Shown here: in pieces, positions 1 to 64,000 of the stretch
How positions within the stretch are numbered: the first letter of the stretch is position 1
Layout of the letters: each line of letters begins with the position of its first letter
NCBI GenBank assembly: GCA_948144175.1
Contig: CANXME010002463.1
Span: 727,001-791,000 of the forward strand
Length of the DNA: 64,000 bases
Source: Closterium sp. NIES-65
Lineage: Eukaryota; Streptophyta; Zygnematophyceae; Desmidiales; Closteriaceae
Direction of reading: 5' to 3'
Position numbers and translations under genes: made by a program
Notes under the pieces: model-generated
Database searches by the model: none
Told to the model about the DNA's origin: nothing
The model's input: only the letters and a program-made list of their open reading frames with translations

Positions 1-97
1 TCTTCCTCCCTCCATCTTCACCTCCCACACCCCGCATCTCTCTCTTCTCTCCCCTCTTCCAAACCACCCACTCCACCCTCCCTTTCCCATTTCTGCT

Positions 98-1215
98 GTG
101 GCGAATGTGACTCTAACGAGCCTCACGCTGCAGAAGCACATCAATTGGGTGTTTCTCCCTCAAGTCTTTCTCCTCTGCACCGATGGCCACCGCTCTGCTC
201 TGACCTCTTCAGCCTCCAGCCTCTCAACAATTGCCACGGGATGGAAGTTGAGTGTTGAGTTGAGACGCCCAAAACTCAACTTTTATGACGTCGCCGATGG
301 CTGCCGTGCCGCTCTGCTCTGACCTGTTCAGCCTCCAGCCTCTCAACAATTTCCTTCTCCGCACTTCTCTCCCCTGCTTTCCGTCTATCCCCACCCACCG
401 CCCACTGTTGCCAGCTGTGGCGAATGTGACTCTAACGAGCATCACGCTGCACAAGCACATCAACTGGGTGTTTCTCCCCCAGGTCTTCCTCCTCTGTACT
501 GACAGCAATCACTCCGACTTGTTCAGTCAGCCTCTCAATTTCTTTCTCCTCACTCCTCTTTCCTGTTTTCCACATCCCCCGCCTCCCCGGTTGGCAGCTG
601 TTGCGAATGTGACTCTAACGAGCATCACGCTGCACAAGCACATCAACTGGGTGTTCCTCCCGCAGGTCTTCCTCCTCTGTGCTGATGGCAACCGCTCCGA
701 CCTGCCCTTCTCACCGCCGCTCAACATCCAAGTCAACCTCACGGGGAAGGAGGACTGGCAGGTGAGGCTGAGGAGAGTGCTGTAGCAGTGGTATTGTGTG
801 GTGATGGGAGGTGGTGGGTTGTTGGTGAGGGCTGATGGCGACTGCTCCGACCTGCCCTTCTCGCCACCGCTCAACATTCAAGTCAACCTCACGGGGAAGG
901 AGGACTGGCAGGTGAGGCTGAGGGGAGTGCTGTAGCAGTGGTATTGTGTGGTGATGGGAGGTGGTGGGTGGTTGGTGAGGGCTGATGGCAACCGCTCCGA
1001 CCTGCCCTTCTCGCCGCCGCTCAACATTCAAGTCAACCTCACGGGGAAGGAGGACTGGCAGGTGAGGCTGAGGGGAGTGCTGTAGCAGTGGTATTGTGTG
1101 GTGATGGGAGGTGGTGGGTGGTTGGTGAGGGCTGATGGCAACCGCTCCGACCTGCTCTTCTCACCGCCGCTCAACGTGCAAGTCAACCTCACGGGGAAGG
1201 AGGACTGGCAGTTGA
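98..1215 (+). repeat. Tandem partial copies of exon 1 of the transmembrane-protein gene
   Basis: The 5' half of exon 1 (frame NVTLTS...HINWVFLPQV) occurs at about 98-235, 415-545 and 598-680. The 3' half, ending in the same CAG/GTGAGG donor, occurs about four times with a period near 150 bp between 682 and 1215. Only 598-761 joins both halves without interruption. An imperfect inverted repeat (AAGTTGAGT ... ACTCAACTT) lies near 250-282, between two copies of the segment GCTCTGACCT...CTCTCAACAAT. Confidence 0.8.
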
Positions 1216-3198
1216 GGCTGAGGGGAAGGAGGATCGGCAAGTGAGGTGGAGGGGAAGGATCATTGGCAGGTGTGACAGTATGTATGATCATGCGAGGTGG
1301 TTGGTCGGGGGACAAATTTTGAGACATCTCAAGAGGGTTGTATGGCAGTATGTATTCTCATGGGAGCTTTTTGAGACGTCTCAAAAACACCCTCCTTTCA
1401 CGTAAATATCTCAAAGAAGGTTGTATGGCAGTATGTATTATCATAGAAGCTGGTTGGACAGAGGACTTATGTCCTGAGTCGACACAAATCACTCTTTTTA
1501 CCCTCCCTTTGCTACCCCCCTTCCCGTCCCAGCTGCTCTTTCTTATGAACAGTGGCGGGTGCAAGTCATGCGGCATATACGAGAAGAGTGGATCGCAGAC
1601 AGCTCCCTTCTCCCCCTTACCTGCTCTTCCCCTCTGCCTCTGCCCTTACCTGCTCTATTTACCCTTCTTTTGCCGTCTCCCTCCCACATCCCAGCCGCTA
1701 TTTCAAATGGACAGTGGCGGGTGCAAGTCGTGTGGCATATATGAGAAGGGGTGGATCGTAGACAGCCCCTGCCTGCTCTTCTCCTCCTTACCTGGTCTTC
1801 CCCTCTGCCTCTGCCCATACCTGCTCTATTTCCCCTTCCTTTTCCCTCTCCCTCCCACATCCCAGCCGCTATTCCAAATGGACAGTGGCGGGTGCAAGTC
1901 ATGCGGCATGTACGAGAAGGGGTGGATAGCAGACAGCCCCTACCTGCTCTTCCCGCTCTGCGAATCCAACTTCTCCGCCCCCAAGGGCCACTCGCCCGCC
2001 CCCGGTGCCGCGGGCTTTGGGGAGCTGCTGCTGGCCGACCCAAAGGGCACTGTGGAGTTTGTGCTCTCATGTCCTGCTTGCGTGCGAGACCTGGAGATGA
2101 GCACAGGAGACGGTGAGTTGATTCCGTGTGTGTTGGGCTGAGTGGTTCTACGGGCTTTGGGGAGCTGCTGCTGGCGGACCCAAAAGGCACTTTGGAGTTT
2201 GTGCTCTCGTGCCCTGCTTGCGTGCGAGACCTGGAGATGAGCACAGGCGATGGTGAGATGAGAGGTTGAGTTGGGTCGAGCTGGGTTTAGCTGGGTTGAG
2301 CTGACTGGCGGGACCTAAACAGGACACTCTCGTTTGTGCTCTCGTGCCCTGCGTGTTTGAGACCCCTGGAGATGAGCACGGGAGACGGTGAGTTTAGTGG
2401 TTGAGCTGGGTTTGCTTGGGTTGAGCTGGGTTTGCTTGGATTGAGCTGGGTTTGCTTGGGTTGAGCTGGGTTTTGCTTGGGTTGAGCTGGGTTTACTTGG
2501 GTTGAGCTGGGTTGACTTGGTTGAGCTGGGTTGACTTGGTTGAGCTGTGTTGAGCTGAGTAACGAGTCCCAAGGGAAAAGTGGATCTGGGGCTTTCATGC
2601 CCTGCGTGTGTCCGGGACATGGGATGAGCACGGGAGATGGTGAGCTGGGTTAAAGTTCCTGGTTCTTTCCTGTCCAAGGGGGGGGAAGAGGGGGGGAGGG
2701 GGGGGGGGGTTGTTTCTGTTGGCAATACGGGCGTGATTGTAAGTGCCGATAGAGTACCTATTGGATTGCAAGGCCTAAAACGAGTCAGAGTACGTGCTAT
2801 CCTTGAGTTTCTGGGATGAAATGTGAACCTCAGTCCCACATGCTTTCCAACATATTCTCACCTCCTGCCTCTCTCCGTCCTCTCTCCTTCCTCCCTCCTT
2901 CCTCCCTCTTCCCCTGTGCCCACTTCCCTCCCTTCCAGTTCACACGGCACCTGCACCTCAAGGCTTGGGGGTGGTCGTCTGGGTGATAGCAGGCGTGGCA
3001 GTAATGGGTGTGCTTGTACTGCTCATCACATCTGTAGTGTACATCACTAAAGGCGGCGATCAGATTCTTGATGAATCGGAGCGTGACAAGTTTCTTGAAA
3101 TGGGGGCTACGTCATCAGAGGAGCCTCTTTACGCATTAGGAAGAGAGCCTCGCCTTGCATCCGATGTGCTTAAAGGTGATCCTGATGACTACCTATAG
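598..3198 (+). CDS. Plant-type single-pass transmembrane protein (DUF7953-like), 3' exons
   Basis: Three exons join in phase: 598-761, 1866-2112 and 2939-3198 (stop TAG). The first gives an ectodomain stretch with NVTLTSI and a GKEDWQ end. The second holds a Cys-rich GGCKSCGMYEKGW segment followed by further Cys residues (LCESNF, CPAC). The third gives one hydrophobic helix (VVVWVIAGVAVMGVLVLLI) and a roughly 50-residue acidic cytosolic tail ending DDYL. The order (ectodomain, CxxCG motif, one TM helix, short tail) matches an uncharacterised plant membrane family that I recall as DUF7953; its function is unknown. The signal-peptide exon must lie left of the window, so the gene is partial here. 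Exon phases are 0 and 1 and agree at both joins. Several partial copies of exons 1 and 2 flank the chosen ones, so other exon choices are possible. Confidence 0.7.
1317..1387. repeat. Two GAG-NNNN-CTC palindromes
   Basis: A perfect 20-bp palindrome lies at 1368-1387 (core GAGACGTCTC at 1373-1382). A decayed form lies at 1317-1334 (core GAGACATCTC). Both sit between two copies of TTGTATGGCAGTATGTATT (near 1337 and 1429) in the intron between exons 1 and 2. Confidence 0.85.
1526..2645 (+). repeat. Tandem partial copies of exon 2 of the transmembrane-protein gene
   Basis: The exon 2 start (acceptor CCCAG followed by a frame reading SGGCKSCG.YEK) occurs three times, near 1532, 1694 and 1866. The exon 2 end (frame ADPKGT...MSTGD with a GTGAG donor) occurs at about 2035-2112, 2170-2252 and 2330-2389, with a shorter last copy ending near 2640. 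The copies are 85-95% alike by eye. Between 2400 and 2560 there is also a short GAGCTGGGTTTGCTTGG-type minisatellite. Confidence 0.8.
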
Positions 3199-4379
3199 AG
3201 GGGGTGGACTGTGTTTGACACTGATGAGTAATCTTGGACATAGGATCGGACCCAGTGAGGTGTTTGGTCATGTAGGCCTATTTAAGAAGCCTTGCGGTAT
3301 CTTTATTCTAGGGTGCCCGGAGGTATGTTTATGGTAATTAAACTTGTGATCCAGCATGCGGCTAGGCTACGGTATAGCCCACTTCCATGTTAGTTTAGTT
3401 TGGGCTTGTGAGACAAGTCAGACATACAGGTAAGCTTTGTTTGGAATTGCCATTTCATTGCATATAGCGAATTGCATTCCCAACGCAAATCCTCACCCTT
3501 GAGGCCCTTGGCAATGTCGAGAGAACCTCGGGAATGTAGACTCTCCCTACCATACTAAGGGCGTGTCCAGTTCGTTCATTTCGGGATTTTTCGTGCCAGC
3601 ACACGTATCGAGGTTCAAAAATGACTACCGTACCTAGAAACGAATACATTGTGAGTGGAGTCCAACCATCCTGTAATTTCAGAAGCGCGGACACATCCCC
3701 CGCCACACGAATCAACAGTGCTCTGACAACGTTGAAAACGAGGTAACAGTTTCCCTCGTCAATCATAGCTTGAAAATTTTTGTGCAGGCGCAGGGGGCGC
3801 TGGCGAGTAGAGCGAACCACTGACGAAATCGTGCAAGCTATACAAGGGAAACGAGCTGTAGTGGCCAGGACGCGGTGCTGTACCCTTGTTCGCGTCCCTG
3901 CTGATTCCAGTAACGTGAGTCAGACGACTCTAGGTACGTGCATGGGGCGTGCCGTCTTGCGAACAGAAGCTGATTGTGTCCGCTGGACACGTTCGATAAA
4001 GGGTTACCACAAAAAATGTGGTAACTGAGGGGGTTTACGAGCAGTAAATGTACGAGCTGGACCCCCCCTAAAAACCACCTCGTTTCCAGCCACTTGCCTC
4101 CGTCAGTTCAGTTCCCCTGGTCCCACCCCACCTCCTCCCCTCCCGCCATTTATCCCAAATCGCATCCAACCCACTCCGCATCGACGGTTGCACATCGCTT
4201 CTTGTTGGCATCAACGGTCTCTAACCGTCGTCAGCCGCTTCCGACAAATTCCCGTCGTCGACTTGCCACTCTACTATCTCATCTCCTATCTCTAAATCTA
4301 CCGCCTCGCATCATCCGCGGCTTTCCGCATACGACGCTTGTGTGCCCTCGCTATACTCACACCTGTCATGCTTCACGCT
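3199..4379. other. Intergenic region with a possible decayed MITE
   Basis: This holds the 3' flank of the transmembrane gene and the 5' flank of the HMG-box gene. I see no convincing coding sequence. A possible decayed MITE spans 3559-3996: TAA stands at both edges, and the ends share CGTGTCCAG in inverted orientation, but the outermost bases do not match well. A short hairpin (GTTACCAC / GTGGTAAC) lies at about 4003-4025. Confidence 0.4.
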
Positions 4380-6042
4380 ATGGCGACTCCCCAAACCATT
4401 TTCCGTCTCGCTTTCTCCCGCGCATCGCCCGGATCTGCCTCCGAAATCGCCGGAACCGCGCTCCGATGCTTCGCCGCAAAGGCCGGAGGCGAGAAAGCGG
4501 CGTCAGCTGGAAAGGCGGGAGGCGAGAAGCCGAAGGCGACGCGGAAACCCAAGGATGACAGTCCTAAGCGACCTATGTCGGCGTATATAGTCTTTGCGAC
4601 TCATGAGCGACCTGTGCGTGTGGTCTTGTGTATTTTAAATTGACTCGCAACACACCCGACTGTTCTTAGCGACCCATGTCCCCTTAAATGGGCGTCACGA
4701 CTGAAAAGCGACCTGTGCGTGTGCTCTCTCGTGCGTTCTGGTTCAACTGCATCGCTGTTGTTTTCATCTAGATTGGTGTTGCTTTTGAGATTTCTCAAAA
4801 GTAACACCAATATAGCTGTGCGTGGCGCCGTCTCGTGCTTTCGGATTCGATTACACCGCTGTCGTTGTCATCTAGCTAGTTTTTGTCACCATGGTTGTGA
4901 TTGTTTCGGTTCGTCCACCTTTTCTATGGCGTTGTTTGCTGGTCTTTTTATCTTTTATCCCACAGATTTGACTCCTTGTCCATCTCTTCTATGGCTATCC
5001 GTTGATCTCCTGAATCAGCAATTCATCTGTTTTTCTCCCCATGAATTTCGTGCATCTATATATTTCCGGCATTCCTCTCTCCGAGTTCTCCTTCCAGTGC
5101 ATTTCCGCGAATTTCCCTTTTCGTTTGTGCGACAGAAAGTGATTCGCGAGAAGCCCGACATAGCTTTCGCCGATGTGGGCAGGGTCATTGGCGAACGGTG
5201 GCGAAACCTAGCAGGTAGGACATTGGCGAAAATGCATAAATTTTTCAGTCAGGTTATTGGCAAAAAGTGTCTGAATCTTACAGCTAGGTCCATTTCCCGA
5301 ACCAAGAATGTCCCAGTGCCTTCAGAAATTCAACATCACCTTTCTATTTCCTCGTTTCCCTTACCACCAGCCGTATGTCCATCCCCTCCCCCTTCCTCTG
5401 ACCTCACTATTGCTGCCGTACGCGTCCCACTCCCCATCATTTCTCCCACCTTCCTCTCCTCCCACCACCCCCCGTCCACCTCCCCGCTCCCTCTTTCTCC
5501 CCGCCTCCCCTCCCTCACCGCAAGCCCACCACCCTCTACCCACTTTTCTCGCCCATCATTTCCCTCCGTTTCCTGCAAGCTTTCTCAGAAAGACATGCAA
5601 AGTTCTCACCGTCCCTCTCCCCCCACGTCAACCCCTTCTTTCCCCCGTCCATTCCTCTCTTCTTCACACCTGGTGACAAGGTGAGCTGATAGCAAGCTTC
5701 GAGACGTCACAAAACAAGTTAAAGTGAAGGTGAAGAGCCAGCTTCTCAGAAGGACAGGACCTCATCATTTCCCGTCACCCTTCTGTCCTCTCTCCGTCAT
5801 TTTCCCCCGTGCAGCTGGTGACAAGGTGAAGTACGAGCAACTGTCTCAGAAGGACAGGACTAAGTGTTTTCCTCCTCGCCCTTCCCCCACTGTATCGCAC
5901 TCACCCCCTTGTGTACCCCTCCGTCCCATTCCCCCGTGCAGCTGGTGACAAGGTAAAGTACGAGCAACTGTCTCAGAAGGACAAGGTGCGCTATGCTGCT
6001 GAGCTGGAGGCCTACAACAAGGCTAAGGCTGCAGAGAAATAG
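4380..6042 (+). CDS. HMG-box protein (HMGB type), probably organelle-targeted
   Basis: Exons 4380-4613, 5136-5214 and 5942-6042 join in phases 0 and 1 and give 137 residues. The C-terminal half is one HMG box: KRPMSAYIVFATHE in exon 1, REKPDIAFADVGRVIGERWR in exon 2, and YEQLSQKDKVRYAAELEAY in exon 3. HMG boxes bend DNA and bind the minor groove with little sequence preference. The first 40 residues lack acidic residues near the start and carry FRLAFSR and RCFAAK, which looks like a mitochondrial or plastid presequence. A basic Lys/Pro linker follows and there is no acidic tail. An in-frame ATG at 4368 would add four residues. Introns use GTGCGT and GTAGGA donors. Two broken copies of the exon 3 start lie in the second intron. 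Confidence 0.8.
4773..4810. repeat. Long inverted repeat with the TTTTGAG core in HMG-box intron 1
   Basis: Arms of 18 bp, with one mismatch, surround the core GAGATTTCTC. The 3' arm reads TCTCAAAAGTAACACCAA. Diverged direct copies of one segment lie on either side (GTGCGTG...CATCGCTGTTGTTTTCATCTAG before, a similar run ending CGTTGTCATCTAG after). Confidence 0.8.
5578..5941 (+). repeat. Partial tandem copies of HMG-box exon 3
   Basis: The acceptor and first part of exon 3 (GCAG/CTGGTGACAAGGT, frame YEQLSQKD) occur three times: a poor copy in pieces at 5578-5684, a good copy at 5812-5864 that ends in GACAGGAC instead of continuing, and the true exon from 5942. A decayed GAGACGTC palindrome lies at about 5696-5714 between the first two. 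Confidence 0.75.
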
Positions 6043-6288
6043 ATTTTGTAAGGGAAGCGGTTTGAGTTGACTCAGAAAACATAGGAAGGAGGTTTTGGTG
6101 ACGACTGCTTGTGGGACACTCACCTTTTTTCATCTAATAAAATCCAGACTAGAAGATGGTAGCTCGCACAACTTGCAGGAGTTGCCAACTAACAATGCTG
6201 GTGGTTGGTCGGTTGGTTGGCTTGATGGTGTGTTATTTTCCCCGCTCACATCACAATCACAACATGTATTGTCCTTATGAATCCCGAA

Positions 6289-6438
6289 GGGTGTGTTCCT
6301 ACGGCCCCTTATCAGGCCAACCTCTTATCAAGCTCGTGTCAAAACACACTGAAAATTCCCTAAACCCGAAAACCCTCGCTACTTTCCCCAAGCAAGACTG
6401 ACAAAAGGTTTGCCTGATAAGAGCGTAGGAACGCGCCC
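6289..6438. mobile_element. Small MITE, 150 bp
   Basis: The ends are inverted copies: GGGTGTGTTCCTACG on the left and CGTAGGAACGCGCCC on the right, and the similarity extends inward to CTTATCAGGC. Flanking trinucleotides are GAA and TAA, close to the TWA target duplication of PIF/Harbinger elements but not identical. There is no coding content. Confidence 0.55.
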
Positions 6439-6504
6439 TAAGCATGAACCAACAGTGTAGAAACAAAGCCCTCACAACATTTTACCGTATTCAGATGAGA
6501 GTGG

Positions 6505-6945
6505 TGTTGGGCTGAAAATAGCCCTTAGGATCTTTGCAGAGGAGAACTCTTGGGTAGAAACTTGTAATAGCGGAAGCGTTTTAATGAGGATTGTGAACCG
6601 ACCTTGCACTGGTGTGTGAGAGCAAAGTAGATTGAATTAAACAAGCAAGTACAAGGATTTATATAAGAGTACAGGGAATACGAATAGATAGATAGATAAC
6701 TGTATTGCTGTTGCGGTTCGATATAGTGCGACTCGGGCAACTGCTCTGTAACGAGTCAGTTGTGTGTCCTTAACTGTCGCGCTGTAATTGTCGAGTCAAA
6801 GGTCAGCGACCTTTGACTTTCTCGTAACCTCCAGGCGGTTACCCTAACCTCCGAGGTTGACTCGATGCTTCGATTGGGACTGCTTCGCTTGGTGCCTTGG
6901 ATTTTGATACGACAGAAGCGCACTTAGGACTTATTGTTTCCAACA
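6505..6945 (-). repeat. 3' LTR of the Ty1/copia element
   Basis: Same 441-bp sequence with one visible difference. The gag-pol stop codon falls inside its first 22 bases. Confidence 0.95.
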
Positions 6946-9900
6946 CTCCCCTTCGCTTCTGGAGTGTCGCTACTGGTGACGTGGCCTTGTCCAGTCAGCA
7001 TCATGCAGTATTCGAACTTCTGCTTTCCGAGTTTCTTGGTCAAGTAATCGGCTGCCATCTCGGATGTTGGACAGTATGACAGATCGAGTTTCCCTTTTTC
7101 TATCTCGTCCTTCACGAAGAAATAGCGCAGGGCGATGTGTTTCGTCCTGTTTGCGAAGCCGTTTTTGTTGGCGATGCGAATTGCCGACTGGTTGTCGCAG
7201 AACACGGTGAAGCTGGGTAACTCGGCTAGCTTCGCTTCTTCCAGTAGTTCACGAAGGTAAAGTCCCTCCTTGGTGGCTGAGCAGAGTGCAATATATTCTG
7301 CTTCTGCTGAAGAAAGTGCGATTAACTCCTGCTTGCTCGACTGCCAGGAGATAGGACCGATAGGCTCAAGGCGGTAGACATAGCCGGTGCGTGAGCGCCT
7401 GTTGTCGGTGTCGCCGGCGTGATCGGCGTCGACGTAGCCGATTAGCTTGGTCGGTGTAGTCACGTTTTTGTGATAAGTTAGTCCGATCGTCGCGGTGCTG
7501 ACGAAGTAGTGGAGAGCACGATCGAGTTCCGCCAGATGCTCTGCTTCAGGTCTCTTGAGATAGGTAGCGAGCTGACTCGCGGAGTAGGATAGGTCAGGAC
7601 GGCATGTGACTGCTGCGAAAAGAAGGCATCCAAGCTTCTTCTGATAGTCGCGTATGCCGGTGGGTTTAAGTAGAGTAGATTGCCCCTTTTCGGTTCCTGA
7701 CGCGTAGCGGTAAGGCGTGGAGATGGCGCTTGGTGTGAGGCGAAAGCGTTTCGCGATAGTGTCGGCGTACTTCTCGGCGCTTAGGTAGATTGCGTTTTCT
7801 TCCTCACGGATGTTGAGCCCGAGGTATTGCGTAACCGTAGAAGAGACCGTGAGCGTGAGGTCTTTCTGGAGCTCCCCTTCGAACCACGTGGCGATGTCGT
7901 CGGTTGACCCAATGTAGAGGAGATCGTCCACATAGACGATTAGTAGGACGTAATCGCCTCCTTTTGTGAGGCGATACATGCCCTGGTCATGCGGGAGTTG
8001 TTTGAAGCCGATGCGGATGAGGCGGGCGTGTAGGTACTGCTGCCACAGTCGCGGTGCCTGCTTGATCCCATAGAGTGATTTGAGTAGTTGACACACTCGG
8101 TTGGGTTCGCCGTGGGAGCCGTGCGGGAGTTCAACGAAGATTTCTGCATCCACAGGTGCGTAGAGAAATGCGTTCGCAACGTCGATTTGTCGCAATTTCT
8201 TTTTCTTCATGGCGGCGACGGCGATGAGAATTCGGAGTGAGGTGTGGCGACTGACCGGAGCGAAGGTTTCGGTGTAATCTCTTCCGTGCTCCTGGTCGAA
8301 GCCACGTACGACCCAGCGGGCTTTGAATTTGTCGATGGTGCCATCAGCTTTCGTCTTCACACGGAAGACCCATTTCCCGGTAAGAATGTTTTTATTTTGA
8401 GTTACGCCGATGGGAACAATTTTCCAGGTGTTGCGCTCCTCCAGTGCCTTCACCTCTTTGTCCATAGCTTCACGCCATTTCTCCCTGTGTTCCCCCCCCA
8501 GAGCCTGCTGAACCGTCGCAGGCTCCTTAGGGATGCCGGCGCCGTGGACCGCGGTGACGAGACCAAGGATTTGCAGCCCAGTCTGTGAGTATCGAGGGAG
8601 TTCTGGATCCTCGGGATAAGCTGCTTCGTCTCCCGTTTCTGGGTCGGGCATGAAATTTGGCCCTACCCTTTCTGCTTCATTGGTGTTGACTGTCAGAGGT
8701 GTTACGTAACCATCGTCGGCGAAACGGTAGAAGATTTCGGCGTTGTTACTGTCGCGAGGATTATCCTCATCCATGGGCACGTCGACGGAGCAGTATGGGA
8801 GAGGTCCGGCTTCTTCCGATGCGTTGTCGACGTTCTGTTCATCCCAGTCTGCTTCGTCCGCTGCTGACGCGAAGGCTCGGTCACCACGAAAACCACTGGT
8901 GAGGTCCCGATTCTCGTGCAAGTTGGCGAGGTACGTCTGAAGGGTGAGTATTTCGTAGAAGATCACGTCACGTGCTGCTACTGTTTCCTTTGTGTGGACG
9001 TCGAAGATTCTCCATGCGTTGTAATTTTTCTCGATGCCGAGGTGTAGTCCCCACTGTGCCCGTTGCGAAAATCTTCCCGCTCGTGCTTCTGGGGGTCTGT
9101 ACTGTACCATGCACCCGAAAACTCGTAACATTTTCGTGCTGCCCTGCTTCCCTGTCCACAGCAGATGCGGTGATGCGTTGTTTGGGAGTGACGACGACGA
9201 CAACAAGTTGTGCAGCATGACAGCGTGGTCCATTGCTGCTGGCCACTGGTGGTTGGGTAGCCGCATGCCACGTAGCAGTTTGCGCATGCTGTTCTGCAGG
9301 GTCCTGTTCAGTCGTTCTGCAACACCTTGCTGCTGATGTGCGTAGGGAAGGGAGAGGAGTTGCTTGATCCCCCTTTCCGCCAAGAACTGCTTGAAGCGCT
9401 GACAGGTGTACTCGCCACCTCCGTCTGACTGGAAATTTTTCAGTTGTGTTCCAGACTCTCTCTCTGCTATCGGTAGCCAGGCGGCGAATGCTGCGAGCGC
9501 CATGTCGCGGCTGGGTAGGTTGCGATGCCAGACGTATCGAGTGGCGGCGTCGATGAAGGTGATGGTGTAGTTGTAGTTGACTTGTCCTGGTTCGCGATTG
9601 TAGAGGATGTCGCTGTAGACTTTTTCGAGTGGTGCGTACGCTGGAGCGCTCGGGTTGTGATGTGAAGCAAACGGTCGATGAGGTAAGTCAGCTTCGGGAC
9701 ATATAAGGCAAGTCCCTCGTGCCTTCTGGAGTTCTCTGCCATCGGGTAGAAGTAGAGAGTCTTTGTCAAGGACTCCTGCTCTTATCGTGTTATTCAAAAC
9801 CGTGTTGCTTGGATGTCCTGTGCGTGCGTGCCAGATCTCTTCAGAGGCGCGGTGTCCGGGTGAGCGCTGATATGCGTCGGAGTTGGAGTAGAAGCTGGCG

Positions 9901-12083
9901 ACGAGGTTGGCGCTTCGGTGGACTTCACGTTGAGTCGGATTCAGCTGTTGCGCGGGTGTTGGTGGTGCTTCGTCGACTGTGACTGGTGTCGTTGTTCCTG
10001 CTGCTGCTGATGTTGTTGCTGCTGCCGATGTTGTTGCTGCTGCTTCTTGTTGAATCGTTGCTGCCGATGTTGTTGCTGCTGCCGATGTTGTCGCTGCTGC
10101 CGATGTTGTCCCTGCTGCTTCTTGTTGAATCGTTGCTAACGCTCTTGTTCGTTCTGCTTCAGGGATAGTGTGGGAGTACCAGAAACCTCCCGGGCTGAAG
10201 TCGGGGTCGAGATCCGGAGGGTGTGTCCAATCAGCAAAGTTCACAATGGCGTCGCTGTCTGCAGTGCCGAGGTCTGGAGCGAAGTCGAGGACGAAGACGT
10301 TGTTCTTCAGCACTGCTTTCCCGATGTAGAGACCGCCTCTCCCGTGGTAAAGCTTGAACTCCTGGGTCGTGCTGTCGGCTTCCAGATGAATTCCTTTCGC
10401 CATCAACTGGCTAACGCTCAGTAAGTTGTAGCCGAGTCCTTCAGCGATGAGTACCTTAGACATGTGCAGTATGACATTTGTTTCTCTTGACTGAAGTTGT
10501 ACCACTCCTTGTCTTCGTGTGCGCAGGTTTTGGTTGTTGGCAACCGTGATGATCACTTCCCGTTGGAGTCGATGTTCGCGTTGTACGAAACGCCCGGACG
10601 AGCACATGTGTTGCCCGCAGCAACTGTCCAAGAACCAGGTGTCTTGGCCGGACGGTTCGCTTTGAGCGATAGCAGCGTAAGTCGGATTTGGATGGAGTGA
10701 TTCGCGACGAGGCGTCCTGTTGTCGAGCTCCTCTTCCGGTGAGTAATGGGGTGGTGACTCTGTTATGCAAGAGTCGGTTATCTTGACCATGCAGTTGACT
10801 ATATGTCTTGCTCCTTGTGCAGGTTGTCCAGTTGAGGTCGTTGAAGCTTGAATCGTGGTTGTCGAGCTTGCTTGTGTCGAAGCAACTTGGGTGCTTGAAG
10901 GCCGCAGTTGTCGCTGTGGTGTTGTCTGTCGAGACGGGCAGTGCGTGCGTGGGTGTCCTGATGTCTTGCAGATGTGACAAAATGGAGGTACTAGCTTCGG
11001 CTGCTGCTGTCGATTGTTGTAGTAGTTGTGTCGTCGCTGAGTATGGAAAGCAAACTCCGGTGCTAATGTCCTTTTCTTGTGTCTTTCTTCTTGCAGGTCC
11101 ATATCCTGCTGCTCGGCGTGAATTTCTGCGCAAAGTGCCGCTTCGGAGATCCTCCCGTGTGCTCGAAGAATTGCTTTGGTGGCGCGCCACTGAGGACCGA
11201 GGCCGCCGATGACGACTGTTACGAAGGCGTCTTCAGAGATTGACCCTCCACATCGAAGAAGCTTGTCGCGCAATTCGCGACATCGGCTGATATACGCCAA
11301 CCCTTTTTCTCCTGGTTTCATTTCAACTGTTGTCAGCTGCGCCATTAACCTGCTCTGGTTTACACTGTCTGTTGCCTGGTACAGGTTCTTCAGATGGCCG
11401 TACGCGAGTTCCGCCGAGTTGCCGAAGTTCCGGTAAGAGCGAATGTTCTGCTGCTGGGTTGGTGTGATGTTTCTCAGTAGAATAGTATACGCCATCATGG
11501 ATTGATACGTATACTGCTGCTTTTCATACTGTGTCCCGTTTGCTGGATACTGCAGGGATCCGTCGAAGAAGCCGAGTATCTGCGCGCCCTCCATCATCAA
11601 CTCGAATTCAAAGGACCAGGTAAAGAAGTCCTTTCCGTCGAAAGGTCTTGACGTCTGTAGTTTCAGAACATGCGCGAACTGCGACTGTACTTGTAAGGCA
11701 TCCATTGGTTTGTCTTGCGCAGGTGGAGGTTGAGGCAGGAAGCTGATCGACCCGCGTTCGTACGGGGCGAAGGTGGGTTGCTGCTGTTGATTCCCTCGCG
11801 CGTATGACGACCCGTCAAGGCTCATGGGTGTCGCTCCGTTGTTGCTGTTGTGTGTCTGTGCAGGTCCCGACTGCTGGTGTTGCTCGTAGAAGGACATGAA
11901 GGAGAAAAATTTCTCCATCATGCTCTGGTCGAAGTCAGGAGGATGGTTCGTGGGGGTCTCGGTTGACGTTCCCCTTGGTCTTGCTGCCGTGCCTTCCTCT
12001 GTCTGCAGGCCAGAGGCTGGCGGTGGAGTAGGAGTAGTGCCCGAGGAGCCATTAGGGGAGCTCCTTTCCTTGTTTGTTGCCAT
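6924..12083 (-). CDS. Ty1/copia Gag-Pol polyprotein, 1719 aa
   Basis: Domain order is copia-type. Gag occupies about residues 1-365, followed by a zinc knuckle CHICKTSGHPRTHC at 369-382. The protease motif is WFLDSCCGQHM at 483-493, where the expected D-S/T-G is D-S-C. Integrase has an H-H-C-C finger (HARTGH...CLIC) and the D, D, E catalytic residues in VYSDI, FQSDGGGEY and GVAERLNRT. Reverse transcriptase has LIVYVDDLLYIGS. RNase H has YVDADHAGD, SSAEAEYIAL and FCDNQSAIRIA. An Ala/Thr-rich tandem (QQEAAATTSAAATTSAA) separates protease from integrase. There is no frameshift or internal stop, so the element could be active unless the protease change is disabling. The frame runs through the polypurine tract into the 3' LTR. 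Confidence 0.96.
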   Translation of the reverse strand: MATNKERSSPNGSSGTTPTPPPASGLQTEEGTAARPRGTSTETPTNHPPDFDQSMMEKFFSFMSFYEQHQQSGPAQTHNSNNGATPMSLDGSSYARGNQQQQPTFAPYERGSISFLPQPPPAQDKPMDALQVQSQFAHVLKLQTSRPFDGKDFFTWSFEFELMMEGAQILGFFDGSLQYPANGTQYEKQQYTYQSMMAYTILLRNITPTQQQNIRSYRNFGNSAELAYGHLKNLYQATDSVNQSRLMAQLTTVEMKPGEKGLAYISRCRELRDKLLRCGGSISEDAFVTVVIGGLGPQWRATKAILRAHGRISEAALCAEIHAEQQDMDLQEERHKKRTLAPEFAFHTQRRHNYYNNRQQQPKLVPPFCHICKTSGHPRTHCPSRQTTPQRQLRPSSTQVASTQASSTTTIQASTTSTGQPAQGARHIVNCMVKITDSCITESPPHYSPEEELDNRTPRRESLHPNPTYAAIAQSEPSGQDTWFLDSCCGQHMCSSGRFVQREHRLQREVIITVANNQNLRTRRQGVVQLQSRETNVILHMSKVLIAEGLGYNLLSVSQLMAKGIHLEADSTTQEFKLYHGRGGLYIGKAVLKNNVFVLDFAPDLGTADSDAIVNFADWTHPPDLDPDFSPGGFWYSHTIPEAERTRALATIQQEAAGTTSAAATTSAAATTSAATIQQEAAATTSAAATTSAAAGTTTPVTVDEAPPTPAQQLNPTQREVHRSANLVASFYSNSDAYQRSPGHRASEEIWHARTGHPSNTVLNNTIRAGVLDKDSLLLPDGRELQKARGTCLICPEADLPHRPFASHHNPSAPAYAPLEKVYSDILYNREPGQVNYNYTITFIDAATRYVWHRNLPSRDMALAAFAAWLPIAERESGTQLKNFQSDGGGEYTCQRFKQFLAERGIKQLLSLPYAHQQQGVAERLNRTLQNSMRKLLRGMRLPNHQWPAAMDHAVMLHNLLSSSSLPNNASPHLLWTGKQGSTKMLRVFGCMVQYRPPEARAGRFSQRAQWGLHLGIEKNYNAWRIFDVHTKETVAARDVIFYEILTLQTYLANLHENRDLTSGFRGDRAFASAADEADWDEQNVDNASEEAGPLPYCSVDVPMDEDNPRDSNNAEIFYRFADDGYVTPLTVNTNEAERVGPNFMPDPETGDEAAYPEDPELPRYSQTGLQILGLVTAVHGAGIPKEPATVQQALGGEHREKWREAMDKEVKALEERNTWKIVPIGVTQNKNILTGKWVFRVKTKADGTIDKFKARWVVRGFDQEHGRDYTETFAPVSRHTSLRILIAVAAMKKKKLRQIDVANAFLYAPVDAEIFVELPHGSHGEPNRVCQLLKSLYGIKQAPRLWQQYLHARLIRIGFKQLPHDQGMYRLTKGGDYVLLIVYVDDLLYIGSTDDIATWFEGELQKDLTLTVSSTVTQYLGLNIREEENAIYLSAEKYADTIAKRFRLTPSAISTPYRYASGTEKGQSTLLKPTGIRDYQKKLGCLLFAAVTCRPDLSYSASQLATYLKRPEAEHLAELDRALHYFVSTATIGLTYHKNVTTPTKLIGYVDADHAGDTDNRRSRTGYVYRLEPIGPISWQSSKQELIALSSAEAEYIALCSATKEGLYLRELLEEAKLAELPSFTVFCDNQSAIRIANKNGFANRTKHIALRYFFVKDEIEKGKLDLSYCPTSEMAADYLTKKLGKQKFEYCMMLTGQGHVTSSDTPEAKGSVGNNKS

Positions 12084-12134
12084 GTCTTGTAATGATAAAA
12101 AAGTTAGAGTTTTCCCCTGTCAGCTCTCATACCA

Positions 12135-12575
12135 TGTTGGGCTGAAAATAGCCCTTAGGATCTTTGCAGAGGAGAACTCTTGGGTAGAAACTTGTAATAG
12201 CGGAAGCGTTTTAATGAGGATTGTGAACCGACCTTGCACTGGTGTGTGAGAGCAAAGTAGATTGAATTAAACAAGCAAGTACAAGGATTTATATAAGAGT
12301 ACAGGGAATACGAATAGATAGATAGATAACTGTATTGCTGTTGCGGTTCGATATAGTGCGACTCGGGCAACTGCTCTGTAACGAGTCAGTTGTGTGTCCT
12401 TAACTGTCGCGCTGTAATTGTCGAGTCAAAGGTCAGCGACCTTTGACTTTCTCGTAAGCTCCAGGCGGTTACCCTAACCTCCGAGGTTGACTCGATGCTT
12501 CGATTGGGACTGCTTCGCTTGGTGCCTTGGATTTTGATACGACAGAAGCGCACTTAGGACTTATTGTTTCCAACA
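12135..12575 (-). repeat. 5' LTR of the Ty1/copia element
   Basis: TG...CA ends, 441 bp, immediately followed on the minus strand by the primer-binding site. Confidence 0.95.
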
Positions 12576-12701
12576 AGTGGAAAGATAGTGTTATGAAATA
12601 ACAGTTCCAGGTCATTGATTTTGGAGACTGATACAGGTTCCATTGCATGGGTATAATTTCTGTAATTAACAAGACTCCCATTATACACCTGCAGGTTTTT
12701 C

Positions 12702-12755
12702 CTACTCGGGTCTTGACTCAAACGCACAGACCAGCTCCACCACCTCTTTCAGCGA
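12702..12755 (-). CDS. JmjC gene last exon
   Basis: 17 codons and TAG, reading SLKEVVELVCAFESRPE after a TCCTTGCAG acceptor, phase 0. It lies 126 bp from the copia LTR, so the element sits in or just past the 3' UTR. Confidence 0.7.
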   Translation of the reverse strand, partial: SLKEVVELVCAFESRPE

Positions 12756-15700
12756 CTGCAAGGAGGGTTGAGGGGAGAGGGGCGGAGGGATGGGGGTTGC
12801 AGGGTGAGTGGCAGGTAGAAGTGGCAGGTAGAAGTGGCAGGTAGAAGTGGCAGGGATCCGAAGTTTTCCGATGAGAAGGCAGGTACGGTATGTTTGGAGG
12901 TGCTTTTGAGGGGAGGCTTGAGTGTTTGTGCCAAGCAAGGGCGAACACAGCAGTCGAGTCGACCAATGGCCTGAGGTGCCTCAAAAGTTGAGTGTTCGTG
13001 CCAAGCAAGGGCGAACACAGCGGTTGAGTCCACCAATGGCTGACTGGAATCGACTTCTGAGGCGCCTCAAAAGTTGAGTGTTCGTGCCAAGCAAGGGCGA
13101 ACACAGCAGTCGAGTCGACCAATGGCTGACTGGAATCGACTTCTGAGGCGCCTCAAAAGTTGAGTGTTCGTGCCAAGCAAGGGCGAACACAGCAGTTGAG
13201 TCGATCAATGGCTGACTGGAATTGCGCGCACCTTGCTCCATTTGGCTTCAAAAGACACTTCATTCAAATAGCTGCCCTCTGACCTGTTTGCTGTGCTCTT
13301 TGAGACGTCTCAAAGCACTACTGCTATCACATGGCTTCAAAACACACTTCGTTTAAAAAGCTGCCCTGTGGCCTGTTTGCTGTGCTCTTCCACGCCTTTG
13401 AGGATTGCGGCAGCCGTTGATGCAGAAGTTGTGACTTCTGATGCAGAAGCTGTGACTTTTGATGCAGAAGTTGTGACTTTTGATGCAGAAGTTGTGACTT
13501 TTGATGCAGAAGCTGTGACTTGTGATGCAGAAGCTGTGACTTGTGATGCAGAAGCTGTGACTTGTGATGCAGAAGCTGTGTTTTTTTATGCAGAAGCTGT
13601 GACTTTTGATGCAGAAGCTGTGACTTTGCTTGCTGCAAACCAGCCAACTAGCTGACCTGTTTGCTGTGTTCTTCCATGCCTCGGAGTATCGCTGCCGCTG
13701 CAGAGGCGGGATGAGGAAGCGCATTGTAGAACTCAAAAGGACATCTTGCTCCATTCGACTGACCTTTTTGTTGTGCTCTTCCACGCCTCGCAGTATTGCA
13801 GCAGCTGCAGAGGCGGGATCAGGAAGAGCATCGTAAAACTCCTCAAAGAACCCTCCGCCACTGCTGCTGCTGCTGCTGCTGGTGCTGCTGTTAACTCCAC
13901 TGCTGTTGCCATTGCCATAGGGAGCAGTGTCAGCTGTGCTAACAGCAGCAGCAGCATGGTCCCAACCACCAGTGGCGGCAGTGGCGGTGGCGGCGGCGGT
14001 GGCAGTGGCAGTGTCAGCAATAGCAGTGGCGGCAGCAGTGGGAAGGGATGGAGGCACCGCATCGGCATCTAGGCGAGAGGTGATGAGGAAAGCAGAGAGG
14101 GGCGACAGTGCGTGGTGCAGCAGATGATGTGCGGAGAGGGGGAAGGCGTGCTGTAGGGAGGAAGGAGGGAGGGGGGGGGGGGAGGGGGGGAGGAAGAGAA
14201 AGAGCAAGAATAGTGTCAGGTCATTGTATAGAAAGCGTGGAGGATGAAAAGGTGAGGAGGGAAGGAGAGATACATTGCACCAGCAGAAGGAGTGAGGACG
14301 GTGTGAAGGCGCACTGTAGGGAGGAAAAGGGAGGCAGGGGAGAGACAGAGCATATAGGCTAAAATTGAGTGATGAGTCGGATTTTGAGTCGGTTTTTGAG
14401 TCGACTCAAAAACCGACTCATCAAAGGGAGGCAGGGGAGAGACAGAGTATATTGGCTGAATTTGTAGGTGTATATCATATCACATGAGATGCGCAGAAAA
14501 TGTATTATTCAAGGGAAGCACGTACAGCCATGACTAAAAGCACATTGCGCAGCGAGGCCGGGGGCAACACAGCAGTCACAGCCGCCCCTTACAAAGCACG
14601 TACAACCATGACTAGAAGCACATTGCGCAGCGAGGCCGGGGGCAACACAGCAGTCACAGCCGCCCCTTACAAAGCACGTACAACCATGACTAGAAGCACA
14701 TTGCGCAGCGAGGCCGGGGGCAACACAGCAGTCACAGCCGCCCCTTACAAAGCACGTACAACCATGACTAGAAGCACATTGCGCAGCGAGGCCGGGGGCA
14801 ACACAGCAGTCACAGCCGCCACTTACAAAGCACGTACAACCATGACTAGAAGCACATTGCGCAGCGAGGCCGGGGGCAACACAGCAGTCACAGCCGCCCC
14901 TTACAAAGCACGTACAACCATGACTAGAAGCACATTGCGCAGCGAGGCCGGGGGCAACACAGCAGTCACAGACGCCCCTTACAAATCACGTACAACCATG
15001 ACTAGAAGCACATTGCGCAGCGAGGCCGGGGGCAACACAGCAGTCACAGCCGCCCCTTACAAAGCACGTACAACCATGACTAGAAGCACATTGCGCAGCG
15101 AGGCCGGGGGCAACACAGCAGTCACAGCCGCCACTTACAAAGCACGTACAACCATGACTAGAAGCACATTGCGCAGCGAGGCCGGGGGCAACACAGCAGT
15201 CACAGCCGCCACTTACAAAGCACGTACAACCATGACTAGAAGCACATTGCGCAGCGAGGCCGGGGGCAACACAGCAGTCACAGCCGCCCCTTACAAAGCA
15301 CGTACAACCATGACTAGAAGCACATTGCGCAGCGAGGCCGGGGGCAACACAGCAGTCACAGCCGCCCCTTACAAAGCACGTACAACCATGACTAGAAGCA
15401 CATTGCGCAGCGAGGCCGGGGGCAACACAGCAGTCACAGCCGCCCCTTACAAAGCACGTACAACCATGACTAGAAGCACATTGCGCAGCGAGGCCGGGGG
15501 CAACACAGCAGTCACAGCCGCCCCTTACAAAGCACGTACAACCATGACTAGAAGCACATTGCGCAGCGAGGCCGGGGGCAACACAGCAGTCACAGCCGCC
15601 ACTTACAAAGCACGTACAACCATGACTAGAAGCACATTGCGCAGCGAGGCCGGGGGCAACACAGCAGTCACAGCCGCCCCTTACAAAGCACGTACAACCA

Positions 15701-18700
15701 TGACTAGAAGCACATTGCGCAGCGAGGCCGGGGGCAACACAGCAGTCACAGACGCCCCTTACAAATCACGTACAACCATGACTAGAAGCACATTGCGCAG
15801 CGAGGCCGGGGGCAACACAGCAGTCACAGCCGCCCCTTACAAAGCACGTACAACCATGACTAGAAGCACATTGCGCAGCGAGGCCGGGGGCAACACAGCA
15901 GTCACAGCCGCCACTTACAAAGCACGTACAACCATGACTAGAAGCACATTGCGCAGCGAGGCCGGGGGCAACACAGCAGTCACAGCCGCCACTTACAAAG
16001 CATGTACAACCATGACTAGAAGCACATTGCGCAGCGAGGCCGGGGGCAACACAGCAGTCACAGCCGCCCCTTACAAAGCACGTACAACCATGACTAGAAG
16101 CACATTGCGCAGCGAGGCCGGGGGCAACACAGCAGTCACAGCCGCCCCTTACAAAGCACGTACAACCATGACTAGAAGCACATTGCGCAGCGAGGCCGGG
16201 GGCAACACAGCAGTCACAGCCGCCCCTTACAAATCACGTACAACCATGACTAGAAGCACATTGCGCAGCGAGGCCGGGGGCAACACAGCAGTCACAGCCG
16301 CCCCTTACAAATCACGTACAACCATGACTAGAAGCACATTGCGCAGCGAGGCCGGGGGCAACACAGCAGTCACAGCCGCCCCTTACAAAGCACGTACAAC
16401 CATGACTAGAAGCACATTGCGCAGCGAGGCCGGGGGCAACACAGCAGTCACAGCCGCCCCTTACAAATCACGTACAGCCCTTGTGAGCGATTTATGAGCA
16501 GTCTCCGAAATTACATACAGCCATGACTAGAAGTACATGAGGGCCATGGAAGCACGTACATTGCGTAGAGAGGCTGGCGGCAAAGCAGTAATCACAGCCT
16601 CCACTCTCGAAGCACGTACAGCCCTTTTGAGTGATTTTGGACAAGTCTCAGAAATTACGTACAGCCATGACTAGGAGCACATTGCGTAGTGAGGCCGGGT
16701 GTAGAGCAGCAATCACAGTCTCCACTCTCGAAAAAATGTCGTTTCTTTTTTTCTCCACTTCCTCCTCTTCCTCTTCCTCCTCCTCCTCTTCCTCTTCCTC
16801 CTCCTCCTCTTCCTCGTCCTCCTCTTCCTCATGTTCCCCCTCTTCCTCCTCTTGCATCTCCTCCCACTCCCCCCTCTTCTTCTTTCTTCCTTTCCCTTTT
16901 GACTCACCACCCACCTCACTACCCTCCTTGCCTTTGTGCCTCCCTTCCTCTCGCCTACGTTTCCCCCCATCATTCCTCGCACCAACAGGCTTCCGTTTCC
17001 CCAATGATGCAGCACCAGTAGCAGGAGAGGCACGAGCAGCAGCAGCCGCAACAGGGGTAGCAGCAGCTGCAGCAGAAGGAGCAGCAGCAGAAGCAGCTGC
17101 TGGAGGAGTAGCGGCAGCAGCAGAAGCAGCAGCAGCGGCAAGAACAAGAGATTCCACCGCCTTTCTTTCCCTCTCACTCAACCCTTCCATCAGCTCCCGC
17201 CTCCCCTTCCCCTCTTCCTCCCTCCTTCCCTTCCCCCAATCCTCCCTCCTTCCCTTCCCCTCTTCCTCCCTCCGTTCGCTTCCTGCTTCCTCTCTCCTTC
17301 CTTTTCCCCCTTCCACCCTTGCTCCTTCTTCTCCTTTAAGCCCCACCCCTCCTGTCAGCGTTTCAATCAATTCAAAAGTCACCTCTGCTGCTGCTGGCAT
17401 TTCTGATCGCCCAATGTCGCTGCCTCCTCTCTCACCCTCCACCACCCCTGCCTTTTCACGCCCCTCAAAAGCAGCCCCTTCGCACTCCGTCCCTCCTACA
17501 TTGGTCGGCAACTCTGCCGGCTTTTCTCCTCGCCCATTGATCCCTCCTCCTTCACCCTCCACCGCTCCTGCCTTTTGAAGCACCTCAACAGGAGCACCCT
17601 CACCCTCCGCCCCTCCTGCGTCTGTCAGTGCTGCTCGCTTTGCCGTGCATTCCTGCGACCAGCCACATAGGAACAAAGCGAATGCCAAGAAAAGCAAAGA
17701 CCGTCACACCAGTCAATTGTGTGTGCGAGCAAGTTTTGTTTTTGGGCGGGCGGCTCAGAAAATGAGTCAACTTGTTGGAACGATGAGGAATTTTTAGCAT
17801 TCGTGAGAGAGAAACAAGCAGGCTTATGAGGAGAATGAAGAGAAGTACACACCTTATGAGCTTCGAGCAGGCTTCAACCTGAAGAGAAGTACACACCTTT
17901 TGTGTGTGTGTGTGTTTTTTTTTTCTCTCGAAAAACATACAGTACACACCTTATGAGCTTCGAGCAGGCTTCAACCAGCAGAGCATGTAGGGGAGGGGCA
18001 CGAAAAGGAAAAGGGAGGGGGGAGTGGCAGGGAAAAGGGGATGGAGAACGGGAGAAACAGAAGTTCACGCAGAGAAATAGATTGCGGAACGGGATGTGTT
18101 GAATTAGTGCGCCGTGCACCATTCATGCCCTATAGGACCTATCAGGTAATCACAAACCTAGTGAATCACAGTGAAGTTTATCAACTTGTGAGCAATCTCC
18201 TTGGAGAGTAGAGGTCCAGGTGTGACCCAAACGAGAGGCACACAAACGAGGGGCACACTAAAGAGTGAACCAAAGGTCGGGAAAGAACACACTAATCACA
18301 CACGTCACACCTTGTGAGCACTCTCCTTGCGTAATAGAGGTCCATGTGTGATCCAAACGAGAGGCACACTAAGGAGGGCCACCAGAAGTTGATGGCGATG
18401 GTGGCTGGTATGCTGGTAACCTGGTGGTACCTGCAAGCATGCAACGCAACGCCATGGTTGCAAGTATTAGCATGATGGCATGGTGGCTGGTGTGCTGGTA
18501 ACCTGGTGGTACCTGCACACATGTACCTGCAAGCATGCCACAGCATGGTTGCAAGTAGTAGCATAGTGGCATGGTGGCATGTGGCATGGTGGCATGGTGG
18601 CATGGTGGCATGGTGGCATGGTGGCATGGTGGCATGGTGGCATGGTAGCATGGTAGCATGATGGCATGATGGCATGACGGCATGGTGGCAGCTGCTGCCA

Positions 18701-21700
18701 ACACTGAAGTTGATGCTGCTACCAGTAACCCAACCACTCACAAGCAGCACAAGCCATCACCAATCGCCTTCCCGTCCTAACTCCCCCCTCCCTCCCTTCC
18801 TCCCTCACCAGCCTTCAGGCAACAAGAGCGCGTCCCCTGCAACAAGAGCACGTCCCCTGCAACAAGAGCGCGTCCCCTGCAACAAGAGCGCGTCCCCTGC
18901 AACAACAGTCACAGTGGCTGCTGCCACTAACCAAGCAACCATGTAGCAGCAGGATATGCTTTCCCCCCCTCCCTCCCACCGCTCACCAGCCTTCAGGCAG
19001 GAAGAGCGCATCCCCCGCATCAAGAGTCGCCGTGGCTGCTGCCGATGGGGACCCAGCCCATCCATGCACCAGCAACACATGCCCTCACCAGCAACACATG
19101 CCCTCACCACTCTCTCCGCCCACCTTCTCATTCCCGCAACCCCCTCCCTCCCACGCCATCGCTCACCAGCCTTCAGGCAGGAAGAGTGCATCCCCAGCAT
19201 CAAGAGTCACAGTGCTGCCAGATACCCAGCAGCACTAGCACCTCTTGCCCTCATCACCCCCCCCCCCCCCTTCCCTCCCTCACCAGACTTCAGGCAAGAA
19301 GAGCGCGTCCCTTGCATGCAGAGTCACCATGGCTGCCGCTGCTGCTACCACTAATCCAAGCAACCATGTAGTATCAGCAGCAGGACATGCTATCCCTCCC
19401 CCCCTCCCACCGCTCACCAGCCTTCAGGCAGGAAGAGCGCGTCCCCCGCATGAAGAGTCACCGTGGCTGCTGCCGCTGCTGCCTCTTGGGACAGATGGAG
19501 CGGAGACGGGTGGGGATGACTGCATGGCAAGAGAACACGGAGGCAGGAGATGGGGGAGGAGAATAGGCAGGAAGGAAATGGAGAGGTGAGGGGTAGGCAG
19601 TGGCTGCTGCAGCTGCTGTTGCTGAGGAGAGATGGAGAGGAGACGGGTGGGGATGGCTACATGGCGAGAGGACAAGGGACACGCGGTGGAGACATAAGTA
19701 TGAAGATTTGCTTCGAGACGTGACAAATCTTCATTGTCCCTTGTTTTTCAAAACGAATCTTCATACACGTGACTGGTGCGGATGGCTGCAGGGCGAGAGG
19801 ACAAGGGACACGAGGTGGAGACATAAGGGAATAGATAAGAGAGGGAGGGGAGAGAGAAGGAAGGTGACAGACTTATTTGCAGAAGAACAATGCAATGATC
19901 AGCAGAGCATGTCTTTTGAGAATTCGAGAAAAACATACTCAGAAGAACAATGCGATGATATCAGCTGCTCTGTAAGCTTACTTCGAACAAAAGCACGCAT
20001 GGAGGAAATTAGTGGAGAAAAGGAAGAGGCAGCAGCGGCAGCAGAGGCAGCAGCGGCAGCAGAGGCAGCAGCGGCAGCAGAGGCAGCAGCAGCGGCAGAA
20101 GAGGCACCCATGGGGGCGGTTAGAGAGAAGGAAGATTAATACGAACACATGATCAGAAAAAGAAAGAAAGGCAGAGAGTTTGAGAGAGGGGAAGATTGAG
20201 ATGCCTCAGAACTAGATTCAACTCAAGCAAGGAAGAGGAAAGGACAGGTGACAGGTGCTGACACGTGATTGGATGATTCGGAGTACAGAGGCATGGGGTC
20301 CAGCAGATGGGCTGATGATGGCGGCCACAGGCGAACTGCTCTGGTGCAGTGCGGTGGGGAGGGGTGGGGTGCGGAGGTGAGGAATGGGGTGCGGTTACGC
20401 AGGGTATCAAGGGAAGGGGGAGAGCACGAGTAATTTGAGAAGAAGGGGGAAAAGAAACAAAATTTGAGCTGCTGGTAGGGGCCATAGACGACCTGTCCTG
20501 GTGCAGTGTGGTAGAGAGTGGTCGGGTGGGGTGCCGAGAGATGCATGGGGACGGAATCAGCAGTGGGATGAAAGGAAGGACAGGAAACGGGAAATGGCAC
20601 CATAGCCAAGCTTCTCTGGTTCGGAAAGGATGTGGCAGGAACGTTTAGAGAGGGTGTTTTTGAGACCGTCTCAAAAACACCCTCTCTACATGTGGCAGGA
20701 AGGAATAGTAGAAGGAAGAAGGGAAGCCGTGTCATGAACGAAGAGATTGAGATGAAATTGTTCATAAGCTGGTAGCTTGAAGCTTCAAAGTACATCAGAA
20801 TGACTTCGAAAGGATGGGAGGAAAAGAGGGGCAATCCTTAATGCAGCGCAGTCAGCAGCAGCACCACCATCCTCACCTGTTTTAGAGCCGGTCGCAATGC
20901 AGAGCAGGTTGTGAAAGAGGTCGTAGTGAGGCGAGGAGGAGGAGGGTCCGCCAAGTGTCATCCACAGATTGGCCGACGTGAGGCGAGATGCATCCAGCAC
21001 CGATGGCTGGACAGGCGAAAGGGGCAGGCAGTTAGCATATTTTGAATTAAAAGATGTAACATGTTCACCAAAAAGAAAGAAAGAAAAAAAAAAAGAAAAA
21101 AAAAAAAGAAAAAAAAAGAAAAAAAAAAAAGCAGCAATCTTGCAACAGAATGGCCAACGTCAGGCGAGATGCGTCCAGCACCGATGGTACTTTTGAGAAT
21201 TCTCAAAAGTACCATCTGCGTCTAGCACCGATGGCTGGACAGGCGAAAGGGGCAGGCAATGGGGGATGCTGGATTGGAAAACGTAAAACGTTAACAACTG
21301 GCATCAAAACAATGAGCTTGCAACAACGGCAGCAGCGGAAAAAGTTGTCTAATATACAGACTTCGCAATTGAACGGTAAATAGGTCGGGCCGGGCCAGGC
21401 AAATTCAACAAGTGGCCACTCTGGCCGCTCTGGCCGCGCCCATGCCCAGCCCATGCTCATGCCTACTCGAAAGAGTAGTGTGAAGCCTGGAATAGCTTGG
21501 TATTCAGCCACACAAAAGTGATTTAGGAATGAGTTGATACGCGGCCACTCTGGTCGGCCGCGCCCTTGCCCAGCCCATGCTCATGCCTACTCGAAAGGAG
21601 ATTTTGCGAATCCTGGTTAGCATACGATAGGAGCATCTTGCAGCAAGGGCGAGAGTGGGAATTGTTGATGTGGCTGCTGGCGGTCGAAGATGGGATTCTG

Positions 21701-24637
21701 CAACGGGTATGTGTGATGTGATGTGAGTGAGGCATGTGGGAAGAATGTGGGAGGGATGGGAGGTGGGAGAAGTTTTGAGTCGACTCAAAACCAAGATGGG
21801 ATTCTGCAACGGGTATAGGTGATGTGATGTGAGTGAGGCATGTGGGAAGAATGTGGGAGGGATCGGAAGGAAGAGAAAGGGGAGAAAGGGGAGAAAGGGG
21901 AGAAAGGGGAGGGTGGGGGAGAGTAGGTGAGTGGGAACTGCCCATGTGACGTGTATATTGAGGCTCCTCAAAATACACTTCAATGCACGCGGGAACTGCC
22001 CATGTGACTGTCGTCTCTTTGCTAGTACAATCCTTCCCACTGCTGGACTGCTGTCGATCTCAGATGGGGCTACGTGTAAAGAGAGGACTTTTGAGACGTC
22101 TCAAAAGTTCCCTTTTTACTCATGAGCACTGATCCGTGTGACTGCTGTCGATCTCAGATGGGGTTACGTGTAAAGAGAGGACTTTTGAGACGTCTCAAAA
22201 CTTTCTCTTTTCACTCATGAGCACTGATCCGTGTGACTGCTGTCGATCCCAGGTGGGGTTTTCCTCATGGAATGTGCGTGGCACATGGGGAGAATGTTTG
22301 GGGGGGAGAGCGGGGAGAGTAGGGGGGCGGAGAGAAAGTTGCAAAGGGGGGTTGTGGGAATGGATCGTACCATAACCCCCTCTGCTCCATGGTGTACGAT
22401 CCATGGCGTACGGTCCATGGCGTACGGTCCATGGCGTACGGTCCATGGCATACGCCACACTGCCCGCTCTTCTCCCACAGAGTTGCTCTGCCATGAGATG
22501 CCCCCAAGCTCAAGAGCCTAATGGTCTCACTCAAGACCTGCTCTGTGCTTCATCATTACTGCCTAGCTTAGAAACACTGGCAGCTCCACTGACCCTCACT
22601 CGCTACAGAAACACACCTGGGAGAGGTAGAACGCCAGTGGAGCTGCACCGGACGCAGCTCAAGAGCCTAATGGTCTCACTCAAGACCTGCTCTGTTCTTC
22701 CTCATCACTGCCTAGCCTAGAGCCCTCACTTGCTACAGAAACACACCTGGGCGAGGTAGAACGCCAGTGGAGCTGCACCGGACGCCATGGCTCGTATCAT
22801 CTCCTGCAACCCACCGCCCTGCTCCTCCTCGCCCCCTCCCGCCTCAGTTCCTTTCCCCTCACCCCCTTGCGGTCGGGCCCCGTCTCCCTTCTCCTCAGCA
22901 CTGCCAGCAGCACCATTCCCAACAGCAGCAGCCGCACCAGCAGCACCGGCACCACCAGCAGCACCACCAGCAGCACAAGCACTACCAGCACTCCACTTCC
23001 CCTCACCCCCTTGCATCCGGACCCCGTCTCCCTTCTCCTCAGCACTGCCAGCAGAACCATTCCCAGGAGCACCGGAGGCTGGAGGGGCAGGAGTGACAAC
23101 ACCACTGTTAGCAGTACCCGTGGCAGGAGTGGCAGCTGCAACACTGTGGCTTCCCCTACTGGCACTTGCTTCAGCTCCCACAGCAAGGGGAGACGCACAC
23201 GCAAGTGCAAGAGCATCAGAAAATGTTGCTGCTACCTGGGTACGAAACATGAGCAATATAAGGAGTAGGAGGGTGAGGAGATTTTTGCTGCTCAAAGGAG
23301 GATGCTTTGAAAGATGAAGGATGCTTTGGTCCAAAGAGGAATATAGGCGAAATAAGAATGCTTCTTTTCTCACGATTTCAGATGCAAGGCAAGTTCTGAA
23401 AGCCTAAACCATCGCAGCAACTGATATGCATGTGCAAAAGCGAAGCTTGACTTCTATAGTACCTTAGACTGATTGATGAAAGCATGCATGGCGGCGCAAA
23501 GCAGCAGAAAGATAAGGACTCACCCGCTCGTGCTTGCGCAATGCCCCATCGAAGTAAGCAAATGGCTGCTGCGAGGCTTGTGATTGAGCCGTATGTGACT
23601 GTGTCGCATGTGACTGCGCCCTATGTGATTGTTGTGAGCGCATGGCAGAGATGTGTGGCTCTGTGCGGGTCATGATGAGCTGCACGGGAGCAGATCCCAC
23701 CAGATGCTGCATGGAATGGGAGAGGAAGGGAGATGGTGTACCAGGGGAGACGAAACAGGGTGTTTTTGAGAATTCTCAAAAACACTCTGAAGTAGGAGCA
23801 TCTGAGCGCGTGGTAGCAGTATGCTGTATGCGCTGGCTCCGAGTGCGTCGTGATGAGCTGCACGGGAGCTGATCCCACCAGATGCTGCATGGAATGGGAG
23901 AAAGAAGGGGGTTGGTGTGCGCGGGGGAAGAGGGGGAAGGGGGGGTGAAGCAGGCGAAGCAGGAGCATCTGAGCGCGTGGCAGAGATAAGCGGCTCTGTG
24001 CGGGTCATGATAAGCTGCACGCAATGGGAGATGGATGGTGATTGGTGTGCAGGGGGAAGACGGGGGGGGAGGGGGGACAGGCGAAGGAAGGGTAGCTGAG
24101 CCTGAGCGCGTGGAATGAAGCAGAAAAGCCTTACACAGAACTCCCCAGACGCCTTTTGAGGCGCCTCAAAAGGGTAGCTGAGCCTGAGCGTGTGGAATAT
24201 AGCAGAAAAGCCAAACACAGAACTCCCCAGACGCCCAAAAGCAAAGTGCTACATGGAAAGTCGTGCACCTGCAAGTATCCCCGTGCGTGAGAGCTGTTGA
24301 TGAGGTCCCATTGGGCCACCGCCGGCCAATCAGCCACTGCTCCTCTCAATGCCTGACACGTGGATAAAGCGCGGGGGTGGGAAAGAGGACGGATGGGCGA
24401 ACGTCAGCAGCGCATGCACCAAGTCAGCTGAAACAAGCCCCATAACAGCAGGACAAGCTGCATATCAGCATCAGACACCACGTCAGCAGCACACGCCACG
24501 TCAGCAGCACGCACCACGGGGAAGTTATCCTTCTCCAGTCGATGGCAGAGCAGCGGCTCCGTCATGGCGTCAACCTTAATATCCCTCACCGCCAGCACGG
24601 TTCTCGCTCCTAAAACACCACCGTCGCCCATCGGCAT
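12702..24637 (-). CDS. JmjC / cupin-8 Fe(II)- and 2-oxoglutarate-dependent oxygenase (JMJ31/HSPBAP1 type)
   Basis: Exons found by reading the minus strand: 24637-24515, 24352-24269, 23706-23524, 23235-22747, 21697-21626, 21006-20877, 20335-20265, an exon ending 19418 (or one of four copies), 18430-18311, a 19-nt exon at 17968-17950 or 17871-17853, 17652-16663, 14150-13764 and 12755-12702 (TAG). Phases agree at every join except between 20265 and the VTLHAGDALFLPEG exon, where an exon may be missing. Family marks in order: LRGAVADWPAV, LVGSAPVQLIM, PLAFYLAQ, NLWMTLGG, iron ligands HYD (exon 6) and the His of WYHQV (exon 9 as listed), AINFWW, then a C-terminal helical region (LHPASLRNVLLVMA, LHHALSPLSAFL). 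Such enzymes hydroxylate or demethylate proteins; the substrate here is unknown. Ala/Gly and poly-Glu inserts make it about 900 residues, far longer than usual. A FFAT-like EEFYDALPD lies near the end. Confidence 0.82.
12905..13240 (-). repeat. Tandem repeats with GAGGCGCCTC palindromes in the last JmjC intron
   Basis: Four copies of a unit containing GTTCGTGCCAAGCAAGGGCG and a following ACACAGCRGTYGAGTC, with period about 50-85 bp. The last two full units each begin with a palindrome (cores 13059-13068 and 13145-13154, GAGGCGCCTC). The first unit boundary holds a decayed form, GAGGTGCCTC, at 12973-12982. Confidence 0.85.
13270..13720 (-). repeat. Partial copies of exon 13's 3' end plus a 21-bp minisatellite
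   Basis: The exon 13 end with its donor (plus strand GACCTGTTTGCTGTGCTCTT) is repeated at about 13280, 13369 and 13650, besides the true one at 13763. A palindrome (core 13302-13311, GAGACGTCTC) interrupts the first. Between 13425 and 13637 is a minisatellite of about 21 bp, GATGCAGAAGCTGTGACTTTT, in about ten copies. Confidence 0.8.
13764..14150 (-). CDS. JmjC gene exon 13
   Basis: 129 codons, phase 0. It begins HAFPLSAHHLLHHALSPL directly after CCCTACAG, continuing exon 12's LVMA as expected for the C-terminal region of plant JMJ31-like proteins. A Ser/Ala-rich stretch is followed by FFEEFYDALPD and ILRGVEEHNKK before a GTCAGT donor. Confidence 0.75.
14386..14419. repeat. 34-bp perfect palindrome, core GAGTCGACTC
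   Basis: The arms include TCGGTTTTTGAG. It separates two copies of GGGAGGCAGGGGAGAGACAG (near 14328 and 14426). An outer pair, TGATGAGTCGG and CCGACTCATCA, can extend the fold. Confidence 0.9.
14512..16497 (-). repeat. 78-bp satellite, 25 copies, derived from JmjC exon 12 and its splice donor
   Basis: A near-perfect head-to-tail array. Read on the minus strand, each unit contains GCCTCGCTGCGCAATGTGCTTCTAGTCATGG followed by a GTACGT, that is, the codons for ASLRNVLLVM and the donor of exon 12 (true copy 16663-16700). It lies in the intron between exons 12 and 13. Variant units recur with a period of ten copies: units 4-9 and 14-19 show the same order of plus-strand changes (Pro/Thr, Ala/Asp, Ala/Ser). 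More diverged copies fill 16500-16730. The long open plus frame is a by-product of 78 being divisible by 3. Confidence 0.9.
16663..17652 (-). CDS. JmjC gene exon 12, low-complexity linker with poly-Glu
   Basis: 330 codons, phase 0 at both ends, starting ECTAKRAALTDAGG after GGTCGCAG. It is rich in Gly/Glu/Arg, then Ala, then Lys/Arg, then a long Glu run encoded by a CTC/CTT microsatellite (plus strand about 16756-16830). It ends with the structured LHPASLRNVLLVMA and donor GTACGT. The same open frame begins upstream with a signal-peptide-like MLFLAFALFLCG, but that part is read as intron here because the acceptor and phase fit the JmjC chain. Confidence 0.6.
17853..17968 (-). repeat. Two copies of a putative 19-nt JmjC exon
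   Basis: The segment coding for LLEAHK (phase 2 to 0, donor GTGTGT) occurs at 17950-17968 and 17853-17871. A partial third copy lies near 17823. Using either keeps the reading frame between the AINFWW exon and exon 12. The acceptor TTGAAG is unusual but follows a pyrimidine tract. Confidence 0.45.
18180..18700 (-). repeat. Copies of the WYHQV/AINFWW exon ends and an 8-bp microsatellite
   Basis: The 3' half of the exon at 18311-18430 is copied at about 18187-18245 (frame FGSHLDLYS). Its 5' end with acceptor is copied at about 18480-18535. An (GCATGGTG)n run lies at about 18568-18680. Confidence 0.75.
18809..19490 (-). repeat. Five tandem copies of the JmjC exon coding for AGDALFLPEG
   Basis: Copies end at splice donors CTG/GTGAG at plus positions 18809, 18987, 19167, 19284 and 19418. 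Four keep an open frame like VTLHAGDALFLPEG. One reads HARDALFLPEV, and the copy at 18809 has four stuttered acceptors (TTGTTGCAGGGGACG). Each would join the WYHQV exon in the right phase, giving a choice of nearly equal exons. Confidence 0.85.
19600..20140. repeat. Direct repeats with decayed palindromes in a JmjC intron
   Basis: GGCGAGAGGACAAGGGACAC occurs near 19664 and again, as GGGCGAGAGGACAAGG, near 19791; between them is a decayed palindrome around CTTCGAGACGTGAC (19709-19722). A second pair, CAGAAGAACAATGC near 19880 and 19940, encloses TTTTGAGAATTCGAGAAAA. A GCAGCGGCAGCAGAG minisatellite follows at about 20032-20102. Confidence 0.65.
20646..20688. repeat. Long inverted repeat, 20-bp arms and 3-bp loop
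   Basis: The arms TAGAGAGGGTGTTTTTGAGA are exact and the loop is CCG. Copies of a CATGTGGCAGGAA-like segment lie on both sides. It is in the intron between exons 6 and 7, near a decayed copy of the exon 7 start at 20483-20520 (frame VVYGPYQQ). Confidence 0.9.
21150..21260 (-). repeat. Copies of the exon 6 start around a 34-bp perfect palindrome
   Basis: The exon 6 acceptor segment (plus CCGATGGCTGGACAGGCGAAAG) is repeated at about 21150-21190 and 21218-21255. Between them at 21183-21216 lies a perfect 34-bp palindrome with core GAGAATTCTC and arms including GGTACTTTTGAG. Confidence 0.9.
21700..22270 (-). repeat. Copies of the exon 5 boundary with four palindromes
   Basis: About 95 bp beginning at the exon 5 acceptor (plus GATGGGATTCTGCAACGGGT) is repeated at 21796, with palindrome core GAGTCGACTC (21777-21786) at the junction. 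Next, GGGAACTGCCCATGTGAC occurs twice around a 28-bp inverted repeat (21951-21978, GAGGCTCCTC). Then a unit of about 105 bp holding GAGACGTCTC (cores 22093-22102 and 22187-22196) occurs in two copies plus a partial third. Confidence 0.9.
22747..23235 (-). CDS. JmjC gene exon 4 with Ala/Gly-rich insert
   Basis: 163 codons, phase 0 at both ends. It starts VAATFSDALALA after an ACCCAG acceptor and ends AMASGAAPLAFYLAQ before GTGTGT. The middle 110 residues are a low-complexity Ala/Gly/Ser/Glu insert in which AEEKGDG and QGGEGK recur twice, set inside the catalytic domain. The final 50 bp, including the donor, are copied at about 22612-22660. Confidence 0.75.
23640..24040 (-). repeat. Copies of the exon 3 start and palindrome GAGAATTCTC
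   Basis: The acceptor and first 60 bp of exon 3 (frame HLVGSAPVQLIMT) occur at 23706, again ending about 23882, and in part near 23990-24020. A 26-bp palindrome lies at 23760-23785, between the first two copies. Confidence 0.85.
24050..24245. repeat. Direct repeat pair around a 22-bp palindrome
   Basis: AGGGTAGCTGAGCCTGAGCG begins two copies of about 75 bp. The palindrome CCTTTTGAGGCGCCTCAAAAGG in pieces (24152-24173, core 24158-24167) joins them. It lies in the intron between exons 2 and 3. Confidence 0.9.
24515..24637 (-). CDS. JmjC gene exon 1 (start)
   Basis: The start codon at 24637 opens MPMGDGGVLGARTVLAV; 41 codons end in KDNFPV with a GTGCGT donor, phase 0. It reads on into exon 2 as FPV-ALRGAVADWPAV, which fits the family. 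An upstream frame (24879-24640) also begins with ATG but is out of frame with this exon. Confidence 0.75.
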
Positions 24638-25036
24638 CTTCAATCTGTACGGCGCCTATTGAGACACCATCGGAAGGTGAACCTGTGTGTAAAACAGCAT
24701 GCCGGCCACTCCCTTGAGGTTTGAATGACATCGCTGGGGGAATTTTTGCGATGGTTTTTCGGGTGCAGAGTTTCGGGTTCCAGCAAAACATTTGTGACTT
24801 TGTCGAGGTAGGATGGTTCGCCATAGAGTAGCTCGACACTATGTAATTTCTCACTGATAAATGGAATGTGAACCTGCATTGGTGAAACAAATGTTTCAGT
24901 ACGCGATTCTAGATTTGCTTACAACGGATCAAATAGCGGCCGAGGCGGCGCTACAGTAACACAATGGTTACCAAAGGGTTGTAACTGTTACAGTATCCAT
25001 TGTTACGCCACGTCGATAGCCTTGTTACCGCAATAT
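24638..25036. other. 5' flank of the JmjC gene
   Basis: No assured gene. A minus frame (24879-24640) reads HIPFISEKLHSVELLYGEPS, which looks like ordinary protein sequence but matches nothing I recognise; it may be a 5' exon or 5' UTR. A hairpin (GTAACACAATGG / CCATTGTTAC) lies at about 24955-25013. Confidence 0.35.
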
Positions 25037-28008
25037 TGTTGAAGTTCCTAGAGTTTAGTAGGCTTAGGAGCCATTGCTAGTTGCCTTAGTAGCTTAGGTT
25101 TAGGGTTGATGAAAGTCGAGAAAGTTGAGAGAGGAGAAAGAGGGCTTCACTATAGGTTTGCAAGAACATATAGCAAAGGAAACAAAGAAGGTGCACCACC
25201 AAACAAAGTTTATAATAACTACACTAACTACAGCTACAGGCAGTTACAGATATATTCTGACACTCCCCCATAACTGCCTGCAGCAGAAGCTAATGCAGAG
25301 ACACCCCCTGAAGGGGTACACCAAGCGCAGCAGAAGGAGAGGGCAAGTGAGGAGGAGGGACTATATGAGGAGAGGTTGCTGGCAGGTGAAGCTGCTGGCT
25401 CCAAGGCGGCTGCTTCCTGGAACCTTCCTCAGTCCTCCAACTCCCCCTTCCACACTCCTTGACAACCCTAGCACCTCTCTCCCAGCTCCCCCACACCCTC
25501 ACACCCACCCCCCCCTGCGGCAGCTGCAGCAGTGGGAGAGAAAGGAGGAGGAGGGGAAGGGGATCACACACACCCATCACCCCCATACCCGCCACCCCCA
25601 GAGCCTCCGTTCCACGGCTGCACGCGCAGCAAGGAGACGAAGAAGAGGGGAGGGGGGGGGGGCAGGGGCGACAGAGCAGAACAGAGCGCACGAGGGCACA
25701 GGCAGACCAGAGCCCACAAGGGCGCGGACAGCAGCAGAGCGGCAACGGGCAGCACAGGCACGGGCAGCAACGGGCGACAACGGGCAGCACATGCACGGGC
25801 AGCAACGGGCGGCAACGGGCAGCACAGGCACGGGCAGCAACAGGCAGCACAGGCTCGGGCAGCAACGAGCGGCATCGGGCAGCACAGGCACGGGCAGCAT
25901 CAGGCAGCAACAGGCAGCACAGGCTCGGGCAGCAACGGGCGGCAACAGGCAGCACAGGCACGGGCAGCAACAGGCAGCACAGGCACAGGCAGCAACGGGC
26001 GGCAACAGGCAGCACAGGCACGGGCAGCAACGGGCGGCAACGGGCAGCACAGGCACGCGCAGCAACGGGCGGCAGCGGGCAGCACAGGCACGGGCAGCAA
26101 CAGGCAGCAACGGGCAGCACAGGCACAGGCAGCAACGGGCGGCAACAGGCAGCACAAGCACGGGCAGCAACAGGCAGCACAGGCACGGGCAGCAACGGGC
26201 GGCAACAGGCAGCACAGGCACGGGCAGCAACGGGCGGCAACGGGCAGCACAGGCTCGGGCAGCAACGGGCGGCAACAGGCAGCACAAGCACGGGCAGCAA
26301 CAGGCGGCAACGGGCAGCACAGGCACGGGCAGCAACAGGCAGCAACGGGCAGCACAGGCACAGGCAGCAACGGGCGGCAACAGGCAGCACAGGCACGGGC
26401 AGCAACAGGCAGCACAGGCACGGGCAGCAACGGGCGGCAACGGGCAGCACAGGCACAGGCAGCAGCGGGCGGCAACAGGCAGCACAGGCACGGGCAGCAA
26501 CAGGCAGCACAGGCACGGGCAGCAACGGGCGGCAACAGGCAGCACAGGCACGGGCAGCAACGGGCGGCAACGGGCAGCACAGGCACGGGCAGCAACGGGC
26601 GGCAACGGGCAGCACAGGCACGGGCAGCAACGGGCGGCAACGGGCAGCACAGGCACGGGCAGCAACAGGCAGCACAGGCATAGGCAGCAACGGGCGGCAA
26701 CAGGCAGCACAGGCACGGGCAGCAACAGGCAGCACAGGCACGGGCAGCAACGGGCGGCAACAGGCAGCACAGGCACGGGCAGCAACAGGCAGCAACGGGT
26801 AGCACAGGCACAGGCAGCAACGGGCGGCAACAGGCAGCACAGGCAAGGGCAGCCGTACCGAGTCCAGGAGCGGCGGCGCATACAGCTGTGGGGTCGGCGC
26901 CGTGGGCTGCTGCTGGGGCGCCTCGCGGGGTCCAGAGGCGGCTGCTGTTGCTGGGGCGGCTGCTCCAGGCGCTGCTGCGGCTGGGGCGGCCGCTGCAGTG
27001 GCGGCGGCTCCACGGGCTGCTGCTGTTGCGGCGGCGGCTCCAGGGGCTGCTGCTGCTGGGGCGGCTGCTCCAGGCGCTGCTGCTGCTGGGGCGGCCGCTG
27101 CAGTGGCGGCGGCTCCAGGGGCTGCTGCTGTTGGGGCGGCGGCTCCAGGGGCTGCTGCTGCTGGGGCGGCTGCTCCAGGGGCTGCTGCTGAGGTCCAGGG
27201 GCGGCGCTGGTGCAAGGTAGGCCCGCGCTCGGCTGCAATGCTGGTGCGGGCGCAGGTGAGGCAGGGGGGAGGGCGCCGCGACGAGCAGGGACGGCGCCCA
27301 AGGAGTGTCGCTACGAGCAGGGGCGACGCCCCAGGGGCGCCGCGACGAGTAGGGGCGGCGTCCAGGGGGCGGCGCGACGAGCAGTGGCGACGCCCCGCGG
27401 GTCCCGCAGTGGCGTCACGACGAGCAAGGCGACGCCTTGCGGGTCCTGCAGGGGCGTCGCGACGAGCAGGAGCGGCGACGCCTGGGTCCCGCAGGTGCGT
27501 CGCGACGAGCAGGAGCGGCGCCTCGCAGGGCGCCGCGAAGTGGAGGGTACGGGCTGGCAAAACAGGCCCGCCCGTGGACGTGAGGCAGGCGCGCAGGCGG
27601 CGTGAGGGCAGGCAACGCGCGGGGCAGGAAGACGCCACGCGCCCAGGGCGCACGGCGGGCAAAAGCCCGCCGTGCGCCCCGAGTACACGGCGGGCAGAAA
27701 ATCGCCGTGCGCCACGCCGCGCGGCAGGACGATAGGCAGCGGAAGCAGGAAGGCAGTAGGAAAGTACCTGCTTTGAATACCATGTTGAAGTTCCTAGAGT
27801 TTAGTAGGCTTAGGAGCCATTGCTAGTTGCCTTAGTAGCTTAGGTTTAGGGTTGATGAAAGTCGAGAAAGTTGAGAGAGGAGAAAGAGGGCTTCACTATA
27901 GGTTTGCAAGAACATATAGCAAAGGAAACAAAGATGGTGCACCACCAAACAAAGTTTAAAATAACTACACTAACTAGAGCTACAGGCAGTTACAGATATA
28001 TTCTGACA
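25037..28008 (-). mobile_element. Non-autonomous LTR retrotransposon, 2972 bp
   Basis: LTRs at 25037-25262 and 27783-28008, 226 bp each, with TGTTGAAG...TCTGACA ends and few differences. The target duplication AATAT is at 25032-25036 and 28009-28013. The minus strand next to the right LTR reads TGGTATTCAAAGCAGG, a variant initiator-Met primer site; next to the left LTR it reads TATGGGGGAG, a polypurine tract. No gag or pol motif is present. The interior is a 35-bp VNTR and GC-rich repeats, so it must depend on another element's proteins. Confidence 0.92.
25735..26865. repeat. 35-bp VNTR inside the non-autonomous LTR element
   Basis: Units built from GGGCAGCACAGGCACGGGCA and GCAACGGGCGGCAAC, about 30 copies with shorter variants. 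A unit length not divisible by 3 and lack of TA-rich triplets leaves several frames open on both strands, which explains the long Gln/Ala/Thr and Cys/Pro/Val frames. Confidence 0.9.
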
Positions 28009-29640
28009 AATATTACTCAACGGTTGTTATAAACGTATTGTTTAATTTATGTGGTAACAACAGTTACCCTAATACACTAGTTGTAACATCAACTGTAATA
28101 TTAGCATCCCATATTTACTTTTCGATGGCCAGTACTCGAATAAATATGTATATTGAACATTAACAAGGCACGACAAAACCAATCTTTAAATAATTCCCGT
28201 CAACTCAACGAACCGCCATGACGTCACTATTGCGACCTAACATAGGTATGTCACCGGTCCTGCACATTAGCAAGCCTTGAGACGACAAATACCAATCCTG
28301 GAAAACGGGATTAACATCAACAGCCTCCGGTCAAACATTAACAGTAGCAATCACAAAGAGCGGCAACCACCTGCCGTGCGGAATCGCCAGGAATTACGCA
28401 ACCTGCAAAAAGAACACAATTAGCAAATCCCTGCCTCTCACCACGGGTTGAGAAGGACACTTGTCATACAATTCCTGCGTAGTACAGAGAAACATAACAC
28501 AAGAAACAGACAACGCAAGCAAAGCGAAGGCGCAGTAGGTTGGACGGAAAATCAGGATAACACCGTGCAGAATTGCGCGACAATAAGGGAAATACCACGG
28601 TCCTTATGCGCCAACTCACGACTCACGACGACTTCGAGAAGATGACTGCCTGCGCAAACATTTGAGTAGTGGCGAATACATTTGAGTAAGACGCACAACG
28701 AGAGCTGAAGATATGCAGAAAGGCGATGGCAACAAAATAAGAATATGAACCAGCCACTACGGCTGCTACGACTGGCACCGGCACTGGCGCTGACAACCGA
28801 TTGAAGGCCGCGGAAGTGGAATGGCGAATTACTGGGGGGGAGAGCTGAAGTTCTCTCGACTTTAACTCGCATAAGCGAGAACCTTGGTGCTCTAGCAGGG
28901 TGGTGAGCAGGCAACTTCGCTGCTGTGCTGGTGCACCAGCGAAGCTCGAAGCTTGCAAGGTGACGACGATTGTGATTCGTCCCTTCGATGTTCACCCGCC
29001 GCCACCTCTCATATCGTCAAAGAAGGATGTGCATTAGGTGCGGTAGCAAAAGCCTGAGCAAGGATTGGCTACAAACAAAATTGCCGCGACAGCTGTCAAG
29101 TGGAATCTTACAACACTTCAGTTTCTGAAATGGGGGTCGTGGAGAGATGTCGTCAGTAACAGTCAAGATGTACATCTTTGTGTGCTTACATACAGATAAC
29201 ATTTCAGAAGGTGAATCACAGACATGCCATATTGGAAGCCACAGAATTGGCTAAGTGTTGGGAAATTTTAAGTTGGTTTTTTTTTTTTTCATGATTACGA
29301 TAGATTGAGGCCTCCTTTACCATACTACGACCGAAATAATTGCAAAAGACACATTTTATGATGGTTTGTGGGTCCAAATGCCCGCCTATTTCAATACATT
29401 TTAAGGGTGATAGCCACTAGGCTTGTGGTTCAAATCATCATTTTGATGGCTCTACCATCTCCCCTAAACCTCCTCTACTGTTATGGAATGGAAAGTGTTT
29501 TTGGGTGAAATTCACCAAAACCAACATATCAAGCTATACCAACGAAGCTCCTAGCACCTCACAATTCATTCTCCAGCTATCATGGACATGTGTTAATTTC
29601 AAGCATGTTTTTTTTGTTAGTAGAAGTATGTGCTGCGTAT
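28009..29640. other. AT-richer spacer with no recognised gene
   Basis: No family motif in any frame. A frame at 28995-28552 on the minus strand is open but unlike known proteins. A run of about 15 T lies at about 29277-29291. Confidence 0.5.
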
Positions 29641-29772
29641 ATGACCTACTCTGTGAAGAAATAGGGCTAAAAAAAACATATAGACGATTAAACGGTGACA
29701 TGTTGCGTACTGGCATATCCTTGCTCAGATTCATGCCATCAAACGCACCAACAAGCGTCACGTGCTGCGTAG

Positions 29773-31177
29773 TGTGAAAGTAAGAGGGATTTAGTAGAAG
29801 CCATAGCTAGGACTAACCTAGCTAGGCAAGGATAGTTTAGAAAAGAGAGAGGGGGTTTTGCACTAGCAAGCAAGCGGAATACATATAGGAAACCCTAAGG
29901 GGTTATACTCGCTATGGAGTACCCCACTGCAGGCTAGAGAACAAATATGACATTCTGACACACCCCCATAGCCAAAGTGGGGTGTAATCAGCAGAGCAAA
30001 CAAAACAAAACAAGCTAAGGGTGGATCACAATGTCACCACACAGTCTGAGCACAAGTTCAAGAAGCACTAGTATAAAGTTCACAATTATGAGCAAAGCTA
30101 AAGGTAGTCACAACGGGCAAGTGAGGAGGAGGAGAGAGAGTGAGAGGAGAGGAGATAGGAGGCGACGGATGAAGTTGCAGACACACGGGCAACAGGAGGC
30201 AGACTGGCACAGCGGCTACCGGACGAAATCCCCGGAATACAGGAGTAACAGGCCCCGCGGCTAAAGTAGCGGCAGACGAGCAACGGACCCACGGGCGGCT
30301 GGCACAGCTGGCTACGACTGGGCTACCGGACAAAGTCCCCGGAATACAGGTGCTGCTGGCGACACTACAGCAACCTTCATTCACCTTCCCCAGACTATCC
30401 CACTTCTCCTGGCACACACCCACTGCTACACCGCTAGCTCCACTCACCCTTCACCCCCCCCTAGTACCACTCCTCCGGCTCCAACACGTCCACCCTCCCC
30501 CTCAGCGGCAGCTGCAGCACAAGGAAACGGAGGAGGAGGAGGAGCAGGGAGCGGTACAGAGTAAGGTCACCCCCATACCCCTCACCCCCAAACCCTAAGT
30601 TAGGAGAATGGGGAGTAGGAGGGGTGGGGCGGTAGTAGAGGCACTGGGAATAGCGGGGAGGGCAGGGAAGGCAAGAAATGGGCCCACCACGGGCCTGGTA
30701 AGGTCGCCCGAGCCGCGCGCAGGCGGCCCGAGCCGCGCGCGGGTCTGGCGCCTCCCGTACGGGCCGCGCGTGGGCCTGGGGCAGCCCGTACGGGCCGCGC
30801 GCGGGCCTGGCGCAGCCCGTACGGGCCGCGCGCGAGCCTGGCGCAGCCCGTACGGGCCGCGCGCGGGTCTGGCGCAGCCCGTACGGGCCGCGCGCTGCCT
30901 GTACGGGCCGCACGTTGGCCACGACGGGCGACGGGGGGCGACGCGGAGGTCCCCGTCGCCCGTCACAGCGCCTCCCGGGAGCGGCGCGCGGCGTGACGGG
31001 GCAGAAACCCGCCGTGCGCCCCAAGGCGCACGGCGGGAAGAGAACCGCCGCGCGCCTCGGGGCACACGGCGGATAGAAAACCGCCGCGCGCCTCAGGGCG
31101 CACGGCGGAAAGGGAGAGTAACAGTTGCAGCGGAAGGAGTGTAGTGGGGCCCACAGAACAAATATGACATTCTGACA
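29773..31177 (-). mobile_element. Small LTR element with damaged right LTR
   Basis: The left LTR at 29773-29960 (188 bp) begins TGTGAAAG and ends TTCTGACA. Only the last 24 bases of the right copy remain (AGAACAAATATGACATTCTG.., about 31154-31177). The flanks CGTAG and GGTAG are a target duplication with one change. After the left LTR comes ACCCCCATAGCC, a complementary polypurine tract, so the element reads on the minus strand. The interior has GC-rich repeats (ACGGGCCGCGCGCGGGCCTG) and inverted GCACGGCGGG motifs, and no pol. Confidence 0.75.
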
Positions 31178-31402
31178 GGTAGTTGTGCGAATGATCTAAA
31201 ACCAGTTCCTATGGCTAGGGAAATGGATAAACTAGAGAAATATGTGAAGAAATAGGGCTAGAAAAAACATATAGACTATTAAACGGTGACATGTTGCGTA
31301 CAGGCATATCCTTGCACAGATTCAGGCCATCGAATGCACAAACAAGCGTCACGTGTTGCGTAGTTGTGCGAATGATCTCAAACCAGTTCCTATGGCTAGG
31401 GA

Positions 31403-33091
31403 TGTCACAATAGTAGGCATAACGAGGAGCCATAGCTAGGTAAACCCTAGCTAGGCAAGAGAGAATTAAGCAAAGGGGGGGGTTCACTAGCAAGCAGGAG
31501 GATACAAATAGGAAACCCTAAGGGGTCGTACTCACTACAGAGTACCCCACTATAGGCTAGACAAGCATTATAATCTGACACACCCCCATAGTCAAAGTGG
31601 GGTGTAATCAGCAGAGCAAGCAGTCATAGAGTAGTTCACAATCACAAGTAAAGCTAGGGGTAGTCACACAGGATATGTGAGGAGGAGGAAGGGCTGTGAT
31701 AGGAGAGGAGATGGGAGGAGACGGCGGAAGCTGCAGACACACAGGAGCTGCTGGCTCAGTGGCTACTGAAGCAATGGCCCGGACTACAGGAGTAACTAGC
31801 TCCGCGGAGATTGTAGCCTCCTGACTGGAGCAACTGACCCACAGGCGGCTGGCGACTACCGGAGATTGTAGCCTCCGGACTACTGGTGCTGCTGGCGACA
31901 TGACTGCGACCTCCGCTCAACCTCCACCAACTGCCCCACGCCCCTATCACACACCCCCTGCTGCACCCCTAGCTCCACTCCCACAACACCCACCTTAAAC
32001 CCTAAACCCTCGGCTCCCACACACCCACCCCCCTCAGCGGTAGCTCCAACAGTGGGAGACGGAGGAGGAGGAGGAGCTACAAGTTACCCACACCATTCAC
32101 CCCCATGCCCGCCACCCCCAAACCCTAACGCAGGCAGGAGCGCGGGAAGCAGCAGGGGCGGTTCAAGGAGGGAAAGGGAGGCCGCGGGGGGGTCTCCAGG
32201 GCGCCACAAAGAAGCAGGGCGCGGGCCCCCCGAGGGCGCCACGGCGGGGGACGGGAGGGGGGCCGCGCACGGGTCCCCGAGGGCGGCGCGACGGGCGACG
32301 GGAGGGGCCGCGGGCGGGCCCCCAAGGCGCCGCGACGAGGCGACGGTAGGGGGCGGCGCGCGGGCCCCCAAGGCGCCGCGACGAGGCGACAGGAGGGGGC
32401 GATGCGCGGGCCCCCAAGGTGCCGCGACGAGGCGACGGGGGGTGGGGGGGGGGGGGGGGGGGGGGGGGGGAGGGGGGACGCGCGGGCCCCCAAGGCGCCG
32501 CGACGAGGCAACGAGAGGGGCCGGCGCGCGGGCCCCCGAGGCGCCACGACGGGCGACGGGAGGGGGGCCGCGCGCGGGCCCCCACGAGAGCGCCACGACG
32601 GGTGACGGGAGGGGGTGGCGCGCTGGCCTCCGGGGCGCCGCGACGAGTGACGGGAGGGGGCAGCGGGCGGGCTCCCTGAAGACGCCGCGACGGGCGACGG
32701 GGGGCAGAGCGCGAGCCCCCTGAAGGCGCCTCGACGGACGGTTAAACCGCCACGCGCCCCGAGCGCGCGGCGGGCAGAAAAAGCTGCCACGCGCTCCGAG
32801 CGCGTGGCGAAAAGAAAAGAACACGTCGCGCACCACGGGGCGCGCGACAAACAGAACGACAGCGGAAGCAGTTGGTGGGTCCACATGCCAGGAGCGTAAA
32901 TGCTCTGAAACCATGTCACAATAGTAGGCATAACGAGGAGCCATAGCTAGGTAAACCCTAGCTAGGCAAGAGAGAATTAAGCAAAGGGGGGGGTTCACTA
33001 GCAAGCAGGAGGATACAAATAGGAAACCCTAAGAGGCCGTACTCACTATAGAGTACCCCACTGCAGGCTAGACAAGCATTATAATCTGACA
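31403..33091 (-). mobile_element. Non-autonomous LTR retrotransposon, 1689 bp
   Basis: LTRs at 31403-31580 and 32914-33091, 178 bp, TGTCACAA...TCTGACA. Target duplication AGGGA at 31398-31402 and 33092-33096. The minus strand beside the right LTR reads TGGTTTCAGAGC (initiator-Met type), and a CCCCCATAG complement of a polypurine tract follows the left LTR. The interior is GC-rich with a 39-60-bp repeat (GCGGGCCCCCAAGGCGCCGC) and no coding domain. The LTRs resemble those of the element at 29773. Confidence 0.92.
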
Positions 33092-34414
33092 AGGGAAATG
33101 GATAAACTAGTGAATTGTGTGAAGAAATAGGGCTAAAAAAAACATATAGACGATTAAACGGTGACATGTTGCGTACTGGCCTATCCTTATTCAGGATACA
33201 GATTCAGGCCATCGAATGCACAAACAAGCGTCACGTGCTGCGTAGTTGTGCGAATGATCTCAAACCAGTTCCTATGGCTAGGGAAATGGATAAACTAGAG
33301 AACTCTATGAAGAAATTGTCAGAACATCATAGCTTATTTGTGTAGGCTATAGTGGGGTATCCCATGGGGGGTACAACCCAGTTAGGGTTTCCTATTTGTA
33401 CTCACTTCGTTCATAGTCATTTCATTCTCGTTCTAACTTTCTCGTGGTATCAGAGCAGGTTCCCCCGTGGGAACTGTGCTTAGGGCCCACCACATCGAAC
33501 TTTTTTTCTGCCCGGAGCGCGCTACGGGCCCTTTCTCTTACTTTTTCGATCTGCCCTAACGGCCCCTAGACGCCCGCGTGCCGCCCTTAGACGCCCACGC
33601 GCCGCCCGTCCTGGCCCCTAGACGCCCGCGCGCCGCCCTGAGACGCTCGCGCGCCGCCCGTCCCGGCCCCTAGACACCCGCGCGCCGCCCGTCCAGGCCC
33701 CACGCCGCCCGCGCGCTGCCCTTCGAGCCCGCGCGCCGCCCTTCCAGGCCCCACGCCGCCCGCTCGCTGCCCTTCGAACCCGCGCGCCGCCCGTCCAGGC
33801 CCCACGCCGCCCGCGCGCTGCCCTTCGAGCCCGCGCGCCGCGCGTCCAGGCCCCACGCTGCCCGCGCGCTGCCCTTAGAGCCCGCGAGCCACCCGTCTCG
33901 GCCCCCCCCTAGACGCCCGTGCGCTGCCCGCCAGGCCCCTCGACGCCGTGCGCCGCCCGATCCGGCCCCACGCCACCCGTGCGCCACCCGTCCCGGCCGC
34001 GCACACCCGTCCCGGCCCCTCGTCGCCCGTGCGTAGCCCGTCCCAGCCCCGCTCCCAGCCGCCCGTGCGTCACCCGTCCCGGCCCCGCTCCCAGCCGCCC
34101 GTGTGCCACCCGTCCCAGCCCCGCTCCCACCCGCCCGTGCGCTACCCGTCCCGGCCCAGCTCTCGGCCACCCGTGCACCACCCGTCCCTGCCGTAAGCCA
34201 CCGGCCCGAGCCGCCTGCGCAGCAGTGGAGCCGAGCCGCCAGAGCCGCCTGTGCCGCTAACCGCCTGAGCCGCCCGAGCCGCCCGAGCCGCCCGAGGAGC
34301 CGAGCCGCTGGTGCCGAGGTGCTGCTGTTGCTGCTGGGCCGGCCGAGCTGCCGTGTTTGCTGTGCTGCTGTGCTGCCCGACCCGTCCTGTCTGGTGAGAC
34401 CGCCGGCTGCAGTC

Positions 34415-35615
34415 ATGGCTACCCCTAGTGTCCTAGCTTTTGACGCTGAGGGTCGTGCCATTGACTTTGAGGTCTGGGTCGACGACCTGCAGCTGTTCTT
34501 GCAGTGCGATAGGGTAGACGACCTTTCTCTCTTTGACCTTACCTCTGACGCCGTCCTTGCCCCTGCTGCTGATGCTGACCCCACTGTTCGCTCCAAGTGG
34601 GCCACACGCGATGCTGCTGCACGTCTTGCTGTGCGTCGCCACCTGCCTACCGCTGAGCGTGCACACTTTAGTCAGTACAAGAGTGCCCAGACCTTGTACG
34701 ACGCTGTAGTTGCGCGCTACTCCTCCCCTGCCACTGCTGCACTGAGCCGCCTCATGCTCCCCTTCCTCTTCCCTGACCTCGCCGCCTTTCCCACTGTCGC
34801 TGATCTCATTACGCACCTCCGCACTAGTGACACCCGCTACCGCGCTGCGCTTCCTGCTGACTTCTGCGCCAAGAACCCCCCCCCCCATGTACATCACTCT
34901 CTACTTTCTAGTCACTCGCCTCCCTGACTCCCTTCGTGTAGTCCGGGACCACTTCCTCGCGGTCTGTCCCACCACTCTCACAGTCGACAGCCTCGAGAAG
35001 GCCCTCTTAGCGGCGGAGAAGAGCATCGTCGCTGTAGGAGCCTCTCGAGGTGACCCCCGCGCCCCCATCTTTGAGGGGTGTTCTCCTTCCCCTCTCTTGC
35101 CCTCTGTCGCCTCTGCCGCTGCGGTCGACCTCGTTGGTCTTGAGTCGGTCGGTGCGGCGTCTGCCCCTAGCGGGAGACGCCGCTCTGGCAAGGGCAAGGG
35201 GGGCAAGGGAGCGGGTGGGGCCAGCGGGGGCGGTGGAGGTGGAGGTGGAGGCGGCGGAGGGAGTGGGGGTGGCGGTGGAGGTGGTGGCGGGGGTGGGGGT
35301 GCTAGTGGCGGCAGTGGAGGCGGGGGTGGCAGCGGCGGTGGCGGTGGGAGCGGAGGTGGCGGAGGCGACGGCGGTGGAGGCGGCGGCGGTGGAGGCGGAG
35401 GCGGGGGTGGCGGTGGTGGAGGTGGTCGGAGTGGCGCTTCGCAGCGGAGCAGCACTGGGGGTGGTCAGCGCCAGCAGCAGCAGCAACAGCAGCAGCGTTC
35501 TCGCGACGTCCCCACCCCTCTGCAGCTCCGTGAGTGGTACACGCAGCGTCAGCGCGGTGGGGGTTTTGGTCCCTACACCTACGTTCTCCGCATTGGCGAC
35601 CGCGCTGGAGAGTAG
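34415..35615 (+). pseudogene. Gag of copia copy A, frameshifted
   Basis: Starts MATPSVLAFDAEGRAIDFEV. A C run near 34876-34886 has one C more than copy B and shifts frame. The second half holds a poly-Gly/Ser tract, a Gln run, and LREWYTQRQRGGGFGP. A TAG at 35613 replaces the Gln before the CGGTHTAHRC knuckle. Confidence 0.9.
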
Positions 35616-38600
35616 TGTGGGGGTACCCACACCGCCCACCGCTGCTTTGGCCGCCTGACGGACGCTTGGCGCCAGCAGTTCCCGGAGGTCGCGGAGATCC
35701 CCCGCTGGGGAGAGCTGTCTAGGGCTGGTGTCGCTATCTTTGATCTTGATTTTGATGCTATCCTTGCTGCCATGTATGCTGTGCCCATTAGTGATAAGGG
35801 TGACTGTTACCGGTGTTTCCCGCTCGACCCGGGCATTGGTACTACTGCTCTAGGTGCTTGTGAGGCTACTGCTCTAGGTGCCAGTGCGTCTGTGCTCTCA
35901 GGTGCTGGTGAGGCTGCTCTCTCAGGTACTAGTGAGTCTGCGCTCTAAGGTACTGCGTTGGCTTTGGCCTCCCACACCTTCACACTTGACTCTGGAGCGT
36001 CTCGCTCCTTCTTTCGGGACCGCACCACACTTACGCCGCTTAGTCGGCCGGTTGCGGTGTCCCTGGCTGACCCCTCTGGGGGTCCTGTCCTGTCTCGCTT
36101 CTCCACAGTCCTCCCGTGTCCGGCGGCTCCCTCTGGCACCCTGTCTGGTCTCTACCTCCCCTCGTTCTCTACGAACTTGGTGAGTGGTGCTGACCTACAG
36201 GATGCGGGAGTCCACCAGTTCACCCCTGCTCGTCAGCGAGTGCCGCATTGCACAGAGGCTAGCACAGGTCGTCACCTGGCTACGTTTACACGTCAGCCAG
36301 GGTCGAGCCTGTACACACTGACCACTGCTTCTCCTCCAGTTCCTGAGTCTGGTAGGGTCCCTTCGTCAGGTCAGGTGTTTGCTGCAGCGTCCAGGTCTGG
36401 TCCTGAGTCTGCCCCCTGTTCGTGTCGTCGCCTGTCTCACGAGACTCTCCTCTAGCACCACCGCCTGGGTCACCCCTCTCTGCTTCGGCTCAGAGGCATG
36501 GCCTCCCGTCTTCTTGTGTCTGGTCTTCCCCGGTCCCTCCCTCCCCTTCCTCAGGGCCCTGGCCCTGCCTGTGTCCCCTGTGTCGAGGGGCGCCAGCGTG
36601 CTGCCCCTCACTCCTCCCGGTTTCCTCCGACAGAGGCTCCGTTGCAGACGCTTCAGATGGACGTGTGGGGCCCTGCCCGCGTCCGTGGACTCGGTCACGA
36701 GCGCTACTTCCTGTTGGTGGTTGACGACTACTCGCGTTACACCACAGTCTTCCCCTTGAGCAGCAAGGGTGATGTCACTGAGGTGCTAATCGACTGGATC
36801 CGCGCAGCTCGTCTCCAGCTCAGGCAGAGCTTTGGCTCGGACTTTCCTGTGTTGCGTCTGCACTCGGACAGAGGCGGAGAGTTCTCCTCTGGCCTTCTGC
36901 GTGCCTACTGTCGTGCGCGAGGCATCCGTCAGACCTTCACGCTTCCGGACTCATCACAGCAAAATGGGATTGCAGAGCGCCGCATTGGCATGGTCATGGA
37001 CGTCGCTCGTACGTCTATGATGCATGCGGCTGCCCCCCATTTTCTGTGGCCGTTTGCGGTCAGGTACGCGGCGCATCAGATCAACCTCCACCCCGAGGGT
37101 CTCCAGGCCGGAGACCTCCCCAGCCCTGCTGTGGACGGAGAAGGTTGGCGATGCGTCGGCGTTCCGGGTCTGGGGATCTCGGGCGTTTGTCCGCGACTTG
37201 TCTGCGGACAAGCTGTCCCCTCGCGCTGCTCCCTGCGTCTTCCTGGGGTTCCCCCCCGACGCCCCTAGGTGGCAGTTCTACCACCCCACCTCTCGCCGTG
37301 TTCTGTCCTCCCAGGACGTCACGTTCGACGAGTCGGTACCCTACTACCGCCTCTTCCCCTACCGCACTCCGTCCCTCCCCCCACCCCCGCTCTTCTTGGT
37401 ACCAGGTCCCCCCCCGGTAGACCCCCTTCCCCCTCAGGGTCCTGCCCCTTCAAGTGTGTCCCAGGTAGATGCGGTCGAGCCTGTCGCGGTCACTGGTGAC
37501 TCTGGTGCTGCTGTGGGTGCTGAGCCTAGGGGTGCTGTGCCTGGGGGTGCTGTGCCTGGGGGTGCTGAGCCTGGGGGTGCGGAGCTTGGGGGTGCGCAGT
37601 CTGGGGGTGCTGAGCCTGGGGGTGCTGAGCCTGGGGGTACTGAGACTGGAGGTGCTACGCCTGGAGGTGCTTTGCCTGGGGGTCCTGAGCCTAGAGGTTC
37701 TTCGCCTGGAGGTTCTCTGGGTGCTTCGTCTCGCCGAGAGCCACTCTCCCCACAGGAGCTGCGTGAGTGGTTTGCCCGCCGCTGGAGGCGTGCTGCTGGT
37801 GCTGGAGGTTCTTCGGCTGCTGAGGGTGCTGCTGCCGCGCGGCCCGGAGGTGCTCGTACTAGGAGTACTTGAGCTGCTGGGCCTGCGGGTTCTACTGGAG
37901 CTGGTGCTGCTGAGCGTGTTGGCGCTGAGACTACCGCTGGCGGTCCGACTGGCAGTGCCCCTGGTGCTGCTGGAGGTTCAAGGGCTGCTGGAGGTGCTGC
38001 AGGGGGTTCTGGAGCTACTGGAGGTGCTGTTGGAGGTGCTGCTGGAGCGGGTACTCCTGTTGGGGGTACTGGTGCTATCCCTGCTGTTTCTGGCGTCGCC
38101 ACGCGGCCCCGATCATACTTCGTTCCACTCCTGCAGCTGGTTCTTGGTCTTACACCTTCTCCTGGTCCTCCTCCTCCTCCCTTAGAGGGTCCACAGCCTG
38201 TCCAATCACAGTCACAGCTACAGCCTGCCTCCCCTTTGCCTGATCCTTCTCCCTACGCTAGTCCGACTGGAGGTCTTACTGAGCGTCGTGAGCCTGCGTC
38301 TCGTCCTGCGTCGCCTGTTCGTGCTGCGCGCACTAGTGGTCGCGGCTCGCGTCAGCGTCCTCCTCCTGTCCCTGGCACGCACCGGATGTCTCTGCGTCCG
38401 TCTACTGCTCCTCTGCGTGCCCCTTTGCCTTTTCCTTTTGCTTCCTCTCTTCCTGCTCTTGCCGACCCGGAGTCGGACTCTCTTCGTGCTGCCAGTCCTA
38501 CTGTCACGCGTCTCCTGGCTACTGCCGTCACTAACCCTTCTTTCGAGTCTTCTGCTGCGTCTGCCCTTGTTACTGAGCTCGTCGACTTTGCTGCGCGCTG

Positions 38601-40241
38601 TCGTCTAGACTACGCTGCTAGTCTTGTCGCTGAGTCTGAGTCTGCCTGTCCTCCGTCCGTCGGGGGTGAGTGTGCCCTCGGCACGGACGTCCTTGAGGAC
38701 AGGCAGGAGGAGTTCCAGTGTCTGGCCGCCGCTTCACCTGATCTCGCGTCTGTACTGCTCACCCCTGAGGGAGACCCGGATGCACTAGACATCCCGACTC
38801 CGCGCTCTTACGCAGAGGCGATAGAGGGTCCCTACTCCTCTCAGTGGCAGGCAGCTATGGATGCAGAGATGGCTTCCTCGAAGTCCACAGGCACCTACGT
38901 TGACGCTGTTCCCCCTCATGGGGCGAACATCGTCAGTAGCATGTGGATCTTCAGGGTGAAGCGGCCGCCGGGTTCTCCGCCTGTTTTCAAGGCGCTTTAC
39001 GTGGCTCGTGGCTTCAGTCAGCAGCAGGGAGTTGACTACTTTCAGACCTTCTCCCCCACCCCGAAGATGACCACTCTTCGGGTACTGCTGCACGTTGCTG
39101 CTCACCGTGACTACGAGCTGCACTCTCTCGACTTCAGCACTGCTTTCTTGCAGGGCAGCCTGCACGAGGAGATCTGGCTGCGTCGCCCACCTGGCTTCAC
39201 TGGGTCTTTCCCTCCTGGTACCCAGTGGAGTCTCCAGCGTCCAGTCTACGGTCTCCGCCAGGCGCCACGTGAGTGGCACGACACACTGAGGACTACGCTG
39301 GCGGCACTTGGGTTTGCTCCTTCCACTGCAGACCCGTCGCTGTTTCTGCGCACCGACACCTCTCTGCCACCGTTCTACATCCTCGTGTACGTCGACGACT
39401 TGGTCTTTGCCACAGCTGACACTGCTGGACTCGCCTACGTGAAGTCCGAGCTGCAGAAGAGACACACGTGCACTGACCTGGGTGAACTGCGCAGCTACCT
39501 TGGCTTGCAGATCACCCGGGACAGAGCACGCCGCACCATTACCCTGACTCAGTCACACATGGTGCAGCAGGTCCTTCAGCGCTTCGGCTTCACGTACTCC
39601 TCGCCTCAGGCCCCTCCTCTGCCTACTCGCCACTCGCTCTCAGCTCTGCCTTCGGATGAGTCCGTAGAGTCGAGTGGCCCGTACCCAGAGCTTGTTGGCT
39701 GCCTCATGTACCTGATGACCTGCACTCGACCTGACCTTGCATACCCTCTTAGCATTCTTGCACGCTATGTTGCTCCTGGGAGACACCGACCAGAGCACAT
39801 GGCTGCAGCGAAGAGGGTGTTGCGCTACTTGTGCAGTACGTTGGGCATGGGGCTAGTGCTTGGAGGGCGCAGTCCAGTGGTCCTCACTGGGCACGCGGAC
39901 GCTTCTTGGGCTGACGACCAGGCTACGCAGCGGTCGTCACAGGGTTACACCTTCAGCCTTGGTTCCGGCTCTGTTTCGTGGCGGGCTACCCGCTCGTCTT
40001 CTGTTCTCGGCTCCAGTTGTGAGGCTGAGATCTACGCCGGGGCTATGGCTGCCCAGGAGCTTCGCTGGCTCACCTACCTGCTGACCGACCTTGGAGAGCC
40101 GCCTCGTTCTCCTCCAGTCCTGTACGTAGACAACAAGGCCATGCTGGCCTTGTGTCGAGAGCAGCGACTGGAGCACAGGACAAAGCACATTGCTCTCCGC
40201 TACTTTCTTGCTCGTGAGCTACAGCAGCGTGGACAGTTGCT
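35616..40241 (+). pseudogene. Pol of copia copy A, multiply broken
   Basis: In order: protease (HTFTLDSGASRSFF), integrase (VVDDYSRYT, LHSDRGGEF, QNGIAERRIG), reverse transcriptase (ILVYVDDLVFA) and RNase H (HADASWADD, YVDNKAMLAL). Stops at 35946, 36453 and near 37870 and an extra C near 37092 break it; copy B has sense codons there. Reverse transcriptase and RNase H remain open from 38236. Confidence 0.93.
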
Positions 40242-41110
40242 GCAGGCCATCAAACGCACAAACAAGCATCATGTGCTGCGTATTTGTGCGAATGATCTCA
40301 AACCAGTTCCTGTGGCTATAGAAATGGATGAAAGAGAGAACTGTGTGAAGAAATAGGGCTAAAAAAAACATATAGACGATTAAACGGTGACATGTTGCGT
40401 ACTGGCCTATCCTTGCACAGATTCAGGCCATCAAATGCACAAACAAGTGTCACGTGTTGCGTAGTTGTGCGAATGATCTCAAACCAGTTCCTATGGCTAG
40501 GAAAAAGGATAAAATAGAGAACTGTGTGAAGAAATAGGGTTACAACCAGTATATTTAGACGTTGAAACGGTGAAGTGTTGCGTACTGGCCTATCCTTGCA
40601 CAGATTCAGGCCATCAAGCGCACAAACAAGCGTCACGTGCTGCGTATTATTCGAATGATCTCAAACCAGTTCCTATGGCTAGGGAAATAGATGAACTAGA
40701 GAACTGTGTGAAGAAATAGGGCTAAAAAAAACATATTGACGATTAAACAATGACATGTTGCGTACTAGCCTATCCTTGCAATGTTTCATGCCATCGAACG
40801 CACAAACAAGGGTCACGTGCAACGTAGTTGTGCGAATGAGCCCAAACAAATTCCTGTGGCAAGGTAATTGATTGAACTACCTGAATCTGTGAAGAAATGG
40901 TGCTAAAAAAAATCACCAAACGATGAAACGGTGACATGTTGCGTAATGGCCTATCCTTGCACAGTTTCAGCCTATCGAACGAACAAACAAGCGTCACGTG
41001 CTGCGTAGTTGTGCGAATTAGGTCAAACCAGTTCCCATGGCAAGGTAATTGTTTGAAATATCTGAATGTGTAAAGAAATGGTGGTAACAAAATCAACCAA
41101 ACCCTTTCCA
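40242..41110. repeat. 183-bp satellite array
   Basis: About five units, drifting in sequence toward the right. Period measured from CACGTGTTGC at 40451 to CACGTGCTGC at 40634. Confidence 0.88.
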
Positions 41111-41478
41111 TCCATTAAGTTAAATTATCAAATATACAATGTTTATCAACACTTTACAGTATATGAGAGTATTGCTATTTGGTTGTTTGTGATTCAAAAA
41201 AAAAAAAGCAATGACGGAGTATGCACAAAGCATATTTTGTTTGAAGTAACCCAATGGATAAATTTCTTTATTGATCAGTATAAACGATGGCACGTCAAAG
41301 CTATTTCCTTCACGGGTGAAACACTCTATAGCAGAATGCGACAAAGGAGAGATGGAGGTGCCCATAGTGCTGAACCTCCGGAACCCAACCTCCGAACTTG
41401 GAAGCAAGATTCGGGAATGACGCGCGGTTTTCAAACCTCCGCGACATTCCCAAGCCGACAGTCCCAAGCCACACCCCA
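40990..41478 (+). repeat. Left copy of a direct repeat that flanks the transposon nest
   Basis: About 480 bp is roughly 95% alike with 63515-64000, where the window ends. It covers the last satellite unit and a unique stretch with CAAAGCATATTTTGTTTGAA. Confidence 0.9.
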
Positions 41479-41572
41479 GCATCACCCTCGCGTGATTCCC
41501 AACCCCTCCGAAAACTGGTACATGCGAAGAACATTCTGGAAACATGAAATCCCCTCCCCCCTGTTTTGCGGT

Positions 41573-41870
41573 GACCTTCAATCTATGGTGTGCCTCTTGA
41601 GACACCTTCAATCTATGGGGTGCCTATTGAGACACCTTCAATCTATGGGGTGCCTATTGAGACACCTTCAAAACTTCAATCGTGACCTGTTGAGTCGACT
41701 CAAAAGTCCGTCACGGCGTCCAGCTCACTTTGTCATCCTTCACGGCCAGCGCGCGTTTCGCCAATGGAACATCATCGCCTATCATCTTATTCGATTCGTA
41801 CGGTGTCTCGGATAATCACACGTCGCCTGAACAACCATCGCCGCCCATCGCCATCCTAGCTTTGTTGAAC
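41573..41870 (-). pseudogene. Gene relic resembling JmjC exon 1, with palindrome and 30-bp repeats
   Basis: On the minus strand a frame reads GDDVPLAKRALAVKDDKV and then, shifted, LDAVTDF. This echoes exon 1 of the JmjC gene (GDGGVLGARTVLAV..IKVDAMTEP). It is followed by palindrome core GAGTCGACTC (41692-41701) and three copies of a 30-bp unit, CCTTCAATCTATGGGGTGCC plus ten bases. The likeness is partial and could be chance. Confidence 0.4.
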
Positions 41871-42365
41871 TAGTAATGATACGGATGTGCCGTCCACCTT
41901 ACAACCATGTATGCTCAACCCAGCAACGCCCCTGATACCACAGCATGTAATGTGAAAAAGCGATCATACGGACGAGGCCACCGCGGCGCGGCCTGAAGGT
42001 ATTGGGCTAGCCGTATGTTTTAGAAAGCCGACTCCTCCGAATCTGGGAATTGCGGGATTCTACTTGGGCCTGGGATTACCTTTGTAGATTTCAACGGATT
42101 CGGAGCGGGCCTTGACTGTTATTGAACCCGATTGATATAAGAGCGTGTTACGTACCCCTTAACTTGGTGGCAGGGCCCGGTTGCGGTTAAGGTTAAGGTT
42201 ATATTAAGGTCGTAACCTGTATACATAACATACATAGAGAAAGCAGGGAATATGGCCCAATGGACCAACTACCTATAAGGAGTACGTAACAACACGTTAT
42301 CCCTCAATCCCCGAGGGGATATCCCCCAGTGTGCTTGGGAGAGCGCTCTATGACACTGATAGCAT
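41871..42365. other. Spacer and probable LINE 3' tail
   Basis: No gene seen. An inverted pair, CGTGTTACGTACCCCTTA near 42145 and TAAGGAGTACGTAACAACACG near 42277, bounds about 150 bp. Minus-strand sequence just before 42366 would be the 3' UTR of the LINE. Confidence 0.4.
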
Positions 42366-42507
42366 TTATGGGGGGCGGAAGGGGTTGCCGAGGAGCCAAG
42401 AGGCACGAAGGGCAGGATGGATGAAGGGGACGCCCTTGGCGTCAAAGCAGATAAAACGGAGGTGTATGGCGGTCTTGATGTGAGCGGCTGTCCGTTGCTG
42501 TTTCTTA

Positions 42508-43365
42508 GGGTGCGTCAGATCCGTTGGCCGGATCAATCCAGCCGGCCGGATCTATCGAAGGTTACACATTCACGACATTCGTAAGGTATTTCGTTAATTT
42601 CGCACAATCCGGCCACTTGCTAAAATTTTGATGGCCGGTTTGATGGCCGGTTTAGCATTCGACAACTTTTCCGACGTGCAAACGAATCGAGAGTCGACCA
42701 CTTTGTCGACTCATCAGCGCTACAGTACCTATGCGACTTGGCCAACATACCCAAGCGACTCAACGTGTCACAAGGACGACTCGCACGGCGCTTTCAGCGC
42801 CGCTGAACATGACCGGAACACTTGGTAATCTCTCTCGTCAACAAAGTCAAGGAGCAAGGGCACCATGACACCGACTGCAGCAACCAAGGGGTGAGCACAA
42901 CGTGCGTGAGTCCAATTGCTAAACGTCGTACCCATCTGGGTGTGAAAGGATCCGCCATGTTGGATAATGGCTAGAGTGTAGGGACGTTCCGGTTTTTGTA
43001 TGCTCTCGTCACACTCAGTTCGGGTAGACGATACGATCTCGCCGAGCCAGTTTGTAAATGGGGCCACAGCTCACATCTTGACTCCCTGATCGTAGTGTGC
43101 ACAATAGCGGTTGTGTCACTTCAGTAACAATACGTGCGACTCCGTCGCACAATCCGGCCAACTTTGCGACCTGTAAATCTGACACTTCTGCAAACTGGCC
43201 TGTAAATCGGCCACCAAATCTGTCAGATTTCAACACCTTGTAAATGTGGCTGGATGGTGGTCGGTTTAGCATTCGACCATTCTGTCGACTTTGGCGAAAA
43301 AAGGAGTCGACCAAAAGGGCGACAAATTTACAGCCAAATCACGTTGTAGCGGATCTGACGCACCC
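42508..43365. mobile_element. Harbinger-like MITE, 858 bp
   Basis: Perfect 16-bp terminal inverted repeats, GGGTGCGTCAGATCCG and its complement (43350-43365), with TTA on both sides (42505-42507 and 43366-43368). Sub-terminal GGTTTAGCATTCGAC occurs near both ends. No transposase. TTA duplication and GGG starts fit PIF/Harbinger derivatives. Confidence 0.85.
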
Positions 43366-43487
43366 TTAGCGGGCTGTCCTGGCCGTCTCCACAAAAAAAA
43401 TCTTGAATGTCAGAACATATAGCTTACTTATTTGTGTAGGCTATAGTGGGGTATCCCATAGGGGGTACAACCCAATTAGGAATTACG

Positions 43488-43684
43488 CCCGTAACGCTAG
43501 CGGCCCGTTACGCCGCCCTTACCTACGCGACCCCGCCGCCCTTACGTCGCGGCCCCGCCGCCCTTACCTACGCGGCCCCGCCGCCCTTACGTCGCGGCCC
43601 CGCCGCCCTTACGTCGCGGCCCCGCCGCCCTTACGTCGCGGCCCCGCCGCCCTTACGTCGCGGCCCCGCCGCCCTTACGTCGCG

Positions 43685-43720
<36 letters not shown>

Positions 43721-44160
43721 ACCGCCCTTTACGTCGCGGCCCCGCCGCCCTCACGTCGCGGCCCCGCCACCTCACCTTCGCGGCCCCGCCGCCCTTACCT
43801 ACGCGGCACCGTCGCCCTTACGTCGCGGCCCCGCCGCCCTTACGTCGTGGCCCCGCCGCCCTCACGTCGCGGCCCTGCCGCCCTTACGTCGCGGCCCCGC
43901 CGCCCTCACGTCGCGGCCCCGCCGCCCTTACGTCGCGGCCCCGCCGCCCTCACGTCGCGGCCCCGCCGCCCTCACGTCGCGGCCCCGCCGCCCTCACGTC
44001 GCGGCCCCGCCGCCCTCACGTCGCGGCCCCGCCGCCTCACCTACGCGGCCCCGCCGCCCTTACCTCCGCGGCGCAGCCGCCCTCACCTTCGCGGCCCCGC
44101 CGCCCTCACCTTCGCGGCCCTGCCGCCCTCACCTTCTCTGCTACGCCGCCCGGTACCGGA
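43488..44160 (+). repeat. GC-rich minisatellite in the leader of copia copy B
   Basis: Unit GGCCCCGCCGCCCTTACGTCG (about 21 bp), about 28 copies, with a C36 homopolymer at 43685-43720. Copy A has a different minisatellite at the same place. Confidence 0.9.
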
Positions 44161-44378
44161 GCAGCCGACCCACCCAGCAGCAGCCGCCCAGCCGCAGTCC
44201 AGCCGAGCCGCCCAGCAGCAGCCGCCGAGCCGCCGGGCCGCCGAGCCGCAGTACTGCCGAGCCGCCCCGCAGCCGAGCCGCACTGCTACCGAGCCGCCCA
44301 ACCTGCCCTGTCTGGTGAGCATAGCCCCACTGCTACGACGTGCCCTTCCCACACTGCTTGCACTGCTAGTTTGTCGTC

Positions 44379-45560
44379 ATGGCTACCCCTAGTGTCCTAG
44401 CTTTTGACGCTGAGGGTCGCGCCATTGACTTTGAGGTCTGGGTAGACGACCTACAGCTGTTCTTAGAGTGCGATAGGGCAGACGGTCTTTCTCTCTTTGA
44501 CCTCACCTCTGGCGCCGTCCCTGCCCCTGCTGCTGATGCTGACCCCACTGTCCGCTCCCAGTGGGCCACACGCGACGCTGCTGCACGTCTAGCTGTGCAT
44601 CGCCACCTGCCTACCGCTGAGCGCGCCCACTTTAGTCAGTACAAGAGTGCCCAGACCTTGTACGACGCTGTAGTTGCGCGCTAATCCTCCCCTGCCACTG
44701 CTGCACTGAGCCGCCTCATGCTCCCCTTCCTCTTCCCTGACCTTGCCGCCTTTCCCACTGTCGCTGATCTCATTACGCACCTCCGCACTAGTGACACCCG
44801 CTACCGCGCTGCGCTTCCTGCTGACTTCTGCGCCAAGAACCCCCCCCCCATGTACATCACTCTCTACTTTCTAGTCACTCGCCTCCCTGACTCCCTTCGT
44901 GTAGTCCGGGACCACTTCCTCGCGGTCTGTCCCACCACTCTCACAGTCGCCAGCCTCGAGAAGGCCCTCCTAGCGGCGGAGAAGAGCATAGTCGCTGTAG
45001 GAGCCTCTCAAGGTGACCCCCGCGCCCCCATCTTTGAGGGGTGTTCTCCTTCCCCTCTCTTACCCTCTGTCGCCTCTGCCGCTGCGGCCGACCTCGTTGG
45101 TCTTGAGTCGGTCGGTGCGGCGTCTGCCCCTAGCGGGAGACGCCGCCCTGGCAAGGGCAAGGGGGGCAAGGGAGCGGGTGGGGCCAGCGGGGGCGGTGGA
45201 GGTGGAGGTGGAGGCGACGGAGGGAGTGGGGGTGGCGGTGGAGGTGGTGGCGGGGGTGGGGGTGCTAGTGGCGGCAGTGGAGGCGGGGGTGGCGGCGGCG
45301 GTGGAGGTGGGAGCGGAGGTGGCGGAGGCGGCGGCGGTGGAGGCAGAGGCGCGGGTGGCAGTGGTGGAGGTGGTCGGAGTGGCGCTTCGCAGCGGAGCAG
45401 CACTGGGGGTGGTCAGCGCCAGCAGCAGCAGCAGCAGCAGCGGCAACGTTCTCGCGACGTCCCCACCCCTCAGCAGCTCCGTGAGTGGTACACCCAGCGT
45501 CAGCGTGGTGGGGGTTTTGGTCCCTGCACCTACGTTCTTCGCACTGGCGACCGCGCTTGA
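44379..45560 (+). pseudogene. Gag of copia copy B with two stops
   Basis: Same protein as in copy A. TAC is changed to TAA at 44682-44684, and GGA to TGA at 45558-45560 just before the EQCGGTHTAQRC knuckle. The C run that is shifted in copy A is in frame here. The Gly/Ser-rich tract spans about 45178-45390. Confidence 0.9.
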
Positions 45561-48500
45561 GAGCAGTGTGGGGGTACCCACACCGCCCAGCGCTGCTTTG
45601 GCCGCCTGACGGACGCTTGGCGCCAGCAGTTCTCGGAGGCCGCGGAGATCCCCCGCTGGGGAGAGCTGTCTAGGGCTGGTGTAGCTATCTTTAATCTTGA
45701 CTTTGATGCTATCCTTGCTGCCATGTATGCTGTGACCATTAGTGATAAGGGTGACGGTTACCACTGTTTCCCGCCCGACCCGGGCATTGGTACTGCTGCT
45801 CCAGGTGCCAGCGAGGCTTCTGCTCTAGGTGCCAGTGCGTGTGTGCTCTCAGGTACTTGTGAGGCTGCTCTCTCAAGTACTAGTGAGTCTGCGCTCTCAG
45901 GTACTGCGTCGGCTTCGGCCTCCCACACCTTCACCCTTGACTCTGGAGTGTCTCGCTCCTTCTTTCGGGACCGCACCACACTCACGCCGCTTGGTCGGCC
46001 GGTTGCGGTTTCCCTGGCTGACCCCTCTGGGGGTCCTGTCCTGTCTCGCTTCTCCACAGTCCTCCCGTGTCCGACGGCTCCCTCTGGCACCCTGTCTGGT
46101 CTCTACCTCCCCTCGTTCTCTACGAACTTGGTGAGTGGTGCTGACCTACAGGATGCGGGAGTCCACCAGTTCACCCCTGCTCGTCAGCGAGTGACGCACT
46201 GCACAGAGGCTAGCACAGGTCGTCACCTGGCTAAGTTTACACGTCAGCCAGGGTCGAGCCTGTACACACTGACCACTGCTTCTCCTCCAGTTCCTGAGTC
46301 TGGTAGGGTCCCTTCGTCAGGTCAGGTGTTTGCTGCAGCGTCCAGGTCTGGTCCTGAGTCTGCCCCCTGTTCCTGTCGTCGCCTGTCTCACGAGACTCTC
46401 CTCTGGAACCACCGCCTGTGTCACCCCTCTCTGCTTCGGCTCAGAGGCATGGCCTCCCGTCTTCTTGTGTCTGGTCTCCCCCGGTCCCTCCCTCCCCTTC
46501 CTCAGGGCCCTGGCCCTGCCTGTGTCCCCTGTGTCGAGGGGCGCCAGCGTGCTGCCCCTCACTCCTCCCAGTTTCCTCCGACAGAGGCTCCATTGCAGAC
46601 GCTTCACATGGACGTGTGGGGCCCTGCCCGCGTCCGTGGACTCGGTCACGAGCGCTACTTCCTGGTGGTGGTTGACGACTACTCGCGTTACACCACAGTC
46701 TTCCCCTTGCGCAGCAAGGGTGATGTCACTGAGGTGCTGATTGACTGGATCCGCGCAGCTCGTCTCCAGCTCAGGCAGAGCTTTGGCTCGGACTTTCCTG
46801 TGTTGCGTCTGCACTCGGACAGAGGCGGAGAGTTCTCCTCTGGCCTTCTGCGTGCCTACTGTCGTGCGCGAGGCATCCGTCAGACCTTCACGCTTCCGGA
46901 CTCATCACAGCAAAATGGGATTGCAGAGCGCCGCATTGGCATGGTCATGGACGTCGCTCGTACGTCTATGATGCATGCGGCTGCCCCCCATTTTCTGTGG
47001 CCGTTTGCGGTCAGGTACGCGGCACATCAGATCAACCTCCACCCGAGGGTCTCCAGGCCGGAGACCTCCCCAGCCCTGCTGTGGACGGGGAAGGTTGGCG
47101 ATGCGTCGGCGTTCCGGGTCTGGGGATCTCGGGCGTTTGTCCGCGACTTGTCTGCGGACAAGCTGTCCCCTCGCGCTGCTCCCTGCGTCTTCCTGGGGTT
47201 CCCCCCCGACGCCCCTGGGTGGCAGTTCTACCATCCCACCTCTCGCCGTGATCTGTCCTCCCAGGACCTCACGTTCGACGAGTCGGTACCCTACTACCGC
47301 CTCTTCCCCTACCGCACTCCGTCCCTCCCCCCACCCCCGCTCTTCTTGGTACCAGGTCCCCCCCCGGTAGACCCCCTTCCCCCTCAGGGTCCTGCCCCTT
47401 CAGGTGTGTCCCAGGTAGACGAGGTCGAGCCTGTCGAGGTCACTGGTGACTCTGGTGCTGCTGGGGGTGCTGAGCCTAGGGGTGCTGTGCCTGGGGGTGC
47501 TGAGCCTGGGGTGCTGAGCCTGGGGGTGCTGAGCCTGGGGGTGCTGAGCCTGGGGGTGCTGAGCCTGGGGGTGCTGAGCCTGGGGGTGCTGAGACTGGAG
47601 GTGCTACGCCTGGAGGTGCTTTGCCTGGGGGTGCTAAGCCTGGAGGTTCTTCGCCTGGAGGTTCTCCGGGTGCTTCGTCTCGCCGAGAGCCACTCTCCCC
47701 ACAGGAGCTGCGTGAGTGGTTTGCCCGGCGCTGGAGGCGTGCTGCTGGTGCTGGAGGTTCTTTGGCTGCTGAGGGTGCTGCTGCCGCGGGTCCCGGAGGT
47801 GCTCGTACTGGGAGTACTGGAGCTGCTGGGCCTGCGGGTTCGACTGGAGCTGGTGCTGCTAAGGGTGTTGGCGCAGAGACTACCACTTGCGGTCCGACTG
47901 GCGGTGCTCCTGGTGCTGCTGGAGGTTCTGCTGCTGCTGGGGGCTCTGGAGCTACTAGAGGTACTGCTGGAGGTGCTGCTGGAGGTGCTGCTGGAGCTGG
48001 TACTCCTGCTGGAGGTACTGGTACTGTCCCTGCTGTTTCTGGCGTCGCCACGCGGCCCCGACCGTACTTCGTTCCACTCCTGCAGCAAGTTCTTGGTCTT
48101 CCACCTTCTCCTGGTCCTCCTCCTCCTCCCTTAGAGGGTCCACAGCCTGTCCAGTCACAGCCACAGCTACTGCCTGCCTCCTCTTTGCCTGCTCCTTCTC
48201 CCTACGCTGGTCCGAGTGGAGGCCTTACTAAGCGTCGTGAGCCTGCGTCTCGTCCTTCGTCGCCTGTTCGTGCTGCGCGCACTAGTGGTCGCGGTTCGCG
48301 TCAACGTCCTCCTCCTGTCCCTGGCACGCACCGGATGTCTCTGCGTCCGTCTACTGCTCCTCTGCGTGCCCCTTTGCCTTCTCCTCCTGCTTCCTCTCTT
48401 CCTGCTCTTGCCGACCCGGAGTCGGACTCTCTTCGTGCTGCCAGTCCTATTGTCACGCGTCTCCTTGCTACTGCCGTCGCTGACCCTTCTTTCGAGTCTA

Positions 48501-50594
48501 CTGCTGCGTCTGCCCTTGTTACTGAGCTCGTCGACTTTGCTGCTCGCTGTCGTCTAGACTACGCTGCTAGTCTTGTCGCTGAGTCTGAGTCTGCCTGTCC
48601 TCCGTCCGTCGGGGGTGAGTGTGCCCTTTGCACGGACGTCCTTGAGGACAGGAAGGAGGAGTTCCAGTGTCTGGCAGCTGCTTCACCTCATCTCGTGTCC
48701 GTACTGCTTACCCCTGAGGGAGACCCGGATGCACTTGACATCCCGACTCCGCGCTCTTACGCGGAGGCGATAGAGGGTCCCTACTCCTCTCAGTGGCAGG
48801 CAGCTATGGATGCAGAGATGGCTTCCTGGAAGTCCACAGGCACCTACGTTGACGCTGTCCCCCCTCCTGGGGCGAACATCGTCAGTGGCATGTGGATCTT
48901 CAGGGTGAAGCGGCCGCCGGGTTCTCCGCCTGTCTTCAAGGCGTGTTACGTGGCTCGTGGCTTCAGTCAGCGGCAGGGAGTTGACTACTTTCAGACCTTC
49001 TCCCCCACCCCGAAGATGACCACTCTTCGGGTACTGCTGCACGTTGCTGCTCACCGTGACTACGAGCTGCACTCTCTCGACTTTAGCACTGCTTTCTTGC
49101 AGGGCAGCCTGCACGAGGAGATCTGGTTGCGCCGCCCACCTGGCTTCACTGGGTCTTTCCCTCCTGGTACCGAGTGGAGTCTCCGGCGTCCAGTCTACGG
49201 TCTCCGCCAGGCGCCGCGTAAGTGGCACGACACACTGAGGACTACGCTTGCGGCTCTTGGGTTTGCTCCTTCTACTGCTGACCCGTCGCTGTTTCTGCGC
49301 ACCGACACTTCTCTGCCGCCGTTCTACATCCTCGTATACGTCGACGACTTGGTCTTTGCCACTGTTGACACTGCTGGACTCGCCTACGTGAAGTCCGAGC
49401 TGCAGAAGAGACACACGTGCACTGACCTGGGTGAAGTGCGCAGCTACCTTGGCTTGCAGATCACCCGGGACAGAGCACGCCGCACCATTACCTTGACTCA
49501 GTCACACATGGTGCAGCAGGTCCTTCAGCGCTTCGGCTTCACGTACTCCTCGCCTCAGGCCACTCCTCTGCCTACTCGCCACTCGCTCTCAGCTCTGCCT
49601 TCGGATGAGTCCGTAGAGTCGAGTGGCCCGTATCCAGAGCTTGTTGGCTGCCTCATGTACCTGATGACCTGCACTCGACCTGACCTTGCATACCCTCTTA
49701 GCATTCTCACACACTATGTTGCTCCTGGGAGACACCGACCAGAGCACATGGCTGCAGCGAAGAGGGTGTTGCGCTACTTGTGCAGTACGTCGGGCATGGG
49801 GCTAGTGGTTGGAGGGCGGAGTCCAGTGGTCCTCACTGGGCATGCCCTCAGTGGCCTAGTCACCTAGCTGCTGTAGCGTTAGAACGGCAACGTAAATCCA
49901 CTATTTTAGGCAAACAAACAAGAGAACGGATTTGTCTGTGCTAGGCTATGCTACTTATTGTCCTTCCCAAGTCGTGATTTGCTCGACAGACTGGGTTAGG
50001 CTCGAGTCGCCGAGGCCTTGGATTGGCCTATGCCGATTTCCTGTCCCTCAAGGCTCCCTGAGCTCCTCTTACTGCACTTCGCAATTCCCACTGCTACCAA
50101 CTTCGCGTTACTCCCCTGGACCCTAACAACCCCCTTGGCAATGTTACATAACCCACTTGTACACCACTCTACACCATACTTGCGTACGTAACTGAATATA
50201 TTGTTCTTACCAATAGATTATGTGACAGCTGTCGGAAACCAGTGTTCCTCCTCCTGCTTCCTTCTCTCATGTCTCTCCTCTCTTCTCTTCTTACCTTCAT
50301 TCATGCCCCTTTCCTGTTCTTAATCCTTCCCCTTGTCCTCAGCCAGTACGTGCCCCCTCCTGTGCTCGTGCTCGAGCTGCTCGGGCCCGAGTCACAGGAC
50401 CTCCAAGCTGAGGATGGCTGCTCTGCACCCCTGCCGTGTGGGTCTGGCGGTTCACTGTCTGCTCTCCTGTCTCCTTCTCCAGCACCAACACTCCTACCCC
50501 TTGCCCTGCTTGCATCTTCTCTTGCACTCTTCCCCGCTCCACATCTCGGGTCTCCTCCTTTACCTTGGTCTTCTCCTCCCACCCCTACCACTTT

Positions 50595-52574
50595 CTACGT
50601 CCTTCTGTTGCTCTGCTGCTGTCGCTGCTCATACTCGCACGCATTCCCCGCCTGCACTGTATGCAGGTCCTTTTCTGCTGCTGTTTGCACTCCCCTTAGG
50701 TGGCCTGCTGCCTTAGCCCCCTTCCAGGCCACCCAGTTCTCAGCCCCTTTCATTCCTGTCGGTCCTGGCAGCACCTGTGTTGCTGGCTGCATCAGCTCAG
50801 CTGCCCATATTCCTCGTGTACTCCACCTTACTGTCTTCACGGCCTCTTTTCCTTCCTGACTCATCGCAACTTCCATTGTATGCCCTACCTCTTCCCCCGC
50901 AGGCCGGCACTCCCATGTCCCCACTTCCTTGCTCTCACTCTTTGCTTCCTCTTGCTCCTGCGCTTCGTCCCCCACTGGACCTTCCCATCCTCCTATCCGT
51001 AGGTCTCCTTGCCCCCAGTCGCACATCATCTCTACTTGCATGCTCCTCACACCCGTCTCAGCTCTTCTCACGGCTTCTTTCACCCTTTTCCTCCCCCGGC
51101 AGCTGTGGATGTTCCTCCTCAGCTTTCTCACATGCTGCTTCGCCATCCTACTTCTCTGCATTTGCTTCTCTGCCTTTAGTACACACGACCGTGCCCCCAC
51201 CTTCTCGTCCTTCCCTTCTGCCTCTGCTACTGCAGGTACACACGCTCCCGCCCCCACCTGCTCTTCCTTTTCCTCTGGCTTTGCTGCTGCTGTTACACAT
51301 GCTCCTGCCCCCACCTGCGCGTTCTTCCCTTCCGCGCCGGCTGCTACCAGTCCACACGCCCTTGCCCACTTCTTCTCGTCCCTGTCTTCCCCTTCTGCTG
51401 CTGCCCATGCCCCCACCTTCTCGTCCTTCCCTTCCGTGCCTGCCGCTTCTGGTTCATCCGCCCATGCCCCCACATTCTCGTTCTTCCCTTCTGTCCCTGC
51501 CACTTCTGGTGCATCCGCCCATGCCCCCACCTTCTCGTTCTTCCCTTCCGCTTCCGCCGCTGCCACTACACACGCTTTTGCCCCCGCCGGCTTGTCTCGC
51601 TCCTCTGCTCCTGCTGCTGCTGGCGTTACTAACATACACGCCCATGCCCCCACCTTACTCACTTGCTTCCTTCGTCCGTCCCTGCCCCCACTGCGTAGCC
51701 GCATTTCTGCATGGCTGCGCAGCACCGCACAGGAGTGTTCTGGCTCCTGCTCCTCTTCCTCCTCCGCGTACAACCCCGCTTGCCCCTGAGTTCTTTCTCC
51801 CAGCGCCTGCAGTTGGGCTCGCAATTGTTCGATTTGTCCCTCAATCTCCTCGGGTGATCTCCTTGCCTCCATTATTTTATCATGGCAGCCCCTGGCCTTA
51901 TGCCCCTTTTTTCTACACACCACACAGATCGGTGCATCTGGGCAGTCCCTTTGGCGGTGCCCCAATCTTCCGCACACATCACATTTCCTGCACTCCCTCC
52001 TGATATGCCCCTGCTGCCCGCACCTGTGGCACGTGCGTGTATCTGCTCGCCTCTCCTGCCACTGCTCCTCTTTATCCTCGTCCTCAGTTATCATTGCTGC
52101 AGCCCAGCTGGGCCGCCCTTTATCTGGCGCCCTTGGCAGGTATGCCTCGTACCGCCTCTGCGCAAGCTCCACTTTCTCCGCCAGTTCAAACACCTCCTCC
52201 AATGTTGCTTCAGCTCCCAACTCATACACTCTCATTCTCAGCCCTCCACTCAGTCCTACATCTAAACCCCCCAAGAACTTGCTAATCAACATGCTGCTGT
52301 CCGTGCAGGCCACATCCTCTGCTAGGTTGGTGAGCCTCCCAAAGTATGTGAGTAGTGACTCTGCCTTACCCCGCTTAAACTCCTGAAACTCTCGGATACG
52401 GTCGGCCGTGTGCCCTGGAAACTGCTTTCTCAGCCGCTCTAGGAACAGCGTCGTGGGATCATCTCCATCCTCCTCTGCCCGCCTCAGCCACTCCTGCATC
52501 TTCATTCGGTACAGCGTTTCAGCTTCGCCCCCCAACGTACTCGGTAGGCTTAAGAAAAACTCTATCGGGTCCAT
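50595..52574 (-). CDS. Gag core with three zinc knuckles, 659 aa
   Basis: Starts MDPIEFFLSLPSTLGGEAETL, overlapping the preceding frame by 13 bases. Residues 10-150 match a Retrotrans_gag domain (FQEFKRGKAESLLTYFGRL). Three CCHC knuckles follow: CHRCGQQGHIRREC, CDVCGRLGHRQRDC and CVVCRKKGHKARGC, then a coiled stretch (IEQLRAQLQAL) and repeats around KVGAWA. It would package RNA; no enzyme is encoded. Confidence 0.85.
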   Translation of the reverse strand: MDPIEFFLSLPSTLGGEAETLYRMKMQEWLRRAEEDGDDPTTLFLERLRKQFPGHTADRIREFQEFKRGKAESLLTYFGRLTNLAEDVACTDSSMLISKFLGGLDVGLSGGLRMRVYELGAEATLEEVFELAEKVELAQRRYEAYLPRAPDKGRPSWAAAMITEDEDKEEQWQERRADTRTCHRCGQQGHIRRECRKCDVCGRLGHRQRDCPDAPICVVCRKKGHKARGCHDKIMEARRSPEEIEGQIEQLRAQLQALGERTQGQAGLYAEEEEEQEPEHSCAVLRSHAEMRLRSGGRDGRRKQVSKVGAWACMLVTPAAAGAEERDKPAGAKACVVAAAEAEGKNEKVGAWADAPEVAGTEGKNENVGAWADEPEAAGTEGKDEKVGAWAAAEGEDRDEKKWARACGLVAAGAEGKNAQVGAGACVTAAAKPEEKEEQVGAGACVPAVAEAEGKDEKVGARSCVLKAEKQMQRSRMAKQHVRKLRRNIHSCRGRKRVKEAVRRAETGVRSMQVEMMCDWGQGDLRIGGWEGPVGDEAQEQEEAKSESKEVGTWECRPAGEEVGHTMEVAMSQEGKEAVKTVRWSTRGIWAAELMQPATQVLPGPTGMKGAENWVAWKGAKAAGHLRGVQTAAEKDLHTVQAGNACEYEQRQQQSNRRT

Positions 52575-54961
52575 CCCGCTTCTATCGCAGCGGACTTCAC
52601 ATTAGCGATCTGCATCAGGTAATTCTTCAGGTTGCTTCCAGATCCTGCTCCCCCCGTAAAGCGCACCGGCACCTCCACCTGAGGTGGGGCCTGCACACTC
52701 CACCTTCCCCTCTCCCAAGTCCCTGAGATCTCATTCCTCCTGCTACTCTCTCCTCTCCTTTCCCTCGACTCCCTGCTCCTTGACTCTGTCCCATACAGCA
52801 CTCGATAGATTCCTTCCCTGGCTGCCCTGGCTCCTCCCGCGCCCAACCATGACTGCTGCGGCCTTCCCTGCCAGCTCTGACTTGGGCTCTTTCCCCGCTC
52901 TCTCTCACGAGTCTCCCTATATCCCTCTAATTCCCGCCCACGACCCTCTCTCTTTTCAGGGGAATATTCTTCCCATGGCTTCTCCCTTCGGCCAAATCCG
53001 TAGTGTGCAGGTCTGCCACACTCTCCTTCCTCGTTTTCCTTGTCATGCTCAGGCGTCAACTCTCGCCGTCTACGCTGCTCCTTTCTTCTCCCCGAGCTCG
53101 TCCCGTACAACACTCTCTCTAGCCCCTCCCGGGCTGCTCTAGCTTCCCTTGATTGCCATGACCTCCTCGGCCCCAGTGGACTCCTTCCTCGCTCACCCTC
53201 ATAAGCCTCCCTCCGCTTTTCTGATTCCTCCCATCGCCCTTCTTTCTTCTCAGGCGAGTTCTCCTGATACAGCCTCTCTCGCTCCCATGCATCAGGTCCC
53301 TTTCGACCCGCTGGTTTCCCTCGCTCATACTCCTTTTTCTCACTTCCTGTCTTCCCTTCAGGCGACCTCTCCCTCCTTCTGTATCGCTCGTCATTTCTCC
53401 TTCTTAGCTCCTCTTTTTCCGCCTTCCCCCTGGTTTCCTCCTCAGGTACCTCCCATGGTAGTGCATTCCGCCTTCGCAGCTCCCGTCTATCCTCTTCCTC
53501 GTCCCACGGCTCTAGCGATCGTCGAACTCCCATCTCCATACGCCTCCTCCTCTCGGTTTCCGGCTGTAGCTCCGGCGGTCCGCCTTCCCCAGGCATGCGC
53601 CCTGTCGCGCAGTCATTCTCCTTGCTCTTGCGGCGCCTCGCGCCACTCCCGCGCACATCCCCTGGCGCGCGATCTGCCTCCACGCTGCTCCCCGGGCGCC
53701 TTGCGCCACTCCCGCGCACCTCTCGATACAGCCTCTCTCGCTCCCATGCATCAGGTCCCTTTCGACCCGCTGGTTTCCCTCGCTCATACTCCTCTTTCTC
53801 ACTTCCTGTCTTCCCTTCAGGCGACCTCTCCCTCCTTCTGTATTGCTCGTCATTTCTCCTTCTTAGCTCCTCTTTTTCCGCCTTCCCCCTGGTTTCCTCC
53901 TCAGGTACCTCCCATGGTAGTGCATTCCGCCTTCGCAACTCCCGTCTATCCTCTTCCTCGTCCCACGGCTCTAGCGATCGTCGAACTCCCATCTCCATAC
54001 GCCTCCTCCTCTCGGTTTCCGACTGTAGCTCCGGCGGTCCGCCTTCCCCACGCATGCGCCCTGTCGCGCAGTCATTCTCCTTGCTCTTGCGGCGCCTCGC
54101 GCCACTCCCGCGCACATCCCCTGGCGCGCGATCTGCCTCCACGCTGCTCCCCGGGCGCCTTGCGCCACTCCCGCGCACCTCCCCTGGCGCGCGATCTGCC
54201 TCCGCGCTGCTCCCCTGGCGCCTTGCGCCACTCCCGCGCACCTCCTCTGGCGCGCGAACTGCCTCCGCGCTGCTCCCCTGGCGCCTTGCGCCACTCCCGC
54301 GCACCTCCCCTGGCGCGCGAACTGCCTCCGCGCTGCTCCCCTGGCGCCTTGCGCCACTCCCGCGCACCTCCCCTGGCGCGCGATCTGCTTCCGCGCTGCT
54401 TCCCTGGCGCCTTGCGCCACTCCCGCGCACCTCCCCTGGCGCGCGATCTGCCTCCGCGCTGCTCTCACGTAATTCGTCCGCCGAGAGACCTGCATCCGCG
54501 CTCCCGCGCTGTTTCGCGCAGCCTCCGCACATCCCTACCAGCGAGCCATCTTTGTCTGCGTCTTTGCTCCATTCGCCGCGCTCTTGTTCTGCGACGTCGT
54601 CCTTCTTACCATCCCGCGCCATCAGGATCTCGTCTGCTTCCTCCTTGCCGTCGGCCTTGCTTGCCGAATCCGACGAGTCCACGACATCTGCGTCGTCGCG
54701 ACGCCTGCCACCCTCTCCTTGCTGGCCGCGCGCCAGATTCCAAGGGCCGCTGCTGGACGGGTGAGGCCTGGGCTCCGATCCCGCGTGCAGATCGTCCTCG
54801 CCTCCTTCTCGACGTCCGTCAGACACCAGATCCATGCGGTACGCCGCCCTCCGTGGCGAACGCGTCCGTGATCTCCCGCGCTCCAGTGAGCGCAACCTCC
54901 GCGATGGCGAAAATTCCCGACGCGAGTTTACCTGCTGCCAGCGCAGCTCGTGGCAGTCCAT
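52562..54961 (-). CDS. Arg/Glu-rich N-terminal Gag frame, 799 aa
   Basis: Begins MDCHELRWQQVNSRREFSPS. It is very rich in Arg, Glu, Ser and Gly. Two repeats shape it: a 21-residue unit (EVRGSGARRQGSSAEADRAPG) in about six copies at 54180-54470, and a 459-bp in-frame duplication (53266-53724 and 53725-54183). It ends VPVRFTGGAGSGSNLKNYL...AGWTR, which looks like the start of a Retrotrans_gag fold continued in the next frame. Confidence 0.7.
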   Translation of the reverse strand: MDCHELRWQQVNSRREFSPSRRLRSLERGRSRTRSPRRAAYRMDLVSDGRREGGEDDLHAGSEPRPHPSSSGPWNLARGQQGEGGRRRDDADVVDSSDSASKADGKEEADEILMARDGKKDDVAEQERGEWSKDADKDGSLVGMCGGCAKQRGSADAGLSADELRESSAEADRAPGEVRGSGARRQGSSAEADRAPGEVRGSGARRQGSSAEAVRAPGEVRGSGARRQGSSAEAVRAPEEVRGSGARRQGSSAEADRAPGEVRGSGARRPGSSVEADRAPGDVRGSGARRRKSKENDCATGRMRGEGGPPELQSETERRRRMEMGVRRSLEPWDEEEDRRELRRRNALPWEVPEEETRGKAEKEELRRRNDEQYRRRERSPEGKTGSEKEEYERGKPAGRKGPDAWERERLYREVRGSGARRPGSSVEADRAPGDVRGSGARRRKSKENDCATGRMPGEGGPPELQPETERRRRMEMGVRRSLEPWDEEEDRRELRRRNALPWEVPEEETRGKAEKEELRRRNDERYRRRERSPEGKTGSEKKEYERGKPAGRKGPDAWERERLYQENSPEKKEGRWEESEKRREAYEGERGRSPLGPRRSWQSREARAAREGLERVLYGTSSGRRKEQRRRRELTPEHDKENEEGECGRPAHYGFGRREKPWEEYSPEKREGRGRELEGYRETRERERGKSPSQSWQGRPQQSWLGAGGARAAREGIYRVLYGTESRSRESRERRGESSRRNEISGTWERGRWSVQAPPQVEVPVRFTGGAGSGSNLKNYLMQIANVKSAAIEAGWTR

Positions 54962-55606
54962 TCTGCCCGATCTTCCTTCTCTCGTTTGTGAGAGATTCTG
55001 GCTCCCACACGATGGCTGCCCTCAGTGGCCTAGTCACCTAGCTGCTGTAGCATTAGAACGGCAACGTAAATCCACTATTTTAGGCAAACAAACGAGAGAA
55101 CGGATTTGTCTGTGCTAGGCTAGGCTACTTATTGTCCTTCCCAAGTCGTGATTTGCTCGACAGACTGGGTTAGGTTCGAGTCGCCGAGGCCTTGGATTGG
55201 CCAATGCCGATTTCCTGTCCCTCAAGGCTCCCTGAGCTCCTCTTACTGCACTTCGCAATTCCCACTGCTACCAACTTCGCGTTACTCCCCTGGACCCTAA
55301 CAACCCCCTTGGCAATGTTACATAACCCACTTGTACACCACTCTACACCATACTAGCGTACGTAACTGAATATATTGTTCTTACCAATAGATTATGTGAC
55401 AGGACGCTTCTTGGGCTGACGACCAGGCTACGCAGCGGTCGTCACAGGGTTACACCTTCAGTCTTGGTTTCGGCTTTGTTTCGTGGCGGGCTACCCGCTC
55501 GTCTTCTATTCTCGGCTCCAGTTGTGAGGCTGAGATCTACGCCGGGGCTATGGCTGTCCAGGAGCTTCGCTGGCTCATCTACCTGCTGACCGACCTTGGA
55601 GAGCCG

Positions 55607-55983
55607 TGTCAGAATCCCAACCACTAGACCATTGGGATAAAAGGGCTTGTTTCAGTAGCGGGTCAGTGCGCCCATAACCCCCCAGGCAAACGCGCCTGTA
55701 ACCCCCCCTAGGATCGATCGGGGATCTCACAGTGTAGCTCTACTGACACCCCCCCACACTGGGAGGCCCAGGACTGAGCACAGTGGCAACGGCCAACATG
55801 TGCATACACCGGGATTCGAACCCGAGACCGCTCTGATACCATGTCAGAATCCCAACCACTAGACCATTGGGATAAAAGGGCTTGTTTCAGTAGCGGGTCA
55901 GTGCGCCCATAACCCCCCAGGCAAACGCGCCTGTAACCCCCCCTAGGATCGATCGGGGATCTCACAGTGTAGCTCTACTGACA
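55607..55983 (-). mobile_element. TRIM element with a tRNA-like pol III promoter, 377 bp
   Basis: Two LTRs identical by eye, 55607-55748 and 55842-55983 (142 bp, TGTCAGAATCCC...CTACTGACA), and a 93-bp interior. Target duplication AGCCG at 55602-55606 and 55984-55988. The minus strand has primer site TGGTATCAGAGCG (55829-55841) and polypurine tract GTGTGGGGGGG. Across the 5' LTR/interior junction the minus strand also reads an A box TGGTCTAGTGG (55856-55866) and a B box GGTTCGAATCC (55812-55822), with starts 44 bases apart, the spacing of a tRNA. The D-arm text resembles tRNA-Glu. Confidence 0.93.
55812..55866 (-). promoter_or_regulatory. Putative type 2 pol III promoter (A and B boxes)
   Basis: Both boxes fit their consensus (TRGYNNARNNG and GGTTCGANTCC). 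The initiator-Met primer site occupies the place of the anticodon arm, whose stem does not pair, so this is not a working tRNA. Confidence 0.7.
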
Positions 55984-58900
55984 AGCCGCCTCGTTCTCCT
56001 CCAGTCCTGTACGTAGACAACAAGGCCATGCTGGCCTTGTGTCGAGAGCAGCGACTGGAGCACAGGACAAAGCACATTGCTCTCCGCTACTTTCTTGCTC
56101 GTGAGCTACAGCAGCGTGGACAGTTGCGACTTGCGTACGTGGCCTCTGAGGCCAACACTGCTGATGTCTTCACCAAGGCACTTGCGCCTTGTGATCATCA
56201 GCGCTTTTGCACGCAGCTGGGTCTTGTGCCTGTCTTGCCTCACTTGCTCACTTCTTGACCTTGCTTGTACTTTCACATATATATACTCTTGCTCTTGCTT
56301 GCTTAGACTCTTGTATATCTATATATGTGATCTTGCATGTGAACTGGCCTTCTGGCCTTTGAACTTGTGCTCGGAATGTGTGGTGACTTTGTGATCCACC
56401 CTGAGCTTTGCTTTGCTTTGCTTGACTGGTCTTGTGACCCCTTGTTCTCCCCCACATTGCCTATGGGGGTGTGTCAGAACATATAGCTTACTTATTTGTG
56501 TAGGCTATAGTGGGGTATCCCATAGGGGGTACAACCCAATTAGGGTTTCCTATTTGTACTCACTTCGTTCATAGTCATTCTCATTCTCGTTCACTTCTTC
56601 TCATTGAAGGCGAGAAGAAATTGGGTGAGAATGAGTTGAAGAACTTCGAACTTTGAGGAGGACGTGTCTTGAAACTTTCTTTCAGATCTGGTATTCCAAA
56701 ACCCTTTGGCGGTTGCGCCAACGAGGAGACTCCAGGGAGCAGATTGACCAACTCTCTCGCGGAGAGGAAAAAGGAGAAGCTCATCCGAGGGCGCCACGCC
56801 AAGGTGCCGGCGGGCAACCGAGCCAAGTGCAGATATGACCTCTGGAGCGCTACCGCAGTGGAAGAATATGTGGGAGATCGTCTCAATTTCTCCAGATGCA
56901 CAAAGCAAACAGCGACCTCTGTCAGTGGTGAATAGGAATCTAGCGCCCGAAGGAAGGGTGCGGGTGTAGAGGCGAAAAAGGAGATCTCGTTGCAGGCTAG
57001 GTTGTTCACGGAGAAAGTCGTGGGTGAGGTTGGGAAGAAAGGGGGGAGGAGAAGATGCGAGCGCGCGCGTCCAACGAAGCTCATGGTCCAGCGGCTGCTG
57101 TGAGTAGAGAAGTCGGCAGATGGAGGCGAGGTCCGGGAAGCCGTCGTGAAGAAGTTCCAGCCGTGCACCTAGCCCTGCACCTGTATGCAACGGCCCTGCT
57201 ACACAACGGTTATGGGTATGCAAGGCCGCGACGTCTTTAATATGAGCAATGCCAGAGCCAATGGGGGCTCGGATTATAAGGCGGTGTGGGAGGATCCGAA
57301 AGAAAGACACAGAGAGGGTGTGCGGCGGTGTGAAAGAAGAAACCTGCAGTGCTAGCGTAGGGGTCGAGTGGAGTTCTTGAGAGAGAATGAGCCAGTCCCT
57401 AGGAGATGCTGCAGCATTGGTGGGGGCACGGAGTGCTGAAGACCACGAAGGGGGTATAGCAGTGACGAGTTCGCGCATGAGACGACGACCGGACTGAAAA
57501 CGCGATGGCGGGAATTTGGCTGCGAAGGCCTCCAAAGAGATGGGTTCCAGGCCATTATAGGTTGCAGTACAGATGTCGCCGATGCGGACTTGTTGCGTTA
57601 GGAGAAACTTTTCGCGACGGATGAGGCCGAAGGCTTTTCCATTGGGTTTGAGGATAAAGCGGTTGAAGGCCGACGGTTCAGCGAGAAGGCAAAGAGGTGA
57701 CATTCGAGGGTGATGGACAGTGGGTGACAAGGATAGAAAGGCGCGAAGTTCTGCAAGCACACGTTGGGGGATGGACGGTGACAGAACCTTTGGATTCATG
57801 ATAGACGGGTGGGATAGGAAAGCGTGGATACCGAAGGGGAGAGCGACGGCGTTCCTCGCGACCTCTTCAGAGGAGGACACCCCGAAGCGGCGTAGTGCTC
57901 GTTGGATAGAGAGAGCACGGATTTGGGCGGATGGGGCGATGGCGCCAAGTCCACCGTCTCGAGGGGAGTTGAAAAGGATTCGGCGAGGAATAAGGCGAAC
58001 TGCTAGACCAGATTCTTTATAGCGGGAGGAGGATAGGAAATTGCCAACAGCAGTATCCAGGCGTGCAATGGTGTCGGGCGGAGGAGGCTGGAATCGGCCC
58101 CGGGGAATGATAGGGTGGAGTTGAGAAAGAAAGATGTGAGGGATTTGCGGCAGGTGGCGGTGGCGCGTAAGGACGCGAGGAATCTGGAGGAACGCTGAAT
58201 TCTTGCGAGAGTTGTACTCCAAGTTGTGGCGACGGGGTTGTCTTTCTCAACGAAGATTCCGAGAATGCGTTCAGCCTCATTGGGCGCGCGAATGGGGATA
58301 GGCCCTGCATTAGAGAGTAGCGACGAGGAGAGGTTGAAGGGGATGATGGAGCACTTGTTCCAGTTAGGGGATTCACCAGAAACTGAGGCGAAGGTGAGGA
58401 GGTGAGAGATTGCTGCGCCAAGCTCGTCATTCGATGAGAGGAAGATGGTTTCGTCGTCTGCGTAGCAGGCCATGAGACGACGGGATACAGGAGACAAGGG
58501 AAAACCTGGAAGGTAAAGAGACATGTATCGATGGAAAATCTCTATGATGAAGACGAAAAGGAGAGGGGCCAAGGGGCAACCTTGGCGAACACCAGTGTGG
58601 ACAGGAAAGAGCGGACCCGCTAGGTTATTGACCGCAATGCACGTGAAGGTACCTGAATGCATGAGGCGCACCCAGTGGACGAATAGCGAAGGCAGACCAA
58701 GGTGTTCGAGGGATTATAAGAGAAAGGTTCGGTCCACAAGGTCGTAGGCTTTGCGGAAGTCAACGGTAAGAGCGAGGAGAGGGGTGCGTGAATAGGAGGC
58801 CCAGTCCATAATGGCAAGAGTGTCGTTGATAGTGTCACCAATTTTTTGGCGTTTAATAAACGCGGTTTGGGATGGATGAATTATGTGAGGAAGCACTCGC

Positions 58901-59149
58901 TGAAGTCGGTTGGCGAGGCAAATGGCAAGCACCTTATAATCGGAGTTCATGAGCGTGATGGGTCGGAGGTTTTCTACGAGCGTGGAGTCACCTTTCTTGG
59001 GGATAAGGACAGTTCGACCAGAGAGCATAGACGGAGGGAGCGCAGGAGGGGGCTGCGAGCCTAGCAAGGAGTGAAAGGCTGGGGCGAGCCGGGGCGTGAA
59101 CGTACGATAAAGCTCGCTAGGCAGGCCATCTGGGCCAGGAGTTTTGCCT

Positions 59150-59690
59150 CTCTCGCTCCCTCCCGCCATTCCCTCCCACATCTGAGGTGTTCAAGCCCAG
59201 ATCCGAGCCGCAACCGACTCCTCTCGTCCATTCCCGCTCTTCTCCTCGACACTTCAGACCTTTCAGGCCAGATCCGAAACGCGAAAGCCCCTTTCTTTGT
59301 ATTCCCCGCTCTTCCCTCCCACATCCTGGGCTTCTCAGCCCAGATCCGAACCGCCATCCGCGCCTCCCCGCTCCCTCCCGCTCTTCCCTCCCACATTGCA
59401 GGCGTTTAAGCCCAGATCCAAGTCGCCACCCGCTCCCTCTCGCTCTTCCCCGCACTTCCCTCCATGATTTCGGACTTTTCAGGCCAGATCCGAACCGCGA
59501 ACCCCTCCTTCTCGGTGCTCCCCGCATTTCCCTCCAACATTTTTGTTTCTTCAGGCCAGATCCGAACCGCGGACACCCCCTTCTCGATGCTCCCCGCTAT
59601 TCCCTCCAACATCTCGGACCTTTCAGGCCAGATACGAACCGCCAACTGCCTCCCTCTGCTCTCCCCCCCTCTTCCTCACCATCCTACCCT
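59150..59690 (+). repeat. LINE 5' UTR monomers
   Basis: About seven or eight units of near 62 bp, each with CCAGATCCGAACCGC and CTCTTCCCTCCCACAT, leading directly to ORF1. This resembles the promoter monomers of some L1 elements. Confidence 0.75.
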
Positions 59691-59810
59691 GACTGCCCTC
59701 AGATCTGCCGAGACGCTCGCCTCTCGGAATGGGAGGATAAATATGCGCGTCTCCTTGGCACCTCTCACCAAACTCCCCACTTCGCTCTCGACTCCCCCTA
59801 CCCTCTTCTC

Positions 59811-62449
59811 ATGGCCGCTCAGATCCCCAATCCGGACGATGAAATGACACTCGTTGATGAGGAACTCCATCTCGATGGCGAGGAGCTCCACCTCGACGAG
59901 CTCCCTGCCATCCCTCTCGCTTCCCCCCCCGCAGCTGATGAACCCCCGGCAGCAAAGAAAGTCTGCGTCGCAGCCCCTCCACCCGTGCCCGCCCCTTCGG
60001 TGTTGTCCATCGGCGTGATGGCGGCTCTGGCTCCTCTCCCGCCCTGCAACGCCTCGGGCGCCTCTTCTGGCGCTCCCTTCCGGGTGACGGCTGCCTCTGC
60101 TCCGTCCCCTGCCCTGCGCAGGGCTGCCAACCCGACTTCCCCGCGCCTTAGCACCGCTCTGGGCGCCGGCGCCGTCCCGTTCACTCATGCCCCTACCCCC
60201 ACGCCCTCCCGCATCCTCCGCCGCCCGAGGCCCGGCCCGGTCATGCCCCGCCGCCGCCTCGCTGTTGTCACGCTTCTTATGCCCGAGACCGGCGCGGACC
60301 CCATCCGCGCGGATCTTATCGCTCGTATCACCGCCATGCCTAAGCCGCACTTCTTCCGCCGCGGCTCTGTCCCGGAGTTTGAGGTCGCCACCGGCGAGCC
60401 GCTCCGGGTTCCGCGTCGTGCCTACGCACGGCTCTGCTTCTCTTGGCCGACGGAGGAAGAGGCAGAGGACTTTAAGCGCAATTTCCCCCGTTCCATCCCT
60501 CTCTCTGCGTCCCGCTCTGTGCTTCTCAAGGTCTTTGAAGACCGCAACCCCGGCTTCACGGCTGCCAAAGCCGGGGGTGCCGCCACGCTGTCGCTCCGCA
60601 AAATCCCACCGAGGTATACCCCAGAGGATGTTCGCGATTTTCTGATGCAAGGTGCGGATCCGTCGGAGCCGGCTTGGCTCGCGGATCTGCAGTTCTTCCA
60701 TCGTACCACCGACCCATACGAGGAGGTTTTCCTCCCCATTTTCACCGGCATCCCGCTTCCCCCCCCCCCGGATGATCCGGCCTTCTCCCGCATCCCTGCG
60801 GTCATCCCGTTTGAGGATGACTCCCCTCCCGCCCTGCTCAACATCTCCACCCATGTGTGCGCGTTCTGCGGGAACAATCACCGCGACTCTGACCACGAGA
60901 CCTTCGCCTTCAAGCGCAAGCAGCGGTTGAACAACAAAGCCCAGATATCTGTTGCCCAGCTGCAGCAAACTAACGGTACGATCTCTCCCTCTTGCCCCCC
61001 CGCTCGTCACCCCCCGCTGATGCTATTAACTTTCTGCCGAATATTTTTCACCAACATGTTCATTTCCCAACTTGCAATAGGCTCCCTCTCCTGGTCAGGC
61101 CTTCCGCTGCTCTCAACATGCTCAGTTTCACCTTGTTCTACTCGTGCTCGACTCTCGCTTCATCCCCCTCACTCCCCCCCCCTACTCTCTGGTTTATCTC
61201 CTCACTGCCTCTGACTCGCCTCCCGTCTTCGTTCGTGCACTATCCGGACCTTGTGCCCCTGGCTCCCCGGCCCAACCCCCTACCCGCTCCCCCCTGCCCT
61301 TCATTTCAACCTCACCTCCCTCTCCCTGCCTCCACGCCACGCCAGTGCGGATGGCTTCTGCCCCACATTCCCCTCTCGCTCATAACCACTGCCCAGTGAC
61401 TCCCCCCTCTGCACTCCCCTCCCTCGCTCCTTCCCGGCTCGGGACACACACTCCCTCTGGCCGTCTGTGGCCTCCCCCCTCTACCTCTTATGAACCCCCG
61501 CAATCACCCCCTCCTCGCCCCACCCCTTCCAAACTCCCCTACCTTTTGCTCCCCCTCTCTCCCCCCTTTTTTCCAGCCCCCACTTCCTGTCCGTCCCCCC
61601 ATTGGGCCAGCCCTCTCGTTCCCCTCCTCCTGCCCCAACCCCTCTTTGCCTTTCCCTCATGGTCTGGGCGATTGCCCCTCAGCCTAAACTCGCTCCCTCC
61701 CTGTGCCCCCCGCTGTCCTCTCCTTACGTGCCCCCCCTTCACCTCCTTTCCAGCAACCAGGCAGTTGCCTAGCCCTATACCCTCGACTTCACCGATCCTC
61801 TCCCTCTTCCCCTTCCTCTCAACGCTACCTTGTCCCGCCGCAAGGCTCCCTCCCGGCACCTGTACTAGCGTTCCTCTCTCACCACGCGCACATTCGCCCC
61901 CCGGCTCATGCCCGTCTTGTTTTTCTACCCTCCCCCCCCCCAAAACACCCCCTCTGCCTTCAGCGCTTCCACCCGCTGCCCGGCTCGCTTGTGGCTGCAT
62001 TCACTCCGTCCCCTTCTACGCCCCCCCTCACCTCACTGAATACCCCTGCCCTGCCCTCTCGCTACCTTGCTTGCCCCCCACTCTTATCGCCCCCCACACT
62101 CCTTCCCCCAGGACAAATCCTCGGGGCCCGTCCGGCTCCCGATGCCTTCCGCAAGGACCCCGGCTTCCTCTTTATCGGGCTCGACACCGACATCAAACCC
62201 TGGACTTGCGTCCTCTGCAACTTCACCTGCGGCCCTGCCCTCGACTCTGCCATGGCGCACATGGCCTCCGAGGCTCACACCTCCAACCTGCGCGCAGCTG
62301 CCAAGGGCCCGGCTGCAAAGGAAAAGAACAGCAACTGGAGGGCCCAACCTTCCTGGCTACCCCCCAGATCGCCTCATTCCTCTCCCAGTGACCTCCGTTG
62401 GAGTGGGGGGTACTGCGCCGCAGCCACCTGTTTTCCACTTATGCTCTAG
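59811..62449 (+). CDS. LINE ORF1 protein, possibly spliced
   Basis: Starts MAAQIPNPDDEMTLVDEEL. A Pro/Ala-rich region is followed by a folded part (ARLCFSWPTEEEAEDFKRNF, SLRKIPPRYTPEDVRDFLM), perhaps an RRM-like fold, and CAFCGNNHRDSDH. After QLQQTN a GTACGA donor at 60976 and a CCCCAG acceptor at 62111 would join in phase to GQILGARPAPDAF and a C2H2-like WTCVLC...HMASEAH segment ending at 62449. Read through, the frame ends at 61214 in low-complexity sequence. Confidence 0.6.
60976..62111 (+). other. Pyrimidine-rich 1.1-kb stretch, candidate intron in LINE ORF1
   Basis: Almost all C and T, bounded by GTACGA and CCCCAG with phases that fit. It could be a true intron or a low-complexity insertion. 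Confidence 0.4.
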
Positions 62450-62698
62450 TGTTGTTCCTGCCATGTACGTCAAAGACTATATATTTCAATTGACAGGGAC
62501 ATCCACTTATATGTGTGTTTTTTTTAACCTCCTAGCGAGAGCTAGCTACCATGATATGCTATCCTCGAAAGCACAAACACAATGGCTGCACACCTTTTCA
62601 CCTCTTTTATCGAACATAACGGTCACTTTATCTCTATCTTGTCTTAAAGCCCGTGGATGCTTGTGCCTAGGCGCACGTTGGGCTTTAAAACCGTTACT

Positions 62699-63525
62699 AT
62701 GATAGCACAACTCAGAATTCTAGGCCTAAATATCAACGGCCTCAACGCGCCTTACAAAATGAACGCGCTTAAGAACTGGATTTCAGCTCAGGGTAAAAAG
62801 CCGGATGTTCTCGTCTTGATCGATACACGTCTCATTCTCAATCTCCCGAAAGTATCCTTACGTTTCCGCCCCCACGCAGCAGCACATGCGATCGCCACCT
62901 ACCCTCCCGGTACTGCTTCAAGGACGCGCCCCCCGCCAGGCGGTATCTCTGTCCTCTCATTTAACAAGGATATCTCCTTCTCCTCCTCCACCCCATCTGT
63001 AGATGGCCGGCTCCTTTCTGTCGACAATAACTTTCTCCACGAACAAATCCGACTAATCGCCATCTACGCCCCTCCCCATGCCACGACTCGTCGCGTCTGG
63101 TGGCGAAGCATCCTCACTCCGGCTCTGGAAGCCCCCTCTGCTGCAGCATGCACAGTCCTCGTTGGCGACTTCAATTCGGTCGTTCTACCTGGGGACCGCA
63201 ACCGCGTCCTGCACGGACATGAACAGAGCGAAGCCTCTTCATTCGCGAACCTCCTTTCATCCCACTCCCTTCTGGACTCCTTCCGCGCCCTCCACCCCAC
63301 CACCACCCTCTTCTCCTACATTGGTCGACAACGGCGCACTATACTTCCGTCGCCTCCTCCCCCGGCCGCGCGTCTGGACCGCATTTACGTATCTAACACC
63401 TTTCTCTCCCGTCTCCATGCAGCCCATTACCTCCTCACCCCTAACCTTATCTCGGATCATCTGTTCGCCCCGCTATGCTCTCTCGGCTTTGACAACCCTA
63501 TTACCTCCTCACCCCTAACGTCACG
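62699..63525 (+). CDS. LINE ORF2 N-terminus, AP-like endonuclease
   Basis: Starts MIAQLRILGLNINGLNAPYK. Endonuclease marks are LNINGL (Asn), VGDFNS (Asp, Asn), ARLDRIYVS (Asp) and ISDHLF (Asp, His), all present and in order. It is open to 63525, where it fuses to satellite and stops at 63533-63535. Reverse transcriptase is not in this half. Confidence 0.85.
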
Positions 63526-64000
63526 TGTTGCGTAGTTGTGCGAATTAGGTCAAACCAGCTCCCATGGCAAGGTAATTGTTTGAAATACCTGAATGTGTAA
63601 AGGAATGGTGGTAACAAAATCAACCAAACCCTTTCCATCCATTAAGTTCAATTATCAAATATACAATGTTTATCAACACTTCACAGTATATGAGAGTATT
63701 GCTATTTGGTTGTTTGTGATTAAAAAAAAAATGCCATGACGGGGTGTGCACAAAGCATATTTTGTTTGAAGTAAACCAATGGATAAATTTCTTTATTGAT
63801 CAATAGAAACGATTACACGTCAGAGCTATTTCCTTCACGGGTGAAACACTCTATAGCAGAATGCGACAAAGGAGAGATGGAGGTGCCCACAGTGCTGAAC
63901 CTCCGGAACCCAACCTCCGAACTTGGAAGCAAGATTCGGGAATGACGCGCGGTTTTCAAACCTCCGCGACATTCCCAAGCCGACAGTCCCAAGCCACACC
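63515..64000 (+). repeat. Right copy of the direct repeat flanking the nest
   Basis: About 95% alike with 40990-41478 and continues past the window end. Confidence 0.9.

Follow-up and report, generated by a model that had tools for sequence, protein, structure and literature searches.

A dispersed family of short palindromes in the Closterium nuclear genome that resemble insertions at repaired breaks

Palindromes and flanking repeats in the window

Zygnematophytes are the algal class closest to land plants. The window analysed here is a 64,000-nucleotide stretch of the 874-Mb genome of the zygnematophyte Closterium sp. NIES-65, and it contains copia elements; relatives of its proteins likewise place it in Closterium. 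An earlier note described twelve perfect palindrome cores in it, each consisting of TTTTGAG, a self-complementary tetramer and CTCAAAA. GAG, a self-complementary tetramer and CTC are present at all twelve, whereas the full TTTT and AAAA are present on both sides at only eight, the cores starting at 1369, 14394, 21191, 21773, 22089, 22183, 23764 and 24154. These flanks are incomplete at 13059, 13145, 13302 and 41692 (the core positions of that note, these included, mark GAG, which lies four bases in). Besides the eight, TTTTGAGNNNNCTCAAAA has a ninth exact match in the window, at 4783, with the non-palindromic centre ATTT. The members and their repeats are as follows.

1317..1334, no strand: imperfect member with centre ACAT, flanked by copies 1 and 2 of a local repeat
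1326..1368, plus strand: direct repeat to the left of the 1369 palindrome, 89% identical to its right copy at 1408-1451
1369..1386, no strand: palindrome core, centre ACGT; right arm like the ACGT-type family arm
4713..4771, plus strand: direct repeat to the left of the 4783 palindrome, 78% identical to its right copy at 4816-4875
4772..4815, no strand: hairpin insert, core 4783-4800, centre ATTT
12918..13222, plus strand: tandem array U-P-U-P-U-P-U with members 12973 (centre GTGC), 13059 and 13145 (GCGC)
13298..13315, no strand: palindrome CTTTGAGACGTCTCAAAG; the repeats 13243-13297 and 13332-13386 lie on either side
14326..14367, plus strand: direct repeat to the left of the 14385 palindrome, 90% identical to its right copy at 14423-14464
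14385..14420, no strand: 36-bp perfect palindrome, centre TCGA; the preceding sequence repeats a left-arm 12-mer
20642..20689, no strand: 48-bp hairpin insert with TTTTGAGACCGTCTCAAAA at 20658; 12-bp repeats 20630-20641 and 20690-20701
20951..21040, plus strand: empty counterpart of the 21191 site, with the 18-mer region single-copy and no palindrome
21170..21187, plus strand: left 18-bp flanking direct repeat of the 21183 palindrome; right copy 21217-21234
21188..21216, no strand: 29-bp insert, part of the 34-bp palindrome 21183-21216, centre AATT
21772..21791, no strand: palindrome, centre TCGA; repeats 21687-21761 and 21793-21867, 96% identical
21951..21990, no strand: imperfect member, centre GCTC; 18-bp repeats 21933-21950 and 21991-22008
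22046..22260, plus strand: 94-bp tandem array with palindromes 22089 and 22183, centre ACGT
23760..23785, no strand: 26-bp palindrome, centre AATT, within a larger tandem duplication
24090..24153, plus strand: left 64-bp flanking direct repeat of the 24154 insert; right copy 24172-24235, about 92% identical
24154..24171, no strand: 18-bp insert consisting of the core alone, centre GCGC
41690..41703, no strand: member TTGAGTCGACTCAA, flanking repeat not detectable; related copy in L133 at 217

The 34-bp palindrome at 21183 is as first described, and in its last five bases it mirrors the left flanking repeat's end; the one placed at 14386 is in fact 36 bp long and begins at 14385. The proposal that the arms are unique local sequence was rejected for two of three cases: the sequence of the 14385 arm is found again in L169, and that of the 20646 arm in three loci, L159, L223 and L225, all of them with family members. 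The 21183 arm has no second occurrence in the loci examined.

Abundance and target duplication

Individual copies are only tens of bases in length. TTTTGAGNNNNCTCAAAA occurs 30,327 times in the 874-Mb assembly, compared to four occurrences of the reversed control. Counts no higher than in shuffled sequence, the outcome named beforehand as refuting, did not appear. TCGA-centred copies account for 13,080 of these occurrences. Dinucleotide shuffles of the window (n = 60) yielded no cores, and palindromes of at least 18 bp numbered nine in the window, compared to a shuffle mean of 0.3 and maximum of 2. The centre is self-complementary (TCGA, ACGT, GCGC or AATT) in 126 of the 137 distinct copies at the loci examined. 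In 248 kb, comprising the window and 20 stretches of which eight were picked for containing sites, all 42 perfect palindromes of at least 20 bp are family members, and of the GAG-palindrome-CTC instances 68 have one of the four named centres and three have one of the other twelve.

Tiled counts cover the window and L121-L140 only, with L121-L128 taken at listed sites and L129-L140 without such choice. Further loci were selected for AGGT arms (L141-L160 and L171-L180), iterated units (L201-L205 and L218), a base other than G after AGGTGACTTTTGAGTC (L213-L217), similarity to L144 (L219-L226) or a full arm (L227-L234). A restriction or adapter artefact was rejected by inference from the occurrence of divergent copies, subfamilies, tandem arrays and duplications on many different contigs. 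The description as a dispersed family of short palindromes with self-complementary centres is supported, and its copies in the Closterium nuclear genome number in the tens of thousands. No element matching the family was found in open-licence papers, in agreement with the first description. Even on a modest reading the family is an abundant repeat, and the main text of the one Closterium genome paper examined contains neither "palindrom" nor "inverted".

Among the 38 palindrome clusters of the window and L121-L140, 29 are flanked by direct repeats, which the earlier note does not mention, compared to 258 of 1500 random positions. With a stricter gapped test the values are 23 of 38 clusters, 727 of 6000 random positions and 662 of 3000 neighbouring positions. 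The duplication is absent at nine of the 38 clusters, which counts against insertion with duplication. At the 51 clean sites of 98 examined the flanking repeat has a median length of 44 bp and a range of 18-137 bp; removal of nine array-like sites leaves 42 with 18-84 bp. No strong target motif was found at the duplication edges of those 42 sites, where there is a mild excess of A just outside.

Paired loci bear on insertion. L223 and L225 are 97% identical, yet one has the palindrome together with a 24-bp duplication and the other has neither. Single-copy counterparts were found for the 21191 site of the window and for L121:9307, and less certainly for L136:7731. Deletion between two repeats can be an alternative origin of an empty locus. 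The comparison for L125:3661 was uninformative. Altogether, it is very probable that the palindromes are insertions accompanied by target duplication. They look like tiny insertions at repaired breaks, usually between two copies of the target. The earlier view that each palindrome was made in place fits to the extent that most copies are accompanied by a duplication of their own target; it fails, in two of three cases, where it takes the arms for local sequence.

Alternatively, the palindrome could be a fixed site, fragile or bound by protein, with local tandem duplications arising around it later. The core is strictly conserved, and about 17% of random positions also have split repeats because the genome is rich in tandem repeats. 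However, the palindrome sits in the gap between the repeat copies, and where the palindrome is missing, in the paired locus and in related loci, so is the duplication. This explanation is disfavoured, with little probability left to it.

Arms, centre and candidate origins

The arms consist of subfamily sequence shortened on both sides, while the centre is retained. They end at differing points between copies, which upholds the earlier claim that the palindromes were not copied whole. Arm lengths show no positive correlation (rho -0.26, p 0.15; 31 sites not chosen for arms). Isolated half copies, counted genome-wide for the TCGA type only, are nearly absent. AGGTGACTTTTGAGTCGACTCAAAA occurs at 1417 + 1421 places in the genome, and AGGTGACTTTTGAGTC with any base but G after it at 126 + 132; the five loci chosen from the latter (L213-L217) are all whole palindromes with an altered centre. 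At the loci examined, AGGTGACTTTTGAG is followed by a whole core in 82 instances, an altered core in 16, an iterated unit in 22 and another sequence in one, next to an iterated array in L205. Inverted-repeat anatomy and subfamilies would also be found among remnants of ordinary TIR transposons or MITEs in which two terminal repeats have nothing between them. That origin is extremely improbable, given that the target duplication is not constant, the conserved part is the centre rather than the ends, and separated halves are rare.

The longest TCGA-type arms terminate in ...GGCACACGACA; the GACA end is common to 40 + 39 places with the longest arm, and most copies are shortened on both sides. 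A common end could mean that a short hairpin RNA with this fixed 3' end and a cut 5' end was retroposed by a LINE-type reverse transcriptase. On the other side, seven of eight full-arm loci have just 0-7 nt, between flanking repeats, one of the seven being cut one base into the core. The 52-nt strand folds, at -20.8 kcal/mol, into a hairpin of 14 bp that leaves a 3' tail. Retroposition is also favoured by the variable target duplications, as LINEs usually produce these, but LINE duplications are usually shorter than the median of 44 bp seen here. Moreover, most copies lack the GACA end and are cut on both sides, and an RNA hairpin does not need a self-complementary loop. Retroposition of this kind seems unlikely.

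Microhomology at 65 junctions averages 1.02. Permuting the arm lengths gives 0.44 (none of 2000 permutations as high), and random positions with ambiguity give 0.65 (P 0.002). The TCGA (mean 1.21, 39 junctions) and AATT (1.33, 6) types are responsible for the excess, with little or none for ACGT (0.73, 11) and GCGC (0.33, 9). A three-base mismatch in L177 is attributable to target microhomology. After the tip GAGTCGA, the loci examined contain 30 half-unit restarts (for example L202 and L218), 214 mirrored sequences and 8 others. Many of the iterated-unit loci were picked for carrying such units; the exact double iterated unit is rare, with 10 + 11 places genome-wide. Iterated units could arise from slippage.

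Independence predicts 154 copies with two long arms (1417 x 1421 / 13,080). Roughly 370 are estimated from 28 of the first 50 of 665 places, judged by eye, an exact two-arm copy being AGGTGACTTTTGAGTCGACTCAAAAGTCACCT. These values suggest co-occurrence above independence, with decay and tandem arrays as confounding factors. Several ACGT, GCGC and AATT copies also have two long arms, and L233, which begins within an arm, lacks its first core. Fold-back, in which one arm is copied from the other, was rejected as the only source for copies such as L144, L179 and L136:7731, whose longer arm runs on into family sequence. Hybrid arms were likewise discarded as proof of two templates, with mismatches per pair of about 0.07 in variable triplets and 0.04 in centres, judged by eye among the matches listed.

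It is possible, at low probability, that ready-made double-stranded palindromic fragments, excised or episomal, were trimmed at their ends and captured as filler at staggered breaks. Such capture accounts for the U-P-U arrangement, two-sided truncation, modest microhomology and mirrored arm variants, and it is compatible with the apparent excess of two-long-arm copies. However, random trimming should often cross the centre, yet isolated halves are nearly absent, and units restarting at the tip are left unexplained.

The best explanation, with about an even chance of being correct as a whole, is palindromic insertion at staggered breaks by templated copying onto two tails, followed by array formation. 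A break with long staggered ends would be filled in and joined around filler, giving the target duplication. The two-tail step, which we hold with slightly less than even confidence, would have a single short template copied from both 3' ends, each priming at a variable start point and with little base pairing. For the TCGA type the copied strand would read ...GTAACGAGGTGACTTTTGAGTCGA. Because copying would run to the same template end, each 3' tail would share the tip ...TTTTGAG plus a self-complementary tetramer, and because the tips are self-complementary the two tails could pair, with fill-in and ligation producing U-arm-centre-arm'-U. The TCGA, ACGT, GCGC and AATT subfamilies would represent separate templates, and later unequal exchange between U copies may have produced (U-P)n arrays at some sites. 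A candidate template RNA would have the 5' end or border (U)CGACUCAAAAGUCACCUCG.... Neither a template RNA nor a source locus nor an enzyme was found, and Rfam returned no match in five sources. It is suggested, tentatively and with the balance somewhat against it, that a reverse transcriptase or polymerase caps both 3' break ends with copies of one short template and that the caps join through a self-complementary tip. The palindromes between duplicated target DNA would then be heritable scars, a family some 30,000 copies strong.

If this insertion model is true, the palindromes are a nuclear insertion family that marks the sites of staggered breaks and their overhang lengths, so that a natural distribution of overhang lengths is readable from the genome. 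One source of the short duplications and minisatellites common in the Closterium genome would be identified, and a new templated end-joining reaction may be revealed. If two-end capping is true, an insertion class without a described counterpart has been found.

Comparison with known systems

None of the standard mobile element classes tested fits the family. TIR transposons and MITEs have target duplications of fixed length, whereas those here span 18-137 bp at the 51 clean sites; that class also has conserved termini, separable terminal repeats and longer relatives with an interior, but here it is the centre that is conserved, the ends are cut, and separated halves, counted genome-wide for the TCGA type, are rare. 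The variable target duplication is shared with LINEs and SINEs. Helitrons have fixed ends and no target duplication, and duplications are present here. The family arm is not like TTTAGGG, a comparison sequence that is maybe not Closterium's own telomere repeat; neither TTTAGGG arrays nor palindromes were found in 900 bp at each of 20 contig ends.

As far as the consulted portions of the sources describe them, four known systems are similar in part. Yeast mitochondrial GC clusters such as GC42 are short palindromic sequences that act as mobile elements with a putative target duplication (PMC4478555). GC clusters are organellar, with duplications of 2-3 bases, and are flanked by AG or ACT only. 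The Closterium family is nuclear, in an 874-Mb genome with copia elements, and has tens of thousands of copies and long duplications of about 18-137 bp, with ends that are cut and a centre that stays constant. The repetitive hairpin elements of sponge mtDNA and the palindromic repeats of Fusarium mtDNA (PMC2800124, PMC7218506) are alike by description in being dispersed, and are also organellar. Mammalian interstitial telomeric or telomerase-RNA insertions are likewise short templated insertions at repaired breaks, sometimes with target duplication and microhomology (PMC2246262). Their sequence is telomeric or TERC and duplication occurs in a minority, whereas the Closterium insertions are palindromic and non-telomeric and duplication is usual. 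Finally, breaks with complementary 3' overhangs that are filled in by CST and Pol alpha-primase lead to tandem duplication at the junction, as is found here, and the consulted portion of that source mentions no fixed palindrome between the copies (PMC8355091).

Conserved centre and truncated arms of the palindromes

The core pattern TTTTGAGNNNNCTCAAAA has nine exact matches in the window, G000:C2165:727001-791000, compared with none in 60 dinucleotide shuffles. Genome-wide (874-Mb assembly, 2,400 contigs) it occurs 30,327 times versus 4 for the reversed pattern, and 13,080 of the 30,327 cores have the centre TCGA. The centre is conserved and self-complementary. This holds for 46 of 51 cores in 248 kb (the window and 20 stretches from the same assembly), for 11 of 13 cores when the window is taken together with only the 12 stretches that were not picked for sites, and for 126 of 137 distinct cores in the loci examined (TCGA 77, ACGT 21, GCGC 21, AATT 7), a set in which TCGA copies are over-represented owing to the choice of loci. 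GAG-palindrome-CTC carries one of these four centres in 68 cases and one of the remaining twelve self-complementary tetramers in three. All 42 perfect palindromes of at least 20 bp in the 248 kb belong to the family.

Read outward from the core, the TCGA-type arm is GTCACCTCGTTACNATGGCACACGACA; the ACGT-, GCGC- and AATT-type arms, each based on few copies, are roughly NNNACCTCNTTACACGTGG, CACACCTCACTACACGCGC and TCAACCTCAAACAAAATGGG. Where core-proximal positions vary, the opposite arm usually carries the mirror variant. The full TCGA-type arm is present at 40+39 places in the assembly. Of these 79, 33 continue into a further core-like stretch; the remaining 46 (26 distinct continuations) agree on the next base A alone and then diverge, indicating that the arm ends in GACA. 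The majority of copies are shorter than the full arm, and truncation is two-sided, with the two sides cut at unequal points. The two arm lengths show no positive correlation (rho -0.26, p 0.15; 31 sites not picked for arm length). When an arm is trimmed into the core (22 cases), the opposite arm retains its full AAAA side in 19.

Half sequences nearly always sit in whole palindromes. For the TCGA type, AGGTGACTTTTGAGTCGACTCAAAA occurs at 1417+1421 places genome-wide, and at only 126+132 does AGGTGACTTTTGAGTC precede a non-G base. Among the matches listed this base is mostly A, as expected from decay of the central CpG, and five of five retrieved examples are whole palindromes with a changed centre. 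In the loci examined, AGGTGACTTTTGAG continues into a whole core 82 times, an altered core 16 times, an iterated unit 22 times and something else once, the last adjoining an iterated array (L205). Exceptions with other arm words are a resembling stretch at window 17385, a GCGC-like tandem array in L123 and a contig-end cut in L196; L233, a locus retrieved for its full arm, begins within an arm. Neither the TCGA-type genome counts nor the loci examined point to a longer element with half sequences at its ends, and the centre is the part retained.

Flanking duplications and empty counterparts

Other repeats and coding features in the window are as follows.

6924-12083, minus strand: uninterrupted copia-type polyprotein ORF of 1719 aa (gag, integrase, reverse transcriptase); proteins listed under Closterium sp. 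NIES-53, -54 and -65 match it at up to 90% identity where they align, which places the source in Closterium or a near relative
14516-16476: 78-bp unit repeated 25 times at ~98% identity within an open reading frame; the 14385 palindrome lies ~100 bp upstream of the start of this array
681-1226 and 1338-2141: 3.6 copies of a 150-bp repeat resembling an exon repeated together with its splice donor; an ORF matching DUF7953 follows downstream
About 34744-40356 and 44708-48134: copia-like sequence in two stretches ~10 kb apart, which have repeated pieces in common; reverse transcriptase domain in ORF 38236-40356, integrase domain in ORF 45723-48134
55604-55748 and 55839-55983: pair of direct repeats of 145 bp with 99% identity, near a motif resembling an initiator-tRNA primer binding site

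At 13 of 19 scanned window places the two copies of the best direct repeat lie on either side of the palindrome, no more than 85 bp apart. At 21191 an 18-bp repeat was detected only on comparing shorter flanks; 1317 and 12973 both lie within arrays. The same scan found no direct repeat around 41692 or the doubtful places 6064 and 20198. The palindromes at window 41692 and L133:217 are related copies that sit in similar sequence on one contig, and neither has a flanking duplication.

In the window and the 20 stretches, 29 of 38 palindrome clusters pass an ungapped repeat test versus 258 of 1500 random positions, and 23 of 38 pass a stricter gapped test versus 727 of 6000 random and 662 of 3000 neighbouring positions; tandem repeats abound in this genome, hence the high background. 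In a set of 98 sites, 54 pass, or 51 once array duplicates are removed. Flanking repeats at these 51 have a median of 44 bp (range 18-137), narrowing to 18-84 in the 42 sites that remain without nine array-like ones. The cleanest case, L136:6686, has two identical 19-mers around exactly the 18-bp core.

Palindrome and duplication are present or absent together. Loci L223 and L225 are 97% identical across 2656 aligned bases; in L223 two copies of a 24-bp repeat are separated by a 23-bp palindrome-bearing insert, and at the corresponding place L225 carries the 24-mer once. Window 20951-21040, the counterpart of 21191, has a single repeat copy and no palindrome, as does a counterpart of L121:9307 within L121:9741-9930. 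L136:7731 also has a counterpart, more diverged, and the comparison made for L125:3661 was uninformative. It is possible that deletion between the two repeats produced the empty state instead. Four other near-identical locus pairs have palindromes common to both members. The pairs L219/L220, L221/L222, L224/L226 and L202/L203 lie on different contigs and are >99% identical, which suggests that the assembly retains haplotypes or that segments were duplicated recently.

Origin of the palindromic filler

Filler between duplicated target copies is the footprint expected of a break whose 3' overhangs are long and complementary and that was filled in and joined. For plain tandem duplications, fill-in and joining of 3'-overhang breaks is a reported route (PMC8355091). 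A two-tail origin of the filler is preferred, for which we infer a template, a polymerase and pairing of tails. Both 3' ends of the break would copy one short template, starting at a variable point with weak pairing and running to a fixed template border, and the tails would join through their self-complementary tip. This model explains why the centre is constant and its tetramers self-complementary, why truncation is two-sided and halves are lacking, and why units restart. Against it, neither a template nor an enzyme was found, and five sources yielded no Rfam match. Microhomology at the junctions is modest, averaging 1.02 nt over 65 junctions versus 0.44 and 0.65 in two controls; TCGA and AATT junctions carry the excess, ACGT adding little and GCGC nothing.

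Copies with two long arms number ~370 by extrapolation (28 among the first 50 of the 665 matches listed), versus 154 expected. This apparent excess counts against the two-tail model, and decay and arrays may explain it. The filler could instead be ready-made palindromic fragments captured at the break or the product of retroposition of a hairpin RNA, both of which we consider less likely.

Iterated units would be expected if a short template with a shared border were copied more than once. In a few copies (L201, L202/L203, L204, L218, L126:7026) one side holds several half units and the opposite side a single mirrored one. All half units terminate at the same tip, TTTTGAGTCGA, and restart mostly at GGTGAC. 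Tips in the loci examined, some of them retrieved for iterated units, are mirrored in 214 cases, restarted in 30 and other in 8. Iterated units are rare genome-wide (exact double unit at 10+11 places), so slippage is also a possible source. The stretches G000:C718:418845-419254 and C1968:156768-156894 are tandem runs of full arm then core with a period of ~47 bp.

Comparison with known systems

No description of such a family was found in the open-licence papers searched for the family and mechanisms, and the main text of the one Closterium genome-size paper found has no word starting 'palindrom' or 'inverted'. The two-tail mechanism, if true, would make the family categorically new. Yeast GC clusters are short mobile palindromes in organelles with AG or ACT repeats (PMC4478555), and templated insertions by telomerase at breaks are known (PMC2246262). 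Both systems differ from the Closterium family in location, copy number, duplication length and centre-conserved anatomy.
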